Assembly (NCBI RefSeq): GCF_001418575.1
Contig: NZ_LIQR01000047.1
Span: forward strand, 1-64,000
Direction: 5' to 3'
DNA from: Peterkaempfera griseoplana
GTDB taxonomy: Bacteria; Actinomycetota; Actinomycetes; Streptomycetales; Streptomycetaceae
DNA: 64,000 bases
In this document: positions 1 to 64,000 of the stretch, piece after piece
Layout: every line of letters starts with the position of its first letter
Numbering within the stretch: position 1 is the first letter of the stretch
Notes under the pieces: generated by a model
Databases searched by the model: none
Seen by the model: the letters and a program-made list of their open reading frames with translations, nothing else
Told to the model about the DNA's origin: nothing
Made by a program: the position numbers and the translations under genes

Positions 1-377
1 GGGTGCGGGGAGCGGCGCAGGGCGGGCAGGAAGGCGTTGGTCACGGCCACCACCGCGAACACGTTGGTTTCGTACGTGCGGCGGAACTCCTCGACGTCCG
101 TGTGGGCCGGCGGGGCCGGGGACAGGGAGATTCCGGCGTTGTTGACCAGGACGTCCAGGCGCTCGACCTGGGCGGCGGCCTCGGCGACGCTGTCCGGATC
201 CGTCACGTCGAGGGTCAGCGGACGGGCGCCGGCGCCGATCTCCTCAACGGTCCGCCGCCCGCGACCGGCGTCCCGGGCGCCCACGTACACGGTGAGGCCC
301 TCGGCCGCGAGCAGCCGGGCGATGTGCTTGCCGATGCCCTTGTTGGCACCGGTGACCAGAGCTGTGGGTGCGTTCAT
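1..377 (-). CDS. SDR family oxidoreductase, N-terminal part
   Basis: Short-chain dehydrogenase/reductase, predicted NAD(P)-dependent and cytosolic; the substrate is unknown. The gene starts at an ATG at 377 and runs off the left edge, so only about 125 residues are seen. Near the N-terminus is the Rossmann glycine motif TGANKGIG, later the LDVTD acidic turn and the NNAG motif of classical SDRs. The catalytic Tyr-x-x-x-Lys lies outside the window. It is divergent from a decayed MmyB-type regulator about 75 bp away, an arrangement common in actinomycetes where the regulator controls the reductase. Confidence 0.85.
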   Translation of the reverse strand, partial: MNAPTALVTGANKGIGKHIARLLAAEGLTVYVGARDAGRGRRTVEEIGAGARPLTLDVTDPDSVAEAAAQVERLDVLVNNAGISLSPAPPAHTDVEEFRRTYETNVFAVVAVTNAFLPALRRSPH

Positions 378-450
378 GACGACCACGGTCGCCCGGCGGC
401 AGGTGCCTCGCCAGGGTCAACCTGTACCAGGCAGCGGAGGCGGGGGCGGG

Positions 451-850
451 ATGCCACGGCAGGAGCCGGCCCACCACCTTCGGGAGCGCCGGGCATGCCT
501 GCGTCCGCACGAGATGGGCCTGAAGGAGACGGGCACCGCTCGCCGCACACAGGGCCTCCGCCGCGACGAGGTGGCGGAACTCGCCCACATGCCGGTCGAC
601 TACCGCACGCAACTGGATCCGGGCCGAGGGCCGCGGCCCTCGGCCCGGATCCTGGACGCGCTGGCGCGGGTGCTGCGGCGCACACCGGCGGAGCGCAGCC
701 ATCTGTTCCGGCTGGCGGGATCGAGCCCTCGCCCGGCACCGGCGCCATGCGGTAGGTCCGCCCCCACGTGGCCCGGATGCTGAAACGGCTGCCGGAGACC
801 GGCGACCTCGGGAGCGGCACGGCGAACCTGGCCCGGCGCCGCTTCCTGAG
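451..850 (+). pseudogene. decayed MmyB-type XRE regulator
   Basis: The frame starting near 451 reads like the N-terminal helix-turn-helix of MmyB-like actinobacterial regulators: LRRDEVAELAHMPVDYRTQL, then RGPRPSARILDALARVL and AERSHLFRLAG. After about 740 the frame is lost. The next recognisable stretch (HVARMLKRLPET, from about 760) is in another frame and the ligand-binding half cannot be followed. A frameshifted, probably inactive gene is the simplest reading. It is divergent from the SDR at the left edge. Confidence 0.6.
615..652. repeat. 38-bp perfect palindrome
   Basis: Two 19-base arms with no spacer are exact reverse complements, beginning and ending with a GGATCC hexamer and centred between 633 and 634. 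The palindrome lies in the helix-turn-helix coding remnant, over the segment DPGRGPRPSARI. Family members are GC-rich here, so part of the symmetry may be chance, but a complete 38-bp match is unusual. Confidence 0.9.
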
Positions 851-1247
851 CCAGGGCGAGTGCATGCCACCTCCGCCGCCGAGGAGTCCGGGGGCACGGT
901 GGTGGCACAGGCTGGGTCACCACCGTCACAGGGCTCGGGCGCCCGGCCCAGCTCACCGCGCTCGGCAATGGTCTCGTCTCCCCCACCAAGCCGAACCTCG
1001 CACCGCCGCGACGGACGCGAACTGTACGGCGAGCCGGACGACGTCAAGCCGCCGCTTCCCGGTGAGATGCATCCCGCCCCGCGGGGCACCGCCGTATCCC
1101 TGACGACTTCGCCCGGCTCGTGTTCGGCGACGGCCGCCCCTTCGCTGCGGGTCCCCGCTGACGGGCCCGGCCCGTCGCGGAGCCGCGCTGCCCGGTCCGG
1201 CGGCGGGGACGGAGCCGGTACCGGGCGGGTCCGGGCGCCGCAGAGGG
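851..1247. other. no recognisable gene
   Basis: Downstream of the decayed regulator. Several frames are open only because the base composition is extreme. A short stretch around 1100-1140 (plus strand) reads DDFARLVFGDGRP and may be a further coding remnant, but I cannot assign it. Confidence 0.5.
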
Positions 1248-2042
1248 TCAGACCAGGCTCTCACCGCCGTCGACGGTGAGGAGCTGGCCGGTGACGTAGT
1301 TGTTGGCCATGAGGAACAGGGCTGCGGCGGCGGCTTCCTCGGCGGTGCCGACGCGGCCCAGCGGAGCGGTCGATCCCGCCGCAGCGACCGCGCTGTCCGA
1401 GTCCAGCCCCGGCACCGAGCGCAGGAGCGGGGTGTCGATCCGGCCGAAACGGACGGCGTTGACGCGCAACCGCGCGGGTGCCAGCTCCACGGCGAGGGCC
1501 TTGGTGAGCGTCTCCACCGCGCCCACCGCCGATATCAGGGCGGACAAGCCCGGGACGGGACGGCTCGTGAGGATGCCCGAGGTGAGCGTGAGCGAGCCGC
1601 CGGCGGGAAGCCGGTTCGCCACCACGCGCGCGGCGCTGAACGCCCCCTGGACGCGGGCGTCGATGGCCGCCCTGACCTCGTCGGCCGTCAGGTCGGTCAC
1701 CAGGCCGGCCCCGCCCATGCCGCCCGCGGTGACGAGCACGTGGTCGACGTGGCCCGCCCTGTCGAACGCCTCGATGAGGGTCCGTTCGTCACCGCCGTCG
1801 CCCGCGACACCCAGCACGGCGTTGTCGGGGTCCTCGGCCCTTCCCGCCTCGCTCACCCGCGCGACGGCGGTCTTCAGCCGGCCGGGGTCGCGCCCGACCA
1901 GCACCACGCGGGCGCCGACCGAACGCAGCAGCGCGCCCGCCGCCAGCCCGATGCCCGAGGTGCCGCCGACGAGGACGGCGGTCGTGCCGGACAGGGCACT
2001 CGTCAGCGGCGAACGGACGGGAATGGACGTCGCAGTGCTCAT
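1248..2042 (-). CDS. atypical SDR family protein
   Basis: A 264-residue Rossmann-fold SDR. The cofactor motif GGTSGIGLAAG lies near residue 26, and VTAGG stands where NNAG is expected. The C-terminal part (VRFGRIDTPLL, then YVTGQLLTVDGGESLV) is typical of SDRs. The region that should carry Tyr-x-x-x-Lys reads LSALISAVGAVETLTKAL, with neither the tyrosine nor the lysine, so normal SDR chemistry is doubtful. It is divergent from a TetR gene, and a near-palindromic operator lies 21 bp upstream of its start. It is probably the main target of that repressor. Confidence 0.85.
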   Translation of the reverse strand: MSTATSIPVRSPLTSALSGTTAVLVGGTSGIGLAAGALLRSVGARVVLVGRDPGRLKTAVARVSEAGRAEDPDNAVLGVAGDGGDERTLIEAFDRAGHVDHVLVTAGGMGGAGLVTDLTADEVRAAIDARVQGAFSAARVVANRLPAGGSLTLTSGILTSRPVPGLSALISAVGAVETLTKALAVELAPARLRVNAVRFGRIDTPLLRSVPGLDSDSAVAAAGSTAPLGRVGTAEEAAAAALFLMANNYVTGQLLTVDGGESLV

Positions 2043-2062
2043 GGGAGAGCCTCTCAGTCGAC

Positions 2063-2136
2063 TAAACCATCTGGTTGTTTTACTGACGGAAGCGATACTG
2101 CGCCGGCGGAGGGCGCGGAGTCAACCGGATGGTTTA
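2063..2136. promoter_or_regulatory. paired TetR-type operators
   Basis: Two copies of one 14-bp element face each other: TAAACCATCTGGTT at 2063-2076 and AACCGGATGGTTTA at 2123-2136. Each is internally near-palindromic (AACC-N4-GGTT). One sits just upstream of the SDR start and the other ends 9 bp before the TetR start, so a repressor bound at both would control both genes. Confidence 0.75.
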
Positions 2137-2145
2137 ATTGACGCC

Positions 2146-2754
2146 ATGGCCTATGACGCGGAGGACACCAGACGGCGGATCTTCGCCGCCGCCAGCGCCG
2201 AGTTCGCCGACCACGGCCTCGCCGGGGCGAGGGTGGACCGGATCGCGACGGCCGCGCGGGCCAACAAACAGGCCATCTACCTGTACTTCGGCTGCAAGGA
2301 ACGCCTCTTCGCCGCCGTCCTGCGGGCGAAGCTGGAGGAGCTCTGCGGCACCGTCAGCATCGATCCGGACGCGGTGGCCGAGTCGGTGGGCCGGATCTTC
2401 GACTGGTACCAGGACCACCCCGAGCTGATCAGGCTTCTGCTCTGGGACTCGCTGGAGGTCTGCGACGATCCCGACAACGAGAGGGAGCGCCGCGATGCCT
2501 TCCGCGGGAACGTCAGGCAGTTGGCGGGCACGGACCCGGCCGCCCCGCCGGACACCGGGCGCGTCCGCGCCGCCCAGGACCTGCTCTTCACCCTCATGGG
2601 ACTCATCGCCTGGAACTTCGCGGTGCCCAGGATGTGCCGCATGGTCCTGGACGAGGAGAGCGAGGAGGCCGCCCTCGCCCGCCGCCGCAGGACGGTGATC
2701 GAAACCGCCCGCACCCTCGCCGCGCAGCATCTGCACAGCGGGCTCACGCGGTAG
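2146..2754 (+). CDS. TetR/AcrR family transcriptional regulator
   Basis: A 202-residue repressor. The N-terminal TetR helix-turn-helix spans about residues 7-55 (RIFAAASAEFADHGLAGARV, then ATAARANKQAIYLYFGCKE). The rest is an all-alpha ligand-binding domain (FDWYQDHPELIRLLLWDSLE). The ATG at 2146 is chosen because it immediately follows the operator and opens the family's normal N-terminus; the frame is open much further upstream but that part is not protein-like. It is predicted to repress itself and the divergent SDR. The inducer is unknown. Confidence 0.88.
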   Translation: MAYDAEDTRRRIFAAASAEFADHGLAGARVDRIATAARANKQAIYLYFGCKERLFAAVLRAKLEELCGTVSIDPDAVAESVGRIFDWYQDHPELIRLLLWDSLEVCDDPDNERERRDAFRGNVRQLAGTDPAAPPDTGRVRAAQDLLFTLMGLIAWNFAVPRMCRMVLDEESEEAALARRRRTVIETARTLAAQHLHSGLTR

Positions 2755-2886
2755 CGCCCGGGCGCGGCCCCCGCGACCGAGGGGGCGGACCCGGCCGAGC
2801 GGAAGATCCTCGGCCACGGGACCTTCCAGATCGTCGAGGCCCACAACGCCACCTGCGCGGTGCGCGCCGCGGCCGGGACCCTCGCG

Positions 2887-4125
2887 CTATCGGCCTCCTG
2901 TGCCTGGCTCGCCCTGGCGGTGTCGAAGTTCCGAGGTCCAGTAGGCGAGCGCGACCACCGGGAGTGCGGCGCCCAGGAGGGTGAGGCCGGTCCAGCCGGC
3001 AGCGTGGAAGACGATGGATCCGAGCTGCGATCCTGCCGCGCCGCCGACGAAGAACATGGCGATGAAGGCGCTGTTCAGACGGGCGCGGGCGGTGGCGTCG
3101 AGCTGGTAGACGGTGTGCTGGCCGAGGATGAGCGTGGTCTGTACGGCCATGTCGATCAGGATGGCGGCCAGAGCGATCAGCACGACGCTGTGCCCGCCCA
3201 GACCCGCGATCGCGAAGGCCAGGGCAGCGACCACGAAGGCGGCCGCGGTCATGGGACGTACCAGTCCCCGGTCGGCCCAGTGGCCCGCGAACGGCGCGAC
3301 GGCCGCCCCCGCCGCACCGACGAGGGCGAAGAGACCGACCCCGACCTGGGAGTAGTGGAAGCCGGGGCCGGTCAGAACGAACGAGACCGTGGTCCAGAAG
3401 GCGCTGAACGCACCGAACATCGCCGCCTGGTACAGGCTGCGGCGCAGCAGCGCGGGGTGCGTGCGCACCAGCGCGGCGGTGGAGCGCAGGACGTGGTGGT
3501 ACGGCATGGACGTGGTGGGAGCGTGCTTCGGCAGGGCGGCGCGCAGTGCCACTGCGAGTACGGCCATCAGCGCGGCCGAGCCGAGGAAGACGGTGCGCCA
3601 GCCGGCGAGGTCGGAGACCAGGCTGCTCAGGGTGCGGGACAGCAGGATTCCGGTGAGCAGACCGCTCATCACCCGGCCGACGATGCGGCCGCGGGCGTGG
3701 TCGGGGGCGAGGCTCGCGGCGAAGGGCACCAGGACCTGCGCGACGACCGAGGTGGCGCCGCTGATCAGGGAGGCGATCAGCAGCATGGGGAAACTGGTGG
3801 CGAGCCCGGCCGCGACGAGGGCGAGCGTCGTGACCGTGAGCAGGGCGCTGATCAGATTGCGCTTCTCCAGCCGGTCGCCGAGGGGGACCAGGAAGAGCAT
3901 GCCGATCACATAGCCGGTCTGGGTCAGTGTGATCAGGGTTCCGGCGGTGGCGGTGCCGGTGTGGAACACGTCGCTCAGCGAGGACAGCAGGGGTTGTGCG
4001 TAGTAGAGGTTGGCGACGGTCATGCCGGACGCGACGGCCATGAGCGCGACCAGCCAGCCGGGCACTCCCGGAGCGGCCTTGGAGGGAGCGCGCAGGGACA
4101 GCGGAAGTTCGGGTGTGGCGGACAC
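2887..4125 (-). CDS. MFS transporter (drug/metabolite efflux type)
   Basis: An integral membrane carrier of about 412 residues with roughly twelve hydrophobic segments, of the major facilitator superfamily. Supporting features are the N-terminal PGWLVALMAVASGMTVANLYY segment, the loop after TM2 (PLGDRLEKRNLI, a form of the MFS motif A) and a second-half repeat (HWADRGLVRPM). It is probably a proton-driven exporter. The start is taken at GTG 4125 because GAAAGG precedes it by 5 bp. An upstream GTG at 4173 would add 16 residues. It converges with the TetR gene. Confidence 0.85.
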   Translation of the reverse strand: MSATPELPLSLRAPSKAAPGVPGWLVALMAVASGMTVANLYYAQPLLSSLSDVFHTGTATAGTLITLTQTGYVIGMLFLVPLGDRLEKRNLISALLTVTTLALVAAGLATSFPMLLIASLISGATSVVAQVLVPFAASLAPDHARGRIVGRVMSGLLTGILLSRTLSSLVSDLAGWRTVFLGSAALMAVLAVALRAALPKHAPTTSMPYHHVLRSTAALVRTHPALLRRSLYQAAMFGAFSAFWTTVSFVLTGPGFHYSQVGVGLFALVGAAGAAVAPFAGHWADRGLVRPMTAAAFVVAALAFAIAGLGGHSVVLIALAAILIDMAVQTTLILGQHTVYQLDATARARLNSAFIAMFFVGGAAGSQLGSIVFHAAGWTGLTLLGAALPVVALAYWTSELRHRQGEPGTGGR

Positions 4126-4519
4126 AGGCACCTTTCTTCGTCGGGGACCAGAGCACTGATCCGTTGCGGGCACCTTCTTGTTCGCGGCGACGGATCGGAG
4201 TGTCGGTCGTCCCCATCAAAGCGGGGCAGGTCCGCCCGGCGTGCACCGGGAGTGCGCCGGCCTTGTCCTGACAGCGCACCACCGCCTTCCGCCTCCGAAG
4301 CGGCCCGGGCTTCGGCGGATCGGTGGCGGCAGGCCTCCCCGGAGCGCAGGCGAATCAATGGCCCGCAGGCGGCGACCGCAGGTCGCCGGGCGCGGCGGCC
4401 TGCCGGCCGGCCGGCTCGGCCTGTGCACTCGGGTGGTACCCCGCGCCTTCACCTGGACCGTCGGCTCCGCCGCACGGCGGCGTCCGTCCTCGGGGGTGAG
4501 GGCGCGGGGTCGGCCCGGC
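4126..4519. other. no recognisable gene
   Basis: Intergenic stretch between the MFS gene start and the end of the esterase gene. No conserved protein reading, RNA or repeat was seen. It must hold the MFS promoter. Confidence 0.5.
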
Positions 4520-5836
4520 TCAGCGGTGGCACTCCAGAGCGGACAGGTCGACGGCGTCGGCCATGGCCTGCATGCCCTTGTCGTTGGGGTGGAGGTGGTC
4601 GCCGCCGTCGAAGAACGGCAGTATCTCCTGGTGGTCGTACGGATTGCGGGTGAGCGCGTCGAAGTCCGTCACGGCGTCGAACTCGCCGCTGTTCCTGATC
4701 CAGTCGTTGACGCCCTGGCGTACGGCTTCGCCGGCGGTGTCGTACTCCGACCAGCCCTTGTACGGCATGACGGTCGCGCCGACGACGCACTTGCCCGCCG
4801 CGTGCGCCCGGTCGATGATCTGCCGGTAGCCGGCGACCAGGTCGTCCACCGTGACGCCGGTGTGGGCCTTGAGGTCGTTGATGCCCTCGAGCAGGAACAC
4901 CGTGCCGACCCCGGGCTGGGAGAGCACATCGCGCTGGAGTCTGTTCAGGGCGGCCTGCCCGTTGCCGTCCGCGAGGACCTTGTTGCCCGAGATCCCCTCG
5001 TTCGCCACACCCTTCACCGTGACACCGGATGCGGCCTGGAGCCGCCGGGAGAGATAGTCGGGCCAGCGGCGGTTCTGGTCCGTGGTCGATGCCCATCCGT
5101 CGGTGATGGAGTCGCCGAGTGCCACCACCGAGCCCACCGCCGTGGAGGTGTCCACGCTCACGGCGTCCAGCCAGTACCAGGAGCCCATCGGATCCGTCCA
5201 GTTGACCGCGCCCTCCTCGGCGGCGTGGTCGCCCGCGGCAGCGTAGGAGGTCTGCATGGCCATGCCGTGGCCGGTCGTCGGTCCCTGGGCTCCCGTCACA
5301 TACAGGCTGACGACGAGATTGCTCTGGGCGGCGAGCGTCCCGGGCAGGGGGTCGCTGAGCACGGTCGCACCGGCCGGAACGGTGACCGACGGCTGCCCGC
5401 CGAACGACAGCCGGCGGTTGGTGCCGTGGACCAGCTCCGCGCCTTGCTGCTGCAGCCCGGCGTAGGCGCTGGCGAAGGTCACCGGGTGGTCCCCGAAGGC
5501 ATTGGTCAGGCGGATGCGCATGTCGGTGCCGCCGACGCTGGTGCGGACGATCAGCCGGTAGCTGCGGTCGGCGGGTCCGGCGCCCTGCCTGTCGGCGCTG
5601 GCCCCCCAGGTGACCACGGAGTGCCGTCCCCGACCTGCCGCGTCCGCCGCCGCCTCTGTCCCGATCTGCTGCTGCGCCTGCGCTGTCGGTGCGGCGGACT
5701 GCCGTGCCTGCGCCGCCGACGGGGCGGTCAGCGGGAGGCAGAGGGCCGTGACCAGCGCGGAGACGGCACCCAGCACGCGGCGCCGGGACATGGGCCGTAC
5801 GCGCCGTTCGCGGGGGTACACCGTGCGGGCGCTCAT
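4520..5836 (-). CDS. secreted SGNH/GDSL-family hydrolase
   Basis: A 438-residue secreted esterase of the SGNH superfamily. An RRRV-containing signal peptide (about residues 14-45) leads to a beta-rich N-terminal domain and then the hydrolase domain. The four blocks are visible: GDSIT (nucleophile Ser), GISGN, LEGINDL (the G-x-N-D block) and DHLHPND with the catalytic Asp and His. Related secreted enzymes remove acetyl groups from plant polysaccharides, which fits the location but is inference. The ATG overlaps the stop of the GH95 gene by four bases (ATGA) and is preceded by GAGGAG, so translation is probably coupled. Confidence 0.88.
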   Translation of the reverse strand: MSARTVYPRERRVRPMSRRRVLGAVSALVTALCLPLTAPSAAQARQSAAPTAQAQQQIGTEAAADAAGRGRHSVVTWGASADRQGAGPADRSYRLIVRTSVGGTDMRIRLTNAFGDHPVTFASAYAGLQQQGAELVHGTNRRLSFGGQPSVTVPAGATVLSDPLPGTLAAQSNLVVSLYVTGAQGPTTGHGMAMQTSYAAAGDHAAEEGAVNWTDPMGSWYWLDAVSVDTSTAVGSVVALGDSITDGWASTTDQNRRWPDYLSRRLQAASGVTVKGVANEGISGNKVLADGNGQAALNRLQRDVLSQPGVGTVFLLEGINDLKAHTGVTVDDLVAGYRQIIDRAHAAGKCVVGATVMPYKGWSEYDTAGEAVRQGVNDWIRNSGEFDAVTDFDALTRNPYDHQEILPFFDGGDHLHPNDKGMQAMADAVDLSALECHR

Positions 5837-8280
5837 CCGAAGCTCCTCAACGTGACGGACTCACCGGGCTGGAGGCTGATCTGCTGCGAGGCTCCGCCGG
5901 CGACGACGGTCGTGGTGCGGCCGCCCACGCTCGTCAGCGTCGCCCGGGTGACCTTGCCGTTCTTCCAGCTGAGGGCGGCGACGAAGCCGCCGCGGACGCC
6001 CACCCCGGAGACCGAGCCGGAGGCCGCCCAGGCGGTGGGCAGCGCGGGCAGCAGCTCGACGTGGCCCGGCCGCGAGTAGACCAGCATCTCGATGACCGCG
6101 GACGGGGTGCCAAAGTTCGCGTCGATCTGGAAGATGCCACGGCCCTGCTCGACCTGGTAGATGTCGAAAAGGTTCATCGCACTGCCGTTGCTGCCGTCCA
6201 CCGAGGGCTTCAAGTTGTGCACGACGAGCTGGTAGGCCTTCTCCGCGTCCTTCAGTCGTGCCCAGCACAGGCTGCGCCAGGCGTTGGCCCAGCCGAAGCT
6301 GTCCATGCCGCGCGCGGTGAGGAGGGCCGTCGCGCCGTCGAGGATGTCCTTGGGGGTGGAGGCGTCAGGACGGATCCGGTCGCCGGGGAAGAGGCCGAAC
6401 AGCGGGGAGAGGTGCCGGTGAGTGGTCTCACCGAGGTTGTCCGGGGACATCCACTCCTCCAGCCAGCCGGTCGTGGGGCTGACCACGGGCAGGTACAGAC
6501 GTTCACGCAGACCGTCGACGGTCCTGCTGTGGTCGGCGTCCCTGCCGAGCACCCGGGTCGCGGTCCGGTAGTTGCCGAAGAGGCTCCACACCAGTTCCTG
6601 GGCGTAGGTGATGCCCTTGGCGTCGAGCGGTCCCTGCTCGGGTGACCAGTCGCTGTCGGCGATCAGCACCTCGCGCGGGGCGCCGGAGGCGTCGGTGACG
6701 GTGGTCGTGATGAGGCGGGCCTCCCAGAACTGCACGGCGCCCTTGATGAGGGGGTAGACCTTCTCGAGGTAGGCGCGGTCCTGGGTGTACTCGTAGTGCT
6801 CGAACAGGTTGTGGCAGAGCCAGGCGTTGCCGGCCGGATGCCACCACCAGCCGCCTCCGCCGTAGGGGTTGGTGGAGATGGCCACGGTCCAGCCGGCGAT
6901 TCTGCCGCTGGAGTTGCGGTATCTGTTGGTGGGGCTGTTGAACAGCCGCCGGGTGGCGTCCGTCCAGGACGGGAGCTGCGCGAGGCAGTAGTCCGCGAAG
7001 GCGTCGAAGCACTCGGACAGGCCCGCCCGGTCGGCCATCCAGTAGTTCATCTGGATGTTGATGTCGGTGTGGTAGTCGCCCATCCAGTCCGGGTCGTTGC
7101 CGTCCAGCCAGGGGCCCTGGAGGCCCATCGGCAGGCTGCCCCGCGATCCGGAGATCATCAGGTAGCGGCCGAACTGCAGGTAGGCGGCCTCGAGCTCCGG
7201 GTCGGGGACGTCGTCCCGGTAGCGTGCCTGCACCCTTTCCCAGGTGTCCAGTTCGCGCTGTGCGGCGGAGGACGTGCCGAGGTCGAGTTCCAGCTGTGCG
7301 AACAGCGGGCGGAAGTCGGCCACATGGGTGTGCAGCAGGGTGCTCGCGGAGTGGCCGGCGGCGTTGCGGACCTTGGTGACGGCGAGGTGCTGCGGATCCA
7401 CGGACGGGCTGCGGAAGCCGGTGGCCGGGTCGGGCGCGTAGTCGGTGCCGCCGCTGACGACGACGGTGAGGTCTCTGCAGCCGCTGAAGGAGATCGACCC
7501 GCCGTCGACGGTGACCTTTCCGGTGCTGCTGGAGGCGGTGACGGCGGCGCCGTACTTCAGACCGTTGGCGAAGGAGCCGCCGAACGACGCACAGCGCCCC
7601 GCGCTGACGGTGGTGGACTCGCCGTGGGTACCGGCGAGGGAGACGGTGCCGGTGTAGGCGCCACCGCCCTGCTGGGTGAAGTGGAGGACGATGACGTCAT
7701 CGGGCCGGCTGGCGAAGATCTGCCGCCGGTAGGTGACGCCGGAGATGTCGTACGAGGCGCTGACCAGGCCCTGGGCCAGGTCGAGGGAGCGCCGGTAGTT
7801 GTTGACGGAGCCCAGGTCGTGGTCGGGGATGTCGACGGTGAGCTCGGCAAGCAGGGTCAGGGAGCCGAAGTCGTCGCGCCCGTAGGGGAACTGGCCGTCG
7901 CTCTGCAGCGTGTCGTTGGGACCTCCGGTCCACAGGGTGGCGTCGGTGATGGTCAGGAGTTCACTGGCGGGGTCGTTGCCCGTGAGTGCCCCGAGGCGTC
8001 CGTTGCCGACCGGAAGCCCCTGCTCGATCATCGAGCCGGAGGAGCCGGGAGCCTGCCACCACAGCAGGTTCTTCGCAGCGTCGGCCGCGGTGAGCATGGG
8101 CGACTCGGTGGGGCGCAGCGGCGCCGCCGAGGCGGTGAAGGCGGGCAGACCACCGAGGGCGGTGGCCGCGCCGACCGCGGCGGCGAGCGTGAGGAAGCCT
8201 CTGCGGCCTGGTCGGTTGTCGCGCGATTCGGTGTCCTGGATGTCCACGGGGTGCACTCCCTGTCCGGGGGAACGGCTCAT
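5833..8280 (-). CDS. secreted GH95 glycosidase (alpha-L-fucosidase/alpha-L-galactosidase family)
   Basis: An 815-residue glycoside hydrolase family 95 enzyme. A twin-arginine leader (GRRGFLTLAAAVGAA, residues 26-50) predicts Tat export. The N-terminal GH95 beta-domain begins LLWWQAPGSSG...GLPVGNGRLGAL. The alpha/alpha barrel holds DINIQMNYW, the Asn-x-Asn region that activates water in this inverting family, and near the C-terminus QIDANFG. Family members cleave terminal alpha-L-fucose or alpha-L-galactose; which one cannot be told from this sequence. It precedes the esterase with overlapping stop and start codons and follows GH27 across a hairpin. Confidence 0.9.
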   Translation of the reverse strand: MSRSPGQGVHPVDIQDTESRDNRPGRRGFLTLAAAVGAATALGGLPAFTASAAPLRPTESPMLTAADAAKNLLWWQAPGSSGSMIEQGLPVGNGRLGALTGNDPASELLTITDATLWTGGPNDTLQSDGQFPYGRDDFGSLTLLAELTVDIPDHDLGSVNNYRRSLDLAQGLVSASYDISGVTYRRQIFASRPDDVIVLHFTQQGGGAYTGTVSLAGTHGESTTVSAGRCASFGGSFANGLKYGAAVTASSSTGKVTVDGGSISFSGCRDLTVVVSGGTDYAPDPATGFRSPSVDPQHLAVTKVRNAAGHSASTLLHTHVADFRPLFAQLELDLGTSSAAQRELDTWERVQARYRDDVPDPELEAAYLQFGRYLMISGSRGSLPMGLQGPWLDGNDPDWMGDYHTDINIQMNYWMADRAGLSECFDAFADYCLAQLPSWTDATRRLFNSPTNRYRNSSGRIAGWTVAISTNPYGGGGWWWHPAGNAWLCHNLFEHYEYTQDRAYLEKVYPLIKGAVQFWEARLITTTVTDASGAPREVLIADSDWSPEQGPLDAKGITYAQELVWSLFGNYRTATRVLGRDADHSRTVDGLRERLYLPVVSPTTGWLEEWMSPDNLGETTHRHLSPLFGLFPGDRIRPDASTPKDILDGATALLTARGMDSFGWANAWRSLCWARLKDAEKAYQLVVHNLKPSVDGSNGSAMNLFDIYQVEQGRGIFQIDANFGTPSAVIEMLVYSRPGHVELLPALPTAWAASGSVSGVGVRGGFVAALSWKNGKVTRATLTSVGGRTTTVVAGGASQQISLQPGESVTLRSFG

Positions 8281-8368
8281 GCGGGACCGGCGGGTGAGGA
8301 CCGCCGGGCTTTTCGTGGGGTACTGGGCGATGGTGGGGCGGGGGACGCCGGGAGGTGGGTCCCCCGCC

Positions 8369-8400
8369 TGCGGGGCCCTGTCGTGGGACCGGGCCCCGCA
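8369..8400 (-). terminator. hairpin between GH27 and GH95 genes
   Basis: A perfect 10-bp stem, TGCGGGGCCC (8369-8378) with GGGCCCCGCA (8391-8400), around a 12-base loop. It begins 8 bases past the GH27 stop codon on the transcribed strand. There is no U-tract, as is normal in streptomycetes. It could end or reduce transcription into GH95. Confidence 0.6.
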
Positions 8401-8407
8401 GGGTCCG

Positions 8408-10273
8408 TCAGTTGGTCTGCGGGACGCTGATCCGGTCGATGTCGGGTGCGTATCCGCTGCCGCTGTCGAAGGTGATGGTGTTGGAGCCGGCCTTCAGGGC
8501 GAGCTGGACGCTGACGGTGTCGACCGTGCCCCAGTCACCGGTGGAGGGGAACGGCAGGCTGGTGCCGTTGCCGGTGTTGGAGAACACGGTCACCGAACGG
8601 GGGTCGCCGCTGACGTAGGCGACCTTGACGGTGTAGATCCCGTCCTTCTGCACCGTGATGTGGTTGAACTGGAGCTTGCCGCCGAGGTAGAGGTTGCCGA
8701 CCTTGTTGCCACCGGAGCAGGCGTCGCATCCGGCGACGGAGGCGTTGCCGCTGAGCGTGTTGGCCGCGGACTCCGCCTCGTAGCTCGTGGTCGCCAGGGT
8801 CGTGCCGCCGGGCCTGACGGTGAACAGCCGGGAGCCGTGGGCGGGCAGCGCCTCGGTGATCCTGTTCTTGTACGTCCCGAGGTTCTGCTTGTTCCACAGG
8901 TCGCGTACGGAGGCGTTGCCGGCGAATCCGAAGGACGCCCAGTCGGCGCTGACGGAGGCCGGCGAGTCGCCGAGGTTGAACAGCGCGACGGTGTAGCTGC
9001 CGTCGGCGTTCCTGGTGCCCCAGACCTGCTGGTCGCCCATCGGGGTGACCGGCCGGGCCACGGGCGAGTCGCTCTGGTCGACTGCGATGACTTCCTGGTT
9101 GGTCAGCAGGGAGACGCCGTAGCCGTCGAGCCGGGTGAGGTCGTCACCGGTGTACAGGGGCGACTTGTTGATCGCCCACAGGGTCATGTAGCTCTGCCGC
9201 TCGGCCTTGGTGAGGCCGTCCATCGCCCCGTTGCCGACGTCGAGGGAGTCAAGGTCGTTCCAGCCGCCGGGGCCTGCCTTGTGGCTCCATGCCGGGGCGT
9301 CGTTCCATCGGTCGTTGACCGAGTTCTCCCAGGTGACGAGGGTGTTGCAGTAGCACTCCACGTCGGTCTCGATGCGCCAGCCGTTGGAGTACTGCTTCCA
9401 GTCGGCGGCGTGGCCGATGTCGAGGGACCAGGAGATCTCCAGGTGGATGGGGCGCCCGGTGGCGGCGATGGCCTGGTGCCAGGCGGCGACGTCGGCCACG
9501 TTGTCGTAGTTGTCCCCCGACTTGAACGAGCCGGGGCCGACACCGTCCAGCTTGAGGAAGTCGTAGCCCCAGTCGGCGAACATCTGCGCCTGTGAGTCGA
9601 CGTACTTCTGTGCGCAGGGGTTGTCGAAGTCCAGCTTGTAGGAGCTGTCCCAGCCGTTGGTGGTGCGCAGGTCCGGGTAGACGATGTCGGCGGTGGTGCA
9701 GCCGGGGGCGTTCCAGACCGGCACCTTGCCGTCGCCGTAGGCCTCCTTCTCCAGGCCCACGGGCAGGTAGATGCCGGCCTTGAGGCCCTTGGCGTGGATG
9801 TGGTCGGCGACCGGCTTCATGCCGTCGGGGAAGCGCAGCGGGTCGGGCGCCTGGCGGCCGTACTGGTCGTACTCGGGCTTCCAGGTGTTGTCGCGCCACC
9901 AGCCGGCGTCGATGTTGACGTAGTCGTAGCCGTATTTCTTGAGCTTGGTGGCGAGGGCGTCCGTCTGCTTCAGGACGTTCGCCTGCGTGAGGTAGCTGTA
10001 GTCGCCGTCGGGGTTCAGGCCCGGGTACTTGGAGGACTGCATGCTCCAGCTGGACCAGCCCATGTAGGGCTTGGCTGCTGTGCCGGAGGTGGCGTCCGCG
10101 GTGGGTGCGGCGGCGGTCGCAGCCGTCTTTCCGGCGGCTTCCGCCTGGGTGGCGGCGGCAGGGACGGCCGTTGCCAGAGCGGCCGTCACGGCCAGGACCA
10201 GCGTGGCTCGTGCTGTCCGGGACAGGGACCCGGCGGGGACTGCGGGCAGGGCTGGGTACGAGGATGACCGCAT
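8408..10273 (-). CDS. secreted GH27 glycosidase with C-terminal CBM35-like domain
   Basis: A 621-residue secreted retaining glycosidase of family 27 (alpha-galactosidase / beta-L-arabinopyranosidase). A signal peptide (about 1-47) leads to a TIM barrel starting KPYMGWSSW (68-76). The nucleophile is Asp243 in FLKLDG and the likely acid/base is Asp304 in RIETD; GGWNDLD follows. A beta-sandwich (GRLF-type) lies after about 390. Residues from about 500 (YEAESA, CSGGNKVG) form a CBM35/CBM6-like carbohydrate-binding domain. The usual Asp-Asp pair that holds galactose reads Asp122-Ala123 (NIDAGW), so specificity may differ from plain alpha-galactosidase. It is flanked by hairpins on both sides. Confidence 0.9.
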   Translation of the reverse strand: MRSSSYPALPAVPAGSLSRTARATLVLAVTAALATAVPAAATQAEAAGKTAATAAAPTADATSGTAAKPYMGWSSWSMQSSKYPGLNPDGDYSYLTQANVLKQTDALATKLKKYGYDYVNIDAGWWRDNTWKPEYDQYGRQAPDPLRFPDGMKPVADHIHAKGLKAGIYLPVGLEKEAYGDGKVPVWNAPGCTTADIVYPDLRTTNGWDSSYKLDFDNPCAQKYVDSQAQMFADWGYDFLKLDGVGPGSFKSGDNYDNVADVAAWHQAIAATGRPIHLEISWSLDIGHAADWKQYSNGWRIETDVECYCNTLVTWENSVNDRWNDAPAWSHKAGPGGWNDLDSLDVGNGAMDGLTKAERQSYMTLWAINKSPLYTGDDLTRLDGYGVSLLTNQEVIAVDQSDSPVARPVTPMGDQQVWGTRNADGSYTVALFNLGDSPASVSADWASFGFAGNASVRDLWNKQNLGTYKNRITEALPAHGSRLFTVRPGGTTLATTSYEAESAANTLSGNASVAGCDACSGGNKVGNLYLGGKLQFNHITVQKDGIYTVKVAYVSGDPRSVTVFSNTGNGTSLPFPSTGDWGTVDTVSVQLALKAGSNTITFDSGSGYAPDIDRISVPQTN

Positions 10274-10330
10274 GGGGTCGGACCTCCTGTTGTGGGGTCA
10301 CGGGGATCGTGCGGTGGAACCGTGCAGGGG

Positions 10331-10360
10331 GACGGGCCTTCAGGACGCCGGAGGCCCGTC
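10331..10360 (-). terminator. hairpin between permease and GH27 genes
   Basis: A perfect 9-bp stem, GACGGGCCT (10331-10339) with AGGCCCGTC (10352-10360), around a 12-base loop. It lies 29 bases past the stop of the last permease gene and before the GH27 start. A terminator or partial attenuator is likely. Confidence 0.55.
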
Positions 10361-10388
10361 GGTCGCAGTGACGGGCGGGACGGTCGGC

Positions 10389-11312
10389 TCAGCCCTTGCC
10401 CGAGCCGATGGTGAGCCCGCTGATGAACTGGCGCTGCAGCGCGAAGTACACCAGCAGCGTGGGGATCGCGGTCATGAGGGCACCGGCCGCGATGAGGTTG
10501 GGGTTGGTGAAGTACTGGCCCTGGAGGTTGGCCAGCGCGGAGGTGACCGGACGTTTGTCACCCGTCTCGATCAGCGCGAGGGACCAGAAGAAGTCGTTGT
10601 AGATCCAGATGGACTCCAGCGTCGCGAGCGCTGCGAACGCCGGGCGGCACAGCGGCAGCACGATCTGGAGGAACTGGCGCCACGCCGGGGCACCGTCGAC
10701 AACGGCGGCTTCGAAGATCTCTTTCGGGATCGTCCTCATGTAGTTGCTGAGCACGAACGTGCAGAAGCCGCACTGGTAGGCGATGTGGATGAAGATGATG
10801 CCCCAGAGCGAGTTGTAGACGAGCAGGGAGTCGCTCATCCACGACGGCAGCGGGATCAGCAGGTACAGCCGGAACAGCGGCGTGATCAGCACCTGCGCGG
10901 GGAGCAGGTTCCCCGCGGTGAAGAGCATCAGCAGCACGACGTTCCAGCGGAAGTCGAACCGCGAGACGAAGAAGGCCACGGCCGCCGCGAACAGCAGGGT
11001 GCCGAGCACCGCCGGAATGGTGATGAGCACCGAGTTCCAGAAGAAGTGCGGCATCCCGGACTGACTCCAGGCGTCCGAGAAGTTCTGCAGACCGATGCTG
11101 TGCGGCCAGGAGAGATACCCGTGCTGTGTGGTGTCCGCGTAGGGCCGCAGGGAGGTGTAGACGGCCCACAGCAGCGGGACGAGCCACAGCAGCGCGATCC
11201 CGCCCAGCATGATGTGCCGTCCGGTCTGCCGCCTGGGCCCGCGGGGGGCGCTTGCGGTACGTGTCAGCGCGGGCCGTGACCGGTGGGCCGGCGGCGTGGC
11301 GGTCACGGTCAC
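10389..11312 (-). CDS. carbohydrate ABC transporter permease (MalG-like, CUT1)
   Basis: A 307-residue inner-membrane permease with six predicted membrane helices. The cytoplasmic EAA loop (EAAVVDGAPAWRQFLQIVLP) couples it to the ATPase, and the end IGSGKG is typical of MalG-type subunits. Its GTG start overlaps the TGA of the preceding permease (GTGA), indicating translational coupling. No ATPase gene is present; CUT1 systems in streptomycetes commonly share MsiK encoded elsewhere. Confidence 0.92.
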   Translation of the reverse strand: MTVTATPPAHRSRPALTRTASAPRGPRRQTGRHIMLGGIALLWLVPLLWAVYTSLRPYADTTQHGYLSWPHSIGLQNFSDAWSQSGMPHFFWNSVLITIPAVLGTLLFAAAVAFFVSRFDFRWNVVLLMLFTAGNLLPAQVLITPLFRLYLLIPLPSWMSDSLLVYNSLWGIIFIHIAYQCGFCTFVLSNYMRTIPKEIFEAAVVDGAPAWRQFLQIVLPLCRPAFAALATLESIWIYNDFFWSLALIETGDKRPVTSALANLQGQYFTNPNLIAAGALMTAIPTLLVYFALQRQFISGLTIGSGKG

Positions 11313-12238
11313 TGGTCCTCCTTGCGGAAGGTCTGGACGAGGAAGGCCCCGATCGCGGCCAGCGAGACGAGGAGCAGGAGGACTGCGAGCGCGGACCCGT
11401 ACCCGATGTGGCTGGACTCACCGATGATGTTGTCGGTGATGAGCAGGGACAGGAGTTCCATGCCGGGCTTGCTGCCGGTGCCGCCGCCCAGCACATAGAC
11501 GATGTCGAAGGCGCGGAGGGACTCCATGACGGTGACGACCAGGACGATGATGTTGACCGGCTTCAGCGCCGGCAGCACCACTCTCATGAAGGTCTGGCGC
11601 CCGTTGGCGCCGTCGAGTGCGGCCGCCTCCTTCAGGGCGGGGTCGACGCCCTTGAGCCCCGCCAGGTAGAGGATCATGATGTAGCCGGTGTGCCGCCAGC
11701 CGGAGGCGACCAGTACGGCCCACAGGTTGAGGTGGGGATCGCCGAGCCAGTCGATGTGACGGCCGAGCGCGCCGTCCAGAAGTCCGGTGTCGGGGTTGTA
11801 GATGATCTCCCAGATGAATCCGACGACCGCCAGGGAGAGCACCATCGGCATGAAGATCGCGGTCTGGTAGACCCGGCTGAAACGGATCTTGCGGTCCAGC
11901 TGGTAGGCGAGAAAGACGCCGAACGGGGTGGGCAGGAGCGCCGTGAACAGCAGCCAGACGACGTTGTGCCGGACAGCCGGCCAGAACGGCGGGTAGTTGG
12001 TGAGGATCTGGTGGTAGTTGTCCAGCCCGGCCCAGTGGATGTCGGACAGAGTGAGGCCGTCCCAGCCGGTGAAGGACAGGCCGATGGAGGACAGCGCCGG
12101 CAGCCACACGAAGACCAGCAGGGCCAGCAGCGGGATTCCGACGGCAACCGTCAGGAAGAGGCGGTCACCAGGACCGAGCCGGCGAGGACGGGGGTGTGCG
12201 CGGGACGACGACCGGCGCGAGGGTCGCACGGAGGACAT
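11309..12238 (-). CDS. carbohydrate ABC transporter permease (MalF-like, CUT1)
   Basis: A permease of about 309 residues with six helices and the EAA loop EAAALDGANGRQTFMRVVLP. It pairs with the MalG-like subunit to form the membrane channel for an imported oligosaccharide. The start is ATG 12238, 20 bp after the binding-protein stop, with GGAGAGG as ribosome-binding site; the frame is open upstream but that part overlaps the binding-protein gene. Confidence 0.92.
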   Translation of the reverse strand: MSSVRPSRRSSSRAHPRPRRLGPGDRLFLTVAVGIPLLALLVFVWLPALSSIGLSFTGWDGLTLSDIHWAGLDNYHQILTNYPPFWPAVRHNVVWLLFTALLPTPFGVFLAYQLDRKIRFSRVYQTAIFMPMVLSLAVVGFIWEIIYNPDTGLLDGALGRHIDWLGDPHLNLWAVLVASGWRHTGYIMILYLAGLKGVDPALKEAAALDGANGRQTFMRVVLPALKPVNIIVLVVTVMESLRAFDIVYVLGGGTGSKPGMELLSLLITDNIIGESSHIGYGSALAVLLLLVSLAAIGAFLVQTFRKEDQ

Positions 12239-12258
12239 GGTGAGCCTCTCCGGTGGGG

Positions 12259-13572
12259 TCAGGCCGTGAAGAAGCGCGAGCGCTGCGACTCGATCTTCCT
12301 CAGCAGGGCCGAGCCGTCGTCGGGGTGGTTGAGCCACTCGGTGAAGCCCGGCTCGACCACGGTGGAGATGAATCCCGGGTCGCTGTCGCGGTCACCGAAC
12401 TGGGTGATGTGCTTGGCACCGGCGATGAGTTCGGCGGACTTCTTCTGCAGGGCGTTGTACGCGCTCGTGTCGGCACCTGAGTTGACGGCGACGTTGCTGG
12501 GGTCGACGCCCATGTACAGGCCCTCGGCCTTCGCGCCGCCGAGGAACTCCAGGAGCTTGGTGGCGCCGTCGTGGTTCTTCGGTCTGCGGCTGAGCATGAA
12601 GCCGTCGGTGGGCGCCTCGACCGTGTCCTGGCCGTACGTCGGGTCGATCTCCGGGAAGGGGAAGAAGTCGATGTCGGCGCGCAGGGACTCGTCGGTGACC
12701 TGCTGGCCGAGGAAGAGGCCGATGACCGCCATGCCGGACTTCTTGTCGAGCAGGGACTGCGCCGCGTCCTGCCAGGAGCGGCCGCCGCCGCCCGTCTGGT
12801 AGTAGGGGGCGAGTTCCCGCCACAGGTCGATGGTCCGGACGACGCGCTTGTCCGTCCAGGCGGCCTGGCCCCGCATCAGGGACATGTGGAAGTCGTAACC
12901 GTTGGCGCGGAGGTTGAGGTAGTCGAAGGCGCCGAGGATGCTCCAGCTGTCGCCCCCGCCGTAGCCGGAGGCAATCGGGGAGAGTCCGTCCTTCTGCATC
13001 TGCCTGGCGAGCGCGGTGAACTGGCTCCAGTTCGCGGGGATCTGGTAGCCGTGCTGCTGGAAGACGCTCTTGCGGTAGAAGACGGCCCACGGGTAGTTGT
13101 AGAGCGGGACGAAGTAGTACTTCCCGTCCTCGCCTCTGGACAGCTGCCTGGTCGCGTCGCTGAAGCCGGCGCCTATCGTGTCCCAGACCTCGTCCAGGGG
13201 ACTGGCCAGGCCCTTCTTGGCGAAGTACTGCATGCGGTAGCCGGCGAACCAGGTGAAGACGTCGTCCGGGGTGCCCTGCAGATAGGTCGAGATGCTCTTC
13301 TGGAAGGTGTCGTGGTCGACGGTGTTCGTCCTGACCGTGAGCTTGCTGTCCTTCTGGAAGGCGTCCGTCACCGCGGCGTAGGCCTTCTTGGGTGTGGCGT
13401 CCGCACCGTTCGAACCGAAGGTCACCGTCTTGGGGTCGGATCCGGCTCCGCCGCCGCAGGCGGTGAGGGCCGGCACCGCCAGGGCTGCCGCCCCGGCGCC
13501 GAGCAGTCCCTGGAGCACCGTTCTGCGGTTGGGCCCCACAGGGGTCCGGAAGCTGCGGCTCTGCAGCGTCAT
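12259..13572 (-). CDS. ABC transporter sugar-binding lipoprotein (CUT1)
   Basis: A 437-residue extracellular solute-binding protein. The leader has twin arginines (NRRTVLQGLLGAGAAAL) and ends in the lipobox LTACGGG, predicting a Tat-exported lipoprotein. The mature part is a family-1 binding protein: PDDVFTWFAGYRMQYFAKKG, PLYNYPWAVFYRKSVFQQHG, FPFPEID. It is the first transport gene, 8 bp downstream of the ROK regulator gene. Position beside alpha-galactosidases suggests galactosyl-oligosaccharides, which is inference. Confidence 0.92.
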   Translation of the reverse strand: MTLQSRSFRTPVGPNRRTVLQGLLGAGAAALAVPALTACGGGAGSDPKTVTFGSNGADATPKKAYAAVTDAFQKDSKLTVRTNTVDHDTFQKSISTYLQGTPDDVFTWFAGYRMQYFAKKGLASPLDEVWDTIGAGFSDATRQLSRGEDGKYYFVPLYNYPWAVFYRKSVFQQHGYQIPANWSQFTALARQMQKDGLSPIASGYGGGDSWSILGAFDYLNLRANGYDFHMSLMRGQAAWTDKRVVRTIDLWRELAPYYQTGGGGRSWQDAAQSLLDKKSGMAVIGLFLGQQVTDESLRADIDFFPFPEIDPTYGQDTVEAPTDGFMLSRRPKNHDGATKLLEFLGGAKAEGLYMGVDPSNVAVNSGADTSAYNALQKKSAELIAGAKHITQFGDRDSDPGFISTVVEPGFTEWLNHPDDGSALLRKIESQRSRFFTA

Positions 13573-13580
13573 TGCGTCTC

Positions 13581-14756
13581 CTAGTGCGTGTCTGATCCGA
13601 TGAAGGACTGGATCGCGGTGGCTGCGGCCCCACGCGCCCACTCCTCGAAGGGCAGCGGACGTGTCGTCACGTCGCACTGCACGGCGGTGCCGAAGGCGGA
13701 GGCAGCGAACGCGTCCCGGATGCCCTCGGCGAAAAGGTCGTAGGCGGCCAGGCCCTCGCCGGAAATGACCACTCGTTCGGGACCGAGCAGGTTGACCACC
13801 GAGCCGATGGCCCTCCCGATGGCCTCGCCCGCCCGTGCGTAGACCTCCCGGACCCTCGGGTCCCCGGTGCGGGCCAGTTCCAGCGCCTCGGCCACGGTGG
13901 CCACGGGCAGGCCCGTGGCGCTGCGGACCTCGCGCAGGATCGCGGGGTCGGCCGCGATGGCCTCGACGCAGCCGTTGTTGCCGCAGTGGCAGGGCGGCCC
14001 GAGCGGGTCGATGGACAGATGCCCGATCTCTCCGGCCACGCCGTGCGCACCCGACACCACCCGTCCGTGCACCACGAGGCCGCAGCCGATGCCGGCGCCC
14101 ACGGTCACCAGGGCGAAGTCGGACAGGCCGACTCCGGCCCCGAACCACTGCTCGGCGACGGTGAGCGCCCGCACGTCGTTGTCGACGGTGACCGGCAGAC
14201 CGGTCGCCGTCTCGACGATCCCGGCGAGCGGCACGTCCCGCCACTCCAGGAAGGGCGAGTAGCGGACCACTCCGGCTGCCCGGTCGACATCACCCGAGAC
14301 TGCGATGCCGAGCCCCCGCACCTGCACACCGAAGCCGTCGGCCTCGGTGAGGAGCTCGTGCACCAGCGCGGTGACGGAGGGGAGCACCGCCCCCGGCTCA
14401 CGGCCTGCGAGCCGTACGTGCCGGGCCACCCGGATACGGCAGCACAGGTCGGCCAGCACGGCGATGATCTCGTCCCCGGTCACCTTGATCCCGATGAACA
14501 GCGCCCGGCCGGCGTCCACCCGCACCAGGTTCGCCGGACGCCCCACAGCGGGTCGCGCCCCTTCGTCCGCGCCCTCGACCAGGTAGCCGAGCTGCATCAG
14601 CGGCCGCACCGCCTTGGTGACGGCGGCAGAGGACAGCCCGGTGCGTCGCGCTATCTCGATCCGGGTGAGCGGACCGTGGGAGAGCACGGTGGTGAAGACC
14701 AGGGAAGCGGCCGGCGTGGTTGCCGGGACCACCTCGTGGGGGGAGGTCGAGCGCAT
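13581..14756 (-). CDS. ROK family transcriptional regulator
   Basis: A 391-residue sugar-responsive repressor. It has an N-terminal winged helix (RIEIARRTGLSSAAVTKAVR), then a ROK sugar-kinase-like domain with IGIKVTGDEI and the zinc/ROK signature CHCGNNGCVEAIA. The start is ATG 14756; the frame is open further upstream but that part covers the operator region. It is the first gene of the transporter operon and is divergent from the GH36 gene. It is predicted to repress both until a sugar or sugar phosphate binds. Confidence 0.9.
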   Translation of the reverse strand: MRSTSPHEVVPATTPAASLVFTTVLSHGPLTRIEIARRTGLSSAAVTKAVRPLMQLGYLVEGADEGARPAVGRPANLVRVDAGRALFIGIKVTGDEIIAVLADLCCRIRVARHVRLAGREPGAVLPSVTALVHELLTEADGFGVQVRGLGIAVSGDVDRAAGVVRYSPFLEWRDVPLAGIVETATGLPVTVDNDVRALTVAEQWFGAGVGLSDFALVTVGAGIGCGLVVHGRVVSGAHGVAGEIGHLSIDPLGPPCHCGNNGCVEAIAADPAILREVRSATGLPVATVAEALELARTGDPRVREVYARAGEAIGRAIGSVVNLLGPERVVISGEGLAAYDLFAEGIRDAFAASAFGTAVQCDVTTRPLPFEEWARGAAATAIQSFIGSDTH

Positions 14757-14772
14757 GGCCGGAAACCTAGGG

Positions 14773-14803
14773 TGATTCTTTTCCTCTGTCAATGAAAGAA
14801 TCA
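14773..14803. promoter_or_regulatory. inverted repeat, likely ROK operator
   Basis: TGATTCTTT (14773-14781) and AAAGAATCA (14795-14803) are exact inverted repeats with a 13-base spacer, an AT-rich island in GC-rich DNA. It lies 16 bp upstream of the ROK start and between the ROK and GH36 genes, where an autoregulatory operator is expected. Confidence 0.65.
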
Positions 14804-14937
14804 GATCCCCTTGGAAGAGCCACTCCGGCAAGAGTCAGACCTGCAAAAGATGGCTGTGTGCAGGGAGTTGACACATGATCTAAGGCGAGGTTGGCTGCTC
14901 GCTGCTCCTGTGCGGCGCTATCCGAACGTGAGGATCC

Positions 14938-17109
14938 ATGGCTGCGATCTCCTTCGACCCCGCCTCCGGGGTCTGGCTGCTCTCCACCGCGCACACGTCG
15001 TACGCGCTGCGGATCGACGACACGGGAGCGCCCTGCCACCTCGCATGGGGACCCCGGCTGAGCCTCGCGGCGGCCGCGGAGCTGATACCTCCCCCGGCCG
15101 CTCCCATCAGCAGCTTCGAGGGCCGGCCCCCGGCCGGCGAGGAGCTGCCCGTCGACGGAGGTGCCCGGTACGGAGCCCCCTCCCTGCGCGTGCGCTTCGC
15201 CGACGGCACCCGAGCCTTCGAATGGGAGCCCGTCGGCCACCACATCGGCGAACCCGCCCCCGGAGCGGCCGAACTGGCCCTGGAGTTCCGCGACCGCCAC
15301 TACCCGCTGACGGTCACCCTGCACTACCGGGTCCATGACGACACCGACGTCATCGAACGCTGGACCGTCCTGCGCAACACCGGGCAGCAGCCGCTCTCCC
15401 TGCTGCGTGCGGACTCGGCCGCCTGGACGCTGCCGCCGCGCGACGGCTACCGGATCAGTCATGTGACAGGCCAGTGGTCGTCGGAGAGCCGGCTGCACCG
15501 GGAGCCGGTACCGCACGGCGAGACGGTGCTCACCAGCCGGCGCGGCATCACCAGCCACCATGCGAACCCATGGGTGATGCTGGACGCCGGAGACGCCACC
15601 GAGGACCGCGGCGAGGTGTGGAGCGCGGCCCTGGCCTGGAGCGGCAGCTGGCACATCACCGTGCAGCGCACGCCCGACGGACGTACGGCCTTCACCAGCG
15701 GCGCCGGGCACGACGGTGCGTCACTGCCGCTCGGTCCCAGCGAGGAGCATGTGACCCCGCGCTGCGCGGCCCTGTTCACCGACGGCGGTTTCGGCGCGGC
15801 GAGCCGCGCATGGCACGCCTACATCACGGCCCATGTGCTACCGCACCCCGACGAGTTGCGCCCCGTGCTGTTCAACTCCTGGGAGGCCACCGGCTTCGAT
15901 GTCAACGAGGCCGGGCAGAGGGCTCTCGCGGCCAGGGCCGCGGAGCTCGGGGCCGAGCTCTATGTCGTCGACGACGGCTGGTTCGGCGCCCGCGGAGACG
16001 ACACGGCCGGGCTCGGCGACTGGTCACCCTCTCCTGACCGGTTCCCCCGAGGACTGGGCCCCCTGGTCGAGGAGGTACACCGGCTCGGGATGCGGTTCGG
16101 CCTGTGGGTGGAGCCCGAAATGGTCAACCCGGACAGCGACCTCTACCGCGCGCACCCCGACTGGGTCCTTCACTTCCCGCACCGCACCCGCACCGAGCTG
16201 CGCAACCAACTGGTGCTCAACTTCGCGCGTGACGACGTCGCCGCCTGGGCGTACGGATGGCTCACCCGGCTGGTCGCCGACAACGGCATCGACTTCCTCA
16301 AGTGGGACATGAACCGCGCCCTCAGCGAAGCAGGCTGGCCCGACCGCACGGAAGGCCAGGACCTGCTCTGGACGCGGTACGTGCACAATCTCTACCACGT
16401 CATCGACCGGCTCCGCGCGGACCACCCGCAGCTGCGGATCGAGACGTGCAGCGGCGGCGGCGGCCGCGTCGACCTGGGCATCCTCTCCCGCACGGACCAG
16501 GCGTGGCCGTCCGACAACACCGACGCCGCAGACCGGGTCGGCATCCAGTACGGCTTCAGCCAGCTCTACCCGGCACGGACGATGGCCGCCTGGGTGACGG
16601 ACGTCCCCAACCAGCTCACCGGACGCTCGGTGCCGCTGCGCTACCGCTTCCACGTGGCGATGGCGGGGGTTCTGGCGGTGGGTGGCGACCTCACCCGCTG
16701 GACGGCGGAGGAGCTCACCCAGGGCGCCGAGCTGGTGGCCGAGTACAAGAGGGTCCGCCACATCGTGCAGCAGGGTGTCCAGCACCGGCTCCGCGGTCCC
16801 GTCGACGACGCACCCTCCGCAGTGCAGTACACGACGGCGGACCGCCGGGAGGCCTTCGTGCTGGTGTGGCGGCGGGCTCCGCGCCACGGCACGCCGAGCC
16901 CCGCCCTCAGGCTGGCCGGCCTGGATCCCACCGCACGCTACCGCGACGTCCGGACCGGCGCCGTGCACCACGCGTCGGTGCTCACCGGGTACGGAATCAC
17001 CCCGGACCTGCCGCGCGGCGACTGGTCGAGCGCCTCCCTGCACCTGGTGAGGGTGGATGACGAGGGGCCGTCGCCTGAGCATCGAGCGATGCCGGGCCGT
17101 GCCGAATGA
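14938..17109 (+). CDS. GH36 alpha-galactosidase, cytoplasmic
   Basis: A 723-residue glycoside hydrolase family 36 enzyme, predicted to release alpha-linked galactose from imported oligosaccharides. There is no signal peptide, so it acts in the cytoplasm. A beta-supersandwich N-domain precedes the TIM barrel (FNSWEATGFDVNE, YVVDDGWFGAR, GLWVEPEMVNPDSDL). The nucleophile is Asp457 in FLKWDMNR and the acid/base Asp526 in PSDNTDA; CSGGGGR near 504 binds substrate. A TTGACA hexamer at 14868-14873 could be the -35 box, but no convincing -10 follows. It is divergent from the ROK/transport operon. Confidence 0.93.
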   Translation: MAAISFDPASGVWLLSTAHTSYALRIDDTGAPCHLAWGPRLSLAAAAELIPPPAAPISSFEGRPPAGEELPVDGGARYGAPSLRVRFADGTRAFEWEPVGHHIGEPAPGAAELALEFRDRHYPLTVTLHYRVHDDTDVIERWTVLRNTGQQPLSLLRADSAAWTLPPRDGYRISHVTGQWSSESRLHREPVPHGETVLTSRRGITSHHANPWVMLDAGDATEDRGEVWSAALAWSGSWHITVQRTPDGRTAFTSGAGHDGASLPLGPSEEHVTPRCAALFTDGGFGAASRAWHAYITAHVLPHPDELRPVLFNSWEATGFDVNEAGQRALAARAAELGAELYVVDDGWFGARGDDTAGLGDWSPSPDRFPRGLGPLVEEVHRLGMRFGLWVEPEMVNPDSDLYRAHPDWVLHFPHRTRTELRNQLVLNFARDDVAAWAYGWLTRLVADNGIDFLKWDMNRALSEAGWPDRTEGQDLLWTRYVHNLYHVIDRLRADHPQLRIETCSGGGGRVDLGILSRTDQAWPSDNTDAADRVGIQYGFSQLYPARTMAAWVTDVPNQLTGRSVPLRYRFHVAMAGVLAVGGDLTRWTAEELTQGAELVAEYKRVRHIVQQGVQHRLRGPVDDAPSAVQYTTADRREAFVLVWRRAPRHGTPSPALRLAGLDPTARYRDVRTGAVHHASVLTGYGITPDLPRGDWSSASLHLVRVDDEGPSPEHRAMPGRAE

Positions 17110-17118
17110 GCTGTCCCG

Positions 17119-17720
17119 TCAGCGCACCCCCGTCCCGAGGTGAGCCGGCCTGCAGCACCATCTGCCTTCGCCGTCTCCGCAGGTCATGCTGAAACGCTCA
17201 GTCAGCCGTCGCTGCCCGTGCCCGGAGCGCGTCAGCCTCCTCCGGTTGGCCCGGACAGCCAGGATCCGCGCCCGGTACCCCCTCGCGTACCCATGGCCCA
17301 GGGCCTCGGCTCGCAGGAGAGCCTCCCTGGCCCGCTCCTGGTCGCTGCGGTCCCGGAAGGCCACGCCCAGCGACCCCCATCGGAAACACCTCGTCCTGCA
17401 AGAGGATCACGGCGCCCGGCGCTCGACACCGGCCCCGTCGCCACGGTCGAGCGCCTGCCTGACGAGTCCCAGCATGGCGTCCGGATCACCGAGCGCCGCG
17501 GCCTTCTCCCAGACCACCGGCGCCCGGTTCGCGTGCAGCATGCCCAGGTTGTAGCCGGCGACCACGTTCCCGGCTGCCCACGCTCGGCCCCACCAGTGCA
17601 GCGCGCCGGCCCGGTCACCCTTCAGGTGCAGGGCTGCCGCAGGTTCCCCGTCGCCACGTCGTCGCCCAGCTCGGCCGCAACCGCAAACCCGGCCGGCTCC
17701 CTCGCCTACCCCGCCCCTTG
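17119..17720 (-). pseudogene. decayed Sel1/TPR-repeat protein
   Basis: Pieces of one repeat protein appear in three minus-strand frames. Near 17700-17640 it reads FAVAAELGDDVATGNL. From about 17620 in a second frame it reads DRAGALHWWGRAWAAGNVVA, then WEKAAALGDPDAMLGLVRQA, ending at a stop near 17407. From about 17350 in a third frame it reads QERAREALLRAEALGHGYAR. Alanine-rich helices with G-D/N spacing match Sel1-like repeats. At least two frameshifts make it a pseudogene. Confidence 0.6.
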
Positions 17721-17730
17721 AGTTCCGTCC

Positions 17731-18275
17731 CCTTCCTCCCCGGTCCCGACCGCTGGCAGCTGGACCTCGATGGGGCGCTTGCAGCAGCCGGCCGGTCCGG
17801 GGACGGGGCAGGTCGGCGTCGACAACCGCGGGCCGGGGGACAGCGAGGCCCAGGGAGTCCCGTCGCCTGAGGTGTCCTGGGGTGGTCGTGGCAGCATGGG
17901 CGCCTGGTGGGGGAACAGGGGATGCGCATGACCGGCATGGCGTGGGGGTCCCCGGGAGGACCCGACTGGTCCCCCACGTGGGGCCCATGGACGCGCGGCT
18001 TGCCCGCGAGACCGACACCGGGTCCGTGCTGATCTCCTGAGCCTGGCTCAGCGCTCCGGGGTCCTGGCCTAGCAGCTGGATGTGATCGCCGGCCCCCCGG
18101 CGTCGGGCGCGCCCGGGATGTGTGCGTCTGTCGTGGTGTCAGACAGCAAGATTCATCGGATGGTTCGGCGATGTTTCGAGTCTTGACTCGGATCTATCCC
18201 CAGATTACCGTGACGCTTCGCGTGATAGGTCGGATGAATTGTGGGACGAGCACCCTGCTCTGAAGGAGACTCACC
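17731..18275. other. no gene; upstream region of the beta-helix gene
   Basis: No conserved reading was found. At 18177-18190 a small inverted repeat CGAGTC-TT-GACTCG lies about 85 bp before the beta-helix start. Part of it resembles sequence before the subtilase gene. Confidence 0.5.
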
Positions 18276-21269
18276 GTGTGGCTGCGTAAACGAAGGCATT
18301 CCGCCCTGCTGCTGGCGGGGACGGCGGTGACAGCTCTTCTCGCGACAGGTCTCGTCTCTGCGGACCTCGCGGCGGCCGACTCTGCGGCGTCCGTCTACGC
18401 AGCACCCGACGGCTCCGGCAGTCACTGCTCGTCCGCGGCGCCCTGCTCGATCACCACGGCTCAGCAGGCTGTGCGTCACGCTCGAGCCGGGCACAAGGGC
18501 GCCGTGCAGGTGATCCTGGGCGACGGTACCTATCAGCTGGCGGCGCCCCTTGACTTCGACGCGGCAGACTCGGGCAGCCCCGGGCAGCCGATCGTGTGGA
18601 CGGCGGCGCCCGGCGCCCACCCGATACTCTCCGGAGCAACCCGCATCCGCGGCTGGACCACGTCCTCCCCGGCAGGCGTCTGGTCGGCGAACGTTCCGGC
18701 CACCAGCGCGAGCCGTCAGCTCTACGTCGACGGCACGGAGGCGCCCGTCGCGCAGGCCACGCCGTCCCAACTGCACTTCGCCGGGGGCTGGAAGGGCTCG
18801 GCCACGGGATACGACCTCAGGGACGACCCGGCCGGGCTCGCCTTCTTCGCGGCGATGACGCCGGCCCAGTTGCAGCAAGTCGAGTTCGACTACCCGGGCG
18901 GGAACGGGCAGTGGACCGACTCCAAGTGCCGCGTGCGGTCGTTGTCCGGCACTTCGCTGACCATGAACGAGCCGTGCTGGAAGAACGTCACCGCCCGCTC
19001 CGACTACTCCCAGGCCAGCGGCACGCTGCCCGCGATGGGTAGCTCGCAGATGCCGGCCTCGATCCAGAACGCGAGGAGCCTGCTGCATCCCGGCCAGTGG
19101 TTCCTCGACCAGTCGGCCCACACCCTGTACCTCGCCCCGCTGAACGGGGCCGAGCCGGACAGTCTCGACGTCGAACTGCCCCGCCTGGAGACGCTCCTCC
19201 AGGGCGCGGGCAGCTTGGCCCGTCCCGTCCACGATCTGACGTTCTCCGGGCTCACCTTCTCCTACGCCACGTGGAACGCACCCTCCGAACCCGCGGGCTT
19301 CGCCGATGTGCAGAGCAACCTGCACATGACGGGGGCGAACAACCAGGGCATGTGCTCGTATTCGAACCCGGCCGGCACCTGCCCGTGGGGCCTGCTGACC
19401 GAGCCCCACGCCAACGTCTCCTTCACTGCCGCCAACCACATCACGCTGACCGGCAACCGGTTCGCGGAACTCGGCGGCGCGGGCCTGAGCATCGCCTACG
19501 GCTCCTCGCACAACCTCGTCCAGGGCAACGAGTTCACCGACATCGCCTCGACCTCGATCCTGCTCGGTTGCACCGCCGACCCCACGCCGGTCAACCCCGA
19601 CCCGGTCCACTTCCCGGACTACCTGACCAAGAACCCCGACACACCTGAGACGATCAAGGACAACTGCACCCCGGATCCCTCTGCTGTGGCCGGTGACAGC
19701 ATCGGAGAGAACGAGATCGCCACCGACAACGTGATCTCGGACAACGTCATCCACCGAGTGGGCAGCGACTACCCCTCGGCCAGCGGCATCACGCTGCTTT
19801 ACACCCGGCACACACAGGTCACCCGGAACGAGCTCTATGACCTGCCCTACACCGGCATCACCGCCGGTGTCATCCAGGGGCACGTCGACTCGGCGGACCA
19901 TCCGTCGAACTCGCTCAACATCAACGCCGACAACACCATCAGCTACAACCTCATCCACGACTACCTCACCGTGCTCGGCGACGGGGGTGGTGTGTACATG
20001 GAGGGGCACCAGGCCCCCTACCAGTACAAGGCCGACGGCAAGACGATCGACTTCGACGCCACGATGGCGCACGGCCTGCAGGTGATCGGCAACGTCACCT
20101 ACAACCAGGGGCCCGGCTTCGCGTCCTTCTACGACGACGCCGGTTCCGAATGGATCCACTACGTCGGCAACGTGCAGTTCCACAACAACGGCGCCAACGC
20201 CCAGGGAGGCTGCGCGGCGACCGGGCACTTCCTCGTCGAGGGCAACTACTTCTCCGCGTCCGCCGGTCAGTACATCTGCGCCGACGCGGTCGACAGCCAT
20301 GTCGGCAGCAACACCTCCATCCCGGCCTCCCCGGGACCGAACGACATCCAGCTGACGGCACTGCAGAGCGCCGGCCCCGACACGTCGGGGCGAGGCTTCG
20401 CCGACGCGACCGCCATCGAGACCGACTACGTCTCGCCGCCGCAGGCGACGTTCTCCAACGGCACCACGACCATGCGGGTGCTGATCGGTGGCGCGGGTTT
20501 CGCGCCGGGGACCCCGGTCTACTTCTCCGGCCATGCCTCCCCCAAGGTGCAGGTGCTCTCATCCGGATTCCTGATCGCGACGATCCCGCCCGGCTCGGAC
20601 ACGTCGCAGGTGTCGGTCGGCGGTCTCGTCGCCGCGCCCACGATCTCGGCTCCGGCGTCAGGCACGACCGGCGTGGCCGGCACGTTCACCGTTCGCGGGT
20701 CCGGGGCCACGGGTGACACGGTCACCGTGACCGAAGGCGGCGCCCCCCTGTGCCGGGTGACGGTCACGGGCTCCGCGTGGTCGTGCACCGTGACGGAGGC
20801 CGACGGCCAGCACACACTCGTCGCCGTGCAGTCGAACTCGCGTGGCGTCTCCTCGCCACCGGCCACCACCGTCTTCGTGGTCGGCAAGGCTCCCGCCGCC
20901 GTCCGGCTCAACGACACGGACCCCGACCTCCAGTACTCCGGATTCAGCCACCAGAGCGGCCGCGGGTTCGGCGACTACCAGGACGACATCCACTACGCGT
21001 CGGACAACGGCTCGACGGTCACCTACACGTTCGTCGGTACCGGTATCAAGGTGTACGGCGAACAGAGCACCGACCAAGGCCATTTCTCTGCGGTGCTGGA
21101 CGCGGGCACGCCGGTCGGCGTCGACACCGTACCCAGTGACGGCCAGCGTCATTCGAATGTCGCCGTATGGTCCAAGACCGGCCTGCCTCCCGGTCTGCAC
21201 ACACTCGTACTGACCAAGGTCGACGGCACCTACATGACCTTCGACGGACTCGAGGTCGACAACGGCTGA
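18276..21269 (+). CDS. secreted right-handed beta-helix protein with Ig-like and CBM-like C-terminus
   Basis: A 997-residue secreted protein with a GTG start after GAAGGAGA. A signal peptide (1-34) precedes a domain opening VYAAPDGSGSHC and VILGDGTYQLAAPLDFD. It continues through GAHPILSGATRIRGW and RQLYVDGTEAPVAQA into a pectin-lyase-type beta-helix (NHITLTGNRFAELGGAGLS, TISYNLIHDYLTVLGDGGGVY). This order resembles GH141 and related beta-helix glycosidases, but I cannot fix the family. Residues about 785-870 are a bacterial Ig-like domain and about 880-997 a beta-sandwich, likely carbohydrate-binding. A role on plant polysaccharide is inferred from the locus. Confidence 0.8.
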   Translation: MWLRKRRHSALLLAGTAVTALLATGLVSADLAAADSAASVYAAPDGSGSHCSSAAPCSITTAQQAVRHARAGHKGAVQVILGDGTYQLAAPLDFDAADSGSPGQPIVWTAAPGAHPILSGATRIRGWTTSSPAGVWSANVPATSASRQLYVDGTEAPVAQATPSQLHFAGGWKGSATGYDLRDDPAGLAFFAAMTPAQLQQVEFDYPGGNGQWTDSKCRVRSLSGTSLTMNEPCWKNVTARSDYSQASGTLPAMGSSQMPASIQNARSLLHPGQWFLDQSAHTLYLAPLNGAEPDSLDVELPRLETLLQGAGSLARPVHDLTFSGLTFSYATWNAPSEPAGFADVQSNLHMTGANNQGMCSYSNPAGTCPWGLLTEPHANVSFTAANHITLTGNRFAELGGAGLSIAYGSSHNLVQGNEFTDIASTSILLGCTADPTPVNPDPVHFPDYLTKNPDTPETIKDNCTPDPSAVAGDSIGENEIATDNVISDNVIHRVGSDYPSASGITLLYTRHTQVTRNELYDLPYTGITAGVIQGHVDSADHPSNSLNINADNTISYNLIHDYLTVLGDGGGVYMEGHQAPYQYKADGKTIDFDATMAHGLQVIGNVTYNQGPGFASFYDDAGSEWIHYVGNVQFHNNGANAQGGCAATGHFLVEGNYFSASAGQYICADAVDSHVGSNTSIPASPGPNDIQLTALQSAGPDTSGRGFADATAIETDYVSPPQATFSNGTTTMRVLIGGAGFAPGTPVYFSGHASPKVQVLSSGFLIATIPPGSDTSQVSVGGLVAAPTISAPASGTTGVAGTFTVRGSGATGDTVTVTEGGAPLCRVTVTGSAWSCTVTEADGQHTLVAVQSNSRGVSSPPATTVFVVGKAPAAVRLNDTDPDLQYSGFSHQSGRGFGDYQDDIHYASDNGSTVTYTFVGTGIKVYGEQSTDQGHFSAVLDAGTPVGVDTVPSDGQRHSNVAVWSKTGLPPGLHTLVLTKVDGTYMTFDGLEVDNG

Positions 21270-21276
21270 CCCGGAA

Positions 21277-21317
21277 CCGGCCCGTTCCCACTTCCAGGGT
21301 TCCCCCTGCCGGGCCGG
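21277..21317 (+). terminator. hairpin after beta-helix gene
   Basis: An 8-bp stem, CCGGCCCG (21277-21284) with CGGGCCGG (21310-21317), with a long 25-base loop, begins 8 bp after the stop codon. It is a moderate terminator candidate. Confidence 0.4.
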
Positions 21318-21579
21318 CTGAAGGGCGCACCTGCGAGCCCCTGACGACGCGGGGCCTGACCGCATCCCGGTCGGGCCCCACGTCTGCACCGTGACGGGCG
21401 CCCGGGCGCGCCGGGCTCTCCCCGACGCCGCGGCCCGGGCTCCTCCGGGGGTCGGGTGTGTACGGTCAACGATGTAACTCCTGATCACGGAACCAGCACC
21501 CGATGAACGATGTGACGTCTCGTCCGAGGCGGTTGAGGAAGTCCAGCCGGTCGAGCTGAAGCCGGACGCGCTGGACGAC

Positions 21580-21915
21580 ATGATCAGGCCCGTCGACTCC
21601 GGCAGCCATGCAGCCGACGTGCAACTGGCGATCGAGCAGGTCACCCTGCTGAGCCCAGGCGAGCCCACCGCCACCGTGCGCTGCATGCTCGGGCCGGTTC
21701 GGCTCGGCGCCCGATTCGACCGCATCCGGGGCTCGGCAGAGGCCATCGACCTGGAACTGACACGGATCCTCGTCTACCGGGGCCGTCCTGTCGATCAGCT
21801 CGATCCCGTCCACACCGGGCTTGTGACCCTCCGAGGCACGGGAGTCCAGCTTCTGACCTCAGCTGCCCCACGCTCCGGCTGGCAGGCCATCCAAGGGGCC
21901 AATCCGCAGCCCTGA
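21580..21915 (+). CDS. hypothetical protein, possibly 5'-truncated
   Basis: A 111-residue reading frame with natural-looking sequence (VTLLSPGEPTATVRCMLGPV, LDPVHTGLVTLRGTGVQLL). Coding-like sequence continues upstream in the same frame to 21478 (VEEVQPVELKPDALDD) but meets a TAA at 21475 with no ATG, GTG or TTG in between. Either the gene starts at ATG 21580 or its true 5' end was lost. I do not recognise the family. No ribosome-binding site stands out. Confidence 0.45.
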   Translation: MIRPVDSGSHAADVQLAIEQVTLLSPGEPTATVRCMLGPVRLGARFDRIRGSAEAIDLELTRILVYRGRPVDQLDPVHTGLVTLRGTGVQLLTSAAPRSGWQAIQGANPQP

Positions 21916-22139
21916 CCGGCCATTCACAGAAACTGACAATTACTCAGCATACGGCGCCGTAAAGGCGCAGCCGTTCACTCCCCGGATGTGCGCGGAAGTC
22001 GGCACGTCTCGCCGGCCCCGATTGGGCTGAGGGCACGTCAACTACCCATGTTTCGTGTGTGTTTCGTGAGCATTGAGGGTTTGTTCGAGATCTTGAGTGT
22101 GTGATCGAATCCGCCCATCACACATCGTAAGGAGGAAGA

Positions 22140-25100
22140 GTGTTCTATTCCACGGCTCGAACAACGAGCTGGGCGGCCCTGTGCACCACGGCTGCCGTAG
22201 TCGTCACTCTCCTGACCCCCGCCACAGCGGGGGCCATCGTGTCGACCGGGCGGTCGGAGGGCCCGTCTGCCCGTTCCGGTGGTCCGGCGAAGACGGTAAC
22301 CCTCGTCACCGGCGACAAGGTCATCGTCACGCCTGGCGCGGAGGGCGGGCCCGACACGCTGAGCGTCGAGCGCCGTCCCGGTGCTGCCGGTTCGGTGCGC
22401 ATCGTCAACGAGGGAGGCGACACCTACGTCTACCCGGACGAAACGCTCGCCTACCTGGCAGCGGACCGTCTCGACAAGCGCCTCTTCAACGTCACCGGCC
22501 TCATAGCGCAGGGCTACGACGACGCGCACGCCCCTAAGCTCCCCCTGATCCTCACCGGCCTGGGCACCGCGGCCCAGCGCCGTGGCGGCGCGCCGCTGCC
22601 GGGGGCGGGAACCGGACGCGCACTGCCGTCCGTCGGCGGTGAGGCCGTCGCGGCCGACCGTTCGAAGGCGGCGGACGTCTGGACCGCGCTCACCGCGGGC
22701 AGCACCGCGCCGTCCGCGCCGGACGCGGGCGGGTCCCGGAAGGCCGCCGCCGAGCCGTCGTTCACCGGCGGCATAGCCAAGATCTGGCTGGACGGCAAGA
22801 CGAAGGCGGCACTCGCCGACACCACCGCCCAGATAGGCGCCCCCCAGGTCTGGGAGTCGGGCGACACCGGCGCCGGAGTCAAGGTTGCGGTGCTCGACAC
22901 CGGCGCCGACACGGCACATCCGGATCTCAAGGACCGCATCGTCGACTCCCGCAGTTTCGTCCCCGACCAGGACGTGCAGGACCGCCAGGGCCACGGTACC
23001 CACGTCGCCTCCACCGTCGCCGGGACCGGCGCCGCGTCGGGTGGCAAGGAGAAGGGCGTGGCCCCCGGGGCCGACCTGGTGATCGGCAAGGTGCTCGGCG
23101 ACCAGGGCGAGGGTCAGGAGTCCTGGGTCATCAGCGGCATGGAGTGGGCCGCACGCACGGAGCACGCCCGGGTCATCAACATGAGCCTCGGCAACGACGC
23201 GCCCAGTGACGGAAACGACCCGTTGAGCCAGAGCGTCAACGCTCTGAGCGGCGAGACGGGGGCGCTGTTCGTCGTCGCCGCCGGCAACACCGGCCTGAAA
23301 GGCCCGTCCTACCTCATCGGCTCCCCCGCCGCCGCCGACGCCGCACTGACCGTGGGGGCGGTCGACTCCTCAGACCGGCTGGCGCCCTTCTCCAGCGTCG
23401 GCCCGCGGGTCGGCGACGAGGGCGTCAAGCCCGACATCACGGCCCCGGGCGTGGGCGTCCTCGCGGCCCGGTCGCAGTACATCAGCCAGGGCGAGGGCTA
23501 CTACCTCCCGATGGACGGCACCTCGATGGCGTCCCCGCACGTCGCCGGTGCCGCGGTCCTGCTCGCGCAGAAGCATCCCGACTGGACAGCAAGCCAGTTG
23601 AAGGACGCCCTGATGAGCACCAGCAAGCCCACGCCGTACCTCACCGCGTACCAGGGCGGCGCCGGGCGCGTCGACGCGGCGGCCGCCTTCCGCTCCAAGG
23701 TCACCGCGACCGGCTCGGTCTTCCGCTTCCTGCCGTGGCCGAGCGAGACCAGCGGCTCCGTCAAGCAGGAGATCACGTACACCAACTCCGGGGACGAGCC
23801 GGTGACGCTGCAGCTCGCGGTGGAGCCGGACGCGTCGGGCGACCGGACGCTCTCGCTGTCCGCCGGCCAGGTCACCGTGCCTGCCCACGGCAGCACCGGT
23901 GTGGAGGTCGGCACAAATCTGTCCAGCCTCGCCGGGGGCAACCACACCGCCCAGGTCGTCGCCCGCGACGCCCACGGCGCGGTCGTCGCCCACACGGTCG
24001 CCGGTGTGGGCCTGGAGCCCGAGAGGTACAACCTCGACATCACCATGAAGGACCGCTCGGGCGAGCCGATGGGCGGCTGGATCCACCTCAAGGGCGCCCT
24101 CAGCCGGTCCACGACCGCGTACGAGATCCCCGAGAGCGGCGAACTCACGCTGCGTCTGCCGCCGGACACCTACTCAGTGGTGTCCTACGCGGACGTCCAG
24201 GGCACCCACGGACCGGACTCCCGGGGCATCGCGCTGCTGAGCGCTCCCGAGGTCGACCTGACCGCGGACCGGAAGATCGCCCTGGACGCCTCCAAGGCAC
24301 ACCAGGTGACGGCCGACACACCGAAGGCCACCACGCTGGTCGACACCCGGCTGGACTACATCCGGTCCTTCACCTCAGCGGACCCCGGCCCGGCCGACTA
24401 CACCGCCGTCCGCGAAAACATCGTGGTCGGGAAGAACTACGACAGCGTCTGGGCCCAGCCGACCGCCAAGGTGCGCCACGGCGGTTTCGTGTTCACCACC
24501 CGCCTGCGGGCGCAGGAGACGCCGCTCGAGCTCTCCTACGACGGCGAGCGGATCGACGACGCACTGGCGCAGCAGGGAAGCGCCGTCCTCCCCGACGGCA
24601 AGGCGAACCTGGACGCGGTGTTCGCCGGGACCGGTTCACCCCAGGACTTCGCGAAGGCCTCCGTCCGCGGCAAGGTCGCAGTGGTGCGCCACAGCGACGA
24701 GGTCGAGCCCCTGGCCCAGGCGCAGGCCGCGAAGGAGGCGGGCGCGGCGCTGCTGCTCGTGGTGAACGACGGAGTGGGACGGCTGTCCACTTGGTACGGG
24801 CAGCCGGACTACTCCACCATCGTCGACGTGCCCGTGGTGTCGGTCAACAAGGACGAAGGTGAGGCGCTGATCGAGCGGATCACCACCAAGGGCAACGGCC
24901 ACGGCACGACGCGGCTGAAGGTGACGGCCCACCCGTCGCCCTCCTACCTCTACGACCTGGTCAAGTACCACAAGGGCGCCGTGCCCGAGGACGTGGCCTA
25001 CCACGCGGACAAGGAGCGGCTGGCCCGCATCGACCTCGACTTCGCCCAGCCGAAGGGCAGGACAGCCCAGGAACGGCGCACGGACTTCCCGGCGTACGAG

Positions 25101-25925
25101 TGGAGCACGGGGTACTCGTTCGCTCTGGAGCCGGTGGCCCCCGGAGGGCGAACGGACTGGGTGACGGCGGGGGACGACGTCCGCTGGCAGCAGAGCGCAT
25201 CGGTCGACGGCTGGGTGGGCTCGGTCAACGAGCCCACGTCCTACCAGCCGGACAGTACCCAACAGGAGCGGTGGCTCGGCCCGGTGCTGCGGCCGCGCAT
25301 GTCCGACAGCGCCTCCGAGATGCGTGACGAGACCGGGCTCTCGCTCTACGTCCCGGGCTGGAGCGACTCCGGCGCTGCGCACTCGGGCTCCTCGGCGAGC
25401 GAGAAAATGACCGCGCACACGTCGCTGCTCCAGGGCGGAACCACCCTGGTGACGACCGACAGTGCCTACGTCAGCGCCTTCGACCTGCCGGCCGAGTCGC
25501 TGCCCTACCGGCTCGTCGTCGACGCGGCCGGCGACCAGGTGGTGAGCCCGTACTCCTCGAAGACCCACACGGAGTGGGACTTCGTTTCGGGCAAGGCGCA
25601 GGTGGGGACCGTGCCGCTGGTGCAACTCGACTACGGCACCGAACTCGACGCCGAAGGCAGGTCGCGCCGCGCGGGGGAGATCTCCGTCACCCCCTCGGTG
25701 CTCGGCACCTCCGAGCCCGACCCGGTGTCCTCGGTCCGGCTTGAGGTCTCCTACGACGACGGGGCGTCCTGGCAGCAATCGGACCTGACCCGACGTCAGG
25801 GCACCTGGAGCGCCACTCTGCGCGCCCCCTCCTCTGCCGAGTTCGTGTCGCTGCGCACCAGCGCCACGGCACGCACCGGGGGTTCGGTCTCGCAGACCGT
25901 CATCCGGGCCTTCGGCCTGAAGTGA
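22140..25925 (+). CDS. secreted subtilisin-like S8 serine peptidase
   Basis: A 1261-residue secreted protease. GTG 22140 follows GTAAGGAGGAAGA, a very strong ribosome-binding site. A signal peptide (about 1-32) and a long propeptide precede the S8 domain. The triad is Asp253 (VAVLDTGAD), His285 (GHGTHVAST) and Ser462 (DGTSMASPHVAG). After the catalytic domain come beta-sandwich regions and a protease-associated insert (GKVAVVRHSDEVEPLAQAQA near 840). This is the large actinobacterial subtilase architecture, anchored by no visible sorting signal. It is probably a general scavenging protease. A strong hairpin follows the gene. Confidence 0.92.
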   Translation: MFYSTARTTSWAALCTTAAVVVTLLTPATAGAIVSTGRSEGPSARSGGPAKTVTLVTGDKVIVTPGAEGGPDTLSVERRPGAAGSVRIVNEGGDTYVYPDETLAYLAADRLDKRLFNVTGLIAQGYDDAHAPKLPLILTGLGTAAQRRGGAPLPGAGTGRALPSVGGEAVAADRSKAADVWTALTAGSTAPSAPDAGGSRKAAAEPSFTGGIAKIWLDGKTKAALADTTAQIGAPQVWESGDTGAGVKVAVLDTGADTAHPDLKDRIVDSRSFVPDQDVQDRQGHGTHVASTVAGTGAASGGKEKGVAPGADLVIGKVLGDQGEGQESWVISGMEWAARTEHARVINMSLGNDAPSDGNDPLSQSVNALSGETGALFVVAAGNTGLKGPSYLIGSPAAADAALTVGAVDSSDRLAPFSSVGPRVGDEGVKPDITAPGVGVLAARSQYISQGEGYYLPMDGTSMASPHVAGAAVLLAQKHPDWTASQLKDALMSTSKPTPYLTAYQGGAGRVDAAAAFRSKVTATGSVFRFLPWPSETSGSVKQEITYTNSGDEPVTLQLAVEPDASGDRTLSLSAGQVTVPAHGSTGVEVGTNLSSLAGGNHTAQVVARDAHGAVVAHTVAGVGLEPERYNLDITMKDRSGEPMGGWIHLKGALSRSTTAYEIPESGELTLRLPPDTYSVVSYADVQGTHGPDSRGIALLSAPEVDLTADRKIALDASKAHQVTADTPKATTLVDTRLDYIRSFTSADPGPADYTAVRENIVVGKNYDSVWAQPTAKVRHGGFVFTTRLRAQETPLELSYDGERIDDALAQQGSAVLPDGKANLDAVFAGTGSPQDFAKASVRGKVAVVRHSDEVEPLAQAQAAKEAGAALLLVVNDGVGRLSTWYGQPDYSTIVDVPVVSVNKDEGEALIERITTKGNGHGTTRLKVTAHPSPSYLYDLVKYHKGAVPEDVAYHADKERLARIDLDFAQPKGRTAQERRTDFPAYEWSTGYSFALEPVAPGGRTDWVTAGDDVRWQQSASVDGWVGSVNEPTSYQPDSTQQERWLGPVLRPRMSDSASEMRDETGLSLYVPGWSDSGAAHSGSSASEKMTAHTSLLQGGTTLVTTDSAYVSAFDLPAESLPYRLVVDAAGDQVVSPYSSKTHTEWDFVSGKAQVGTVPLVQLDYGTELDAEGRSRRAGEISVTPSVLGTSEPDPVSSVRLEVSYDDGASWQQSDLTRRQGTWSATLRAPSSAEFVSLRTSATARTGGSVSQTVIRAFGLK

Positions 25926-25931
25926 CGCCCT

Positions 25932-25970
25932 GAGGGCCGGTGCCGCCGCGTGCGCGCGGCACCGGCCCTC
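25932..25970 (+). terminator. strong terminator hairpin of the subtilase gene
   Basis: A perfect 15-bp stem, GAGGGCCGGTGCCGC (25932-25946) with GCGGCACCGGCCCTC (25956-25970), around a 9-base loop, begins 6 bp after the subtilase stop. Confidence 0.85.
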
Positions 25971-26042
25971 GGGAGCATCCGCCCGCACTCCCCCAGGCAT
26001 GACCGGGCCTATGTCCGGGCGGTGCCACACGGCGGTGCATCC

Positions 26043-26375
26043 ATGGCCGGCGCGGGAGCAGCGGTGAGCAAACCAGGGCTCCTCGCTGGGCAACCTCGCT
26101 CCGCCCTGGCCGCCGTCTTCACCAACCGGATCACCGACGACCCACGGACGTCGAGCGCGGTGCGGCAGCAGACCGGCGTGGCCGCGGAGGCGAGCGTCAG
26201 CTTCGTGAGCACCAGCCGGGTACGCGTAGCGGCCGAGCAGACCGGCGTCCCAGGGTCGGAGGCCGGCGCCTCGGTGGAGCACTATGCCGAGGGCCGGCTC
26301 GGCAGTCTCAGAGCTGCCGTCCTCGCCACCGGTGGCATCACCCTGGCCGGCCTTGCCTTCACCTGTCGGCTAGGC
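26043..26375 (+). pseudogene. C-terminal remnant of an MFS (DHA2-like) transporter
   Basis: The frame reads GQPRSALAAVFTNRITDD, then QTGVPGSEAGASVEHYAEGR and LRAAVLATGGITLAGLAFT. This resembles the last periplasmic loop and final helix of 14-TM drug exporters. No preceding helices are present, so it is a fragment. It runs into the end of the convergent YrdB-family gene. Confidence 0.4.
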
Positions 26376-26705
26376 GCAGACGAGCTCCGGCACCGCGGAC
26401 AGCAGCCACACGCCGGTGAAGGACAGGGCCGCGCGCCACCCCTTCACCGCGGCCCACGCCCCGGCCCCGGCGCCGAACCAGCAGAGCTCAAGGGCTGCCC
26501 GCGCCGCCCCGTGCAGGGGGTGCGCGGCGGAGGGGGCGCCAAACATCCCCCACAGGGCGGCGAACAGCGCCACCAGGGTCATGGCCAGTAGGAGGCGCAC
26601 TGCCAGGGGCGCCCGCCGGGTGAAGCCCCACCAGCCGGCGGCCACGTAGACACCGATCTCCGCCAGGAACGCCAGGACACCGCTCACGGCGCTCACCGCG
26701 CTCAT
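26370..26705 (-). CDS. YrdB family (DUF2568) small membrane protein
   Basis: A 111-residue protein with four hydrophobic segments (LAFLAEIGVYVAAGWWGF, LLLAMTLVALFAALWGMFGA, ALELCWFGAGAGAWAAV, and a C-terminal one). The pattern WGMFGAPSAAHPL with the ELCWFG helix is typical of the YrdB/DUF2568 family. The function is unknown. ATG 26705 overlaps the TGA of the upstream gene (ATGA), so the two are one operon. Confidence 0.75.
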   Translation of the reverse strand: MSAVSAVSGVLAFLAEIGVYVAAGWWGFTRRAPLAVRLLLAMTLVALFAALWGMFGAPSAAHPLHGAARAALELCWFGAGAGAWAAVKGWRAALSFTGVWLLSAVPELVCA

Positions 26706-27052
26706 CGGGCGAGCCACGCCGCGGAGGCGAGGTGCAGGACGGCGAAAGCGCCGGCGCCGAGTGCCATTCCCCGGTTCCGCTGCCGTGCGCCGATCGCCGA
26801 GTCCCCGATCTGGGCCAGGCCTGCGACCACCAGCATCGGCCAGGCGGCCGCGCGGGCACCGGTCAGCAGGACTCCGGCGGTCGCCAGTCCCAGCGGGACC
26901 GCCCGTGCCGCGTACGCCCGGGCGTACAGGGCGGTACCGGCGGTGACGGGCTCGGAGTGGGCGAGGGCGATCCCGGGGCGAAGGGCCCCGGCGACGCTCG
27001 ACCCGGCGCTGATGAGTGCGGCGATCACGTTGGCGGCGAGCAGGACGGTCAT
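26702..27052 (-). CDS. small integral membrane protein, MarR-linked
   Basis: A 116-residue protein with about four membrane helices (LLAANVIAALISAGSSVAGA, ARAVPLGLATAGVLL, AAWPMLVVAGLAQIGDSAIG, AGAFAVLHLASAAWLA). The polar motif GLAQIGDSAIGARQRNRGM lies between helices 3 and 4. It resembles DUF4267-type proteins, but I am not certain. It is divergent from the MarR gene, with a perfect palindrome just upstream, so MarR probably represses it and the coupled YrdB-family gene. Confidence 0.7.
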   Translation of the reverse strand: MTVLLAANVIAALISAGSSVAGALRPGIALAHSEPVTAGTALYARAYAARAVPLGLATAGVLLTGARAAAWPMLVVAGLAQIGDSAIGARQRNRGMALGAGAFAVLHLASAAWLAR

Positions 27053-27064
27053 TCCGTTCCCCCT

Positions 27065-27091
27065 AGAATCATTCGAACTGTGAATGATTCT
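27065..27091. promoter_or_regulatory. MarR operator palindrome
   Basis: AGAATCATTC (27065-27074) and GAATGATTCT (27082-27091) form a perfect 10-bp inverted repeat with a 7-base spacer. It sits 12 bp upstream of the membrane-protein start and 20 bp upstream of the MarR start, in a short divergent intergenic region. Confidence 0.85.
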
Positions 27092-27111
27092 GAAAAGCTA
27101 TCATTCCCTTC

Positions 27112-27558
27112 ATGAGTGATGTCAAGGGCGCGGCCGATCTCCGCGCCACCGTCGTGTTCAACCTGGGCACCCTCGGCGCCCTCGCCGCCGACCGCTTCGC
27201 CGCACGGGTCGAGGCGCTCGGCCTCAAGCCCAAGCACGCGGGCCTGCTCGCCGCGCTGGACGCGGGCCAGGCGGCGTCCCAGCAGGAGCTGGCCCGACGG
27301 CTCGGCGTCGCGCCGAGCCTGATCGTCGCCCTGGCAGACCAGCTCCAGGGCCTGGGCGCGCTGGAGCGGGTCCGCGACCCGGAGGACCGGCGGCGGCAGG
27401 TGCTCGGCCTCACCGCGGAGGGCCGTCGGCTCCTCTCCGCCTGCGTCGCCGCCGCCCAGGCCGCGGACGAGGAGCTGACCTCGGGGCTCGGCGACACTCA
27501 GCGCGCTGCGCTCGCGCGCGGGCTTCGCCTCCTCGGCGAGCAGCACCGGCCTGCCTAG
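27112..27558 (+). CDS. MarR family transcriptional regulator
   Basis: A 148-residue winged-helix regulator. The recognition region reads ASQQELARRLGVAPSLIVAL and the wing is RVRDPEDRRRQVLGLTAEGR, the MarR signature. Flanking helices form the dimer domain. ATG 27112 lies 20 bp after a perfect operator palindrome, consistent with autorepression and control of the divergent membrane-protein operon. The ligand is unknown. Confidence 0.92.
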   Translation: MSDVKGAADLRATVVFNLGTLGALAADRFAARVEALGLKPKHAGLLAALDAGQAASQQELARRLGVAPSLIVALADQLQGLGALERVRDPEDRRRQVLGLTAEGRRLLSACVAAAQAADEELTSGLGDTQRAALARGLRLLGEQHRPA

Positions 27559-27599
27559 TGCCGGGGCTGGAAAGGCTCACCGTGTCGCGGCGCCCGGCT

Positions 27600-27791
27600 C
27601 TAGCTCGTCCAAGGCAGGCGGATCGCTTCGATCTCAAGGTCTGCGAGCAGCGCCTCGATGAGCGGGCGGGAGCCGCAGACCTTGGTGCCCCAGAGGTCGT
27701 AGTCAGTGCTGACATCAACGACGGCAGACGGCAGGGGCCGAGGCCCGACATCACCAGAGCGTTCGCTACGGTCGAAGCAGGCGTCTCGCAC
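27600..27791 (-). other. short coding-like fragment, unrecognised
   Basis: A 63-residue frame whose C-terminal half looks protein-like (STDYDLWGTKVCGSRPLIEA, LLADLEIEAIRLPWTS). The N-terminal half does not. It may be the 3' end of a decayed gene next to the transposase remnant. No function assigned. Confidence 0.25.
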
Positions 27792-27895
27792 GTCGTGTTG
27801 ACCGTGGCTCGAACTTGTCTGCGATCTGGACAGCGTGCCGTGGCGTCGGGTGGCTGTTCTTGCGGCCTCGGCCGATCACGGTCTTGCACGCTCCG

Positions 27896-28138
27896 CTACG
27901 CGAACTGCCCGTCGCTCAGCCGCGGCAGCGAGGCGGGACCGCTTGAGCCCAAAGCCCCCGTTCCACCTTCGGCCCAGGACCGGCGCCAGCGTTGCACGGA
28001 CCGGACACTCACCCGCAGCTCTCTGAAGATCACTGTGCTCGCCTCACCGCGCTCGAACCGCTCGGCCGCCTCCAGCCGTAACCGTTCCCGGAACTCCCGG
28101 CGCTCAGCGGTCAGCCCGCCCCCTTGTGGATACCGCAT
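27896..28138 (-). pseudogene. IS630-type transposase, N-terminal fragment
   Basis: The frame reads MRYPQGGGLTAERREFRERL and continues with FERGEASTVIFRELRVSVRS, VQRWRRSWAEGG and GPASLPRLSDGQFA. This is the helix-turn-helix N-terminus of IS630-family transposases common in Streptomyces. A stop follows at once; a few residues (KTVIGR) may survive beyond in another frame. The catalytic DDE domain is missing. Confidence 0.75.
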
Positions 28139-28330
28139 CCAACGGTGGTACCGCGGAAAGCAGGCCGCGGTCAGCCCGTTACGACATCATGAGTGCAACC
28201 TCAGTAGGTGGCCCTGGGACTGGGTGGGCGGTTGATGGTGGCCCTGGGTGGCTTGCACGGGGTCTGGTGCGCCCGTGGCAGCAGCCCGCGGGCTTCCAAC
28301 ATCCGGGGCCTATCGCGGCGGGCGGCGTGT

Positions 28331-30586
28331 TCATCCGACGGAGAGGGAGTCCAGGAGGCTTTGTGCGGTCTTCAGGTTGTTGCTGTCTGCCGCGTCGCCA
28401 AAGGCGAGGGCTTGGCGGAGGCAGGAGCGGGCCTCTTGGGGCTCGCCCAGTTCGATCAGGACCTTGCCCAGTTCTGTGAGCGCTTCGGCCTCCACGTCGG
28501 GAATCCCGATCTGCTGCAGGAGGAGCAGGCCGCTGCGAAAGTGGTCGGCAGCCTCCTGCCACCGCCCGACAGCGGCGTGGTCGCGACCGAGCCCGCTGAT
28601 CGTCTTGGCGCGGTAGATGTCGGCGGCGGACCCGCTCACCGGGCAGTCGGGCGCGTCCAGGAAGGCGATGATGCGCTCGTGCTGAGCCAGGGCTTCCTCA
28701 ACGCGGCCGAGGTCGCGCAGGCATACCCTGTGGACGATCATGGCTTGGAGCCAGCCGTCGTGATCACCGGCGGATTCGAACAGGTCGACGGCGGCGCGGG
28801 CCTTGTCGAAGCCTTCCTGCATCTCGCCGAGCCGGCCGTGTGGCCATGCCGCGTAGAACAGTGCCCAGGCCTGCTGAGCGACGTCCTGGGCGCGGCGGGC
28901 GCACTCCAACGCCTCGTCGGCCCGTTCGACGGCCTCCCGGTATCGGTGCTCGAAAGCCAGCACACCGGAGTACTGGTTGAGGTGGAAGGCCTGCAGGCGG
29001 AGGTCGTCGAGCGCGGCAGCGGCTTGGCTTGAGAGGCGGTAGATCTCGCTCCAGTGCCCCCAGTGGATACACAGGCCGCAGAACCATTCCATGGCCTGAG
29101 CAGTCTCCGTCACCCGGGTGTGCTCACCGCAAGCGGCGGCGCTGCGCAGCGCGGCGTACCAGGCGGGGGATTCGCTCTCGAGCCAGGTGCGGGCCTGGTC
29201 GGCGTTGTCCAGGGGTACCAGGCTGTGCCAGCCGGACGGTGGTGCGCCGTGGTCGGGGCCGAACCAGCGGCCGGCGACGGTGGCGGTGTCCAGCAGCCAG
29301 GTCCGCAGCCGGCCCTCGGCCGCTTTCCGCTCGCCGGGCTCCTCCTCCTTCGACAGCCGGTCGCGGGCGAACAGCCGCAGCAGGTCGTGCAGTTGGTAGC
29401 GGCCGGTGTAGGTGGCCTGCAGCAGCCCGGTCTCCACCAGTTCCTCCAGCACGTCCTCGGCGTCGAAGACGTCGGTGGTGGTCATGGCGGCGCCGTAGGC
29501 GGCAGTGAAGTCGGGCCCGGGGATCAGGCTCAGCAGCCGTAGCATCCGGGCTGCCTGATCGGTCAGCTGCCGGTAGGACAGCTCGAACGCCGCCTCTACC
29601 CGCACGTCCCCGGCACTGAGCGCGCGGAGTCTGCGTTCCTCGTCGGCAAGGCGGCGGACCAGGCGGTCGACGCTCCACCCCGACCGGACGGTGAGCCAGT
29701 TCGCTGCCACACGCAGTGCCAGGGGCAGGCATCCGCACAGCTCCGCCACCCGCGCGACGGCCTCGGCTTCCGTATCGGCCCGCTCCTCGCCGAGGATCCG
29801 GCGCAGCAGCTCCACCGCTTCCGACTGCGCCATCTGCGACAGCATCAGCCGGTCGACGTTCTCCAGCCCCGCCAGGGGCCGGCGGCTGGTGATCAGCACC
29901 ATGCTGCGCCCGCCGGCGGGCAGCAGCGCACGGACCTGGCCCTCGTCGCGGGCGTTGTCCAGGACCACCAGGCACCGCCGCTCACCCAGCAGCGCCCGCA
30001 GCAGCCCCGCGTGCCCCCGCGGGTCTTCTTGCGCCAGCTGCCGGTCCGATACCCCGAGGGCATTGAGCAGCTTCAGCAGCGCCTCGGCCGGGTCGACGGG
30101 GCCGTCGACGCCGTGGAGGTCCACCACGAAGCATCCGTCGGGGAACTCCTCAGTCAGATCTGCCGCCGCCTTCAGCGCCAACGTCGTCTTCCCGCACCCC
30201 GGGGGACCCGAGACGACCACCACCGACGCCCTCGCGTCGGTGCTGGTTCGTTCCGCGGCCTCCCGCAGCCGCGCCAGCTCCAGACCGCGGCCCGTGAAGT
30301 CCCCCACGGAGCGCGGCGGCACCGCTGTCCCCGCCCCCGGCGCCGCACGCGTCGGCCGGCCGGCCCGAGCAGAGGCCAGCAGCGCCTCCCGCTCCCCGTC
30401 CGCCAGTCCCAACCCGTCCGCGAGCGCCGCCACTGTGCGCCGCTGCGGAACCCGGCTGCGCCCGCGTTCCATGTCGCCGATCGCTCGGACGCTCACGCCC
30501 GATGCCTCGGCCAGCCCCTCGATGGTCAGACGGCTGCGCTGCCGCAGACCGCGCAGGACGACACCGAAGGGCTGCTTTTCGAACAC
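28331..30586 (-). CDS. XRE-NB-ARC-TPR transcriptional regulator (AfsR-like)
   Basis: A multidomain STAND-type regulator of about 751 residues. An XRE helix-turn-helix (FGVVLRGLRQRSRLTIEGLA, ASGVSVRAIGDMERG) leads into an NB-ARC NTPase with P-loop SGPPGCGKTTLAL and Walker B LVVLDNARDE, then LITSRRPLAGL. From about residue 430 it is helical TPR-like repeat to the end. Such proteins use NTP hydrolysis to switch DNA binding, often in secondary metabolism or differentiation. Start is GTG 30586, behind GAAGAGAGAG; a GTG at 30640 is also open. No obvious target gene adjoins it. Confidence 0.87.
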   Translation of the reverse strand: MFEKQPFGVVLRGLRQRSRLTIEGLAEASGVSVRAIGDMERGRSRVPQRRTVAALADGLGLADGEREALLASARAGRPTRAAPGAGTAVPPRSVGDFTGRGLELARLREAAERTSTDARASVVVVSGPPGCGKTTLALKAAADLTEEFPDGCFVVDLHGVDGPVDPAEALLKLLNALGVSDRQLAQEDPRGHAGLLRALLGERRCLVVLDNARDEGQVRALLPAGGRSMVLITSRRPLAGLENVDRLMLSQMAQSEAVELLRRILGEERADTEAEAVARVAELCGCLPLALRVAANWLTVRSGWSVDRLVRRLADEERRLRALSAGDVRVEAAFELSYRQLTDQAARMLRLLSLIPGPDFTAAYGAAMTTTDVFDAEDVLEELVETGLLQATYTGRYQLHDLLRLFARDRLSKEEEPGERKAAEGRLRTWLLDTATVAGRWFGPDHGAPPSGWHSLVPLDNADQARTWLESESPAWYAALRSAAACGEHTRVTETAQAMEWFCGLCIHWGHWSEIYRLSSQAAAALDDLRLQAFHLNQYSGVLAFEHRYREAVERADEALECARRAQDVAQQAWALFYAAWPHGRLGEMQEGFDKARAAVDLFESAGDHDGWLQAMIVHRVCLRDLGRVEEALAQHERIIAFLDAPDCPVSGSAADIYRAKTISGLGRDHAAVGRWQEAADHFRSGLLLLQQIGIPDVEAEALTELGKVLIELGEPQEARSCLRQALAFGDAADSNNLKTAQSLLDSLSVG

Positions 30587-30829
30587 GCCATCTCTCTCTT
30601 CTGGACCGCCGCAAGAGTACGGCGTAGCCTGCCCAGGCACCGCCCACGGGGCAGTGGCAACCGCCCCGGAACGCCCGGACCCCCTCCGGAGGTGAGGGAA
30701 GACATGCCTGGCTGCCTGCCGCCACCGGCTCCACAGGTAGCACGTGTGTGCGACTTCCCTAGGGGCTGGTTCTTAGAATGTGGCCAGGCCGGAGGGTGGG
30801 TTCTCAGGCCGGGGTGCCAGCTTCCGGGA

Positions 30830-30991
30830 AGAGTGGGAGCCAAGACCCACCACGACCGCAGACGGGAAGCCGGAGACTGGCGCGCGGCAGCGCGAGGAAA
30901 CCTGTTCCACAAGATGATCGGTCGACTGCACCACTGCCTCTGGTTTGGGGTGTGGGCGGGCCGGCTCCGGCGGAGGGGGCTGGTCGTATGA
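30830..30991 (+). pseudogene. IS110-type transposase, C-terminal fragment
   Basis: The frame reads RVGAKTHHDRRREAGDWRAA, then RGNLFHKMIGRLHHCLWFG and a stop. R-N-L-F-x-K-M-x-G-x-L-x-H-C-L is the characteristic C-terminal end of IS110 (DEDD) transposases. The rest is gone. It lies directly upstream of the lipoprotein gene, so that gene's promoter lies in or just after it. Confidence 0.65.
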
Positions 30992-31050
30992 ATCCTCTGC
31001 TGCCTTACAGTGAGCGGCCTCGATCAGCGTTACGCCAGGGAAGGCCTCTC

Positions 31051-31806
31051 ATGACCCGCACCGCCCGCCCGATACTCCGCACCGCCGCGCTCGCCTCCGG
31101 CGTCGCGCTCGGCGTCGCCGGCTGTACCAGCGGCGTCAGCCACGCGGACGGCACCTCGACGTCGACCCCCGCCGGCGCCTCGGCCCCCGTGTCGGCCGCG
31201 GCCGCCCAACCCGCGGCGCCGCTGACCTCGGCCCAGCTGAAGGGTGCGGCGCTGTCCGCCGCGGACATCCCGCCCGGTTTCACCGTGACCACCGCCACCG
31301 AGGACGAGGCGTTCTTCGCGAGCGCGGCGGACACCGCGAAGCCCGCCTCCTGCCAGCCGATCCAGGACATGGGCGCCGACGACGGCGCCATCAAGCCGAC
31401 GGCGACGGCCGACAACAGCTACCTGCAGCCCGCCAACGCGGCCGACCTGCTGTTCGGACGCATCGCCGCCTACCGGGCGGGCGACGCCGAGAAGGCCCTG
31501 GCCGACCTACGGACGGCTCTGAAGTCCTGCACCTCGTACCGGAGCACGTCCCCGTCCGACGGGACCGTGACTGCTGTGACGACCCACGTCCTGCCGGCTC
31601 CGTCCCTCGGCGACGGCGCGATCGCCTTCGACCTGACCGGTACCAGCAACGGCAAGATGGCGGCCATTCGGGTGACCGAGATCCGCGTCGGGTCGTCCCT
31701 GGTCCTCTTCGCCGGGGTCAGGGTGAGCGGCGCCGGAGCGGCCAACATTCCAACTCCGCTGATGGCCAAGCAGGTCGACGCGCTCAAGGCCGCCGTCTCA
31801 GACTGA
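31051..31806 (+). CDS. putative secreted lipoprotein
   Basis: A 251-residue protein with a lipobox leader (SGVALGVAGC, Cys about residue 24), so lipid-anchored outside the membrane. A low-complexity Ser/Thr/Ala/Pro linker (about 30-58) is followed by a compact domain. It contains AALSAADIPPGFTVTTATED, then CQPIQDMGADDGAIKPTA, and later FRTALKSC-like and GDGAIAFDLTGTSNGKM stretches. This looks like the DUF-type soluble lipoproteins of streptomycetes related to LpqN/LpqT or PknH-sensor folds. Function unknown. ATG 31051 follows AGGGAAGG. Confidence 0.8.
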   Translation: MTRTARPILRTAALASGVALGVAGCTSGVSHADGTSTSTPAGASAPVSAAAAQPAAPLTSAQLKGAALSAADIPPGFTVTTATEDEAFFASAADTAKPASCQPIQDMGADDGAIKPTATADNSYLQPANAADLLFGRIAAYRAGDAEKALADLRTALKSCTSYRSTSPSDGTVTAVTTHVLPAPSLGDGAIAFDLTGTSNGKMAAIRVTEIRVGSSLVLFAGVRVSGAGAANIPTPLMAKQVDALKAAVSD

Positions 31807-31848
31807 CGTGGCAGGCATCGGCAGGCACAGGGTGGCGCCGGCGCCCGG

Positions 31849-32286
31849 CTACCCGCTCACGTAGTAGCTGAACGCCCCTGTCGGGGCGGGGAGTTCGGGT
31901 CGCCAGGCGGAGAGGACCAGGGCGGACGGAAAGAACTGCGGCTGCGGCAGGGCGTCCAGCGGAAAACGCTCCCACCCGGCGTAGGAGTGCGGCTCGGTGA
32001 CGAGTGCGTCGGCGTCGGACGGCGGGGCCAGGACCGCGGCAGTGAGCCGGGGGCGGCCGAGCTCATGGTCCAGCATTACGGCGAGCACCCGGAACTTCTC
32101 GGCAGGCAGCCGGATCCCGGTCTCCTCCTCCAACTCGCGAGCGGCGGCCTGCTCGAAGGACTCGCCCGGCTGATCCACCTTCCCTCCCGGCAGACTCCAG
32201 GTCGGGCTCTCGCCGGCGGTGATCCGACGGCCGAGCAGCACCCGGCCGTCGCTGCTGGGCACGATCACCCCTGCGCCGATCAACAT
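31849..32286 (-). CDS. NUDIX hydrolase
   Basis: A 145-residue pyrophosphohydrolase. The Nudix box is complete: GGKVDQPGESFEQAAARELE followed by EETGI, matching Gx5Ex7REUxEExGU. The N-terminus MLIGAGVIVPSSDGRVLLGR is the usual first strand. The substrate is a nucleoside diphosphate derivative, not predictable further. ATG 32286 is chosen because GGAGG lies 6 bp upstream; the frame is open to 32328. It converges with the lipoprotein gene. Confidence 0.88.
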   Translation of the reverse strand: MLIGAGVIVPSSDGRVLLGRRITAGESPTWSLPGGKVDQPGESFEQAAARELEEETGIRLPAEKFRVLAVMLDHELGRPRLTAAVLAPPSDADALVTEPHSYAGWERFPLDALPQPQFFPSALVLSAWRPELPAPTGAFSYYVSG

Positions 32287-32446
32287 GCACAACCTCCGAT
32301 CGTGAGATGGCACAACCTGTTCAGCCACTCCCCCGGCAGCTCATGGTCCCGCTCCCCTCCCAGGGGCGGTCGCTTTGTGGGTCGCGGCGCGAGGCCGTGT
32401 GGCGGTGGAGGCGCGTCAACTCGCCTCACCGGGTTTCGTTGGTGGT

Positions 32447-33025
32447 TCACGGGGCCGGTGGGGTCCGCATGCCTTCGAGCAGCATGGCGAGGTAGCGGTG
32501 TGCGGCGGCGATGCGGTCGGCGGGGGCGCCTCCGTGGACGTTCACGGCGTGGGCGATGCCGCACATGAGCGGTACCAGGTCGCCGGCGGCGACGTCGGAA
32601 CGGACCGCCCCGGCGTCGCGGGCCCGGTCGAGGAGTGCGGTGCCGGTCGACGCGAGCGATGCCTTGAGCTCCGTGGTGCGCGGCAGGGCGTCCGAGGCCG
32701 CGGCGGCGACCGGGGCCAGGGCGGCGTCGGTCACCTGTGCTTCGACGACGCAGGACAGGAAACCCTCCAGCGCCCGCCTGGGGTCGGCGTCGGTCAGTGC
32801 CTGGTGGCCGTGGGCGGTCAGGGCTTCCAGGCAAGGGGTGGCGACGGTCTCCAGGAGTGCCTCGGGGGTGGCGAAGTGCCGGTAGACGGTGGCGACGCCT
32901 ACGCCTGCCCGGTGTGCGACGTCGTTGAGCTGCAGAGCGGTGCCCTGGTCGACCAGGTCGCGGGCGACGGCGACGATCCGGTCCCAGTTGCGGGCGGCGT
33001 CTCTGCGCAGCTGTGGCGTCGTCAT
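32447..33025 (-). CDS. TetR/AcrR family transcriptional regulator
   Basis: A 192-residue repressor. Its DNA-binding domain is DRIVAVARDLVDQGTALQLN, then VAHRAGVGVATVYRHFATPE, with a helical C-terminal domain (SACE_7040-like, VAAGDLVPLMCGIAHAVNVH). It is followed upstream on the same strand by an alpha/beta hydrolase and an SDR gene, which it may control. The CGGAT-N5-ATCCG repeats before the SDR gene are candidate binding sites. Confidence 0.88.
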   Translation of the reverse strand: MTTPQLRRDAARNWDRIVAVARDLVDQGTALQLNDVAHRAGVGVATVYRHFATPEALLETVATPCLEALTAHGHQALTDADPRRALEGFLSCVVEAQVTDAALAPVAAAASDALPRTTELKASLASTGTALLDRARDAGAVRSDVAAGDLVPLMCGIAHAVNVHGGAPADRIAAAHRYLAMLLEGMRTPPAP

Positions 33026-33144
33026 GGTTGGCAGTCCAGGTCGCTCGTCCGATGGCTGAGGTTCAGCTTTCGATCATATGCGTGCCGTCGCGAGAGGTGC
33101 TGTGTCCGGGGGTGGGCGGCCCCGGGTCCCGCCCACCCCGCACG

Positions 33145-33939
33145 TCAGGGCCGGTCGTGCTTGCCGCGGAGGAAGCCGGTGATGCTCTCAAGCCACTGGT
33201 TCGGCTGCTCCAGGAAGGGCAGGTGGCCGGTGGCGAGCTCGGTGGTCTGCGCGCCGGGGATGGCTGCGGCCAGCTCCTGCTGGAGGCCGGCCGGGATGAG
33301 GGCGTCGCCGGTGGTCACCACGACGAGGGTCGGGACGGTGATCGCGGCGAGGTCCGCGCGGACATCGGTGCGGCGGACCAGGTCGACCTGGGCGCCGGTG
33401 CCGGCCGGGAGGGCCGGGGCGGTCTGGTGGGCGGCCGCACGCACCTGGGCCGGGGAGAGGGAGTTCAGGAGCGGGGCGCTCAGGGCCAGGTAGGTCAGGT
33501 ACTGGGCGAGCAGGAGGTGCTGTCCGGACTCGTACAGCTGGTGCCAGATGGCGACGGTCAGGTCGGTGCGGGTGTCCAGGCGGGCGAAGGTCGCGCTGAG
33601 CACGAGTGCCGTGACACGCTCCGGGTGGCGGACGGCGGCGCGGATCGCGACCGGGCCGCCGAGCGAGTAGCCGCTGAGGGCGAACGTGTCGAGTCCTTCG
33701 GCGTCCGCCGCGGCGACCAGTTGGTCCGCCAGGTCGTCCAGCTCCAGGGCGGTGGGCGAAGTGGGAGACTGCCCGGAGCCCGGGTAGTCGACCCCGACGA
33801 CGGTGTGCTCGGCGGCGAGTTCTTCGATGATCGGCCCGTAGTTGGCCTCGACGCTGCCGCCGGCGCCGTGGGCGAGGAGGAGGCCGGGGCCGGAACCGCG
33901 GACGGTTCGGGCAAGGACGTTCGGGGCTGTGACGGACAT
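33145..33939 (-). CDS. alpha/beta-fold hydrolase
   Basis: A 264-residue cytosolic hydrolase. The oxyanion region is LLAHGAGGS, the nucleophile elbow is SGYSLGG (Ser near residue 92), the acid lies near VVTTGDALI and the catalytic His is in ATGHLPFLEQP. This is the classical alpha/beta hydrolase triad, without features that fix the substrate (ester, lactone or haloperoxidase-like). ATG 33939 follows GAGGAAA. It lies between a TetR and an SDR gene on the same strand. Confidence 0.87.
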   Translation of the reverse strand: MSVTAPNVLARTVRGSGPGLLLAHGAGGSVEANYGPIIEELAAEHTVVGVDYPGSGQSPTSPTALELDDLADQLVAAADAEGLDTFALSGYSLGGPVAIRAAVRHPERVTALVLSATFARLDTRTDLTVAIWHQLYESGQHLLLAQYLTYLALSAPLLNSLSPAQVRAAAHQTAPALPAGTGAQVDLVRRTDVRADLAAITVPTLVVVTTGDALIPAGLQQELAAAIPGAQTTELATGHLPFLEQPNQWLESITGFLRGKHDRP

Positions 33940-34062
33940 GGTCGGTTTCCTCACGTGACGAATCCTGCGGACGGATGTCGGTGGGCGGACGCGGCGGACT
34001 GCGTTTCGGGGACGTTCGCCGGCTGCGTGGCGAGCCGGTGAACCGGTCCCGGCTCCGGTCGG

Positions 34063-34080
34063 CGCCGGCGTTCGCCGGCG
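34063..34080 (-). terminator. short GC hairpin after SDR gene
   Basis: Two CGCCGGCG octamers (34063-34070 and 34073-34080) separated by TT lie 28 bp past the SDR stop on its strand. The loop is very small, so this is a weak terminator candidate. Confidence 0.3.
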
Positions 34081-34108
34081 GGTGATGGTCAGGCCCTGGC
34101 GGAGGCCG

Positions 34109-34987
34109 TCAGGGGGCATGGGCTTGGCTGAGCCGGTGCACGGCCTGGGCGAGGCGGTGGTCGGTCGCGGCACGGAACGGGGCGACCGGCCGGGCCTGGG
34201 GGCCGATGACGACGCCGGTCCGGCCGGTCAGCACCTCGTCGGTGGCGGCGACGATGGAGGGCCGGGCCGCCACGGAGGCCGGACCGGACGTAGAGCGCTC
34301 GAACCTGCGCCGGACGAGCGGCCACAACAGCCTCAGGGCAGGGGAAACGATCTTCGGGTCGGCCAGGGTTCCGTTGGTCATATCGGTCGCCGCGCCTCCG
34401 GGGTCGGCGGCGAAGACCGAGACGCCCGTGCCGTCCAGCCGAACGGCCAGGTCCAGGGTGTAGGCCAGATTGGCGAGCTTGGCGCGTCCGTACCAGTGGA
34501 ATCCGTAGTAGCCGCCGGACGGCTCGACGGCCTCGAACCCTCGCCTGGCGACTGCGACCGCACCCGAGGTCACGTTCACGATCCTGCTCGGCGCACCGGC
34601 CGTCAGCGTGGGCAGCAGCAGTTCCGTCAGCAGGTACGGCGAGAGGTGGTTGATGACGAACGACGCCTCGACGCCGCCCAGGTCCTGCCGCTGCGGGAAC
34701 ATCGCCCCGACGTTGTTGACCAGCACCGTGAGGGGTTCCCCGGAGGCGGCGTGGTCGGCGGCGATCGTCTCGGCGAGCGCTCGCACCTGGTCGAGCGAGG
34801 AGAGGTCGGCGGCCAGGAACCGGACGGGGTGTGCGGGGTTCGTCGCCCGGATCCGCTCGACCGCCCTGCTTCCCCGTTCGGCGTCCCGTCCCACCACGGT
34901 GACCGCGAAACCCGCGGCTGCCAGCCCCAGTGCCGTCTCCAGGCCGATGCCGCCCGTTCCGGCCGTGACCACGGCTGTCTTCGTCAT
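34109..34987 (-). CDS. SDR family oxidoreductase (retinol-dehydrogenase-like)
   Basis: A 292-residue NAD(P)-dependent reductase. The cofactor motif TAGTGGIGLETALGLA lies at residues 8-23, VGRDAERG marks the adenine-ribose site, VNNVGAMFP replaces NNAG, and the active site is WYGRAKLAN with Tyr and Lys present. The length and the GGAATDMT segment fit the long-chain/retinol-dehydrogenase-like branch. Two 20-bp repeats of a palindromic operator lie 24-84 bp upstream, so it is tightly regulated. Confidence 0.88.
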   Translation of the reverse strand: MTKTAVVTAGTGGIGLETALGLAAAGFAVTVVGRDAERGSRAVERIRATNPAHPVRFLAADLSSLDQVRALAETIAADHAASGEPLTVLVNNVGAMFPQRQDLGGVEASFVINHLSPYLLTELLLPTLTAGAPSRIVNVTSGAVAVARRGFEAVEPSGGYYGFHWYGRAKLANLAYTLDLAVRLDGTGVSVFAADPGGAATDMTNGTLADPKIVSPALRLLWPLVRRRFERSTSGPASVAARPSIVAATDEVLTGRTGVVIGPQARPVAPFRAATDHRLAQAVHRLSQAHAP

Positions 34988-35011
34988 GAGATCCTCCGCC
35001 AGACAGGCAAT

Positions 35012-35071
35012 CGGATGATGTATCCGCTTAGTCGAGACGATAGCACAGATGCGGATGACCTATCCGGTTAG
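35012..35071. promoter_or_regulatory. duplicated palindromic operator CGGAT-N5-ATCCG
   Basis: Two near-identical 20-bp units, at 35012-35031 and 35052-35071, start exactly 40 bp apart. Each contains CGGAT-N5-ATCCG (spacers GATGT and GACCT) followed by STTAG. They lie just upstream of the SDR start. The spacing of about four helical turns suggests two dimers on the same DNA face. Confidence 0.75.
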
Positions 35072-35414
35072 CTTGCCGCCCGACGGGGAGCGAGAGGCGG
35101 GGACAGGGTCACCCAACGCGGTCCGGATGCGGGCGGAGTAGGCAAAGCGATCTCGTTCACGGCGTCGCCCCGGCCTCGTCAAGTGCATGCTGAGGATCAA
35201 CGACTCGAGGTACTTGTGAGGCGCCGCTCGCGGAACCCGGTACGGAGCACGCGGGTGCGGCATGGGCCTGCCTCTCTGAGAAGCCAGCCGGCTTCGAGGT
35301 CACCATCGACGACTCCCCTACCCCCGGGGACCGTCTCGATGAACGCGCCAGGGCGAACCGGCACTTGGCGCCCCCACTCCGACACGACTGCCTGACTGAC
35401 ACGTGTCAGAGGGT

Positions 35415-35935
35415 GCGTGCTGAGCCACTCGCTCAGCGCAATATGCGCGGCAACAGTCAGCGCGGGCCGACTTTCCGGGCCTGGCGACGCGGGTCGCCGA
35501 GAGCGATGCCAACGACTGTCAGCGCCTCGGCGGGGCCGATGAACCAGCGTGCGCGGTCGGCGAGCGGTCTTTCGAGGTGGACATGCAAGCCACGATCTCC
35601 CACCCGACGGCGTAGGCCTGGTTCGAGCAGAGGTCCGTCGATGCCGAAGGTGCCGCGAGCCGGTAAAGCACCGTACGCCGTCGGGGTGCCGCCGCGGTGT
35701 GTCCTCGGTGTGCCCGGTCAGGACAAGAGGCGCGTCGCCGATCTCGGTGCGCCCAAGGGCGTGACGCCTACGCCGGGCCCCGTCCTGAGGGTCGGGTAGC
35801 CGTCCTCGTCGCTGCGCCCATGGAGCCACCGAGGACGACGACGAGGTCAGCGTCGGGCAGCGGCCGGGGGCCGATCCGGTCGATGCCGACGTCGAGGTAG
35901 CACGCACCTTGCGCTTGCGGTCCCACCCGAGCGGC
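35415..35935 (-). pseudogene. decayed class I glutamine amidotransferase (GuaA-like domain)
   Basis: Pieces in several minus-strand frames follow the order of GMP-synthase-like amidotransferases. First YLDVGIDRIGPRPLPDADLV then VVLGGSMGA; next LVLTGHTED; then SNQAYAVGWEIV; then HVHLERPLADRARWFIGP and finally ALTVAAHIALSEWL. The catalytic GxCxG block is not found. At least three frameshifts make this a dead gene. Confidence 0.5.
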
Positions 35936-35985
35936 TCAAGCAGTCCGAGATCCCGAAGGCAGCTGACGCAAGGCGAGGACGATGC

Positions 35986-36750
35986 TCATCGCAAGTAGGA
36001 CGCACCGTTGAGATCGAGGATCGCCCCCGAGGACCAGGCCGCCTGAGGGGAGCTCAGGTACAGCACGGCGGCCGCGACCTCTTCCGGGGTGCCGACCCGT
36101 CCGAAGGGGCTCTGCGCGGCGAGGGCAGCGCCCTCGGGGCCTTCGAGCTTGGGCTGCTGGCGCTCGGTGCCCACGAACCCCGGGGCGACGGAGGTGACGG
36201 CGATGCGGTGCGGTGCCAGTGCGAGGGCCATCGATTGCCCGAAGGCGTGAAGGGCCGCCTTCGCCGCGCCGTACGCGGGGTAGTCGGGCTCACCGCGGAA
36301 GGCTCCACGCGACCCCACGTTGACGATGCTCCCGGGCGCTCCCCGCTCGATCAGGTGGCCGGCGACGCCGAAGGTGACGTTGGCTGCGCCCAGCAGGTCC
36401 ACGTCGATCATGCGCCGCCAGATCCGCTGCCAGTCCGCATAGGAGACCTCGCCGATCCGGTGAACGTTCTCCGGGCCCGGAGCCACGGCGGCATTGTTGA
36501 CCAGCACATCGATGCCACCGAGGCCGGCCACGGCAGCGGTCACCACGGCGCGAGCGGCCTCAGGATCACCCAGGTCGCCGTCGACCAGCACATGACCCGC
36601 ACCGGGCAGGGCCCGCAGCGTCTCCTCGGCCGAGGGGCGGGAGGAGGCGAAGTGCACCGCGACCTGATCGCCGTGATCGGCGAATGCGTGCGCGATCGCC
36701 CGGCCGATGCCGCGCGAGGCCCCGGTGACCAGTACTTTCCTCCGGCTCAT
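35986..36750 (-). CDS. SDR family oxidoreductase
   Basis: A 254-residue classical SDR: TGASRGIGRAIAHAFA (cofactor loop), VNNAAVAPG, active site YPAYGAAKAAL with Tyr and Lys, and a C-terminus LYLSSPQAAWSSGAILDLNG typical of FabG-like reductases. ATG 36750 overlaps the stop of the VOC gene (ATGA), so the two are translationally coupled. Control by the divergent GntR is likely. The substrate is unknown. Confidence 0.9.
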   Translation of the reverse strand: MSRRKVLVTGASRGIGRAIAHAFADHGDQVAVHFASSRPSAEETLRALPGAGHVLVDGDLGDPEAARAVVTAAVAGLGGIDVLVNNAAVAPGPENVHRIGEVSYADWQRIWRRMIDVDLLGAANVTFGVAGHLIERGAPGSIVNVGSRGAFRGEPDYPAYGAAKAALHAFGQSMALALAPHRIAVTSVAPGFVGTERQQPKLEGPEGAALAAQSPFGRVGTPEEVAAAVLYLSSPQAAWSSGAILDLNGASYLR

Positions 36751-37169
36751 CGGGCGAACACCTGCGACTCGTCGCGGAAGGACTTGAACTCCAGCGCATT
36801 GCCGGCGGGATCGCGGAAGAACATCGTCCACTGCTCCCCCGGCTGCCCGGGGAACCGCACGTAGGGCTCGACCAGGAACGACACGCCGCCGGCACGGACC
36901 CGCCCGGCGAGCTTGTGGAACGCCTCCGCAGCCAGCAGCAGCCCGAAGTGCGGAATCGGGACGTCGTGGTCGTCGACCTCACTGTTCCCGGCCGGAAGGA
37001 CCGGGTCAGGGACCAGGTGCGTCACCAACTGGTGGCCGTACAGATTCCAGTCGACCCAGTGATCGCTGGAGCGGCCTTCGGGGAGGCCCAGCAGCGTGCC
37101 GTAGAAGGCGCGTGCCGCGGACAGGTCGTCGACGGGAACGGCCAGATGAACCGCCGGTCGGATGCTCAC
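36747..37169 (-). CDS. VOC family protein (glyoxalase/dioxygenase fold)
   Basis: A 140-residue vicinal oxygen chelate protein. The N-terminal half opens PAVHLAVPVDDLSAARAFYG and the C-terminal half ends FFRDPAGNALEFKSF, the paired beta-alpha-beta modules that hold a metal through His and Glu residues. GTG 37169 is chosen because GAGGAG precedes it by 6 bp. It is the first gene of a two-gene operon with the SDR, divergent from GntR. Confidence 0.87.
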   Translation of the reverse strand: MSIRPAVHLAVPVDDLSAARAFYGTLLGLPEGRSSDHWVDWNLYGHQLVTHLVPDPVLPAGNSEVDDHDVPIPHFGLLLAAEAFHKLAGRVRAGGVSFLVEPYVRFPGQPGEQWTMFFRDPAGNALEFKSFRDESQVFAR

Positions 37170-37214
37170 GGAGAACTCCTCGCGCTCGATGACGAGCCCG
37201 ATGTTGCGCGACCG

Positions 37215-37240
37215 ATGTCCGAATGTCAACATTCAGACAT
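37215..37240. promoter_or_regulatory. GntR operator palindrome
   Basis: ATGTCCGAATGT (37215-37226) and ACATTCAGACAT (37229-37240) are inverted repeats with a 2-base centre and one mismatch. The right arm includes the first two bases of the GntR start codon, and the left arm is 45 bp from the VOC start. FadR-type GntR sites have this size. Confidence 0.8.
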
Positions 37241-37928
37241 GGAGTCGTCAGTTCTGCGCAAGGCGGACCGCCGCGGGCTCGCCGCCGAAGCGGCGGACCG
37301 CATCCGCGACGCCATCTTCGCCGGCGCGTTCGCGCCGGGCTCACCGCTGCGGGAGGTCGATCTCGCCGCCGACCTCGGCGTCAGCCGCGGCTCGGTCCGC
37401 GAAGGACTGGGACTGCTGGAACGCGAGGGACTCATCCGGACGGCATGGCACCGCGGCACCCGGGTCATCGACATCGCCCCGGTGGACATCGAGGAGGTCT
37501 ACTCTCTGCGTGCCGCGCTGGACCGACTCGCCTCCCTCACCGCTCACCGCAACGCGGGCGACCAGCAGCTCGCCGACCTGGACCGGCTCGTGACCGATAT
37601 GGAGGCAGCCCTCGACCGGGGCGCGGGAGGCGCCGAACTCGTGGCCCTGGACATGGCGTTCCACAGTGCCGTGTACACCGCTGCGGGCAACACCAGGCTG
37701 ACGACCGCATGGCACGCCATCCGTTCCCAGGTTCACCTCTTCCAGCTGCGGCGCGTCGAGCTCGCCCTCGACCACTACCGCAAGCGGGTCGTGGCGGAAC
37801 ACCGGCAACTTGCCGAGCTGATCCGCGACGGCGAACCCGCGACGCTCGCCCAAGCCGCCGAAAGCCACGTGCACAGCGCCCGCCGCGGGCTGCTGGCTGA
37901 TCTCCCCCTGCCCGAAGGCGAGTTGTAG
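37239..37928 (+). CDS. GntR family transcriptional regulator (FadR/FCD subfamily)
   Basis: A 229-residue regulator. The winged helix reads REVDLAADLGVSRGSVREGL followed by GLLEREGLIRTAWHRGTRV. The FCD domain shows the metal-binding positions D-x-x-x-H (LDMAFHSAVY), EHRQLAELI and AAESHVHSARR. FCD regulators usually bind an organic acid with a metal. No ribosome-binding site precedes the ATG and the operator overlaps it, so the mRNA may be leaderless. Predicted target: itself and the divergent VOC-SDR operon. Confidence 0.9.
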   Translation: MESSVLRKADRRGLAAEAADRIRDAIFAGAFAPGSPLREVDLAADLGVSRGSVREGLGLLEREGLIRTAWHRGTRVIDIAPVDIEEVYSLRAALDRLASLTAHRNAGDQQLADLDRLVTDMEAALDRGAGGAELVALDMAFHSAVYTAAGNTRLTTAWHAIRSQVHLFQLRRVELALDHYRKRVVAEHRQLAELIRDGEPATLAQAAESHVHSARRGLLADLPLPEGEL

Positions 37929-38452
37929 CCGGCCACCGGAGCGTCGGCGACCCCTGCGGCGGCAAGGCGAAGAACCCGTGACCTTCGCCGGATCCTCTCG
38001 ACGGCCGGTGGGCTCCGTTCCGGAAGGGCCTGCGCCGGGGCAGCGCGTCAAGCCACCGCCTACCGGGGGCGCTGCAGGTCCGGACGCTGACCTGTGTCAG
38101 CGCCCGCAGTACTGGTCCGCCGAAGAGCAGCTCGACGTGATCGCCGCTCTGCAGCCGGAAGCCCTCCCAGCAGTGGGGGTTCTTCGAGACGGTGCCCGCG
38201 GCCGCCCGGCAGCGCGGGCCGGCCTGACTGGCGCACAGCCGCAAGGTGGAGACCGGCCTGCTTCCCTCGGCCGACAGCCCCGAGTCCGCCCTGCCGATCC
38301 CTGCCTCGCGGAGGATCAGGAAGGACGGAGCCCGCGCTCTCCGGACCCGTGGAACCCGGCGGTTCCGTGGCGAGATGCGGCGGCCTGCTCGCAACCCGTA
38401 CCGGGGGAACGGTTGGACCGCTCAGCGATCGCGCCCCGCCGACGAATCCGGG
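37929..38452. other. no recognisable gene
   Basis: Stretch between the GntR stop and the truncated TetR. A minus-strand frame around 38070-38250 reads CWEGFRLQSGDHVELLFGG, which looks partly protein-like, but frames break on both sides and I cannot assign it. It is probably decayed. Confidence 0.4.
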
Positions 38453-38879
38453 TCAGCAAAGGGCCGTGGATGCCTGCACGTCGGCGAGTGTCCGTCGCGC
38501 GATCTCGCTGAAGTCGTCGTCACCGGTCGTCCGGCTCCAGTGGTCGAAGGCGATCGTCGAGGCGAGCGCGCCGAGTTCCGATGCCACGCGAGCGGTCAGG
38601 TCGGGCACGCCCCGCCGTTTGAGCGCCTCGGCCATGGACGCGATGAGGGCCAGGTTCTTCAGCGCTTCGCGTTCTCGCAGTTCGGGGTGGGCGGCGATCA
38701 CCGCCTGCCTGCGGGCAATGAATTCACGGCGGGCGGGTGTGAAGACCTTCCGGCCGAGCGCGTCCAGCGCGTGAGCGACCGCCTCCAGCGGGGCGGCGGT
38801 TTCCGGCGCTGCCGCGATCGCCTCGACGAGCAGGCCGTTCGTCGTGTCGCCGCCGAAGAGCACTTCCCTCTTGTCTGAC
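38453..38879 (-). pseudogene. TetR regulator lacking its DNA-binding domain
   Basis: The frame begins SDKREVLFGGDTTNGLLVEA and continues through FTPARREFIARRQAVIAAHP, ELREREALKNLALIASMAEA and FSEIARRTLADVQAS. This is the C-terminal ligand domain of a TetR regulator starting right after the usual 'F-P-S-K-E' helix. The helix-turn-helix is missing. The break, near 38880, is also the break of a hemerythrin fragment on the other strand, so a deletion joined two genes here. Confidence 0.7.
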
Positions 38880-39027
38880 GGTGATGGCGATGCTGCGCGA
38901 CCACATCCTCAAGGAACAGGACGGCGTCTTCCCGGCCGCGCTCGCCAACCTCGACACCGAGGAGTGGGAAGCGGTCGAGAAGGTGCGGGCAGAGGCAGGC
39001 ACTGCCCTGTCCCGGCCTTCTGCCTGA
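38880..39027 (+). pseudogene. hemerythrin-domain protein, C-terminal fragment
   Basis: The frame reads LRDHILKEQDGVFPAALANL then DTEEWEAVEKVRAEAGTALS and a stop at 39025. H-x-x-x-E-x-x-x-x-F-P is the last metal-binding segment of HHE hemerythrin proteins. Everything before it is missing. Its 5' edge coincides with the 5' edge of the truncated TetR. Confidence 0.65.
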
Positions 39028-39335
39028 TCGTTCACTCACGGCTCATGGTGGCGGACCAGCTGCTTCGCGCGGCTGGTCCGCAGGTCATCTCCCGGCCGGC
39101 CCGGCCTGACCTCATGGCACCTTGACGGCCCGGCTCCGCGAGTCCCGGAGTAGCCGTTCCAGCACACCGGTGATCCCACAGCCATTGGCCTGCGTGATCC
39201 CTGGGTGTACGTCGGTCGTGGAGCCGTGTGCGGCCATAGGCGCTGGGGCGGCGTCACGCCCGCGCTGGGCACCGCGGGCCGGCTCCCGGCTGCCCGGGTG
39301 CGGCTGTTCGCCGGCCCCCGTCCATCGCTGCCGGG
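39028..39335. other. no recognisable gene
   Basis: Intergenic stretch downstream of the response-regulator gene. No conserved reading, repeat or clear hairpin was seen. Confidence 0.5.
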
Positions 39336-40037
39336 TCAGGGTCGTGAGGTACCAGGCTGGGTGCCGCCCAAGGTCTGGGTGGCGATGACAGCGGCCTGAA
39401 CGCGGCGCTCCACGCCCAGCTTGGCCAGCAGACGGGAGATGTGGTTCTTGATGGTCTTCTCCGCCAGGTACAGCCGCTTGCCGATCTCCCGGTTGGTCAG
39501 GCCCTCGCCGATCAGGCCGAGGATCTCCCGCTCGCGGTCGGTGAGGCCGGCCAGCATGTCCGGCTGCTGCTCCTTGGCGTTCTCGCCGCGCAGCCGAGCC
39601 ATCAGGCGGGTGGTGGCGCCCGGGTCCAGCGTGGACTGGCCGGAGGCGACCGTGCGCACCGCCGTGACCAGGTCGGTGCCAGTGATCTGCTTCAGGACGT
39701 AACCGGCGGCACCGGCCATGATCGCGTCGAGCAGGGCCTCCTCGTCGTCGAACGAGGTCAGCATCAGGCAGGCCAGATCCGGCATCCGCGAGCGCAGCTC
39801 GCGGCAGACGCTGACCCCGTCCCCGTCCGGCAGTCGCATGTCGAGCACCGCGACCTGGGGCCGCAGGGCCGGCACCCTGGCCAGCGCCTGCTCCGCGGTG
39901 CCGGCCTCGCCCACCACGGTCAGGTCCGGTTCCGTCTCGAGGAGATCGCGCACGCCGCGCCGTACGACCTCGTGGTCGTCCAGCAGGAACACCCGCACCG
40001 GAACCTGCCCGCCGATTCCGGCCGTGCCCTCTGTCAT
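39336..40037 (-). CDS. NarL/LuxR-type response regulator, DevR-like
   Basis: A 233-residue two-component regulator. The receiver domain (about 14-130) has the acidic pair in LLDDHEV (Asp20, Asp21), phospho-acceptor Asp66 in [11 protein letters not shown], the switch Ser in LTSFDD and Lys in GYVLKQ. The LuxR helix-turn-helix (about 160-215) reads [20 protein letters not shown] then [20 protein letters not shown]. The sequence is close to the DevR/DosR type. The likely partner is the GAF kinase at 45825. The 18-bp dyads in this island are its candidate sites. Confidence 0.92.
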
Positions 40038-40185
40038 CCCGTCCTCCGTCAGCGTGGACCGTGTCCCCGGCGCGGCCGTTGCGGCTTCGCCGTTCGGCCG
40101 CCCGCGCCATCACATCACACCTCCGGCTCCCCGGGTCCGGGTGCACCGGGCAGCAGCATCCCGAAGGCCGGGTGGACCCGCAGGG

Positions 40186-40203
40186 CAGGGACGGTCGGCC
40201 CTG
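40186..40203. promoter_or_regulatory. 18-bp dyad CAGGGAC-N4-GGCCCTG before the USP gene
   Basis: CAGGGACGGTCGGCCCTG, a near-palindrome, lies about 107 bp upstream of the universal stress protein start. Closely similar elements occur at 45479, 48424 and 48578, and an N6 form at 45364. Confidence 0.6.
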
Positions 40204-40310
40204 TGCGGGGCCGCAGCGTGTGCGGTGCACTGGTCCGGCCCGCCGCCCGCACGGCGGCGGACGCTGGGGCGTACCGGCCCCCGGAGACAGGACAGAGGGA
40301 GCGCAGACAG

Positions 40311-41159
40311 GTGCAGAGTGTCGTGGCGGCGGTCGACGGATCGCAGTCGAGCCGGCGGGCCCTGGAGTGGGCGGCGGACGAGGCGGAGCGGCGCGGGTCG
40401 GCGTTGAAGCTGGTGTATGCGTCGCTGTGGGAGCGCTACGAGTGCGACGAGGAGGAGAAGGAGGAGAACGACGACTTCGCGCGAGGCCGCGATGCGGCGC
40501 GCCGGATGTTGGCCGGGGAGGCGGCCCGCGCGCGGCGGAGGTGCCCGGGGTTGGAGGTCACCACCGAGGTGATCCCCGGGGAGACCGTGCCGGCGCTCCT
40601 GCACGCAGGCCGGGAGGCGGGGCTGCTGGTCCTCGGCTCCCGCGGCCACGGCGGTTTCCAGAACCTGCTGCTGGGGTCGGTGAGCCTGGGGGTGGCTGCC
40701 CGGGCGGACTTCCCCGTCGTGGTCGTCCACGCCACCGAGCCTGCCCCCGCACGCGGCAAGGTCGTCCTGGGAAGCGGCACGCACCAGCCAGGGCCGGCCG
40801 CTGACTTCGCGCGAGAGCAGGCCGCCCGACGTAAGGCGGAACTGGAGGTCGTCCACGCCTGGGAGCCGCAGGTGGACATGTCCGGCTTCTCCGTGACGCT
40901 GGACACCGGTTCCGCCCAGGAGCAGGCCCGGTCGCTGGTCGCGGTGGTCACCGCAGCGCTGGAGCAGCCGGGCCCCGACGTGAAGGTGCACGGGCAGGTG
41001 CCGGCGGGCAGCGCAGCGGCTGCGCTGGTCCGCGCCTCGGCCGACGCCGACCTGCTCGTCGTCGGCTCCCGCAAGCGGCACGGCCACCTCGGCCCGGTCA
41101 CCCATGCCGTCCTGCACCACGCCGCCTGCCCGGTGGCCCTCATTCCCACCAGCGCCTGA
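40311..41159 (+). CDS. universal stress protein, tandem UspA domains
   Basis: A 282-residue protein with two UspA domains. The first (about 1-142) opens VVAAVDGSQSSRRALEWAAD and has a complete ATP-binding motif GSRGHGGFQNLLLGSVS. The second (about 147-282) ends GSRKRHGHLGPVTHAVLHHA, a less regular motif. Tandem USPs of this kind are typical DevR-regulon members in actinobacteria. GTG 40311 starts the first domain directly. It begins an operon with the ABC exporter 41 bp downstream. Confidence 0.9.
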   Translation: MQSVVAAVDGSQSSRRALEWAADEAERRGSALKLVYASLWERYECDEEEKEENDDFARGRDAARRMLAGEAARARRRCPGLEVTTEVIPGETVPALLHAGREAGLLVLGSRGHGGFQNLLLGSVSLGVAARADFPVVVVHATEPAPARGKVVLGSGTHQPGPAADFAREQAARRKAELEVVHAWEPQVDMSGFSVTLDTGSAQEQARSLVAVVTAALEQPGPDVKVHGQVPAGSAAAALVRASADADLLVVGSRKRHGHLGPVTHAVLHHAACPVALIPTSA

Positions 41160-41200
41160 CACAGCGCAACCACCCGCCCTCTGCCCCGGGAGGCAGCCGA

Positions 41201-42166
41201 ATGCACCCCGCCGCGCCGGCCATCGAGCTACGCGCCTTCACCAAGACCTACGGCCGCGCCACCGGCGTCGACCGCCTCACCGTCACCGTGGAAACCGGCG
41301 AGGTCTTCGGCTTCCTCGGCCCCAACGGTGCGGGCAAGACCACCACCCTGCGTACCCTGACCGGGCTGCTGCGCCCCACCAGCGGCCAGGTGCGTGTCCT
41401 GGGCCTCGACCCGGTCGCGGACCACCGCCGCCTCGCGCCGCGCCTGGGCTACCTGCCCGGCGAACTGCGCCTGTACCCGGAGCTGACCGGCAGTCAGACC
41501 CTGGGCCTGCTCGGCGACCTGCAGGGCGTACCCACCCCGCGCCGCGCCGAGCTGTGCGAGCGCCTGGCCCTGTCGGCGGCCGACCTGGCCCGACCGGTAC
41601 GGGAGTACTCCCGGGGCATGAAGCAGAAGATCGGCCTGGTCCAGGCCCTGCAGCACGATCCGGAGCTGGTGGTCCTCGACGAGCCCTCCGAAGGGCTCGA
41701 CCCCCTGGTGCAGGAGACGTTCTTCGCCCTGTTGAAGGAGACTGCGGCGGCCGGGCGCACCGTCCTGCTCTCCAGCCACGTGCTGCCCGAGGTCCAGCGT
41801 GCCTGCGGCCGCGTGGCCATCGTCCGGTCCGGGCGGCTGGTCACAGTACAGACCGTGGCGGCGCTGCGCGAGGCGCGGGCCCGCCGGGTGCGTCTGGTGC
41901 TGGAGGACGGGCACGGCCCGCGGCCGCTGGGCGCCGCCGAAGCCTGGTCCCCGGCGTGGAACCGCGGCGAGGTGCGGCTGCTCATCCCACCGGAGGACTT
42001 GGTGTCCGCGCTGCGGGAGCTGCTCGCGGCCCTGCCGGTCACGGACCTCACGGTGGAGGAGGCGGGCTTGGAGGAGGCCTTCCTCGACCTGTACCGGGCC
42101 GGGGAAGCCGGCCCGGGGACGACGAACCGGACGATGCCCGGAACGAAGACGGAGGCCCAGCTGTGA
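41201..42166 (+). CDS. ABC transporter ATP-binding protein (ABC-2 exporter type)
   Basis: A 321-residue ATPase with Walker A GPNGAGKTTTL, signature YSRGMKQKIGL, Walker B LVVLDEPSEGLDP and the H-loop LLSSHVLPE. The C-terminal extension (about 220-321) is that of DrrA/CcmA-like exporters. It energises the permease encoded next, whose GTG overlaps this stop codon (GTGA). The substrate is unknown. Confidence 0.92.
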   Translation: MHPAAPAIELRAFTKTYGRATGVDRLTVTVETGEVFGFLGPNGAGKTTTLRTLTGLLRPTSGQVRVLGLDPVADHRRLAPRLGYLPGELRLYPELTGSQTLGLLGDLQGVPTPRRAELCERLALSAADLARPVREYSRGMKQKIGLVQALQHDPELVVLDEPSEGLDPLVQETFFALLKETAAAGRTVLLSSHVLPEVQRACGRVAIVRSGRLVTVQTVAALREARARRVRLVLEDGHGPRPLGAAEAWSPAWNRGEVRLLIPPEDLVSALRELLAALPVTDLTVEEAGLEEAFLDLYRAGEAGPGTTNRTMPGTKTEAQL

Positions 42167-42984
42167 GAAGCCGTTTCCCGTTGTTCTGGCTGGCGCTGCA
42201 CCGTCGGCGCCGCATGCTGGCCTACCTGGCGGCCGGAATGGTGCTGTTCGAAACGCTCATGGTGGTGGTCTCACGGGCCGTCCCGCCCGCCCAGCTGCTC
42301 GGCGGCGAGGTCAACGCCGCCCCGGGTGCGTTCCAGGCGTTCTCCGGCTCCACCGGCGATGTCAGCCTGGCCAGTTACCCGGGCCTGCTCGGCGCGGGGC
42401 TGGTGCACCCGCTGTGGATCGCCCTGCAGCTGACCGCCATCGGCTCGCTGGCCGCGGCCGCGGTCGCCGCCGACCTGGAGTCCGGCACCATCGAGCTGCT
42501 GATCACCCGTCCCATCAGCCGAGCCCGGCTGCTGGCCGAACGCGGCGCCGCGATCGTTGCCGCAAGCGTGCTGCTCAACGCCGCTGCGACGGTGACCCTG
42601 GCCGTCGGCATCGCCGCCTCCCCGACGCTGCACCGGGCCGTCTCCCTTAGTGGGGTGGTCGCCGCCGGACTGCTTGGCTGCTGCCTCACCCTCTGCCTGA
42701 CCGGCCCAGCCTTGGCGGTCTCGGCCGCGGGCCGCCGGCGGGCCCAGGTGCTCGGGGCGACCATCGCCTTCGGCGCGGTCGGCTTCGCCCTCAACTTCAT
42801 CGCCATGGCCTGGAGCAAGGCCAGGCCGCTGCGCTACCTCAGCCCCTTCCACTACTACACCCCGGGCGACGCCCTCGCCCACGCCCACCTCCCCTGGGCC
42901 TCCGCCGCCGTCCTGCTCGCCGTCGGCATGGCCGGCGTCGTGGCGGCGTTCCCTCTGCTCAACCACCGCGACCTGGCGCCCTGA
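42163..42984 (+). CDS. ABC-2 type transporter permease
   Basis: A 273-residue membrane protein with about six helices. The motif ESGTIELLITRPISRARLLA after the second helix is the hallmark of ABC-2 permeases. The GTG start overlaps the ATPase stop by four bases, so the two subunits are coupled. It completes the USP-ATPase-permease operon, suggesting export in the stress state controlled by the island. Confidence 0.9.
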   Translation: MRSRFPLFWLALHRRRRMLAYLAAGMVLFETLMVVVSRAVPPAQLLGGEVNAAPGAFQAFSGSTGDVSLASYPGLLGAGLVHPLWIALQLTAIGSLAAAAVAADLESGTIELLITRPISRARLLAERGAAIVAASVLLNAAATVTLAVGIAASPTLHRAVSLSGVVAAGLLGCCLTLCLTGPALAVSAAGRRRAQVLGATIAFGAVGFALNFIAMAWSKARPLRYLSPFHYYTPGDALAHAHLPWASAAVLLAVGMAGVVAAFPLLNHRDLAP

Positions 42985-43356
42985 CGCCCTCCGCTGCGCT
43001 GTCCGTGCCGGGCGTGAGATGAAGCCGTACCCGGCGTCCTCTCGCGCCCGGGCGACGAGGTGGATGCACACGGGCCAAGCGCACAGGAAACGTCGTCGCA
43101 CGGGGCGTGGGCAGCCGTGCCGGCACCGGCGTCGACGCCGGCAGGCACTGAGGCGGCGCCGGACGAGCGCAGACAAGATCGCGCGGGACGGCGTACAGGT
43201 GGCCGGCAGCGCCCGGGTCGGGAGGGGGCGGTGAGCAGCCTGCACGGTGCACTGCCCGCTGCAGCGCCCGGGTCCGCCGTTTCGGCAAGGCCACCACGCG
43301 CGGCGACTCCGTCGCCCTCCGCGACGCGGGGAGCGGCAGGGTGGGGCAGGCCGGCA

Positions 43357-43438
43357 CGGCCGCTTGAGCAGCCGCGGGTGATCGGCGGTCTGCCGGTCGA
43401 AGCCAGCTCCTCCCTGACTGCGGCTGCTCAAGCGGCCG
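43357..43438. repeat. 19-bp perfect inverted repeat
   Basis: The arms are 43357-43375 and 43420-43438 (core GCTTGAGCAGC versus GCTGCTCAAGC) with a 44-base loop. No adjoining gene explains it. It could be the ends of a small element or a long hairpin. Confidence 0.8.
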
Positions 43439-43699
43439 GCCGCTGCATCGGGGCGGCGTAAGCGCGGCCTCCCGCGGCGGCCCTCACCGGGTGCTGCGCA
43501 GCGGGGTCGGGGTGGCATCGGCATCCTGCGGCCGGCCTGCCGGTAGGCACAGGTGCACTGAGCGAGCAGGACCTCGCGGTGGCCGTGCACCAGCACCTGC
43601 CCGGACCGCTCCAAGAGCCTCCCCCGTAGGCGATCACGGCGACGCGTTCGCAGTCCACGGCCCCGCCTTCCCGGCGCGCGCTTGGGGCCTCGTCACCGC

Positions 43700-43980
43700 G
43701 AGACCCTCCGCCTGTGCCGGCCCCTGCAGTTCCTGCACCAAGCCGGCCGCATCCACGAGCCTTTGCAGTGCTGGATCAGGTCGTGGACGACCGGGAGCGC
43801 CTGCTGGGAGTCCCCACCGCGACACGGGGAACGCCCTGGTGATACTGGCCCTCTGCGACGGATGGGCCGGCCGCACAGCGAGGGCATCGCCCTGCTGGAA
43901 GGTCATCACCGACCGCTGGCGGCTGCTGCCCACCGCAGAGACGGAGACGGCGCAGTCGGCAGCCCTGCCGTGTCAGTAAG
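43700..43980 (+). pseudogene. possible remnant of an ATP-binding (RsbW-like) protein
   Basis: Adjacent frames give NALVILALCDGWAGRT, then SEGIALLEG, then ITDRWRLLPTAETE. This order resembles the C-terminal G-box region of RsbW-like ATPases (G-R-G-x-A-L-L-E-x-x-x-D-R-W). The reading needs two frameshifts, so it is tentative. Confidence 0.3.
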
Positions 43981-44112
43981 GGTCTTCAGCGTTGCTGCTC
44001 CGGGGTGAGGACTGCCTGGATCGTCAGCGTGAGCTGATCCGGGCTGCATGGGGTCTTGTCACTCCGGAGCTCCTTGGTGAAGGGCGGGCGGAGCACAGGC
44101 CGCCGCTGCCCG

Positions 44113-44142
44113 GACCCGACCCGACCCGACCCGACCCGACCC
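44113..44142. repeat. pentanucleotide tandem repeat (GACCC)6
   Basis: Six perfect copies of GACCC lie in a noncoding region downstream of the aquaporin gene. It is a simple sequence repeat prone to slippage. Confidence 0.95.
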
Positions 44143-44347
44143 GCGACATGTTCCGCCCAAGGTATGCGTGACGAAACCGTCGCTCCGCAGGTGTGCAGAG
44201 GTCGGTATCCGTGTGGGCAGTGCGGTCGCGGTCGGCGGCCGACGCGGTAGAGGGTGTGGGACCTTCTCCGCCCGTGAGGCGTCAGCAGGTGCCTCGACGG
44301 TGGACGAGAGCTGTGGCAGGCCCGTGCGGTCAGTGGTGTCCGGCCGT

Positions 44348-45154
44348 TCAGTTGTCCGAAGTCGCGGGCTGTGTCCGGCGGTTCGCCGTTCGGCGGGGAA
44401 GGTCGAGGGCAAGGACGCCCTGGGCAGCGACAGCAGCTTGTGGGGCCGGGGCGCCACGCAGGATCCAGGCGAGGGGTACGGCCAGCAGTGCCCCGGCCAC
44501 CGGGCCGACCAGGTAGATCCACACCTGGCCGAGGTGCCCGTCGACCAGCGCGGGGGCGAGGCTACGGGCGGGATTCATCGAGGCTCCGCTCAGCGGTCCG
44601 GCCCACAGGCCGGCCAGCGCTACGTAGCCACCGACGGCGATGGCCGCGTTGTGGCCGACATTGCGTGCGCCGCTGACGGTTCCGAGGACCACGGTGACCA
44701 GGCCCAGCGTCAGGATCGTCTCGGTGATCAGGGCCGTGACGCTTCCCACGGACGTGTCTGGTGCGCTGATGCCCAGGTGGGCGGTACGGCCGAAGAGCGC
44801 GCGCAGCACCGCGGCGGCGGCCAGCGCGCCGGTGAGCTGGGCGAGTACGTACCCGGGCACTCGCGGCCAGGGAAAGTCGCGGCGCGCGGCGAAGGCGAGG
44901 GTCACCGCCGGATTCAGGTGGGCGCCGGAGGTCTCGCCAAGGGTGTAGATCAAGGCGAGGACCATGATGCCCGGCGCGATGACCTGCGCACTGCGTCCGA
45001 CATGCCCCCCGGAGAGGGCATCGGCCACCGGGGCGCCGGCAGCGACCAGTACCAGGAAGAACGTGCCCACGCCCTCACCTGCGAGCCTGCGCCATCCGCG
45101 GTGGCTGCTTCCGGCGGCCGACTGCGGCGGCCACGGCGGGGTCTTGGCGATCAC
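44348..45154 (-). CDS. aquaporin family (MIP) channel
   Basis: A 268-residue channel with six helices and both half-helix motifs: HLNPAVTLAF near residue 82 and SMNPARSLAPAL near 198, with GEGVGTFFLVLV opening helix 1. It passes water, glycerol or small neutral solutes; selectivity is unclear. GTG 45154 is the conventional start. The frame continues upstream without a stop into an ornithine carbamoyltransferase remnant with its own GTG at 45343, so a fusion protein with 63 extra residues is possible. It lies between the two halves of the two-component system. Confidence 0.85.
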   Translation of the reverse strand: MIAKTPPWPPQSAAGSSHRGWRRLAGEGVGTFFLVLVAAGAPVADALSGGHVGRSAQVIAPGIMVLALIYTLGETSGAHLNPAVTLAFAARRDFPWPRVPGYVLAQLTGALAAAAVLRALFGRTAHLGISAPDTSVGSVTALITETILTLGLVTVVLGTVSGARNVGHNAAIAVGGYVALAGLWAGPLSGASMNPARSLAPALVDGHLGQVWIYLVGPVAGALLAVPLAWILRGAPAPQAAVAAQGVLALDLPRRTANRRTQPATSDN

Positions 45155-45199
45155 CGTGCGCTCTTCTCGCGTCGCTTCTGTCGAGCTACCGGATGCTGT

Positions 45200-45343
45200 G
45201 GGGCAGCCGGTCGGTTGGGGCTGCTCGGCGTCCGCGCACCTGGCGGCCTCGGGCTGTGCGGCGGGGTCGATGAGGAAGGTGAACTCCTCGGCGGTGACAC
45301 TGGGTTCTTTCCGGCGGCTGTGGTTGCGCAGATTGAACGCCAC
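45200..45343 (-). pseudogene. ornithine carbamoyltransferase N-terminal remnant, in frame with aquaporin
   Basis: From GTG 45343 the frame reads MAFNLRNHSRRKEPSVTAEE then FTFLIDPAAQPEAARCADAE and QPQPTG. The usual OTC N-terminus begins MAFNLRNRxFLK and continues with a TPEE-L-L-DLAA-LK-A-EQP-L-G pattern, so the match is clear though degraded. The carbamoyl-phosphate site (S-T-R-T-R) is missing. GGAG lies 8 bp upstream of the GTG and a palindrome 20 bp upstream, as if the old promoter survived and now drives the aquaporin. Confidence 0.6.
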
Positions 45344-45363
45344 GGTGGGGGCTCCAGACTCAA

Positions 45364-45389
45364 GGTCAGGGCCGCGCGGGTCCCTGACC
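45364..45389. promoter_or_regulatory. 26-bp palindrome before the OTC/aquaporin frame
   Basis: GGTCAGGG (45364-45371) and CCCTGACC (45382-45389) are perfect arms around 10 bases. Read on the minus strand it contains CAGGGAC-N6-GGCCCTG, the same half-sites as the island's 18-bp dyads with 2 bp more spacing. It ends 20 bp upstream of GTG 45343. Confidence 0.6.
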
Positions 45390-45478
45390 GGACGGCGGCA
45401 GCGGGGCGCGGCTTGGGGGATCACCGAAACGTTGTCACCAGCCCAGGAAGCTGCGCGGCTTGCGAAGGTCCTCTGGCG

Positions 45479-45496
45479 TGGGGACCTTCGGCTCCT
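45479..45496. promoter_or_regulatory. degenerate copy of the 18-bp dyad
   Basis: TGGGGACCTTCGGCTCCT matches CAGGGACCTTCGGCCCTG at 13 of 18 positions. It lies between the aquaporin/OTC frame and the histidine-kinase gene, about 330 bp before the kinase. Confidence 0.4.
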
Positions 45497-45529
45497 TCTT
45501 CGCGACTGCCTGGCACCGGGATGGAGCCC

Positions 45530-45701
45530 CTCGGGTGCTGGAGGCAGCGACGTCGGTACCCACCGTCCCCTGCTGATCGAGATCTCCCGCCAGCCGGAGA
45601 CCGACCAGTTTCCGGTGTCCGCCTGGATGCCGCTGTGCGCGTTCGGCAGCACCCCAGCACTGATCGCCCACCTGACGCCCGACCGCGACAAGTACCGGTG
45701 A
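45530..45701 (+). other. short coding-like fragment, unrecognised
   Basis: A plus-strand frame ends LLIEISRQPETDQFPVSAWM, then PLCAFGSTPALIAHLTPDRD, KYR and a stop at 45701. It reads like the C-terminus of a real protein, but no start is clear and I do not recognise it. A decayed member of the stress island is possible. Confidence 0.25.
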
Positions 45702-45824
45702 CCGTCGGGGGTGAGGCCTCCCCCACCCACGGATCCAGCGATCAGCACACCTGCTCGACTCCCTTCAGGGCACCGTGGGGCATACTTCCAGCGCAGGAGA
45801 TCCAGTTCCCGTGGGAGGGGCAGC

Positions 45825-47558
45825 ATGGGCGGTCAGGACGGCAGCGATCCGCGGAGCCCGCACGCCGCGGCACCGCAGCTGCGCCTGGACGAACTGCTGG
45901 ACGAACTGCAGAAGCACGTCCAGCTGGTGCGCGGCACCCGCGACCGGGTGCAGACCCTGCTGGACGCGGTCCTTGCGATCGGCTCGGACCTGGATCTCGA
46001 CGTCGTCCTGCGCCGGATCGTGGCCTCAGCCGTCGACCTGGTCGACGCCCGTTACGGAGCGCTCGGCATCCTGGGCGAGGAGGACTCCATCCGGCAGTTC
46101 ATCACCGTCGGTATGGACGAGGAGACCATCGCCCGCATCGGCCACTACCCACAGGGCCACGGCATCCTCGGCCTGCTGATCCGCGAACCCGCCCCACTCC
46201 GGCTGGCCGACCTGACCCAGCACGCGGACTCCGTCGGCTTCCCGCCCGGACACCCCCCGATGCACACGTTCCTCGGCGCCCCCGTACGGATCCGCGACCA
46301 TGTCTTCGGCAACCTCTACCTGACCGACAAGCGCGACGGTCAGCAGTTCGACGCGGACGACGAAGCGGTGCTGCGCACCCTCGCCGCCGCGGCCGGCGTG
46401 GCCATCGACAACGCCCGGCTGTACCAGGACGCCCGGCGCCGCCAGCGGTGGCTCGCGGCCAGCGCCGACCTCAACAGCTCCCTGTTGTCCGGCACCGACC
46501 CTGGGCAGGTGTTGTACACCTTGGCCGAAACCGTCCGGGAGATGGCGGAGGCCGACCTCGTCACCCTCGCGGTGCCCGTCCACGGCACCAAGGACCTGGT
46601 GGTCGAGGCTGCCGCCGGCCCGCACGCCGACACCGTCCACGGCCTGGCCCTGCCCGCGGGCACGCTGGCGGCCAAGGTCTACCGCACCGGTGAGCCCGTC
46701 ACCAGCGACGGTCTGTCCGCCGACCCCCGCTCCGAAGGCGGCAGCGCCTCCCTGGTCGAGCTGGGCCCCGCCTTCTTCGTCCCCCTCGGCGCAGGCGACG
46801 CCATCCGCGGCGTACTCCAGGTCGCCCGCACCCCCGCCGGGCAGCCGTTCAGCGACACGATCCTGGAGGTCATCTCCGGCTTCGCCGGCCAGGCCGCCCT
46901 CGCCCTCCAGATCGCCGAACACCGCCGGGAGGCCGAGCAGGTGCTGGTCCTCAACGACCGCGACCGCATCGCCCGCGACCTGCACGACCTGGCCATCCAG
47001 CGACTCTTCGCCTCCGGTCTGAGCCTGCAGGCCACCCTCGGCCGGCTGGCCGACCGGCCGGAGACCGCCGAACGCATCCAGCGCGTCGTGGAGGACCTGG
47101 ACGAGACCATCAGAACCATTCGCTCCACCATCTACTCCCTGCACCAGCGCGACCGGGGCGAAGGCGCGGGGCTGCGCGCCCGCCTGCTCGCGGAGATCGA
47201 CCGCGCCACCGAGCCCCTGGGCTTCACCCCTGCCCTGCGGATGACCGGACTGCTCGACACCCTCGTCCCGCGCGACATGGCCGAGCACCTCCTGGCCGCG
47301 TTGCGCGAGGCCCTGTCCAACGCCGCCCGCCACGCCCACGCCACAGCGGTCGAAGTCGCCGCCGAGGTCGGTGCCACGGCGGTACGCCTGCGGGTGACCG
47401 ACAACGGCGGCGGCATCGACCCGGCCACCAGCCGACGCAGCGGTCTGGCCAACCTCCGCGCCCGTGCGGAGCAACTCGGCGGTACCTTCACCGTCGCACC
47501 CCGCGAGCCGGCCGGAACCGTCCTGGAGTGGTCCGCACCGTTGCCGACCGGAAACTGA
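45825..47558 (+). CDS. DevS/DosT-like GAF sensor histidine kinase
   Basis: A 577-residue cytosolic sensor kinase. GAF-A (about 47-200) contains SVGFPPGHPPMHTFLGAPV; His143 in G-H-P-P-M aligns with the haem-ligand histidine of mycobacterial DevS, so haem-based O2/NO/CO sensing is likely. GAF-B spans about 220-365. The HisKA_3 phospho-acceptor is His387 (DRIARDLHDLAIQRLF) and the ATPase has N499 (EALSNAARHA) and the G-box DNGGGI. The DevR-like regulator at 39336 is the natural partner though 6 kb away. ATG 45825 follows GGGAGGGG. Confidence 0.92.
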   Translation: MGGQDGSDPRSPHAAAPQLRLDELLDELQKHVQLVRGTRDRVQTLLDAVLAIGSDLDLDVVLRRIVASAVDLVDARYGALGILGEEDSIRQFITVGMDEETIARIGHYPQGHGILGLLIREPAPLRLADLTQHADSVGFPPGHPPMHTFLGAPVRIRDHVFGNLYLTDKRDGQQFDADDEAVLRTLAAAAGVAIDNARLYQDARRRQRWLAASADLNSSLLSGTDPGQVLYTLAETVREMAEADLVTLAVPVHGTKDLVVEAAAGPHADTVHGLALPAGTLAAKVYRTGEPVTSDGLSADPRSEGGSASLVELGPAFFVPLGAGDAIRGVLQVARTPAGQPFSDTILEVISGFAGQAALALQIAEHRREAEQVLVLNDRDRIARDLHDLAIQRLFASGLSLQATLGRLADRPETAERIQRVVEDLDETIRTIRSTIYSLHQRDRGEGAGLRARLLAEIDRATEPLGFTPALRMTGLLDTLVPRDMAEHLLAALREALSNAARHAHATAVEVAAEVGATAVRLRVTDNGGGIDPATSRRSGLANLRARAEQLGGTFTVAPREPAGTVLEWSAPLPTGN

Positions 47559-47893
47559 CCGCAGCACGCGGCCCACCCGATGCGGTTCCGCTCGACGAGT
47601 GCACCGGAGTAGGTGCCGGCACGCGACGTCCCGGGAGGCGGACCTCGGGGACCGACGAAGAACCGCGGCATCCCATGCACGGGCAGCGCGGGTCCTCTTC
47701 CACCACGTGATCGGGCAGCTCCGGCAGTGCCTCCACGGCGGCGAGCTGTTCGACCAGCGCAGCCGGAACCCGTACACCACCTCTGCCCGGCGCCACGGCG
47801 CGCGTGGTCCGCCTCCCGGCACTGGATCAGCACATCCCGCGCAGCCGCCGGTGAGGCACAGCCGACGGTACCGTCTTCGGCCCAGCCCGGACA
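47559..47893. other. no recognisable gene
   Basis: Between the histidine-kinase stop and the end of the convergent oxidase-fold gene. Minus-strand frames look faintly protein-like (VRVPAALVEQLAAVEALPEL) but break quickly. No repeat or hairpin stands out. Confidence 0.4.
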
Positions 47894-48388
47894 TCAGCCG
47901 ATCCGGTACCCCGTGACCAGGTCCGCGCTGATCCGCACCACGTGCTCCATCTCCCGGCCGATCCACGCGGGCAGCGCCTCGCGGTAGCGGCGCTGCTCGG
48001 CAGGATCGGTCACCAGGGTGGCAACACCGGTGACGACGACGCTCCAGCCGCGCCGCCGCACCGGATCGAGCATGTCCGCCTCGTACGCCACCACGGCACC
48101 GTCCTGGGCCGGCCCCAGGAGCGCAGCCCCGCGATGCGTACGGATGACCACGTGCTCGCCGTCGACGAGGTGGTTGACCGGCCGGATGGCAGGCAGGGCA
48201 TGGTGGCTGAAGACGACTCGCCCGTAGGAGGCGCTGCCCAGCAGGCTCAACGCCTCGTCACGGGACAACTCCTCCCCGCGCGCCGATCCTTCATCCATGC
48301 CCCGGGCACGACTCATGCCCCGCTGCGTGTGTGACAGGCGGCTGGGTCCGGAACGCCCGGATTCGGTCAGGTCAGACTGGTTGGGCAT
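47894..48388 (-). CDS. pyridoxamine 5'-phosphate oxidase-fold family protein
   Basis: A protein of about 164 residues with the flavin-binding split-barrel fold. LSRDEALSLLGSASYGRVVF then HHALPAIRPVNHLVDGEHVV and AVVAYEADMLDPVRRRGWSV are the conserved strands of actinobacterial FMN/F420-binding stress proteins. GTV-like CGRVVF and ExD are present; true PNP oxidase activity is unlikely. ATG 48388 is used; internal ATGs 25-30 residues in are alternatives. The 18-bp dyad lies 36 bp upstream. Confidence 0.82.
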   Translation of the reverse strand: MPNQSDLTESGRSGPSRLSHTQRGMSRARGMDEGSARGEELSRDEALSLLGSASYGRVVFSHHALPAIRPVNHLVDGEHVVIRTHRGAALLGPAQDGAVVAYEADMLDPVRRRGWSVVVTGVATLVTDPAEQRRYREALPAWIGREMEHVVRISADLVTGYRIG

Positions 48389-48423
48389 AGGACCAGTGAA
48401 CTCACATGAGTCACACGGTCCGG

Positions 48424-48441
48424 AAGGGCTGAAGGTCCCTG
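48424..48441. promoter_or_regulatory. 18-bp dyad before the oxidase-fold gene
   Basis: On the minus strand this reads CAGGGACCTTCAGCCCTT, 15 or 16 bases identical to the USP and flavohemoprotein copies outside the spacer. It lies 36 bp upstream of ATG 48388, a position fitting activator binding near a -35 region. Confidence 0.6.
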
Positions 48442-48577
48442 ATCGCAGCCGGATGCCCGGGACCGGCGCAGTCCACCGGTCGGCTTCCCGGCTATGCCGT
48501 CGCATCTGCAACGGCCAGTCGGACGGGACGTTCGGAGACCGTTCCTGACTGCGCCTCGGGTCCCCCGACCCGGTCGG

Positions 48578-48595
48578 CAGGGACCTTCGGCCTTG
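48578..48595. promoter_or_regulatory. 18-bp dyad before the flavohemoprotein gene
   Basis: CAGGGACCTTCGGCCTTG lies 117 bp upstream of the flavohemoprotein ATG. It is almost identical to the element at 48424 on the other strand and to the one before the USP gene. Confidence 0.6.
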
Positions 48596-48711
48596 ACTCG
48601 GGCAAGTTCCCGCTTGGCGCCGTCCAAGGGGGATCGGCATCTGATAGACCGGTCTCGGCCTTCAGAACCGTGGCCACTCCCCCATCTCCTCTTCGCTTCC
48701 CAGGAGTTCGC

Positions 48712-49914
48712 ATGCTCTCGTCCGAATCGGCTGCTGTGATCCGCGCCACCCTCCCGGCGGTGGGTGCCGCCCTCGACGACATCACTACGCGCTTCTACGC
48801 GACGATGTTCGCCGACCGGCCGGATCTGCTGGACGGGATGTTCAACCGCGGCAACCAGGCCAGCGGCGCGCAGCGGCAGGCCCTGGCCGGCTCCGTCGCT
48901 GCCTTCGCCGGCGCCCTGCTCGCCGACCCCGACAGCTCCCCCCAGGCGCTGCTGGACCGCATCGCGCACAAGCACGCCTCGGTGGGCGTGACCGAGGACC
49001 AGTACACGATCGTTCACAAGTACCTCTTCGCCGCAATCGCCGAGGTGCTCGGAGACGCCGTCACCCCGCAGGTCGCAGCCGCCTGGGACGAGGCGTACTG
49101 GCTCATGGCCGGCGCGCTCATCGCCCGCGAGGCCCGTCTGTACCAGGCAAGCGAAGTGGAGCCCGGCAACACCTGGCGGCAGTGGACCGTCGTCGAACGC
49201 CGCCAGGAGACCCCGGACACTGTCTCGTTCCTGCTGCGCCCCGCCGACGGCGCACCCGCACCGCGGGCCCGCGCCGGCCAGTACGTGAGCGTGCGCGTGC
49301 GCATGGCCGATGGCGTGCACCAACTGCGCCAGTACAGCCTGTCCTCCGCGCCGGGCGCAGACCTGCGCCGCATCACGGTCAAGCGGGTCCTCGGCGACGG
49401 AACCCCGGACGGGGAGGTTTCGGCCCTGCTGCAGGACACGGTCCAGCAGGGCGACAAGCTGGCCCTGTCGGCTCCGTTCGGCGATGTGGTCCTCGACGCC
49501 GGCGCCCACCCGCTGCTGCTGGTCTCGGCCGGGATCGGCTGCACCCCGATGGTGGGCATGCTGGAGCACCTGGCGGCCACCGGCTCCGACCGACCCGTCC
49601 TGGTGCTGCATGCCGACCGTTCACCCGCCGACCACGCACTGCGCGATCGCACCCGTGAGCTGCTCCAGCAGCTGCCCACCGCCCGTGCGGTCTTCTGGTA
49701 CGAGCGCCCCGGCGGCAAGGAACCGGATGCCAGGGCAGGCGTGATGGAGCTGGCCGAGGTGGACGTGCCGGCGGCTGCCCAGGTGTTCCTGTGCGGGCCG
49801 CTGCCCTTCATGCGGGCCGTCCGCGGCGAGTTGCTGCGCGCAGGCATACCCGCTCGCCGCATTCAGTACGAGGTCTTCGGCCCCGACCTGTGGCTGGCGG
49901 ACACTACGGCCTGA
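48712..49914 (+). CDS. hmp: flavohemoprotein (nitric oxide dioxygenase)
   Basis: A 400-residue cytosolic enzyme that oxidises NO to nitrate using NAD(P)H and O2. The globin domain (about 1-140) has FYATMFADRPDLLDGMFNRG then NQASGAQRQALA and the proximal histidine in AHKHASVGV. The FAD domain (about 150-255) has RQYSLSS and the NAD domain (to 400) has VSAGIGCTPMVGML and the final EVFGPDLW. ATG 48712 follows CAGGAG. It is divergent from the oxidase-fold gene, and both have the island's dyad, so NO/hypoxia control is likely. Confidence 0.93.
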   Translation: MLSSESAAVIRATLPAVGAALDDITTRFYATMFADRPDLLDGMFNRGNQASGAQRQALAGSVAAFAGALLADPDSSPQALLDRIAHKHASVGVTEDQYTIVHKYLFAAIAEVLGDAVTPQVAAAWDEAYWLMAGALIAREARLYQASEVEPGNTWRQWTVVERRQETPDTVSFLLRPADGAPAPRARAGQYVSVRVRMADGVHQLRQYSLSSAPGADLRRITVKRVLGDGTPDGEVSALLQDTVQQGDKLALSAPFGDVVLDAGAHPLLLVSAGIGCTPMVGMLEHLAATGSDRPVLVLHADRSPADHALRDRTRELLQQLPTARAVFWYERPGGKEPDARAGVMELAEVDVPAAAQVFLCGPLPFMRAVRGELLRAGIPARRIQYEVFGPDLWLADTTA

Positions 49915-50099
49915 GCCCGTTCCTCGGCGGCCGTCGTACCCGACCCGCGCCGGTCCCGCGGCCTCGCTCCCGGTGAAGCCAGGAGGTTCTGGGGCAACCC
50001 GGGAACAGGGTCCGCAGTCCTCCTTGGAGTTGATGACGACACCGACCTCGCCCAGCTCGCCGTGGGCCGGCGAACTGGCGGAGTCGTCGCCCACGGCGT

Positions 50100-50366
50100 G
50101 GGCAGGTCGAAGCCACCGGCCTGAATCACGTCGTCGTAGGCGGGCTCGTCGCCCTTCTCCGACCCGCTGGCGAAGGCTTGTGCGGTGCACACGATCGCCG
50201 CTGGATCGGCCTGGTGGACCTCGTCCCAGTCCAGGGCGGGGCGGCGCCGCGATCCGGGCCGCAGGTTCACGACGATCACATCGCACGTGGCGACGAGCTC
50301 CGCCCACCACTCGCGGTCCGCCGTTTCGCTGCCGTCGAGCACGGCACTGCGCTTGTTACGTCCCAC
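50100..50366 (-). pseudogene. CaiB/BaiF-type CoA-transferase fragment
   Basis: The frame reads NKRSAVLDGSETADREWWAE, LVATCDVIVVNLRPGSRRRP, ALDWDEVHQADPAAIVCTAQ and PAYDDVIQAGGFDL. This follows family III CoA-transferases (K-R-S-V-x-L-D, V-x-V-x-N-x-R-P-G, P-A-Y-D-x-V-I-Q-A). Sequence on both sides is lost or frameshifted, so it is a fragment. Confidence 0.65.
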
Positions 50367-50477
50367 TTCAGAGTGACAGCCCGCTCAGCCCGGCGCCGAC
50401 CACGTCGATCACCAGATCCCTCATTGACCACGTGGTATTTCGGGCCGGTGGGCTTCCCGCTCCCCGGGGGTACGGGT

Positions 50478-51356
50478 TCAGCGGCGCAGGGAGGTCTCCT
50501 GCTCCAGGCGTGACAACTTCTCGGGGTTGCGGACGAAGTACAGCCCGGTGATCAGGCCGTCCTCGGTCCGCGCCACCAGGACGCCCTCGACCTGGCCGCC
50601 CATCCGCATGATCAGTGCCGGGTGGCCATTGATCTGCGCCGACTGCACCGCTGCGGTGCCCACGATCCTGCCCAGCCCCGCCGTCAACAGGGCTGCGACC
50701 AGATCGGCGCCGACGACGGGTTCCAGCGCGGCCTGGACGACTCCGCCTCCATCGCTCAGGAAGACGACGTCCGGGGCGAGTTGATCGAGCAGTCTCTGCA
50801 GGTCGCCGGTTTCGACTGCGCGTCGGAACGCCAGCAGAGCTGCGCGGTTCTCGGCCTGGGAAACAGCCGTGCGTGGGCGCCGCGCAGCGACGTGGTTGCG
50901 GGCCCGGTGTGCGATCTGCCGGACCGTGACCGGGGTCTTGTCGACGGCCTCGGCGATCTCGTCGTAGTCCAGGCCGAACACCTCCCGCAGCACGAACACC
51001 GCGCGCTCGGTGGGCGTCAACGCCTCCATCACCAACAGCATCGCCATCGAGACGCACTCGGCCAGTTCGATGTCCTCGGCCACATCGGGCGCGGTGAGCA
51101 GTGGCTCGGGCAGCCAGGGGCCGACGTAGGTCTCCTTGCGTCGACGAAGCGATCGCAGCCTCATCAGCGCCTGCCGGGTGGTGACTCGGATCAGATACGC
51201 GCGCGGTTCGCGCACGACGCCTTGATCGACATCCATCCACCGCATCCAGGTCTCCTGCAGGACGTCCTCGGCGTCAGCGGCCGAGCCGAGCATCTCGTAG
51301 GCGACGGTGAACAAGAGGTTCCGGTGCGCGACGAAGGTCTCGGTGGCGTGATCCAC
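50478..51356 (-). CDS. ECF41-type RNA polymerase sigma factor (SigJ family)
   Basis: A 292-residue sigma factor. Region 2 (VAYEMLGSAADAEDVLQETW, then MRWMDVDQG) and region 4 (LTPTERAVFVLREVFGLDYD, EIAEAVDKTPVTVRQIAHRA) are followed by a SnoaL-like C-terminal domain (from about 175) that replaces a separate anti-sigma factor in this class. GTG 51356 is chosen because GGAGG lies 7 bp upstream; ATG 51416 is an alternative. The divergent gene encodes the usual carboxymuconolactone-decarboxylase-like partner. Confidence 0.9.
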   Translation of the reverse strand: MDHATETFVAHRNLLFTVAYEMLGSAADAEDVLQETWMRWMDVDQGVVREPRAYLIRVTTRQALMRLRSLRRRKETYVGPWLPEPLLTAPDVAEDIELAECVSMAMLLVMEALTPTERAVFVLREVFGLDYDEIAEAVDKTPVTVRQIAHRARNHVAARRPRTAVSQAENRAALLAFRRAVETGDLQRLLDQLAPDVVFLSDGGGVVQAALEPVVGADLVAALLTAGLGRIVGTAAVQSAQINGHPALIMRMGGQVEGVLVARTEDGLITGLYFVRNPEKLSRLEQETSLRR

Positions 51357-51480
51357 CCGGTTGCCTCCGGTGGTCGGTTCGGTCGGCGGCATGGACCCGT
51401 CACTGCGCCCGCTCATCACTGGCTCCCACCCGTTCTTGATCTTCCGCGTGCCGCACACAGGATGCCGGTCCCGCTGCCTT

Positions 51481-51529
51481 CGTGACATTCGATTTCAGTG
51501 ACATAGGTCACACAATCGTCGGTGTCACG
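51481..51529. promoter_or_regulatory. TGTCAC elements between ECF41 genes
   Basis: TGTCACG occurs on the plus strand at 51523-51529. On the minus strand TGTCACG is at 51481-51487 and TGTCACT at 51497-51503. ECF41 promoters are known for a TGTCACA-like -35 box. Suitable -10 (CGTC) spacing is not clear, so this is tentative. Confidence 0.35.
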
Positions 51530-51593
51530 CCGCTCGGGCCACCGGCATCTCCTGTTCGACCTCCGCCTCACCACGACGAACAAGGAGCACACC

Positions 51594-52076
51594 ATGACCG
51601 CTCGTTTGAGCCTGTTCGGCAACCCGGACGCGCCGGCGGCCAAGGCCGCCGGCCACTTCGGCACCGCGAGCAAGACGATCCTCCAGGACTCGACTCTGCC
51701 CGCTGCGCTCCAGAAGCTGGTGCTGCTGCGGGCCAGCCAGATCAACGGCGACGGCTACGCAACCGACGTGTGGAGTAAGAACGCCGCCGCCGCTGGAGAG
51801 AGCGCCACCCGCCTCAGCCTGGTCGCCGCCTGGCGCGAGTCCACGGTGTTCACCGACACCGAACGCGCTGCCCTGCAACTCACCGAGCAGGGCACCCGCA
51901 TCGCCGACGCGGCCGGCGGCGTCAGCGACGAGGCCTGGACGGACGCCACCAAGCACTACACGCACGACCAGCTGGCCGATCTGGTGATGCTCATCGCCCT
52001 GATCAACGCAACCAACCGCATGAGCGTCATCGTCCGGCAGCCCGGCGGCGACTACGAGCCCGGCCGCCTCGGCTAG
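51594..52076 (+). CDS. AhpD-like / carboxymuconolactone decarboxylase family protein without CxxC
   Basis: A 160-residue all-helical protein of the CMD/AhpD fold, the usual partner of ECF41 sigma factors. ALQKLVLLRASQINGDGYAT, DVWSKNAAAAGESATRLSLV and WRESTVFTDTERAALQLTEQ match the family throughout. The position of the catalytic C-x-x-C...H reads Asp-Gly-Tyr-Ala...Trp, so the thiol peroxidase residues are all lost. ATG 51594 follows AAGGAG. It is predicted to be transcribed by the divergent sigma factor. Confidence 0.87.
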   Translation: MTARLSLFGNPDAPAAKAAGHFGTASKTILQDSTLPAALQKLVLLRASQINGDGYATDVWSKNAAAAGESATRLSLVAAWRESTVFTDTERAALQLTEQGTRIADAAGGVSDEAWTDATKHYTHDQLADLVMLIALINATNRMSVIVRQPGGDYEPGRLG

Positions 52077-52279
52077 GGCTGTGACCGCGATGGTTCACCG
52101 GGTGTGTGCTCGCTTCCGGAGACCCGAGGCGGCAGCTCCAACGACTGATCGCGGCGGTTGGGGGGAGTCAGCGGCGGCTCGGCGGATGAAGCGAGGACGG
52201 ACGGGAGTTGGGTGTGGTGGCAGGCCGGACACGGCAACGGTCCTGCCATCAGCGGACCGTCACGGAAAGGCCTCCTCCC

Positions 52280-53167
52280 ATGCCTCTTTTGCGTCTCGGT
52301 GTCTCCGTTCAGCCGCGCTGGCCGATCGACGACGGAACCTCTGTGCTTCGTGCGGCGGGGCATGCCGAAGACCTGGGCTTCGACCATGTAGCGGTCGGGA
52401 ACCGCCTCCTGGACAGCGGGTTCGGTCTCGACACCGACCCCCTCGTCCTGCTGTCGGCCATCGCCGGCGCAACGACGCGCCTGCGGCTGCTGACATCGGT
52501 GCTCGTCGCGCCCTACTATCCGGCTCTGGTGCTCGCGAACCAGGTGGCCACCCTGGATGTCGTGTCCGCAGGCCGGCTGATCCTCGGCATCGGCGTCGGC
52601 TGGAACCCGGACGAGTTCGATGCCGTTGGCGTACCCCTTCGCGAACGCGGCGCACGCACCGACGATCACCTCGGTGCCGTCAAGGCCTTATGGGCACGGC
52701 GGCCCGCTGACTTCGACGGGCCGTTCACACGACTGCGCGCGGCACACCTGGGGGTGCCTCCAGTCACTCCTGGCGGCCCGCCCGTGTGGGTCGGAGGCCA
52801 TAGTGATGCCGCCCTGCGTCGTGCACTGCGGTTCGGCGACGGCTGGTATGGCACCGGCGTCGACGCCGCCGGAGTCGCTGAGGTGCGACGCCGCCTGCGC
52901 GAGCTCGCTGCCGACACGCAGGATGCCGACCGTCTGACATTCGCTTCGGCCGCATTCCTCACTCCTCCCGGGATTCCCGCGGTCGTCCCGGCTCCGGGAC
53001 AACCGCTCGGCGGCGCTTCGCCCACCGCAACGAGCGTGGCCGACGCCCTCGGACGGCTCGCTGAGGCGGGGCTCACCGTCTGCACCCTCTGGCTGCCCGT
53101 TGCCGCTGAACACCTCGAAATGGCGATGGAGTGGATCGCGGCCGAGGTGATGTCGCAGCTCCGATGA
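52280..53167 (+). CDS. LLM class F420-dependent oxidoreductase
   Basis: A 295-residue luciferase-like TIM-barrel oxidoreductase. LRLGVSVQP opens strand 1; [57 protein letters not shown] and the [20 protein letters not shown] segment are the standard F420-binding landmarks. The substrate is unknown. ATG 52280 lies 11 bp after GGAAAGG. It stands alone on the plus strand between the ECF41 pair and an integrase remnant. Confidence 0.88.
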
Positions 53168-53389
53168 TGCCTGACTCGGAGGTTTCGCGGGTTCGGCCAC
53201 TCCGCGGCAGCGAGAGGGCGTCCGCCCCAGCGGATGCCCCCCTCTGGGCAGCCTGGGCGGACCCTTTGAGAACCCGGAAATCTGTGCTTCCTACAATCCA
53301 TCCGCGCCGAGGTCCGCGCCCTCGAGGGCAACATGGCTGCGCTCACCAACCCGATCCCCCTGACCCGGGCGTAGGACGCGCCGAACAGC

Positions 53390-53575
53390 TCACCGGCCGC
53401 TGCCGCCGGGAGCGAGCAGGCTGGTGACCTGGGAGATCGCCGCTGCCGAGGGTTTGAGTGGCGGCGGACGTCCTCCGGCTTCGTGTGCCAGGACTTGGCC
53501 GTCAGCATCAGCTCGGAGGCGCCCCGCTCGCCGAGGTGAGTCAGACCGGAGTGCCGGTACTCGTGCAACCTGACA
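53390..53575 (-). pseudogene. tyrosine integrase, C-terminal fragment
   Basis: One frame reads [20 protein letters not shown] then [17 protein letters not shown]. After a frameshift the next reads [18 protein letters not shown] and stops at 53390. H-x-x-R-H-S is box II of tyrosine recombinases and the tail is typical of streptomycete integrases. The catalytic Tyr position (normally in V-R-R-Y) is His here. It is a decayed mobile-element gene. Confidence 0.7.
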
Positions 53576-53641
53576 CACCGACCGCTGCGCCCCCGAGCCC
53601 GGGCGGCTCGGGGACGCAGCGGGTCTTCCGGCATGCGACGG

Positions 53642-53664
53642 GCCCCGCCCAGGAGGGGCGGGGC
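53642..53664 (-). terminator. terminator of the secreted-protein gene
   Basis: A 9-bp stem, GCCCCGCCC (53642-53650) with GGGCGGGGC (53656-53664), and a 5-base loop, 49 bp past the stop of the minus-strand gene. Confidence 0.7.
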
Positions 53665-53712
53665 TCCGTCACGTCGCTGCAGTCACCGCGGCAGGCAGCG
53701 GCCTCAGGTGAG

Positions 53713-54927
53713 TCACTCGCAGGAGGTGAGCACCACCGGAAGTGCCGGGGTGCTCTCGGTGCCGGGACGCACCCCGCCGACCAGGAGTGTGCCGGTCGCG
53801 TCGGCCGTGACCGTGGTCACCCACACGGGTTCCTGGTCCGGGCTGGAGAGCCGCAGGGAGCGCCAGGAACGCCCTTCAAGTGCGAACCCGTACGAGCCGC
53901 CGTCGTCGGCGCCGACTACAGCCACCTTGGTCGGTGTTGCCGTGACCGAGGTGAGCCGCCCGGTCGCCGGAAGCGGTACCCGGCTCCAGCTGATGCCGTC
54001 GAAGCGCAGGACGAGTCCCTCGATCTCGCCACCCACGTCGCGCTTGAGGGAACCCACGGCCCACACGTCGCCTCCGCGCGCGGTGATGCCGAGCAGCTCC
54101 CCCTGGACCCCGCCGTACGACGGAGTGGGCACCTGACGCCAATCGGTGCCGTCGTAGTGCACAACCACCGGCTGCAAGGTGTCGTGGGTCTGGCCCACGG
54201 CCCACACGTCGTCCGCAGCGAGGACGGTGACCCCGTTGAGCACCCAGCTCCCGGCGATGCGCGGCAGGTCCCACCGCTGCCACGTGGTGCCGTCCCAGCG
54301 TTCCGCGAGCGGTTCGTCGTGGTACGTCACGGTCGACGGGCCGCCGTCGGGATCCGGTGTCAGACTGTCCTCGATCGTCTCCCAGCCGACCGCCCAGGCA
54401 CTGCCGGAATCGGTCATGTCGACGTCGAGCAGGCCTCCCCCGTGCGCTTGCGCCGAGACGTCGGCCACGGCCACCTGCCACTGCCCGTCGACCAAGTGCT
54501 GAGTCATCACACCCCCGAGACCGGCCGCGTAGTCACCGACGACCAGCCCGTCGGAGAGTGATCGGGCGTCGAGCGCGTTCACACGGCTGTCCACCGTCAC
54601 CGGGGCCAAGGCTGCCTCGCTCCACGCGGCACTGCCCTGGCCACGGGTGAAGAGCGCCGGGCTGGACCGGGTGGTCTTGCCCTCCGAGGTCACACGCGTC
54701 GCGCCCGCCCAGACGGTCCCTGCGGCCGGCGAGACCAGGTCGTGCACCGTTGCTCCAGTGGCGGGCAGAACGTCCTCCTGCCAGCAGGAGCCGGAGTCCG
54801 AGGCGACTGCTGTCGCCTCGGGTACCTGCTCGGCACCTGCCGGCGCAGCGCTTACCAGGACACAGGAGAAGGCGAGTGCGCCGACGGCGATGAGACCGGC
54901 GGCAACGGTACGGCGTTGGTGAACCAC
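53713..54927 (-). CDS. secreted beta-propeller-like repeat protein
   Basis: A 404-residue secreted protein. The signal peptide (about 1-32, ending SAAPAGA) precedes a mature part made of repeats of the type D-V-W-A-V-G (GSAWAVGWETIED, DDVWAVGQTHD, GDVWAVGSLKRD) followed by F/Y-D-G-x-x-W (HYDGTDWRQVPTP, RFDGISWSRVPLP). Two cysteines near the ends of the mature chain may form a disulfide. It resembles photosynthesis-system-II-assembly/sortilin-like propellers. Function unknown. A terminator hairpin follows. Confidence 0.8.
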   Translation of the reverse strand: MVHQRRTVAAGLIAVGALAFSCVLVSAAPAGAEQVPEATAVASDSGSCWQEDVLPATGATVHDLVSPAAGTVWAGATRVTSEGKTTRSSPALFTRGQGSAAWSEAALAPVTVDSRVNALDARSLSDGLVVGDYAAGLGGVMTQHLVDGQWQVAVADVSAQAHGGGLLDVDMTDSGSAWAVGWETIEDSLTPDPDGGPSTVTYHDEPLAERWDGTTWQRWDLPRIAGSWVLNGVTVLAADDVWAVGQTHDTLQPVVVHYDGTDWRQVPTPSYGGVQGELLGITARGGDVWAVGSLKRDVGGEIEGLVLRFDGISWSRVPLPATGRLTSVTATPTKVAVVGADDGGSYGFALEGRSWRSLRLSSPDQEPVWVTTVTADATGTLLVGGVRPGTESTPALPVVLTSCE

Positions 54928-55088
54928 TGCAACTCCCCTCGGCCCGGGGCATGCCCGGGATCAGTCCGTCAGGGGATACACGCCGTGGGTCCGTGCCTCC
55001 GTTACGAGGCAACAGCCAGAAGCCTCCTCGACCGGCGAGAACGGGAAACTCCCGCGCGAAAGGCGCATGCACTGGTGCTGGCTCACCT

Positions 55089-55286
55089 GTAGACGAGGAA
55101 CGTGCAGACCGCGATGAAGAACGCTGGGCCGTCTGCTGGGCCGTCCGAGGTTGGCCCCTGATGCTGGACGCCTTCGACCAGACCGAAGCACGCGACCCGA
55201 AGTGCCTGCGGCCCTGGATCGTCCTGGTGCACTGCGCCCGCCATCAGATCGACCTCAATGCCGTCCGATCCCGCCGGGAGGCGTGA
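55089..55286 (+). other. orphan coding-like fragment, unrecognised
   Basis: A plus-strand frame with strong GC3 bias reads DEERADRDEERWAVCWAVRG, WPLMLDAFDQTEARDPKCLR, PWIVLVHCARHQIDLNAVRS and stops at 55286. It looks like the 3' end of a gene whose start is lost or lies upstream in the same open frame. I do not recognise it. Confidence 0.3.
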
Positions 55287-55445
55287 TCCCGGAGGTCGTA
55301 GCGAGGGGGACGTTCGATGAGTTCGGAGTCACCGGCGGCTCGCGGGCAAGCTGCTGAAAGTAGTGGGCGACAATCCCGGCGCCCAGGAGCGTCCGGGCGC
55401 GTCGCGCCGCCGGCTCGCTGATTGCGGTACGGCAACGGGCAAGGT

Positions 55446-56264
55446 TCAATCGAAGTTGAGGCGGCGTTCCCATTCGCTGCTCCACCCCCCGCGCCAGACG
55501 GCCAGTCCTGCGTAGGTGAAGATGCAGCCAACGCCAATGCCCCATTCGTCGCCTTCGTAGCGGATGGTGGCATCCGTAAGGGCAGTGCGGAGTCCGTCGA
55601 GGGGGATCACGGTGAAGGCGTCGCTGCGTTCGTCGGGGTGGTGCTGCACCTCGATCCAGCCGTTGCGGACGAAGGGCAGCAGCGGGGCGAGTTGCCGGTC
55701 CACCCAGGCAAGGTGCTCGACGCTGTCCAGGCCGTTCGGCGGATCGTCCCAGATGCCGAACGGCCCCGTGAGCATGCCGCTCGCCTCGGCCGCGCAGACC
55801 AGGACTTCGCGTTCCTCGACACTCAGTTCGTCCCAGGTGGGAAGTGCACTGGTGTCGGCAGTCGGATGTGCGGCGTCGAACCAGTGCTCGCGCACGTGCT
55901 GCGGGGCGACGAGACTGAAGCGGCGGTGGGGGCGGATAGTCCACAGCCAGTTGGTCGGATCGGTGAGGACCTCGTGGAGTTCGGGACCTGTCACCAGGAC
56001 GGGGGCGACGACACTGTGGCTCTCTCCCTCGTGGGCAGTCAGCAGCCCGCGTTCGGCGAGATCGAGGGCCACGCCGGCGAGCTGCGGGACCAGGCCACGT
56101 TGCTCGTCCTCGGTGAGGCTGCGCAGGGGTGGAGCCTGAGCGGCGCCTGCCCAGCGCAGTGCGACGCCATAGTTCTGAACCATCCCGGCCAGGGGGTACT
56201 CCGAGATGGCACGACGCATGAGCGGTCGCAGCGATCCGCTTGTGGCTCCGCTCGTGACCTGCAC
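55446..56264 (-). CDS. hypothetical protein
   Basis: A 272-residue cytosolic protein I do not recognise. Visible features: an amphipathic N-terminus (MRRAISEYPLAGMVQNYGVA), a helical stretch LTEDEQRGLVPQLAGVALDL, then WLWTIRPHRRFSLVAPQHVR, and a tryptophan-rich C-terminus (FTYAGLAVWRGGWSSEWERR). GTG 56264 lies 7 bp after the stop of the upstream gene and is preferred to an upstream start that would overlap it. The two genes are probably one operon of unknown function. Confidence 0.65.
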   Translation of the reverse strand: MQVTSGATSGSLRPLMRRAISEYPLAGMVQNYGVALRWAGAAQAPPLRSLTEDEQRGLVPQLAGVALDLAERGLLTAHEGESHSVVAPVLVTGPELHEVLTDPTNWLWTIRPHRRFSLVAPQHVREHWFDAAHPTADTSALPTWDELSVEEREVLVCAAEASGMLTGPFGIWDDPPNGLDSVEHLAWVDRQLAPLLPFVRNGWIEVQHHPDERSDAFTVIPLDGLRTALTDATIRYEGDEWGIGVGCIFTYAGLAVWRGGWSSEWERRLNFD

Positions 56265-56271
56265 AGAACGA

Positions 56272-56658
56272 TCAAACGCCCTCAATGACGGCTTGGATGG
56301 CCGCACCACCGAAGTGGACGACGACAGCATCTTCCTGAAGTTCCATCGGTAGATGCGAGCGGTGCTCTTCGACGCCGAGAACAGCCACTCCCTCGGGCAG
56401 GAGGACTACAGCGTCCAGCCGTTCGACCAGCTCAGCGACGATGTCGAGAATCCCGCCCCAAGTGAATCGGCTGACCACGATGCTGCCCGGGCTCGCATAT
56501 ACGTCGGCCTGGCCGCCATCGCCGGCCCGGATCCGAGCGAAGCCGTACTCCGGATGACTGGTCACGACGTGGGGCGCCAAGAGCTCGCGCCCCAGTTCGT
56601 CGTCCATCGGAGCCGCATCGCCACATGCAAACCGTTGGATGTAGATGCTGTAACTCAC
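56272..56658 (-). CDS. hypothetical protein
   Basis: A 128-residue protein starting at GTG 56658 (VSYSIYIQRFACGDAAPMDD). It contains the segments HPEYGFARIRAGDGGQADVY and FTWGGILDIVAELVERLDAV, and a C-terminal VVVHFGGAAIQAVIEGV. The opening (YxIYIQRFxxGD) resembles small proteins often found as immunity-type or DUF partners in streptomycetes, but I cannot name a family. It is the first gene of a two-gene unit. Confidence 0.65.
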   Translation of the reverse strand: MSYSIYIQRFACGDAAPMDDELGRELLAPHVVTSHPEYGFARIRAGDGGQADVYASPGSIVVSRFTWGGILDIVAELVERLDAVVLLPEGVAVLGVEEHRSHLPMELQEDAVVVHFGGAAIQAVIEGV

Positions 56659-56682
56659 GAGAACACCTTGGCATCGAGGAGG

Positions 56683-56863
56683 TGCTGGAGCGTGGACCGT
56701 GTCTTCGCGGTCGACGAGTTCGGGCCGCTCCGCATCCGGCCCACCGCCGGGTCGTGCTGGGCCGAGCAAGACCGGCCCGAGCGGCATCCCGCGACTTACC
56801 ACCGCACCCACGGGGTGCGCTACTTCCACGGTTGCTCCTCGATCGGCGACGATACAGTCTGAC
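56683..56863 (+). pseudogene. IS630-type transposase, DDE-domain fragment
   Basis: The frame reads VDRVFAVDEFGPLRIRPTAG, SCWAEQDRPERHPATYHRTH and GVRYFHGCSSIGDDTV, then stops. D-E-F-G-P-L-x-x-R-P and P-A-T-Y-x-R-T-H-G-x-R-x-F are typical of the catalytic core of IS630-family transposases in Streptomyces, with the first catalytic Asp present. It is a fragment; the rest is missing. It belongs to the same family as the fragment at 27896. Confidence 0.75.
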
Positions 56864-57021
56864 CAACCCGGCGAACCGATGGGATGGCAGCACCAGGACA
56901 CATCCGTCAGGGGCAGTTCAGGGTCGTGATCAGGGCGATCACCAATGGGCAACGGCGCCTGCCCGCAGCAGAGTTGGCGTTGTCAACAAGTCCCCATCAG
57001 CGCCGTAGAGAAGAAGCTTCG

Positions 57022-58128
57022 ATGCGCATCCGCCTTGCCGTCACCACCCTCGCCCTGGCCACCGCTCTCACCGCCAGCGCGGCCCTGCCCACGGCCGCCG
57101 CCACCCCTGCTTCCAGCGCCCCGGCGTCCGCGAACCTCACCGTTCAGAACATCCTCGACCACCTGCCCGACGACGTCGTTGCGGGCGCGCTGATCAGGCG
57201 GGACGGCGTGGGCGCCACCGCCGGCCCGGTCACCGCTGACGCCTATGCCAGGATCGGCAGTGTCACCAAAGCGTTCACCAACACGGTGGTTCTCCAACTC
57301 GTCGCCGAGCACCGGATCGCCCTGGACACACCGGCACGAAGGTACGTCCCCCAAGTGCTGCCCGAGGCGTACAGCCGTGTCACCGTGCGCCAGCTCCTCG
57401 ACCACACGAGCGGCCTGCCCAAACCCGCCCCGACCCCTGGCCCTGCCGACGGACCCGGATGGCAGCTCAAATCTGTGACCCCCGAGGACTTCTTGCGCGA
57501 CTCGTTCGCCGCAGCCACCGACGCGCCGCCCGCACCCGGCTCCGAGCAGCAGTACAACGGACTCAGCTCCTTCGTCCTCGGCCTGATCGTCGAGAAAGTC
57601 ACCGGCCACTCCTTCACCAACGAACTGCAGCACAGGATCATCCGGCCGCTGCATCTGTGGCACACGAGCCTGCCCGCCGCCGACGACCCGATGATCCCCT
57701 CGCCCCACGCGGAGGTGTACCTCGATGGGCAGGACGTGACCGAGCAGAGCCCGTACCCGTGGGCCGAGGGAGGCATGATCTCCACCGCCGCCGACCTGGA
57801 CCGCTTCATCACCGCGCTGTTCCGGGGCACCCTGCTCCCACCCGCCCAGCAGAAGCTGGTGTTCGAACTGCCGAACGTGAAGAGCGCCGCCGACAACACG
57901 AACTGCGTCGACCAGGCTGCCTGCTACAGCATCGGCGGACTCCTGCGCTACCAGCTCCCAAGTGGCGAGTACGCGTGGGGCAAGACCGGTTACCGCCCCG
58001 GCTGGGACAACGGGTTCTTCGCCACCCGCGACCTCCGACACCGCGTGGTGTACTCCCTCAACCCGACCGGGACCGGCAATGACCTCCCGTACATCAAGGC
58101 GATCGTCAACGCCGGGCTCGCCGACTGA
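57022..58128 (+). CDS. secreted serine hydrolase (beta-lactamase / DD-peptidase family)
   Basis: A 368-residue secreted protein. The signal peptide (1-28) ends at TAAATPA. The serine hydrolase domain (PF00144 type) has nucleophile Ser80 in GSVTK83, LLDHTSGLPKP, and the K-T-G element in WGKTGYRPGWDNG. The second motif, normally Tyr-x-Asn, reads Tyr178-Asn-Gly (EQQYNGLSSFVLG), an unusual variant. It could be a DD-carboxypeptidase, esterase or beta-lactamase homologue. ATG 57022 follows GAGAAGAAG. An IS630 fragment lies just upstream. Confidence 0.88.
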   Translation: MRIRLAVTTLALATALTASAALPTAAATPASSAPASANLTVQNILDHLPDDVVAGALIRRDGVGATAGPVTADAYARIGSVTKAFTNTVVLQLVAEHRIALDTPARRYVPQVLPEAYSRVTVRQLLDHTSGLPKPAPTPGPADGPGWQLKSVTPEDFLRDSFAAATDAPPAPGSEQQYNGLSSFVLGLIVEKVTGHSFTNELQHRIIRPLHLWHTSLPAADDPMIPSPHAEVYLDGQDVTEQSPYPWAEGGMISTAADLDRFITALFRGTLLPPAQQKLVFELPNVKSAADNTNCVDQAACYSIGGLLRYQLPSGEYAWGKTGYRPGWDNGFFATRDLRHRVVYSLNPTGTGNDLPYIKAIVNAGLAD

Positions 58129-58347
58129 CAGCCGGCCCCGTTGTGTTTTTCGCGGTCCTGCAAGAGGGCCGCTGGCCTGCCAACCGAGTTGGATACGACT
58201 CAAGGTCGCTCGCGCGGCGTTGGCCATGAGAGGAGGAGCAGTGCGGACCGCAGTCGATGTGGAGCATCGGCGAAGGCGTCGGTCAGCCTCCCGGATCGCG
58301 TGGGAAAACTGGTTGTTCGGCTGCTGACCCTTGGACAAGAATGCCCT

Positions 58348-58884
58348 GTGATACGTGGCGAGAAGATCGGGCTGCGCGCCCGGCACGACAGCGACATACC
58401 AGTGCTTCAGACCGAGTTGTACGACGATGTGGCCACACGGACACGCGCAGACTCCCGGCCGTGGCGGCCCATCCCACCAGGTTCGGATCACTCGCCCTTC
58501 GTCGTGAACGGATCGCGGGACGACGCAGCCTGCTTCTCCGTTGTCGAGTTGGCGTCGCAGGAACTGGCCGGCGAGGCCCTGCTCTGGGGCATCGACGCAC
58601 ACAACCGGACCGCTCACCTCGGGATCGCCCTGCGGCCCGCATTCCGCGGCCGTACGCTCAGCGTCGATGTCCTGCAGACTCTGTGCGAGTACGGATTCGC
58701 CATACGCGGACTACACCGCCTGCAGATCGAAACCCTTACGGACAACACCCCGATGCTCGCGGCGGCAATCAGGGCCGGGTTCACTCGGGAGGGAACGCTC
58801 CGGCACTCCGCCTGGGTGTACGGCGCATACGCAGACGAAGCCATCCTCGGCCTGCTCGCGATCGATTGGACGCCCAGGAAATGA
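58348..58884 (+). CDS. GNAT family N-acetyltransferase (RimJ/RimL-like)
   Basis: A 178-residue acetyltransferase using acetyl-CoA. IRGEKIGLRARHDSDIPVLQ opens the fold. The acetyl-CoA motif A lies in LGIALRPAFRGRTLSVDVLQ and the B motif in LHRLQIETLTDNTPMLAAAI, RAGFTREGTLRHSAW, as in RimJ/RimL enzymes. The substrate (protein N-terminus or small molecule) is unknown. GTG 58348 is the conventional start. Confidence 0.87.
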   Translation: MIRGEKIGLRARHDSDIPVLQTELYDDVATRTRADSRPWRPIPPGSDHSPFVVNGSRDDAACFSVVELASQELAGEALLWGIDAHNRTAHLGIALRPAFRGRTLSVDVLQTLCEYGFAIRGLHRLQIETLTDNTPMLAAAIRAGFTREGTLRHSAWVYGAYADEAILGLLAIDWTPRK

Positions 58885-58988
58885 GGAGCGGGAGGCCGAT
58901 CTCGCGGTAGAGAGGCAAGGAGCCCTCGCCAACACTCCGTGCAGCCCGGCCGCCCTGGCGCACTCCGACTTCCACTGCGAGGTGCACC

Positions 58989-59066
58989 CGCACGGGTGAC
59001 GATGAGCATCGTGACCCACTCGACCAAGGCGTGTGGGAGGTCGAATGCGGCAGGACGGGGAACCAA
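58989..59066 (-). pseudogene. transposase (IS5/HARBI1-like) N-terminal remnant
   Basis: The frame reads VPRPAAFDLPHALVEWVTML then IVTRAG, resembling the first 25 residues of a common streptomycete transposase family (x-DLPHALVEWVTMLIVTREG). The reading frame then loses similarity. A large inverted repeat starts just upstream, as expected for an element end. Confidence 0.5.
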
Positions 59067-59129
59067 CGGGGCTCCCGTCCTGCTGAGTTGAGAATTCGAA
59101 CACCTCTGTCAACAGCACGGGAGCCCCGT
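59066..59129. repeat. inverted repeat next to the transposase remnant
   Basis: ACGGGGCTCCCGT (59066-59078) and ACGGGAGCCCCGT (59117-59129) are perfect 13-bp inverted repeats. An overlapping smaller pair, CAGGACGGG (59051-59059) with CCCGTCCTG (59074-59082), shares the left arm, so two mutually exclusive hairpins can form. It lies 77 bp past the stop of the minus-strand NADP-reductase gene and may also end its transcript. Confidence 0.75.
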
Positions 59130-59205
59130 CCGCTGCGCCCCGGGCTCACGCCGGCACCGTCCCCCGATCGGCGGCCGCTCTGAAACGGCGCCGTCAACCG
59201 TCTGC

Positions 59206-59841
59206 TCAGACGGTCAGTTCCGTGATGCCGAGGGCGAAGTCCAAGTTCCCCACCCCGTGGTTGGCGAGGCCCACCGTGACCACGCCCGCTCCTTCCAGCC
59301 AGTGCGCCATTTTCAGGCCACCGACGTCCAGCGGACGCAGTCCGAGGCTCTCGATGAACACCTCCACACTTGCCTTGGCCTGCGCATTGTCGCCCGCGAT
59401 GAAGACGTCGGGCCGGCCCTTCTCCAGGACATGGCGGAAGACGGTGTTGAACGCCTTCACCACGCTGGCGCCGGCCGGGGCGGCCTTGGCGACTTCCTGC
59501 GCGATCGACGTCTCCTCCGACGTCTCCTCGCGGTGGGCCAGTCCGTCGAACGTGGAGTTGAACGGGTTGCTGATGTCGACGATGACCTTGCCCGCGAGTG
59601 CGTCTCCGTACTGGGCGACGGCCGGCACGACACCGGTGTACAACAGCGCCACGATGACGATGTCTCCGGCCGGGGCGGTGCCCCATGCTCCGGTCGTGGC
59701 GCCGTCACCGAGTGCCTTGGCCAGGTCAGCGGCCTTGGACTGGTCCCGGCCCATGATCTCGACCGTGTTGCCGGCCGCTATCGCCCGCGCACCGATGGTG
59801 CGGGCCATGTTCCCGGCGCCGATGATGCTGATGCTGCTCAT
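59206..59841 (-). CDS. NADPH-dependent F420 reductase-like / NAD(P)-binding oxidoreductase
   Basis: A 211-residue Rossmann protein. The cofactor loop is SIIGAGNMARTIGARAIAAG with MGRD after it (NADP preference); LAGKVIVDISNPFN and KAFNTVF are the conserved FNO (F420H2:NADP oxidoreductase) landmarks, followed by VFIAGDNAQAKASVEVFIES. True F420 use is not proven. It lies 31 bp downstream of an SDR gene on the same strand, so both are probably one operon under the divergent TetR. Confidence 0.85.
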   Translation of the reverse strand: MSSISIIGAGNMARTIGARAIAAGNTVEIMGRDQSKAADLAKALGDGATTGAWGTAPAGDIVIVALLYTGVVPAVAQYGDALAGKVIVDISNPFNSTFDGLAHREETSEETSIAQEVAKAAPAGASVVKAFNTVFRHVLEKGRPDVFIAGDNAQAKASVEVFIESLGLRPLDVGGLKMAHWLEGAGVVTVGLANHGVGNLDFALGITELTV

Positions 59842-59872
59842 GAGATGTCCTGCCCTGGTGTGAGTTGCTGGT

Positions 59873-60607
59873 TCAGATGGCGGTGGTGCCGCCGTCGGCG
59901 ACGAGTTCCATGCCGTTGACGTAGCTGGAGTCGTCGGAGGCGAGGAAGAGGGCGGCCGTGGCGATCTCGTCGGGGCGGCCCATCCGGCCGCGGGGGATGA
60001 GGGACTCGAACTGGCGCTTGGTGGCCTCGTCGAAGAGTTCCTCCTGCTTCGCGGTGGCGACCTGGCCGGGGGTCAGGACGTTGACGCGGATGCGGCGGTC
60101 CTTGAGCTCGTTGAGCCAGATGCGGGCCCAGGCCTGCTGGACGGCCTTGCTGCCGGCGTAGACGCTCCAGCCGGGGAAGGCGCCGAGAGAGGCGTTGGAG
60201 CCGGTCATGAGGATGGAGCCACCGTCGTTGAACAGCGGGAGGGCCTTCTGGACGGTGAACAGGGTGCCGCGGGCGTTGAGCCCGAACCAGGTGTCGAACT
60301 GGGCCTCGGTGATCTCGCCGAGCGGGGCGGGCTCGCCACCACCGGCGCTGGCCCACAGCACGTCGATGCTGCCCTTCTCCCGCTTGACGGTGTCGTACAG
60401 GCGGTCCAGGTCGTCCAGGTCGGCGGCGTCGCCCTGCACGCCGGTGACATTGCGGCCGATCTGCCTCACGGCCTCGTCCAGGGCGTCCTGGCGGCGGCCG
60501 GTGATGAAGACGTGCGCTCCCTCGTCGACGAACAGCTTCGCGCCGGCCAGCGCCATGCCGGTGGTAGCGCCGGTGATGACCGCGACCTTGCCGTCGAGCT
60601 TTCCCAT
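59873..60607 (-). CDS. SDR family oxidoreductase
   Basis: A 244-residue classical SDR: TGATTGMALAGAKLF (cofactor loop, with Met-Ala in place of the usual last Gly-x), ITGRRQDALDEA, WASAGGGEPAPL replacing NNAG, active site WSVYAGSKAVQQAW with Tyr and Lys, and DDSSYVNGMELVADGG at the end. It is the first gene of an operon with the NADP-dependent reductase, divergent from a TetR gene with a palindrome between. Confidence 0.9.
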   Translation of the reverse strand: MGKLDGKVAVITGATTGMALAGAKLFVDEGAHVFITGRRQDALDEAVRQIGRNVTGVQGDAADLDDLDRLYDTVKREKGSIDVLWASAGGGEPAPLGEITEAQFDTWFGLNARGTLFTVQKALPLFNDGGSILMTGSNASLGAFPGWSVYAGSKAVQQAWARIWLNELKDRRIRVNVLTPGQVATAKQEELFDEATKRQFESLIPRGRMGRPDEIATAALFLASDDSSYVNGMELVADGGTTAI

Positions 60608-60655
60608 GGTTGCTCCCTTGGGTCAGTGGTGCCGTGTGCACCTGGGGAGACAGTG

Positions 60656-60681
60656 TTAAGTACACCGCCCTGTGTGCTTAA
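60656..60681. promoter_or_regulatory. TetR operator palindrome
   Basis: TTAAGTACAC (60656-60665) and GTGTGCTTAA (60672-60681) are inverted repeats with a 6-base spacer and one mismatch. They lie between the SDR start (60607) and the TetR start (60751). A second GTACACCG occurs at 60713. Confidence 0.75.
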
Positions 60682-60750
60682 GGTACGAGGTGGGTGGCCG
60701 GGACGCAACTATGTACACCGGTCGTTACCCAGCCCAGGTATCATGGCGCC

Positions 60751-61362
60751 ATGACGGAGTTGGAGAAGGGCCCCACGGGCCGCCGCCGCGGCCGGGGCGC
60801 CCGCGAGCGCATCCTCAGCGCGTCCCAGCAGCTGTTCCGCGAGCAGGGCATCAACCGCACCGGCATGGACCAGCTCTGCGCGGCGGCCGAAGTGTCCAAG
60901 CGCACGGCCTACCAGCACTTCACCAGCAAGGACGAACTCGTCGCCGAGTACCTGCGCCGGTTCGACCCCACCGTCCTGTCCGACGTGTTCGACCGCACCG
61001 ACCTCACGCCCCGCGAGCGGCTTCTCGCCGCCTTCGACATCCCTCCCACCACTCCCCTGTGCCCCTACATCGGCGCCGCCGTCGAACTCCACGACCCCGA
61101 GCACCCCGCGTCCCGTTACGCGCGCGACTACAAGAAAGCCGTCGCCGCGCGGCTCGCCGACACCGCCCGCGAAGCGGGCGCCGCCGACCCTGAACAGCTC
61201 GGCGAGCAGCTCGCGCTGCTCATCGACGGCGCCGCGGCCCGCACCCGGGTCCTCAACGCCGACGCCTTCCCCACCGCCGCCGCCATCGCCGCCGTCCTCA
61301 TCGACAACGCCATTCCCGCCACAGCCAGCGATGACCGGCGACGGGAGGAAGCGTCAAGCTGA
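60751..61362 (+). CDS. TetR/AcrR family transcriptional regulator
   Basis: A 203-residue repressor. The DNA-binding region is RERILSASQQLFREQGINRT, then LCAAAEVSKRTAYQHFTSKD, with the C-terminal domain starting LVAEYLRRFDPTV. ATG 60751 is chosen; only short non-conserved sequence precedes it. It is predicted to repress itself and the SDR/NADP-reductase operon through the palindrome at 60656. Confidence 0.9.
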   Translation: MTELEKGPTGRRRGRGARERILSASQQLFREQGINRTGMDQLCAAAEVSKRTAYQHFTSKDELVAEYLRRFDPTVLSDVFDRTDLTPRERLLAAFDIPPTTPLCPYIGAAVELHDPEHPASRYARDYKKAVAARLADTAREAGAADPEQLGEQLALLIDGAAARTRVLNADAFPTAAAIAAVLIDNAIPATASDDRRREEASS

Positions 61363-61905
61363 CGTGGCACCCCGCGGCCGGGTTGGACGCACTGCCGGCC
61401 GGTGGTGCGCGACACCCCAGCCGCCCAGCACCCGGCCCGGACCTTCCGGCTCATACGCGACTGGCCGCCCGCCGGCTGAAGTCCGCAGCAGAAGCTGCCG
61501 CGGAAACCGCGACCCCCGAGGACCCGCCGACGCGGTCGGCCCGGCAACGGCTGGACCCGCACGCTGCCGTAGTGCTGAACACCCTCAGCGCTCCGCCGGA
61601 CAGCTCGACGACATGGACGCCCTCTCCCCCACCGTCACCCGATCAGTGGCCCCACTCACAACACCCACTGATCCGTCGTCAGCTTGCGGCCCGAGCTGGT
61701 CGGTTGATCCGACACATGCGTGAAGCCCCTGGTAGACGGGTTCACGACCAAGATCACCCGGCGCCCATCAGACACTTCCCGTGCTCGTCTCCCGGACGGA
61801 CGTCTCCAACCGCCTCAACCGAGGCAGCCACCTCGCACATCAGGTGCTGCTCGCGACACCGGACCACCGATGGGCAAGTCCCCTGATACGGCTACGGTGG
61901 CACGT
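61363..61905. other. no recognisable gene
   Basis: Between the TetR stop and the methyltransferase start. Two plus-strand frames are open but their sequence is low-complexity (Arg/Pro/Ser rich) and unlike any family I know. No repeat was seen. Confidence 0.5.
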
Positions 61906-62553
61906 ATGGGCAACGATGCCGACGCTGTGGTGCAGGAGCAGATCACCTACTACCGGGCCCGCGCGGCCGAGTACGACCGGGTCTACGCCGAGCGCGAGGA
62001 CCTGAGGCAGTTGCTGCCCCTGATCGACACACTCCCGGTCACGGGAGACGTGCTGGAGCTGGCCTGCGGAACCGGCCAGTGGACCAGCCTGCTCGCTGCC
62101 CGGGCCCGCTCGGTGACGGCCGTCGATGCCGCACCCGAGGCGCTGGCCATCGCCCAGGACCGCGTGAAGTCCACAACGGTCCGGTTCACCTGCGCCGACG
62201 TCTTCACCTGGCGCCCACCCCGCCGCTACGACACCGTCTTCTTCGCCTTCTGGCTCTCCCACGTACCGCCGGAGCGACTGCCCGCCTTCTGGAACACCGT
62301 CGCAGACGCCCTCACTCCCACGGGCAAGGTCATCTTCATCGACAACGGCCCGGAAGAGGCCGCGAGCGAGGACCTCCTCATCGGGCAGCCCGTCCCTTCA
62401 GTACGTCGCCGCCTCGACAACGGCAGTGAATACCGCATCGTCAAGGTCTTCCCCGACCCCGACCAACTCGTCAGGGACCTGAGCGCCTGGGGGTGGTCGG
62501 CCCAAGTCCGGCCGGTCGGCACCCGCTTCCTCGCGGGCACGGCTGCCCGCTGA
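61906..62553 (+). CDS. class I SAM-dependent methyltransferase
   Basis: A 215-residue methyltransferase. Motif I is VLELACGTGQWT, motif II lies around VTAVDAAPEAL, FTCADVFTW is the post-II acidic site, and FAFWLSHVPPERL and GKVIFIDNG are later motifs. This is a Methyltransf_11/25-like small-molecule enzyme; the substrate is unknown. ATG 61906 is preferred; an in-frame ATG at 61870 would add 12 residues. Little leader sequence is seen, so a leaderless mRNA is possible. Confidence 0.88.
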   Translation: MGNDADAVVQEQITYYRARAAEYDRVYAEREDLRQLLPLIDTLPVTGDVLELACGTGQWTSLLAARARSVTAVDAAPEALAIAQDRVKSTTVRFTCADVFTWRPPRRYDTVFFAFWLSHVPPERLPAFWNTVADALTPTGKVIFIDNGPEEAASEDLLIGQPVPSVRRRLDNGSEYRIVKVFPDPDQLVRDLSAWGWSAQVRPVGTRFLAGTAAR

Positions 62554-62654
62554 CCGTGGCCGGCTGACGACCCTCTGCCCTCCCAGCAGCAGCCAAGCCG
62601 CGCGATCGCCGCATCTCCTCGGCGTCCACCGGACACGGGCGATACCTTGCCGCC

Positions 62655-63479
62655 ATGTGCATCTCGACGGGCGAGGCCGTGTTCTCCGGCACGATTGCGT
62701 ACTGCGGGCGCCGGCACCACCCCGTGCACGGCCTCATCCACGTCCTGGGCTACCAGAACACCGCCGTCAACCTGGCGGACGGGCCGAACGCCATGCTGCT
62801 GCACCTGCCCGCCGGGCAACTCACGCCCCGGCACTTCCTCTCGGCCGGACGCACCGGGGACGTCCTTCACCGCATGGTCGCCGCTGTCGAACCCGCCCCC
62901 GCAGCGGTCGACGACATCGCATGGATGAGTGCGGAACCCCAACCCGTCCAGATATTCGACCATGACGTCTACACGGTGATCCTGGCCGCCGGCCCCACCG
63001 CGGTCCCCGCCGCGCTGCAGCGGGTGCCGCCGCACCGGCGCCCCACCCTCGACCCGGACCTCCTGCACTTCTACGCCGACCGCTTCCCCAGCCACACCAT
63101 CGCCGTGTGCTGCTTCGACAACGCCGACGCGCAGCGCGCCAAGCCCCTGCTGCTGTGGTACCCGCCCCTCGACCCCGACCGGCTGACCGTACCGGCCCTG
63201 GACAGTCATACCGGAGCTGCCCCGGACCTCGACGCCTCCGTACCCGTGGACCACTGGGTCCTGTTCTCCACCGACCAGGCCCCCTCCAGCTGGGGCGCAC
63301 CCGTCGTGTATCCCGGGGAGATGCGCCACCACCTGCGCGCGTTCCTCCCCGCCACCATCGTGGGCCGGCACTACGGCGGCGGACAGACCCTGCCCAACGG
63401 AGACTTCACCATCAGCCACCGCGATCTGCTCAACGGCGACCTCGACCGCATCGAACGCCTGCAACCGCCCCGCCGCTGA
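62655..63479 (+). CDS. hypothetical protein
   Basis: A 274-residue protein I do not recognise. It begins MCISTGEAVFSGTIAYCGRR and contains HHPVHGLIHVLGYQNTAVNL, then LLHLPAGQLTPRHFLSAGRT, VDHWVLFSTDQAPSSWG and near the end TIVGRHYGGGQTLPNGDFTI. The N-terminal Cys followed by small residues is notable (MCIS could expose Cys2, an Ntn-type position), but no known active site follows. No signal peptide or membrane segment is seen. It is probably cytosolic. Confidence 0.75.
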   Translation: MCISTGEAVFSGTIAYCGRRHHPVHGLIHVLGYQNTAVNLADGPNAMLLHLPAGQLTPRHFLSAGRTGDVLHRMVAAVEPAPAAVDDIAWMSAEPQPVQIFDHDVYTVILAAGPTAVPAALQRVPPHRRPTLDPDLLHFYADRFPSHTIAVCCFDNADAQRAKPLLLWYPPLDPDRLTVPALDSHTGAAPDLDASVPVDHWVLFSTDQAPSSWGAPVVYPGEMRHHLRAFLPATIVGRHYGGGQTLPNGDFTISHRDLLNGDLDRIERLQPPRR

Positions 63480-63505
63480 AAGAAGCAGGACGGACGGGAG
63501 GCCGG

Positions 63506-63632
63506 ATGTCGACCGAACCCCACATCATCCGTGTCGTGGACTGGAACAGCCACGCCCGGGACTTCGAGCTGCAGCCGCAGAACCCGGAGCCGTGCGGAGC
63601 ACCGCCAGGGCCGGCCGCTACGCTCCACCGTC
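63506..63632 (+). other. possible short upstream reading frame
   Basis: ATG 63506, behind GGACGGGAGGCC, opens MSTEPHIIRVVDWNSHARDF, ELQPQNPEPC, which looks natural for about 30 residues. It then runs into the DUF2199 gene in another frame. It may be a truncated gene or chance. Confidence 0.25.
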
Positions 63633-64000
63633 ATGCCGACCGCGCACGCGTACACCTGTTCCTGCTGTCAGGGCCACCACAGCGGGCCTGCCCTGTCCTA
63701 CGGCGCCCCGGCACCCGATCTGTGGCACCCCGAGTACGCCCAGAACAAGGACACCTTTCTCATCGAGGATCTCTGCGTCATCAAGGGCCAGGCATTCTTC
63801 ATTCACGGCCTGATCGAGATCCCCATCACCGACACCGGCGACGTCTTCTTCTGGGGCGTCCGGGCCTCACTCAGCGCGGCCAGCTTCGCCCGCACCACGG
63901 ACCACTGGGACGACCCCCAGCGCGAACAGGAACCTCCCTACTTCGGCTGGCTGTCCACCGAACTGAGCCTCTACGGCGCACCGACCCGCGAACTGGCCGG
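63633..64000 (+). CDS. DUF2199 domain-containing protein, 5' part
   Basis: The gene starts at ATG 63633 and runs off the right edge; about 122 residues are seen. CSCCQGHHSGPALSYGAPAP, DLWHPE, then IEDLCVIKGQAFFIHGLIEI, VFFWGVRASLSAASF and EPPYFGWLSTELSLYG follow the DUF2199 pattern closely. The Cys-x-x-Cys...His near the N-terminus may bind zinc. Function unknown. Confidence 0.85.
   Translation, partial: MPTAHAYTCSCCQGHHSGPALSYGAPAPDLWHPEYAQNKDTFLIEDLCVIKGQAFFIHGLIEIPITDTGDVFFWGVRASLSAASFARTTDHWDDPQREQEPPYFGWLSTELSLYGAPTRELA

What the first reader, a model, noticed from the sequence alone, without database searches (positions are those of the whole stretch)
4520..25925. Polysaccharide locus with two-compartment debranching logic
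Secreted GH27, GH95, SGNH esterase and a beta-helix enzyme are combined with a CUT1 importer, a ROK repressor and a cytoplasmic GH36. The set fits a substrate with alpha-D-galactosyl plus L-fucosyl, L-galactosyl or L-arabinopyranosyl side chains and acetyl groups, such as decorated plant hemicellulose or pectin. The specific pairing of GH95 with GH27 and GH36 under one ROK regulator may define an uncharacterised pathway.
Basis: partly seen in the sequence, partly recalled or inferred. Interest (0 to 1): 0.5.

Follow-up and report, generated by a model that had tools for sequence, protein, structure and literature searches.

The report
Galactose-and-fucose glycan harvesting gene cluster
A soil actinobacterium carries a self-contained gene set that probably cuts galactose- and fucose-like sugars off an unknown glycan outside the cell, imports the products and finishes them inside; both outside enzymes carry unusual active-site residues, so what they really cut is open.

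Summary
The genes are real, but the finding's edges are wrong. The conserved locus is window 4520-17109: SGNH esterase, GH95, GH27-CBM35, two CUT1 permeases, an AcbH-like binding protein, ROK, and divergent GH36. The beta-helix enzyme (GH141-like) and an S8 protease (18276-25925) lie outside it. Of 80 named loci found by GH95 alone, GH27 was detected in 78 (the other two end at a contig edge), ROK in 74, a close esterase in 65, but the importer in only 14 and GH36 in 19. In reverse, 16 of 17 GH27 orthologues adjoin this GH95. A conserved operator overlaps the ROK promoter and occurs once, exactly, in the genome. Both secreted enzymes depart from characterised relatives at the sugar site: GH27 has Ala/Ser where alpha-galactosidases have Asp; GH95 has Asp where fucosidases use Asn421, and a pocket His is lost. 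A sister locus type keeps ROK and GH27 (GH36 in 14 of 16) but in 9 of 16 has a cytoplasmic, canonical GH95 and another importer. Best reading: GH27 acts first, outside; GH95 second, outside or inside. Substrate unproven.

The parts
4520..5836 (-). Secreted SGNH/GDSL esterase with N-terminal beta-sandwich-like domain
   Evidence: Pfam PF13472; nearest solved structures 7tog and relatives, acetyl esterases; close orthologue in 65 of 80 loci, a 40-44% relative in 10, none detected in 5
5833..8280 (-). Secreted (RR-type signal) GH95 of a divergent clade
   Evidence: PF22124 379 bits; FucOB 378 bits; Asp at FucOB N385 / AfcA N421 in 80 of 80
8408..10273 (-). Secreted GH27 with C-terminal CBM35-like domain; key residue Ala123
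   Evidence: PF16499, PF17801, CBM6/35; Foldseek ranks 1-9 GH27 beta-L-arabinopyranosidases; Ala/Ser in 77 of 77 readable orthologues, one of 78 not covered
10389..11312 (-). CUT1 permease 2 (MalG-like)
   Evidence: PF00528; NCBIfam weak matches to GlcU/MalG
11309..12337 (-). CUT1 permease 1 (MalF-like); true start may lie near 12238
   Evidence: PF00528; translation
12259..13572 (-). Lipoprotein solute-binding protein, AcbH-like
   Evidence: PF01547; AcbH 3oo6 398 bits, best other protein 71 bits
13581..14756 (-). ROK-family regulator with winged HTH
   Evidence: PF00480 180 bits, HTH_24; detected in 74 of 80 loci, one of them (L009) a remnant
14776..14800 (-). Inverted-repeat operator TTCTTT-N13-AAAGAA overlapping the -35 box (TTGACA); -10-like TAGGTT at 14769-14764 and ATG at 14756, probably a leaderless transcript
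   Evidence: conserved upstream of ROK; single exact site in own genome
14938..17109 (+). Cytoplasmic GH36 alpha-galactosidase, divergent from the operon
   Evidence: PF02065 389 bits; AgaB 4fnq 427 bits; orthologue detected in 19 of 80 loci
18276..21269 (+). Secreted beta-helix GH141-like protein, NOT part of the conserved locus
   Evidence: BT_1002 (5mqp) E 4.7e-30; not linked in relatives
22140..25925 (+). Secreted S8 subtilase with PA domain, NOT part of the locus
   Evidence: PF00082 213 bits

Best explanation
A locally repressed glycan-utilisation locus for a glycan rich in D-galactose that also carries a GH95-sensitive sugar (L-fucose or L-galactose type). Shown by sequence: a ROK operon with its own conserved operator; secreted GH27, GH95 and SGNH esterase; an AcbH-type CUT1 importer; a cytoplasmic GH36. 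Inferred: a galactose-derived inducer lifts ROK; the esterase deacetylates; GH27 makes the first cut outside, removing alpha-D-galactosyl (or beta-L-arabinopyranosyl) units or releasing galactosyl fragments; GH95 removes the L-sugar, outside in this locus and inside in the sister type; the importer brings in galactose or galactosides; GH36 hydrolyses remaining alpha-galactosides. The GH27 and GH95 belong to clades in which I found no characterised member and whose -1 subsites differ from the characterised enzymes I could check.
For: Gene families. Conservation of ROK-GH27-GH95-esterase in 80 loci chosen only by GH95; reciprocal 16 of 17, the exception (G602) lying beside a sister locus that supplies a GH95. 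Operator near-consensus (at least 22 of 29 positions) in 67 of 74 homologous upstream regions plus the window; one exact site in the genome, the four 2-mismatch sites being below the control count of 8; a site in 16 of 16 relatives with zero control hits. In two Actinacidiphila genomes (L005, L009) the ROK gene at the locus is a remnant but operator and promoter remain, and a ROK paralogue with the same operator (one mismatch) lies elsewhere. SBP = AcbH-like; AcbH's exclusive preference for beta-D-galactopyranose is taken from the title of Licht 2011, seen in reference lists. GH36 catalytic motifs intact in 19 of 19 orthologues. Sister loci: ROK in 16 of 16, GH36 in 14 of 16, canonical GH95 without signal sequence in 9 of 16.
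Against: No activity, binding or expression data. GH27's closest folds are beta-L-arabinopyranosidases, which does not need D-galactose. The GH95 clade has lost residues needed by known fucosidases, so its sugar may not be L-fucose at all. The importer was detected in only 14 and GH36 in only 19 of 80 loci (some flanks are cut by contig ends), so the two-compartment scheme is the fuller, rarer form. Five of 16 sister loci show neither GH95 nor importer in the stretch fetched. Six Micromonospora rows do not share the operator. Asp at the AfcA Asn421 position is not unique: 5 of 6 members of another divergent GH95 group have it too. No galactose-binding residue of AcbH was checked in the SBP.
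Confidence: 0.6

Rival explanations
1. The GH27 is a beta-L-arabinopyranosidase and the locus trims arabinogalactan-type glycans carrying L-Arap and L-Fuc caps.
For: Profile search ranks Abp beta-L-arabinopyranosidase first, 196 bits against 187 for the next different enzyme; Foldseek ranks 1-9 are Abp and SaArap27A; loss of Asp at the C6 position is what distinguishes arabinopyranosidases (PMC4598101, passages); the CBM35-like domain resembles that of a beta-1,3-galactanase, second to 2wz8 in the profile search.
Against: The single-sequence search ranks an alpha-galactosidase (3a5v, 163 bits) just above Abp (159 bits). Known arabinopyranosidases have Ile or Glu at the key position, not Ala/Ser. 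The AcbH-like SBP and the GH36 (NCBIfam arabinopyranosidase model 92 bits against cut-off 1100) point to galactose. No beta-galactanase seen among the locus proteins scanned.
Confidence: 0.2
2. The GH27 clade is a depolymerase (endo-acting or oligosaccharide-releasing alpha-galactanase, working like isomaltodextranase): Ala/Ser leaves room for a 6-substituted galactose, and fucosylated galacto-oligosaccharides are released, as from a fucogalactan (alpha-1,6-galactan with alpha-1,2-L-fucose; structure recalled).
For: In sister loci the GH95 has no signal sequence in 9 of 9 readable cases and is encoded with an importer, so what is imported probably still carries the GH95-sensitive sugar. Isomaltodextranase 5awo aligns over 609 columns. 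Only alpha-acting galactosidases were seen in the locus.
Against: The model was not inspected atom by atom and has low confidence near the acid/base region; 5awo is rank 13, 22% identity, rmsd 13.3 A, and is absent from the sequence hits; simple trimming by an exo-GH27 before import would explain the sister type too. No literature support found.
Confidence: 0.25
3. Xyloglucan or corn-type glucuronoarabinoxylan debranching, as in known GH95 loci.
For: GH95 plus esterase occur in the Xanthomonas xyloglucan locus (PMC8245568, passages), and a GH95 alpha-L-galactosidase with a GH97 alpha-galactosidase in the B. ovatus xylan locus (PMC4491172, passages).
Against: No GH74, GH35, GH10, GH43 or GH115 and no separate GH31 among the selected ORFs scanned in 244-31806 (only a weak GH31 match inside the GH36 protein). 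The esterase's Pfam matches show no inserted domain of the kind described for CE20, and it lacks the GNSI motif.
Confidence: 0.1

Closest known systems
Actinobacterial CUT1-ROK sugar-utilisation operons with a secreted glycosidase and a cytoplasmic exo-glycosidase (kind recalled, not from a call)
   Same: Lipoprotein receptor, two permeases, ROK, secreted and cytoplasmic glycosidases; no ABC ATPase among the proteins scanned (a shared MsiK-type ATPase is recalled knowledge)
   Different: Secreted GH27/GH95 pair with altered -1 residues; importer detected in only 14 of 80 loci
AcbH (Actinoplanes acarbose cluster) galactose receptor
   Same: SBP 398 bits over residues 49-417
   Different: Here inside a glycosidase operon; binding not tested
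GH27 beta-L-arabinopyranosidases Abp (Geobacillus) and SaArap27A
   Same: Best profile and fold matches; catalytic motifs kept
   Different: Ala/Ser instead of Ile or Glu at the key position; CBM35-like domain
GH95 alpha-1,2-fucosidases AfcA and FucOB
   Same: Family domains, acid Glu, pocket Trp, first His, second Asn and HRH motif kept
   Different: Asn421 to Asp in 80 of 80; His760 position is Tyr in the window, inside a longer loop; base position Asp in 61, Glu in 19 of 80
FjoAcXE-like acetylxylan esterases (7TOG to 7TOK)
   Same: Two-domain layout, alignable over residues 87-433
   Different: GDSI instead of the family's GNSI motif (PMC9105624, passages)

Membership tests
GH27 | Melibiase_2 domain with catalytic Asp pair | tested here: met
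GH27 alpha-galactosidase subtype | Second Asp of the NIDD motif (C6 side) | tested here: not met
   Ala in 72, Ser in 5 of 77 readable orthologues, one of 78 not covered; of three other GH27 genes of the same genome two have DDCW and one DGGW
GH27 beta-L-arabinopyranosidase subtype | Ile or Glu at that position | tested here: not met
GH95 | GH95 catalytic domain over cut-off and acid Glu | tested here: met
   379 bits against 27; Glu in all 76 of 80 rows printed
GH95 alpha-1,2-L-fucosidase subtype | Asn421/Asn423 pair (AfcA numbering) and His760 | tested here: not met
   Asp at 421 in 80 of 80, Asn at 423; His760 position Tyr in the window, not His in the orthologues printed
GH36 alpha-galactosidase, subgroup I | DDGW, KWD nucleophile, SDN acid/base motifs | tested here: met
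   (19 of 19); motif roles recalled
AcbH-type galactose receptor | Near full-length sequence match | tested here: met
AcbH-type galactose receptor | Binds beta-D-galactopyranose | not testable with these tools
   no binding assay; primary paper not held
CUT1 ABC importer | SBP plus two MalFG-like permeases | tested here: met
ROK repressor | ROK domain and winged HTH; conserved inverted repeat over own promoter | tested here: met
ROK repressor | Binds that DNA and represses | not testable with these tools
   needs a gel shift
GH141 (beta-helix protein) | Belongs to this locus in relatives | tested here: not met
FjoAcXE-like esterase family | GNSI motif at catalytic Ser | tested here: not met
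   GDSI here

The most novel reading that the evidence does not exclude
The locus defines a new galactan-harvesting system: a GH27 clade that is a secreted alpha-galactan depolymerase releasing oligosaccharides, paired either with a secreted GH95 that has regained a carboxylate base (Asp for Asn421), or, in sister loci, with a cytoplasmic canonical GH95 and another importer. The GH95 step has thus changed compartment while regulator and GH27 stayed.
Probability: 0.25. Interest if true: 0.65.

Novelty: new variant of a known kind. Interest (0 to 1): 0.45.

Why it matters
A widespread cassette in Streptomyces and relatives (the best 80 of 255 GH95 relatives in one capped scan) holds two glycosidase clades whose specificity cannot be read from the characterised relatives I could check. 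Two natural arrangements of what looks like the same pathway, with GH95 outside or inside, give a clear way to deduce the order of cuts and the imported molecule. If the depolymerase reading holds, it adds an activity to GH27 and a base variant to GH95.

Tried and rejected
Beta-helix enzyme and S8 protease as locus members: rejected. Isomaltodextranase by sequence: not among profile hits at E up to 1, only by fold. Literature on fucogalactan plus these enzymes: 0 papers; a broader search listed no paper with the word fucogalactan in its top 12 of 3,399. Searches for the GH27/GH95/GH36 set in Streptomyces listed nothing that by title or abstract start describes this locus; the library holds open-licence papers only and most listed papers were not opened. 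GH95 model (pLDDT 71.8, low around the active site) was not used for any claim. L192/L193 GH27s (another subtype; the same places read DDFW as L180/L181) sit in a cluster with GH88, a lyase and GH28 domains (L192 scanned). A wider regulon of the operator was sought and not found. Type C GH27s (about 47-54% identity to the sister GH27): six loci fetched (L230-L235); the two whose motif was read (L233, L234) have DDFW, and no match to either GH95 query was detected in the six.
Full report
What is there. The window lies in an 8.24 Mb, 802-contig actinobacterial draft. Pfam assigns GH95, GH27 with a C-terminal CBM6/35-like domain, GH36, an SGNH esterase, two CUT1 permeases, a binding protein and a ROK regulator at 4520-17109. 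All but GH36 run on the minus strand; GH36 diverges from ROK. N-termini fit secretion for GH27, GH95, esterase and binding protein and a cytoplasmic place for GH36 (printed; by eye, no signal-peptide program was run). The beta-helix protein at 18276-21269 is closest to BT_1002 of GH141.

What is conserved. A scan of genome contigs with the GH95 alone gave 255 relatives, of which the best 80 were kept. In these 80, GH27 was detected next to it in 78 (the other two end at a contig edge), ROK in 74 (one of these, L009, is a remnant; of the six without, five are at contig edges and L005 holds a shorter remnant), a close esterase in 65, a distant one in 10, none in 5; SBP and both permeases in 14, GH36 in 19. 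Some flanks are cut by contig ends, so these are lower bounds. The core is thus ROK-GH27-GH95-esterase; importer and GH36 are added in a minority. The reverse test took all 17 GH27 orthologues (541-607 bits) other than the window's own that one search found in 101 family genomes: 16 of 17 have the same GH95 adjacent. One further row of that call, L253, was fetched for another reason and is not counted. The exception, in G602, lies beside a sister locus that has its own GH95.

The edge of the locus. The 10-kb flanks do not reach the GH141-like gene, so I searched 16 carrier genomes with it: 12 have relatives at E up to 1e-20, only two at 57-58% identity over most of the protein. Comparing those positions with the operator positions, none of the 12 has a listed match within 300 kb of the operator on the same contig (three share a contig, at about 329 kb, 553 kb and 1.77 Mb). 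Several of these assemblies are fragmented, so a break could hide a link in some.

Regulation. Upstream of ROK lies TTCTTT-N13-AAAGAA, whose centre holds a TTGACA -35 box; a TAGGTT -10 follows and the ATG comes 7 bases later, so the transcript is probably leaderless (inference). Against a consensus I set from these sequences, 67 of 74 homologous upstream regions and the window match at 22 or more of 29 positions; six Micromonospora rows (15-18 matches) and L009 do not. L009's site was then found by direct search; one search had missed it because the best alignment to its ROK remnant covers only the C-terminal end. In the window's genome there is one exact site; four more with two mismatches are fewer than the eight of the reversed-pattern control. 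Sixteen of 16 relatives carry a site with up to 3 mismatches, 14 one and two two, with no control hits. In the two genomes with two sites, the ROK gene at the main locus is a remnant while the operator stays, and a ROK paralogue (69-71% identity; the L157 copy an open frame of 411 aa) with the same operator at one mismatch lies elsewhere. This looks like a repressor that moved but kept its target (inference).

GH27. Catalytic motifs are kept. At the position that PMC4598101 (passages) names as the specificity residue (Asp in alpha-galactosidases, Ile or Glu in beta-L-arabinopyranosidases, Cys in flexible enzymes) this clade has Ala (72) or Ser (5) in all 77 readable orthologues of 78. Among the other GH27s tabulated, Asp, Glu, Gly, Cys and Trp occur; Ala or Ser occurs in this clade, in its sister clade, in L166 and in one distant protein, L168. 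The profile search ranks Abp first by a small margin (196 against 187 bits), while the single-sequence search put an alpha-galactosidase first (163 against 159 bits). The AlphaFold model (pLDDT 77.5, low at 303-311 and 335-343 near the acid/base region) matches beta-L-arabinopyranosidases at ranks 1-9, an alpha-galactosidase at 12 and isomaltodextranase at 13 over 609 columns with rmsd 13.3 A.

GH95. The nearest solved structure is FucOB. Using pocket residues listed in PMC10063614 (passages), the Trp, first His, second Asn, acid Glu and HRH motif are kept; Asn385 (AfcA Asn421) is Asp in 80 of 80, and the stretch with His693 (AfcA His760) is a longer loop with Tyr at that place in the window. 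In AfcA two Asn act in place of a base (passages); here a carboxylate is available. The Asp766 position is Asp in 61 and Glu in 19 of 80. All seven canonical GH95s printed from the same phylum keep Asn and HPP before the FQ(I/M)DGN motif; but in a second divergent group of six, five also have Asp at the Asn421 position, so this change is not unique to the locus. Thr or His at AfcA 419 is not a reliable L-Fuc/L-Gal marker (PMC8245568, passages), so I draw nothing from the His here.

Importer and GH36. The binding protein matches AcbH at 398 bits, the best other protein at 71. The title of Licht 2011, seen in reference lists, says AcbH prefers beta-D-galactopyranose exclusively; the paper was not held. 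GH36 matches AgaB at 427 bits with catalytic motifs intact. Together they point to galactose.

Sister loci. A related GH27 (59-61% identity to the window's in the two compared; Ala in each of the eleven sister copies whose motif was read) lies with a ROK in 16 of 16 loci examined: 14 of the 16 best hits fetched, plus L190 (a further one of the 16) and L194 (the query's own); the remaining hit, at a contig edge, was not fetched. GH36 is present in 14 of 16, the other two being cut by the fetched stretch; it is a different GH36 (35-38% identity to the window's) except in L194 (70%), and its location in the cell was not checked. Nine of 16 have two permeases only distantly related to the window's (25-29% in the two compared) and a canonical GH95 (66-72% to L194's, L194 itself included in the nine); eight of these nine show a different binding protein, the ninth being cut. 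Two have a more distant GH95; five have neither GH95 nor importer. In all nine the GH95 has starts 15-37 residues before its first conserved motif and no hydrophobic leader by eye; in five of them further in-frame starts lie 100 or more residues upstream, which I judge to run into the preceding gene. I take it as cytoplasmic. The sister binding protein's best solved matches are 5k2x and 5k2y (UspC) at 107-109 bits, which does not settle its ligand. So the GH95 step is outside here and inside there, and the importer differs accordingly. The simplest reading is GH27 first, GH95 second.

What remains open. Which sugar each enzyme cuts, and whether GH27 trims or depolymerises. The fucogalactan idea fits enzyme directions and the sister loci but rests on recalled polysaccharide structure and on no assay.

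Noticed in passing
window 28331-30640: STAND-type regulator: HTH_31, NB-ARC ATPase and TPR repeats in one protein.
   Followed up: no
window 18276-21269: GH141-like secreted beta-helix protein with extra C-terminal domains (weak Pfam matches); 57-58% relatives in two of 16 carrier genomes searched.
   Followed up: partly
window 22140-25925: 1261-aa secreted S8 subtilase with PA domain just beyond the locus; 37-38% relatives lie in three Micromonospora loci (L028, L029, L030) near the same cassette.
   Followed up: no
L005:4501-4754 and L009:4131-4663: ROK gene reduced to a remnant while operator and promoter are retained; ROK paralogue with the same operator (one mismatch) elsewhere.
   Followed up: yes
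L225 with L236 (G602): The two locus types stand next to each other; the window type there lacks its GH95 while the sister type has one.
   Followed up: partly
L192 (and the similar L193): Another GH27 subtype (DDFW) sits with GH88, a polysaccharide lyase, and a protein with GH28 and alpha-L-fucosidase domain matches.
   Followed up: no
L113-L117 and L134: A second divergent GH95-related group in the phylum, 5 of 6 members with Asp at the AfcA Asn421 position.
   Followed up: no
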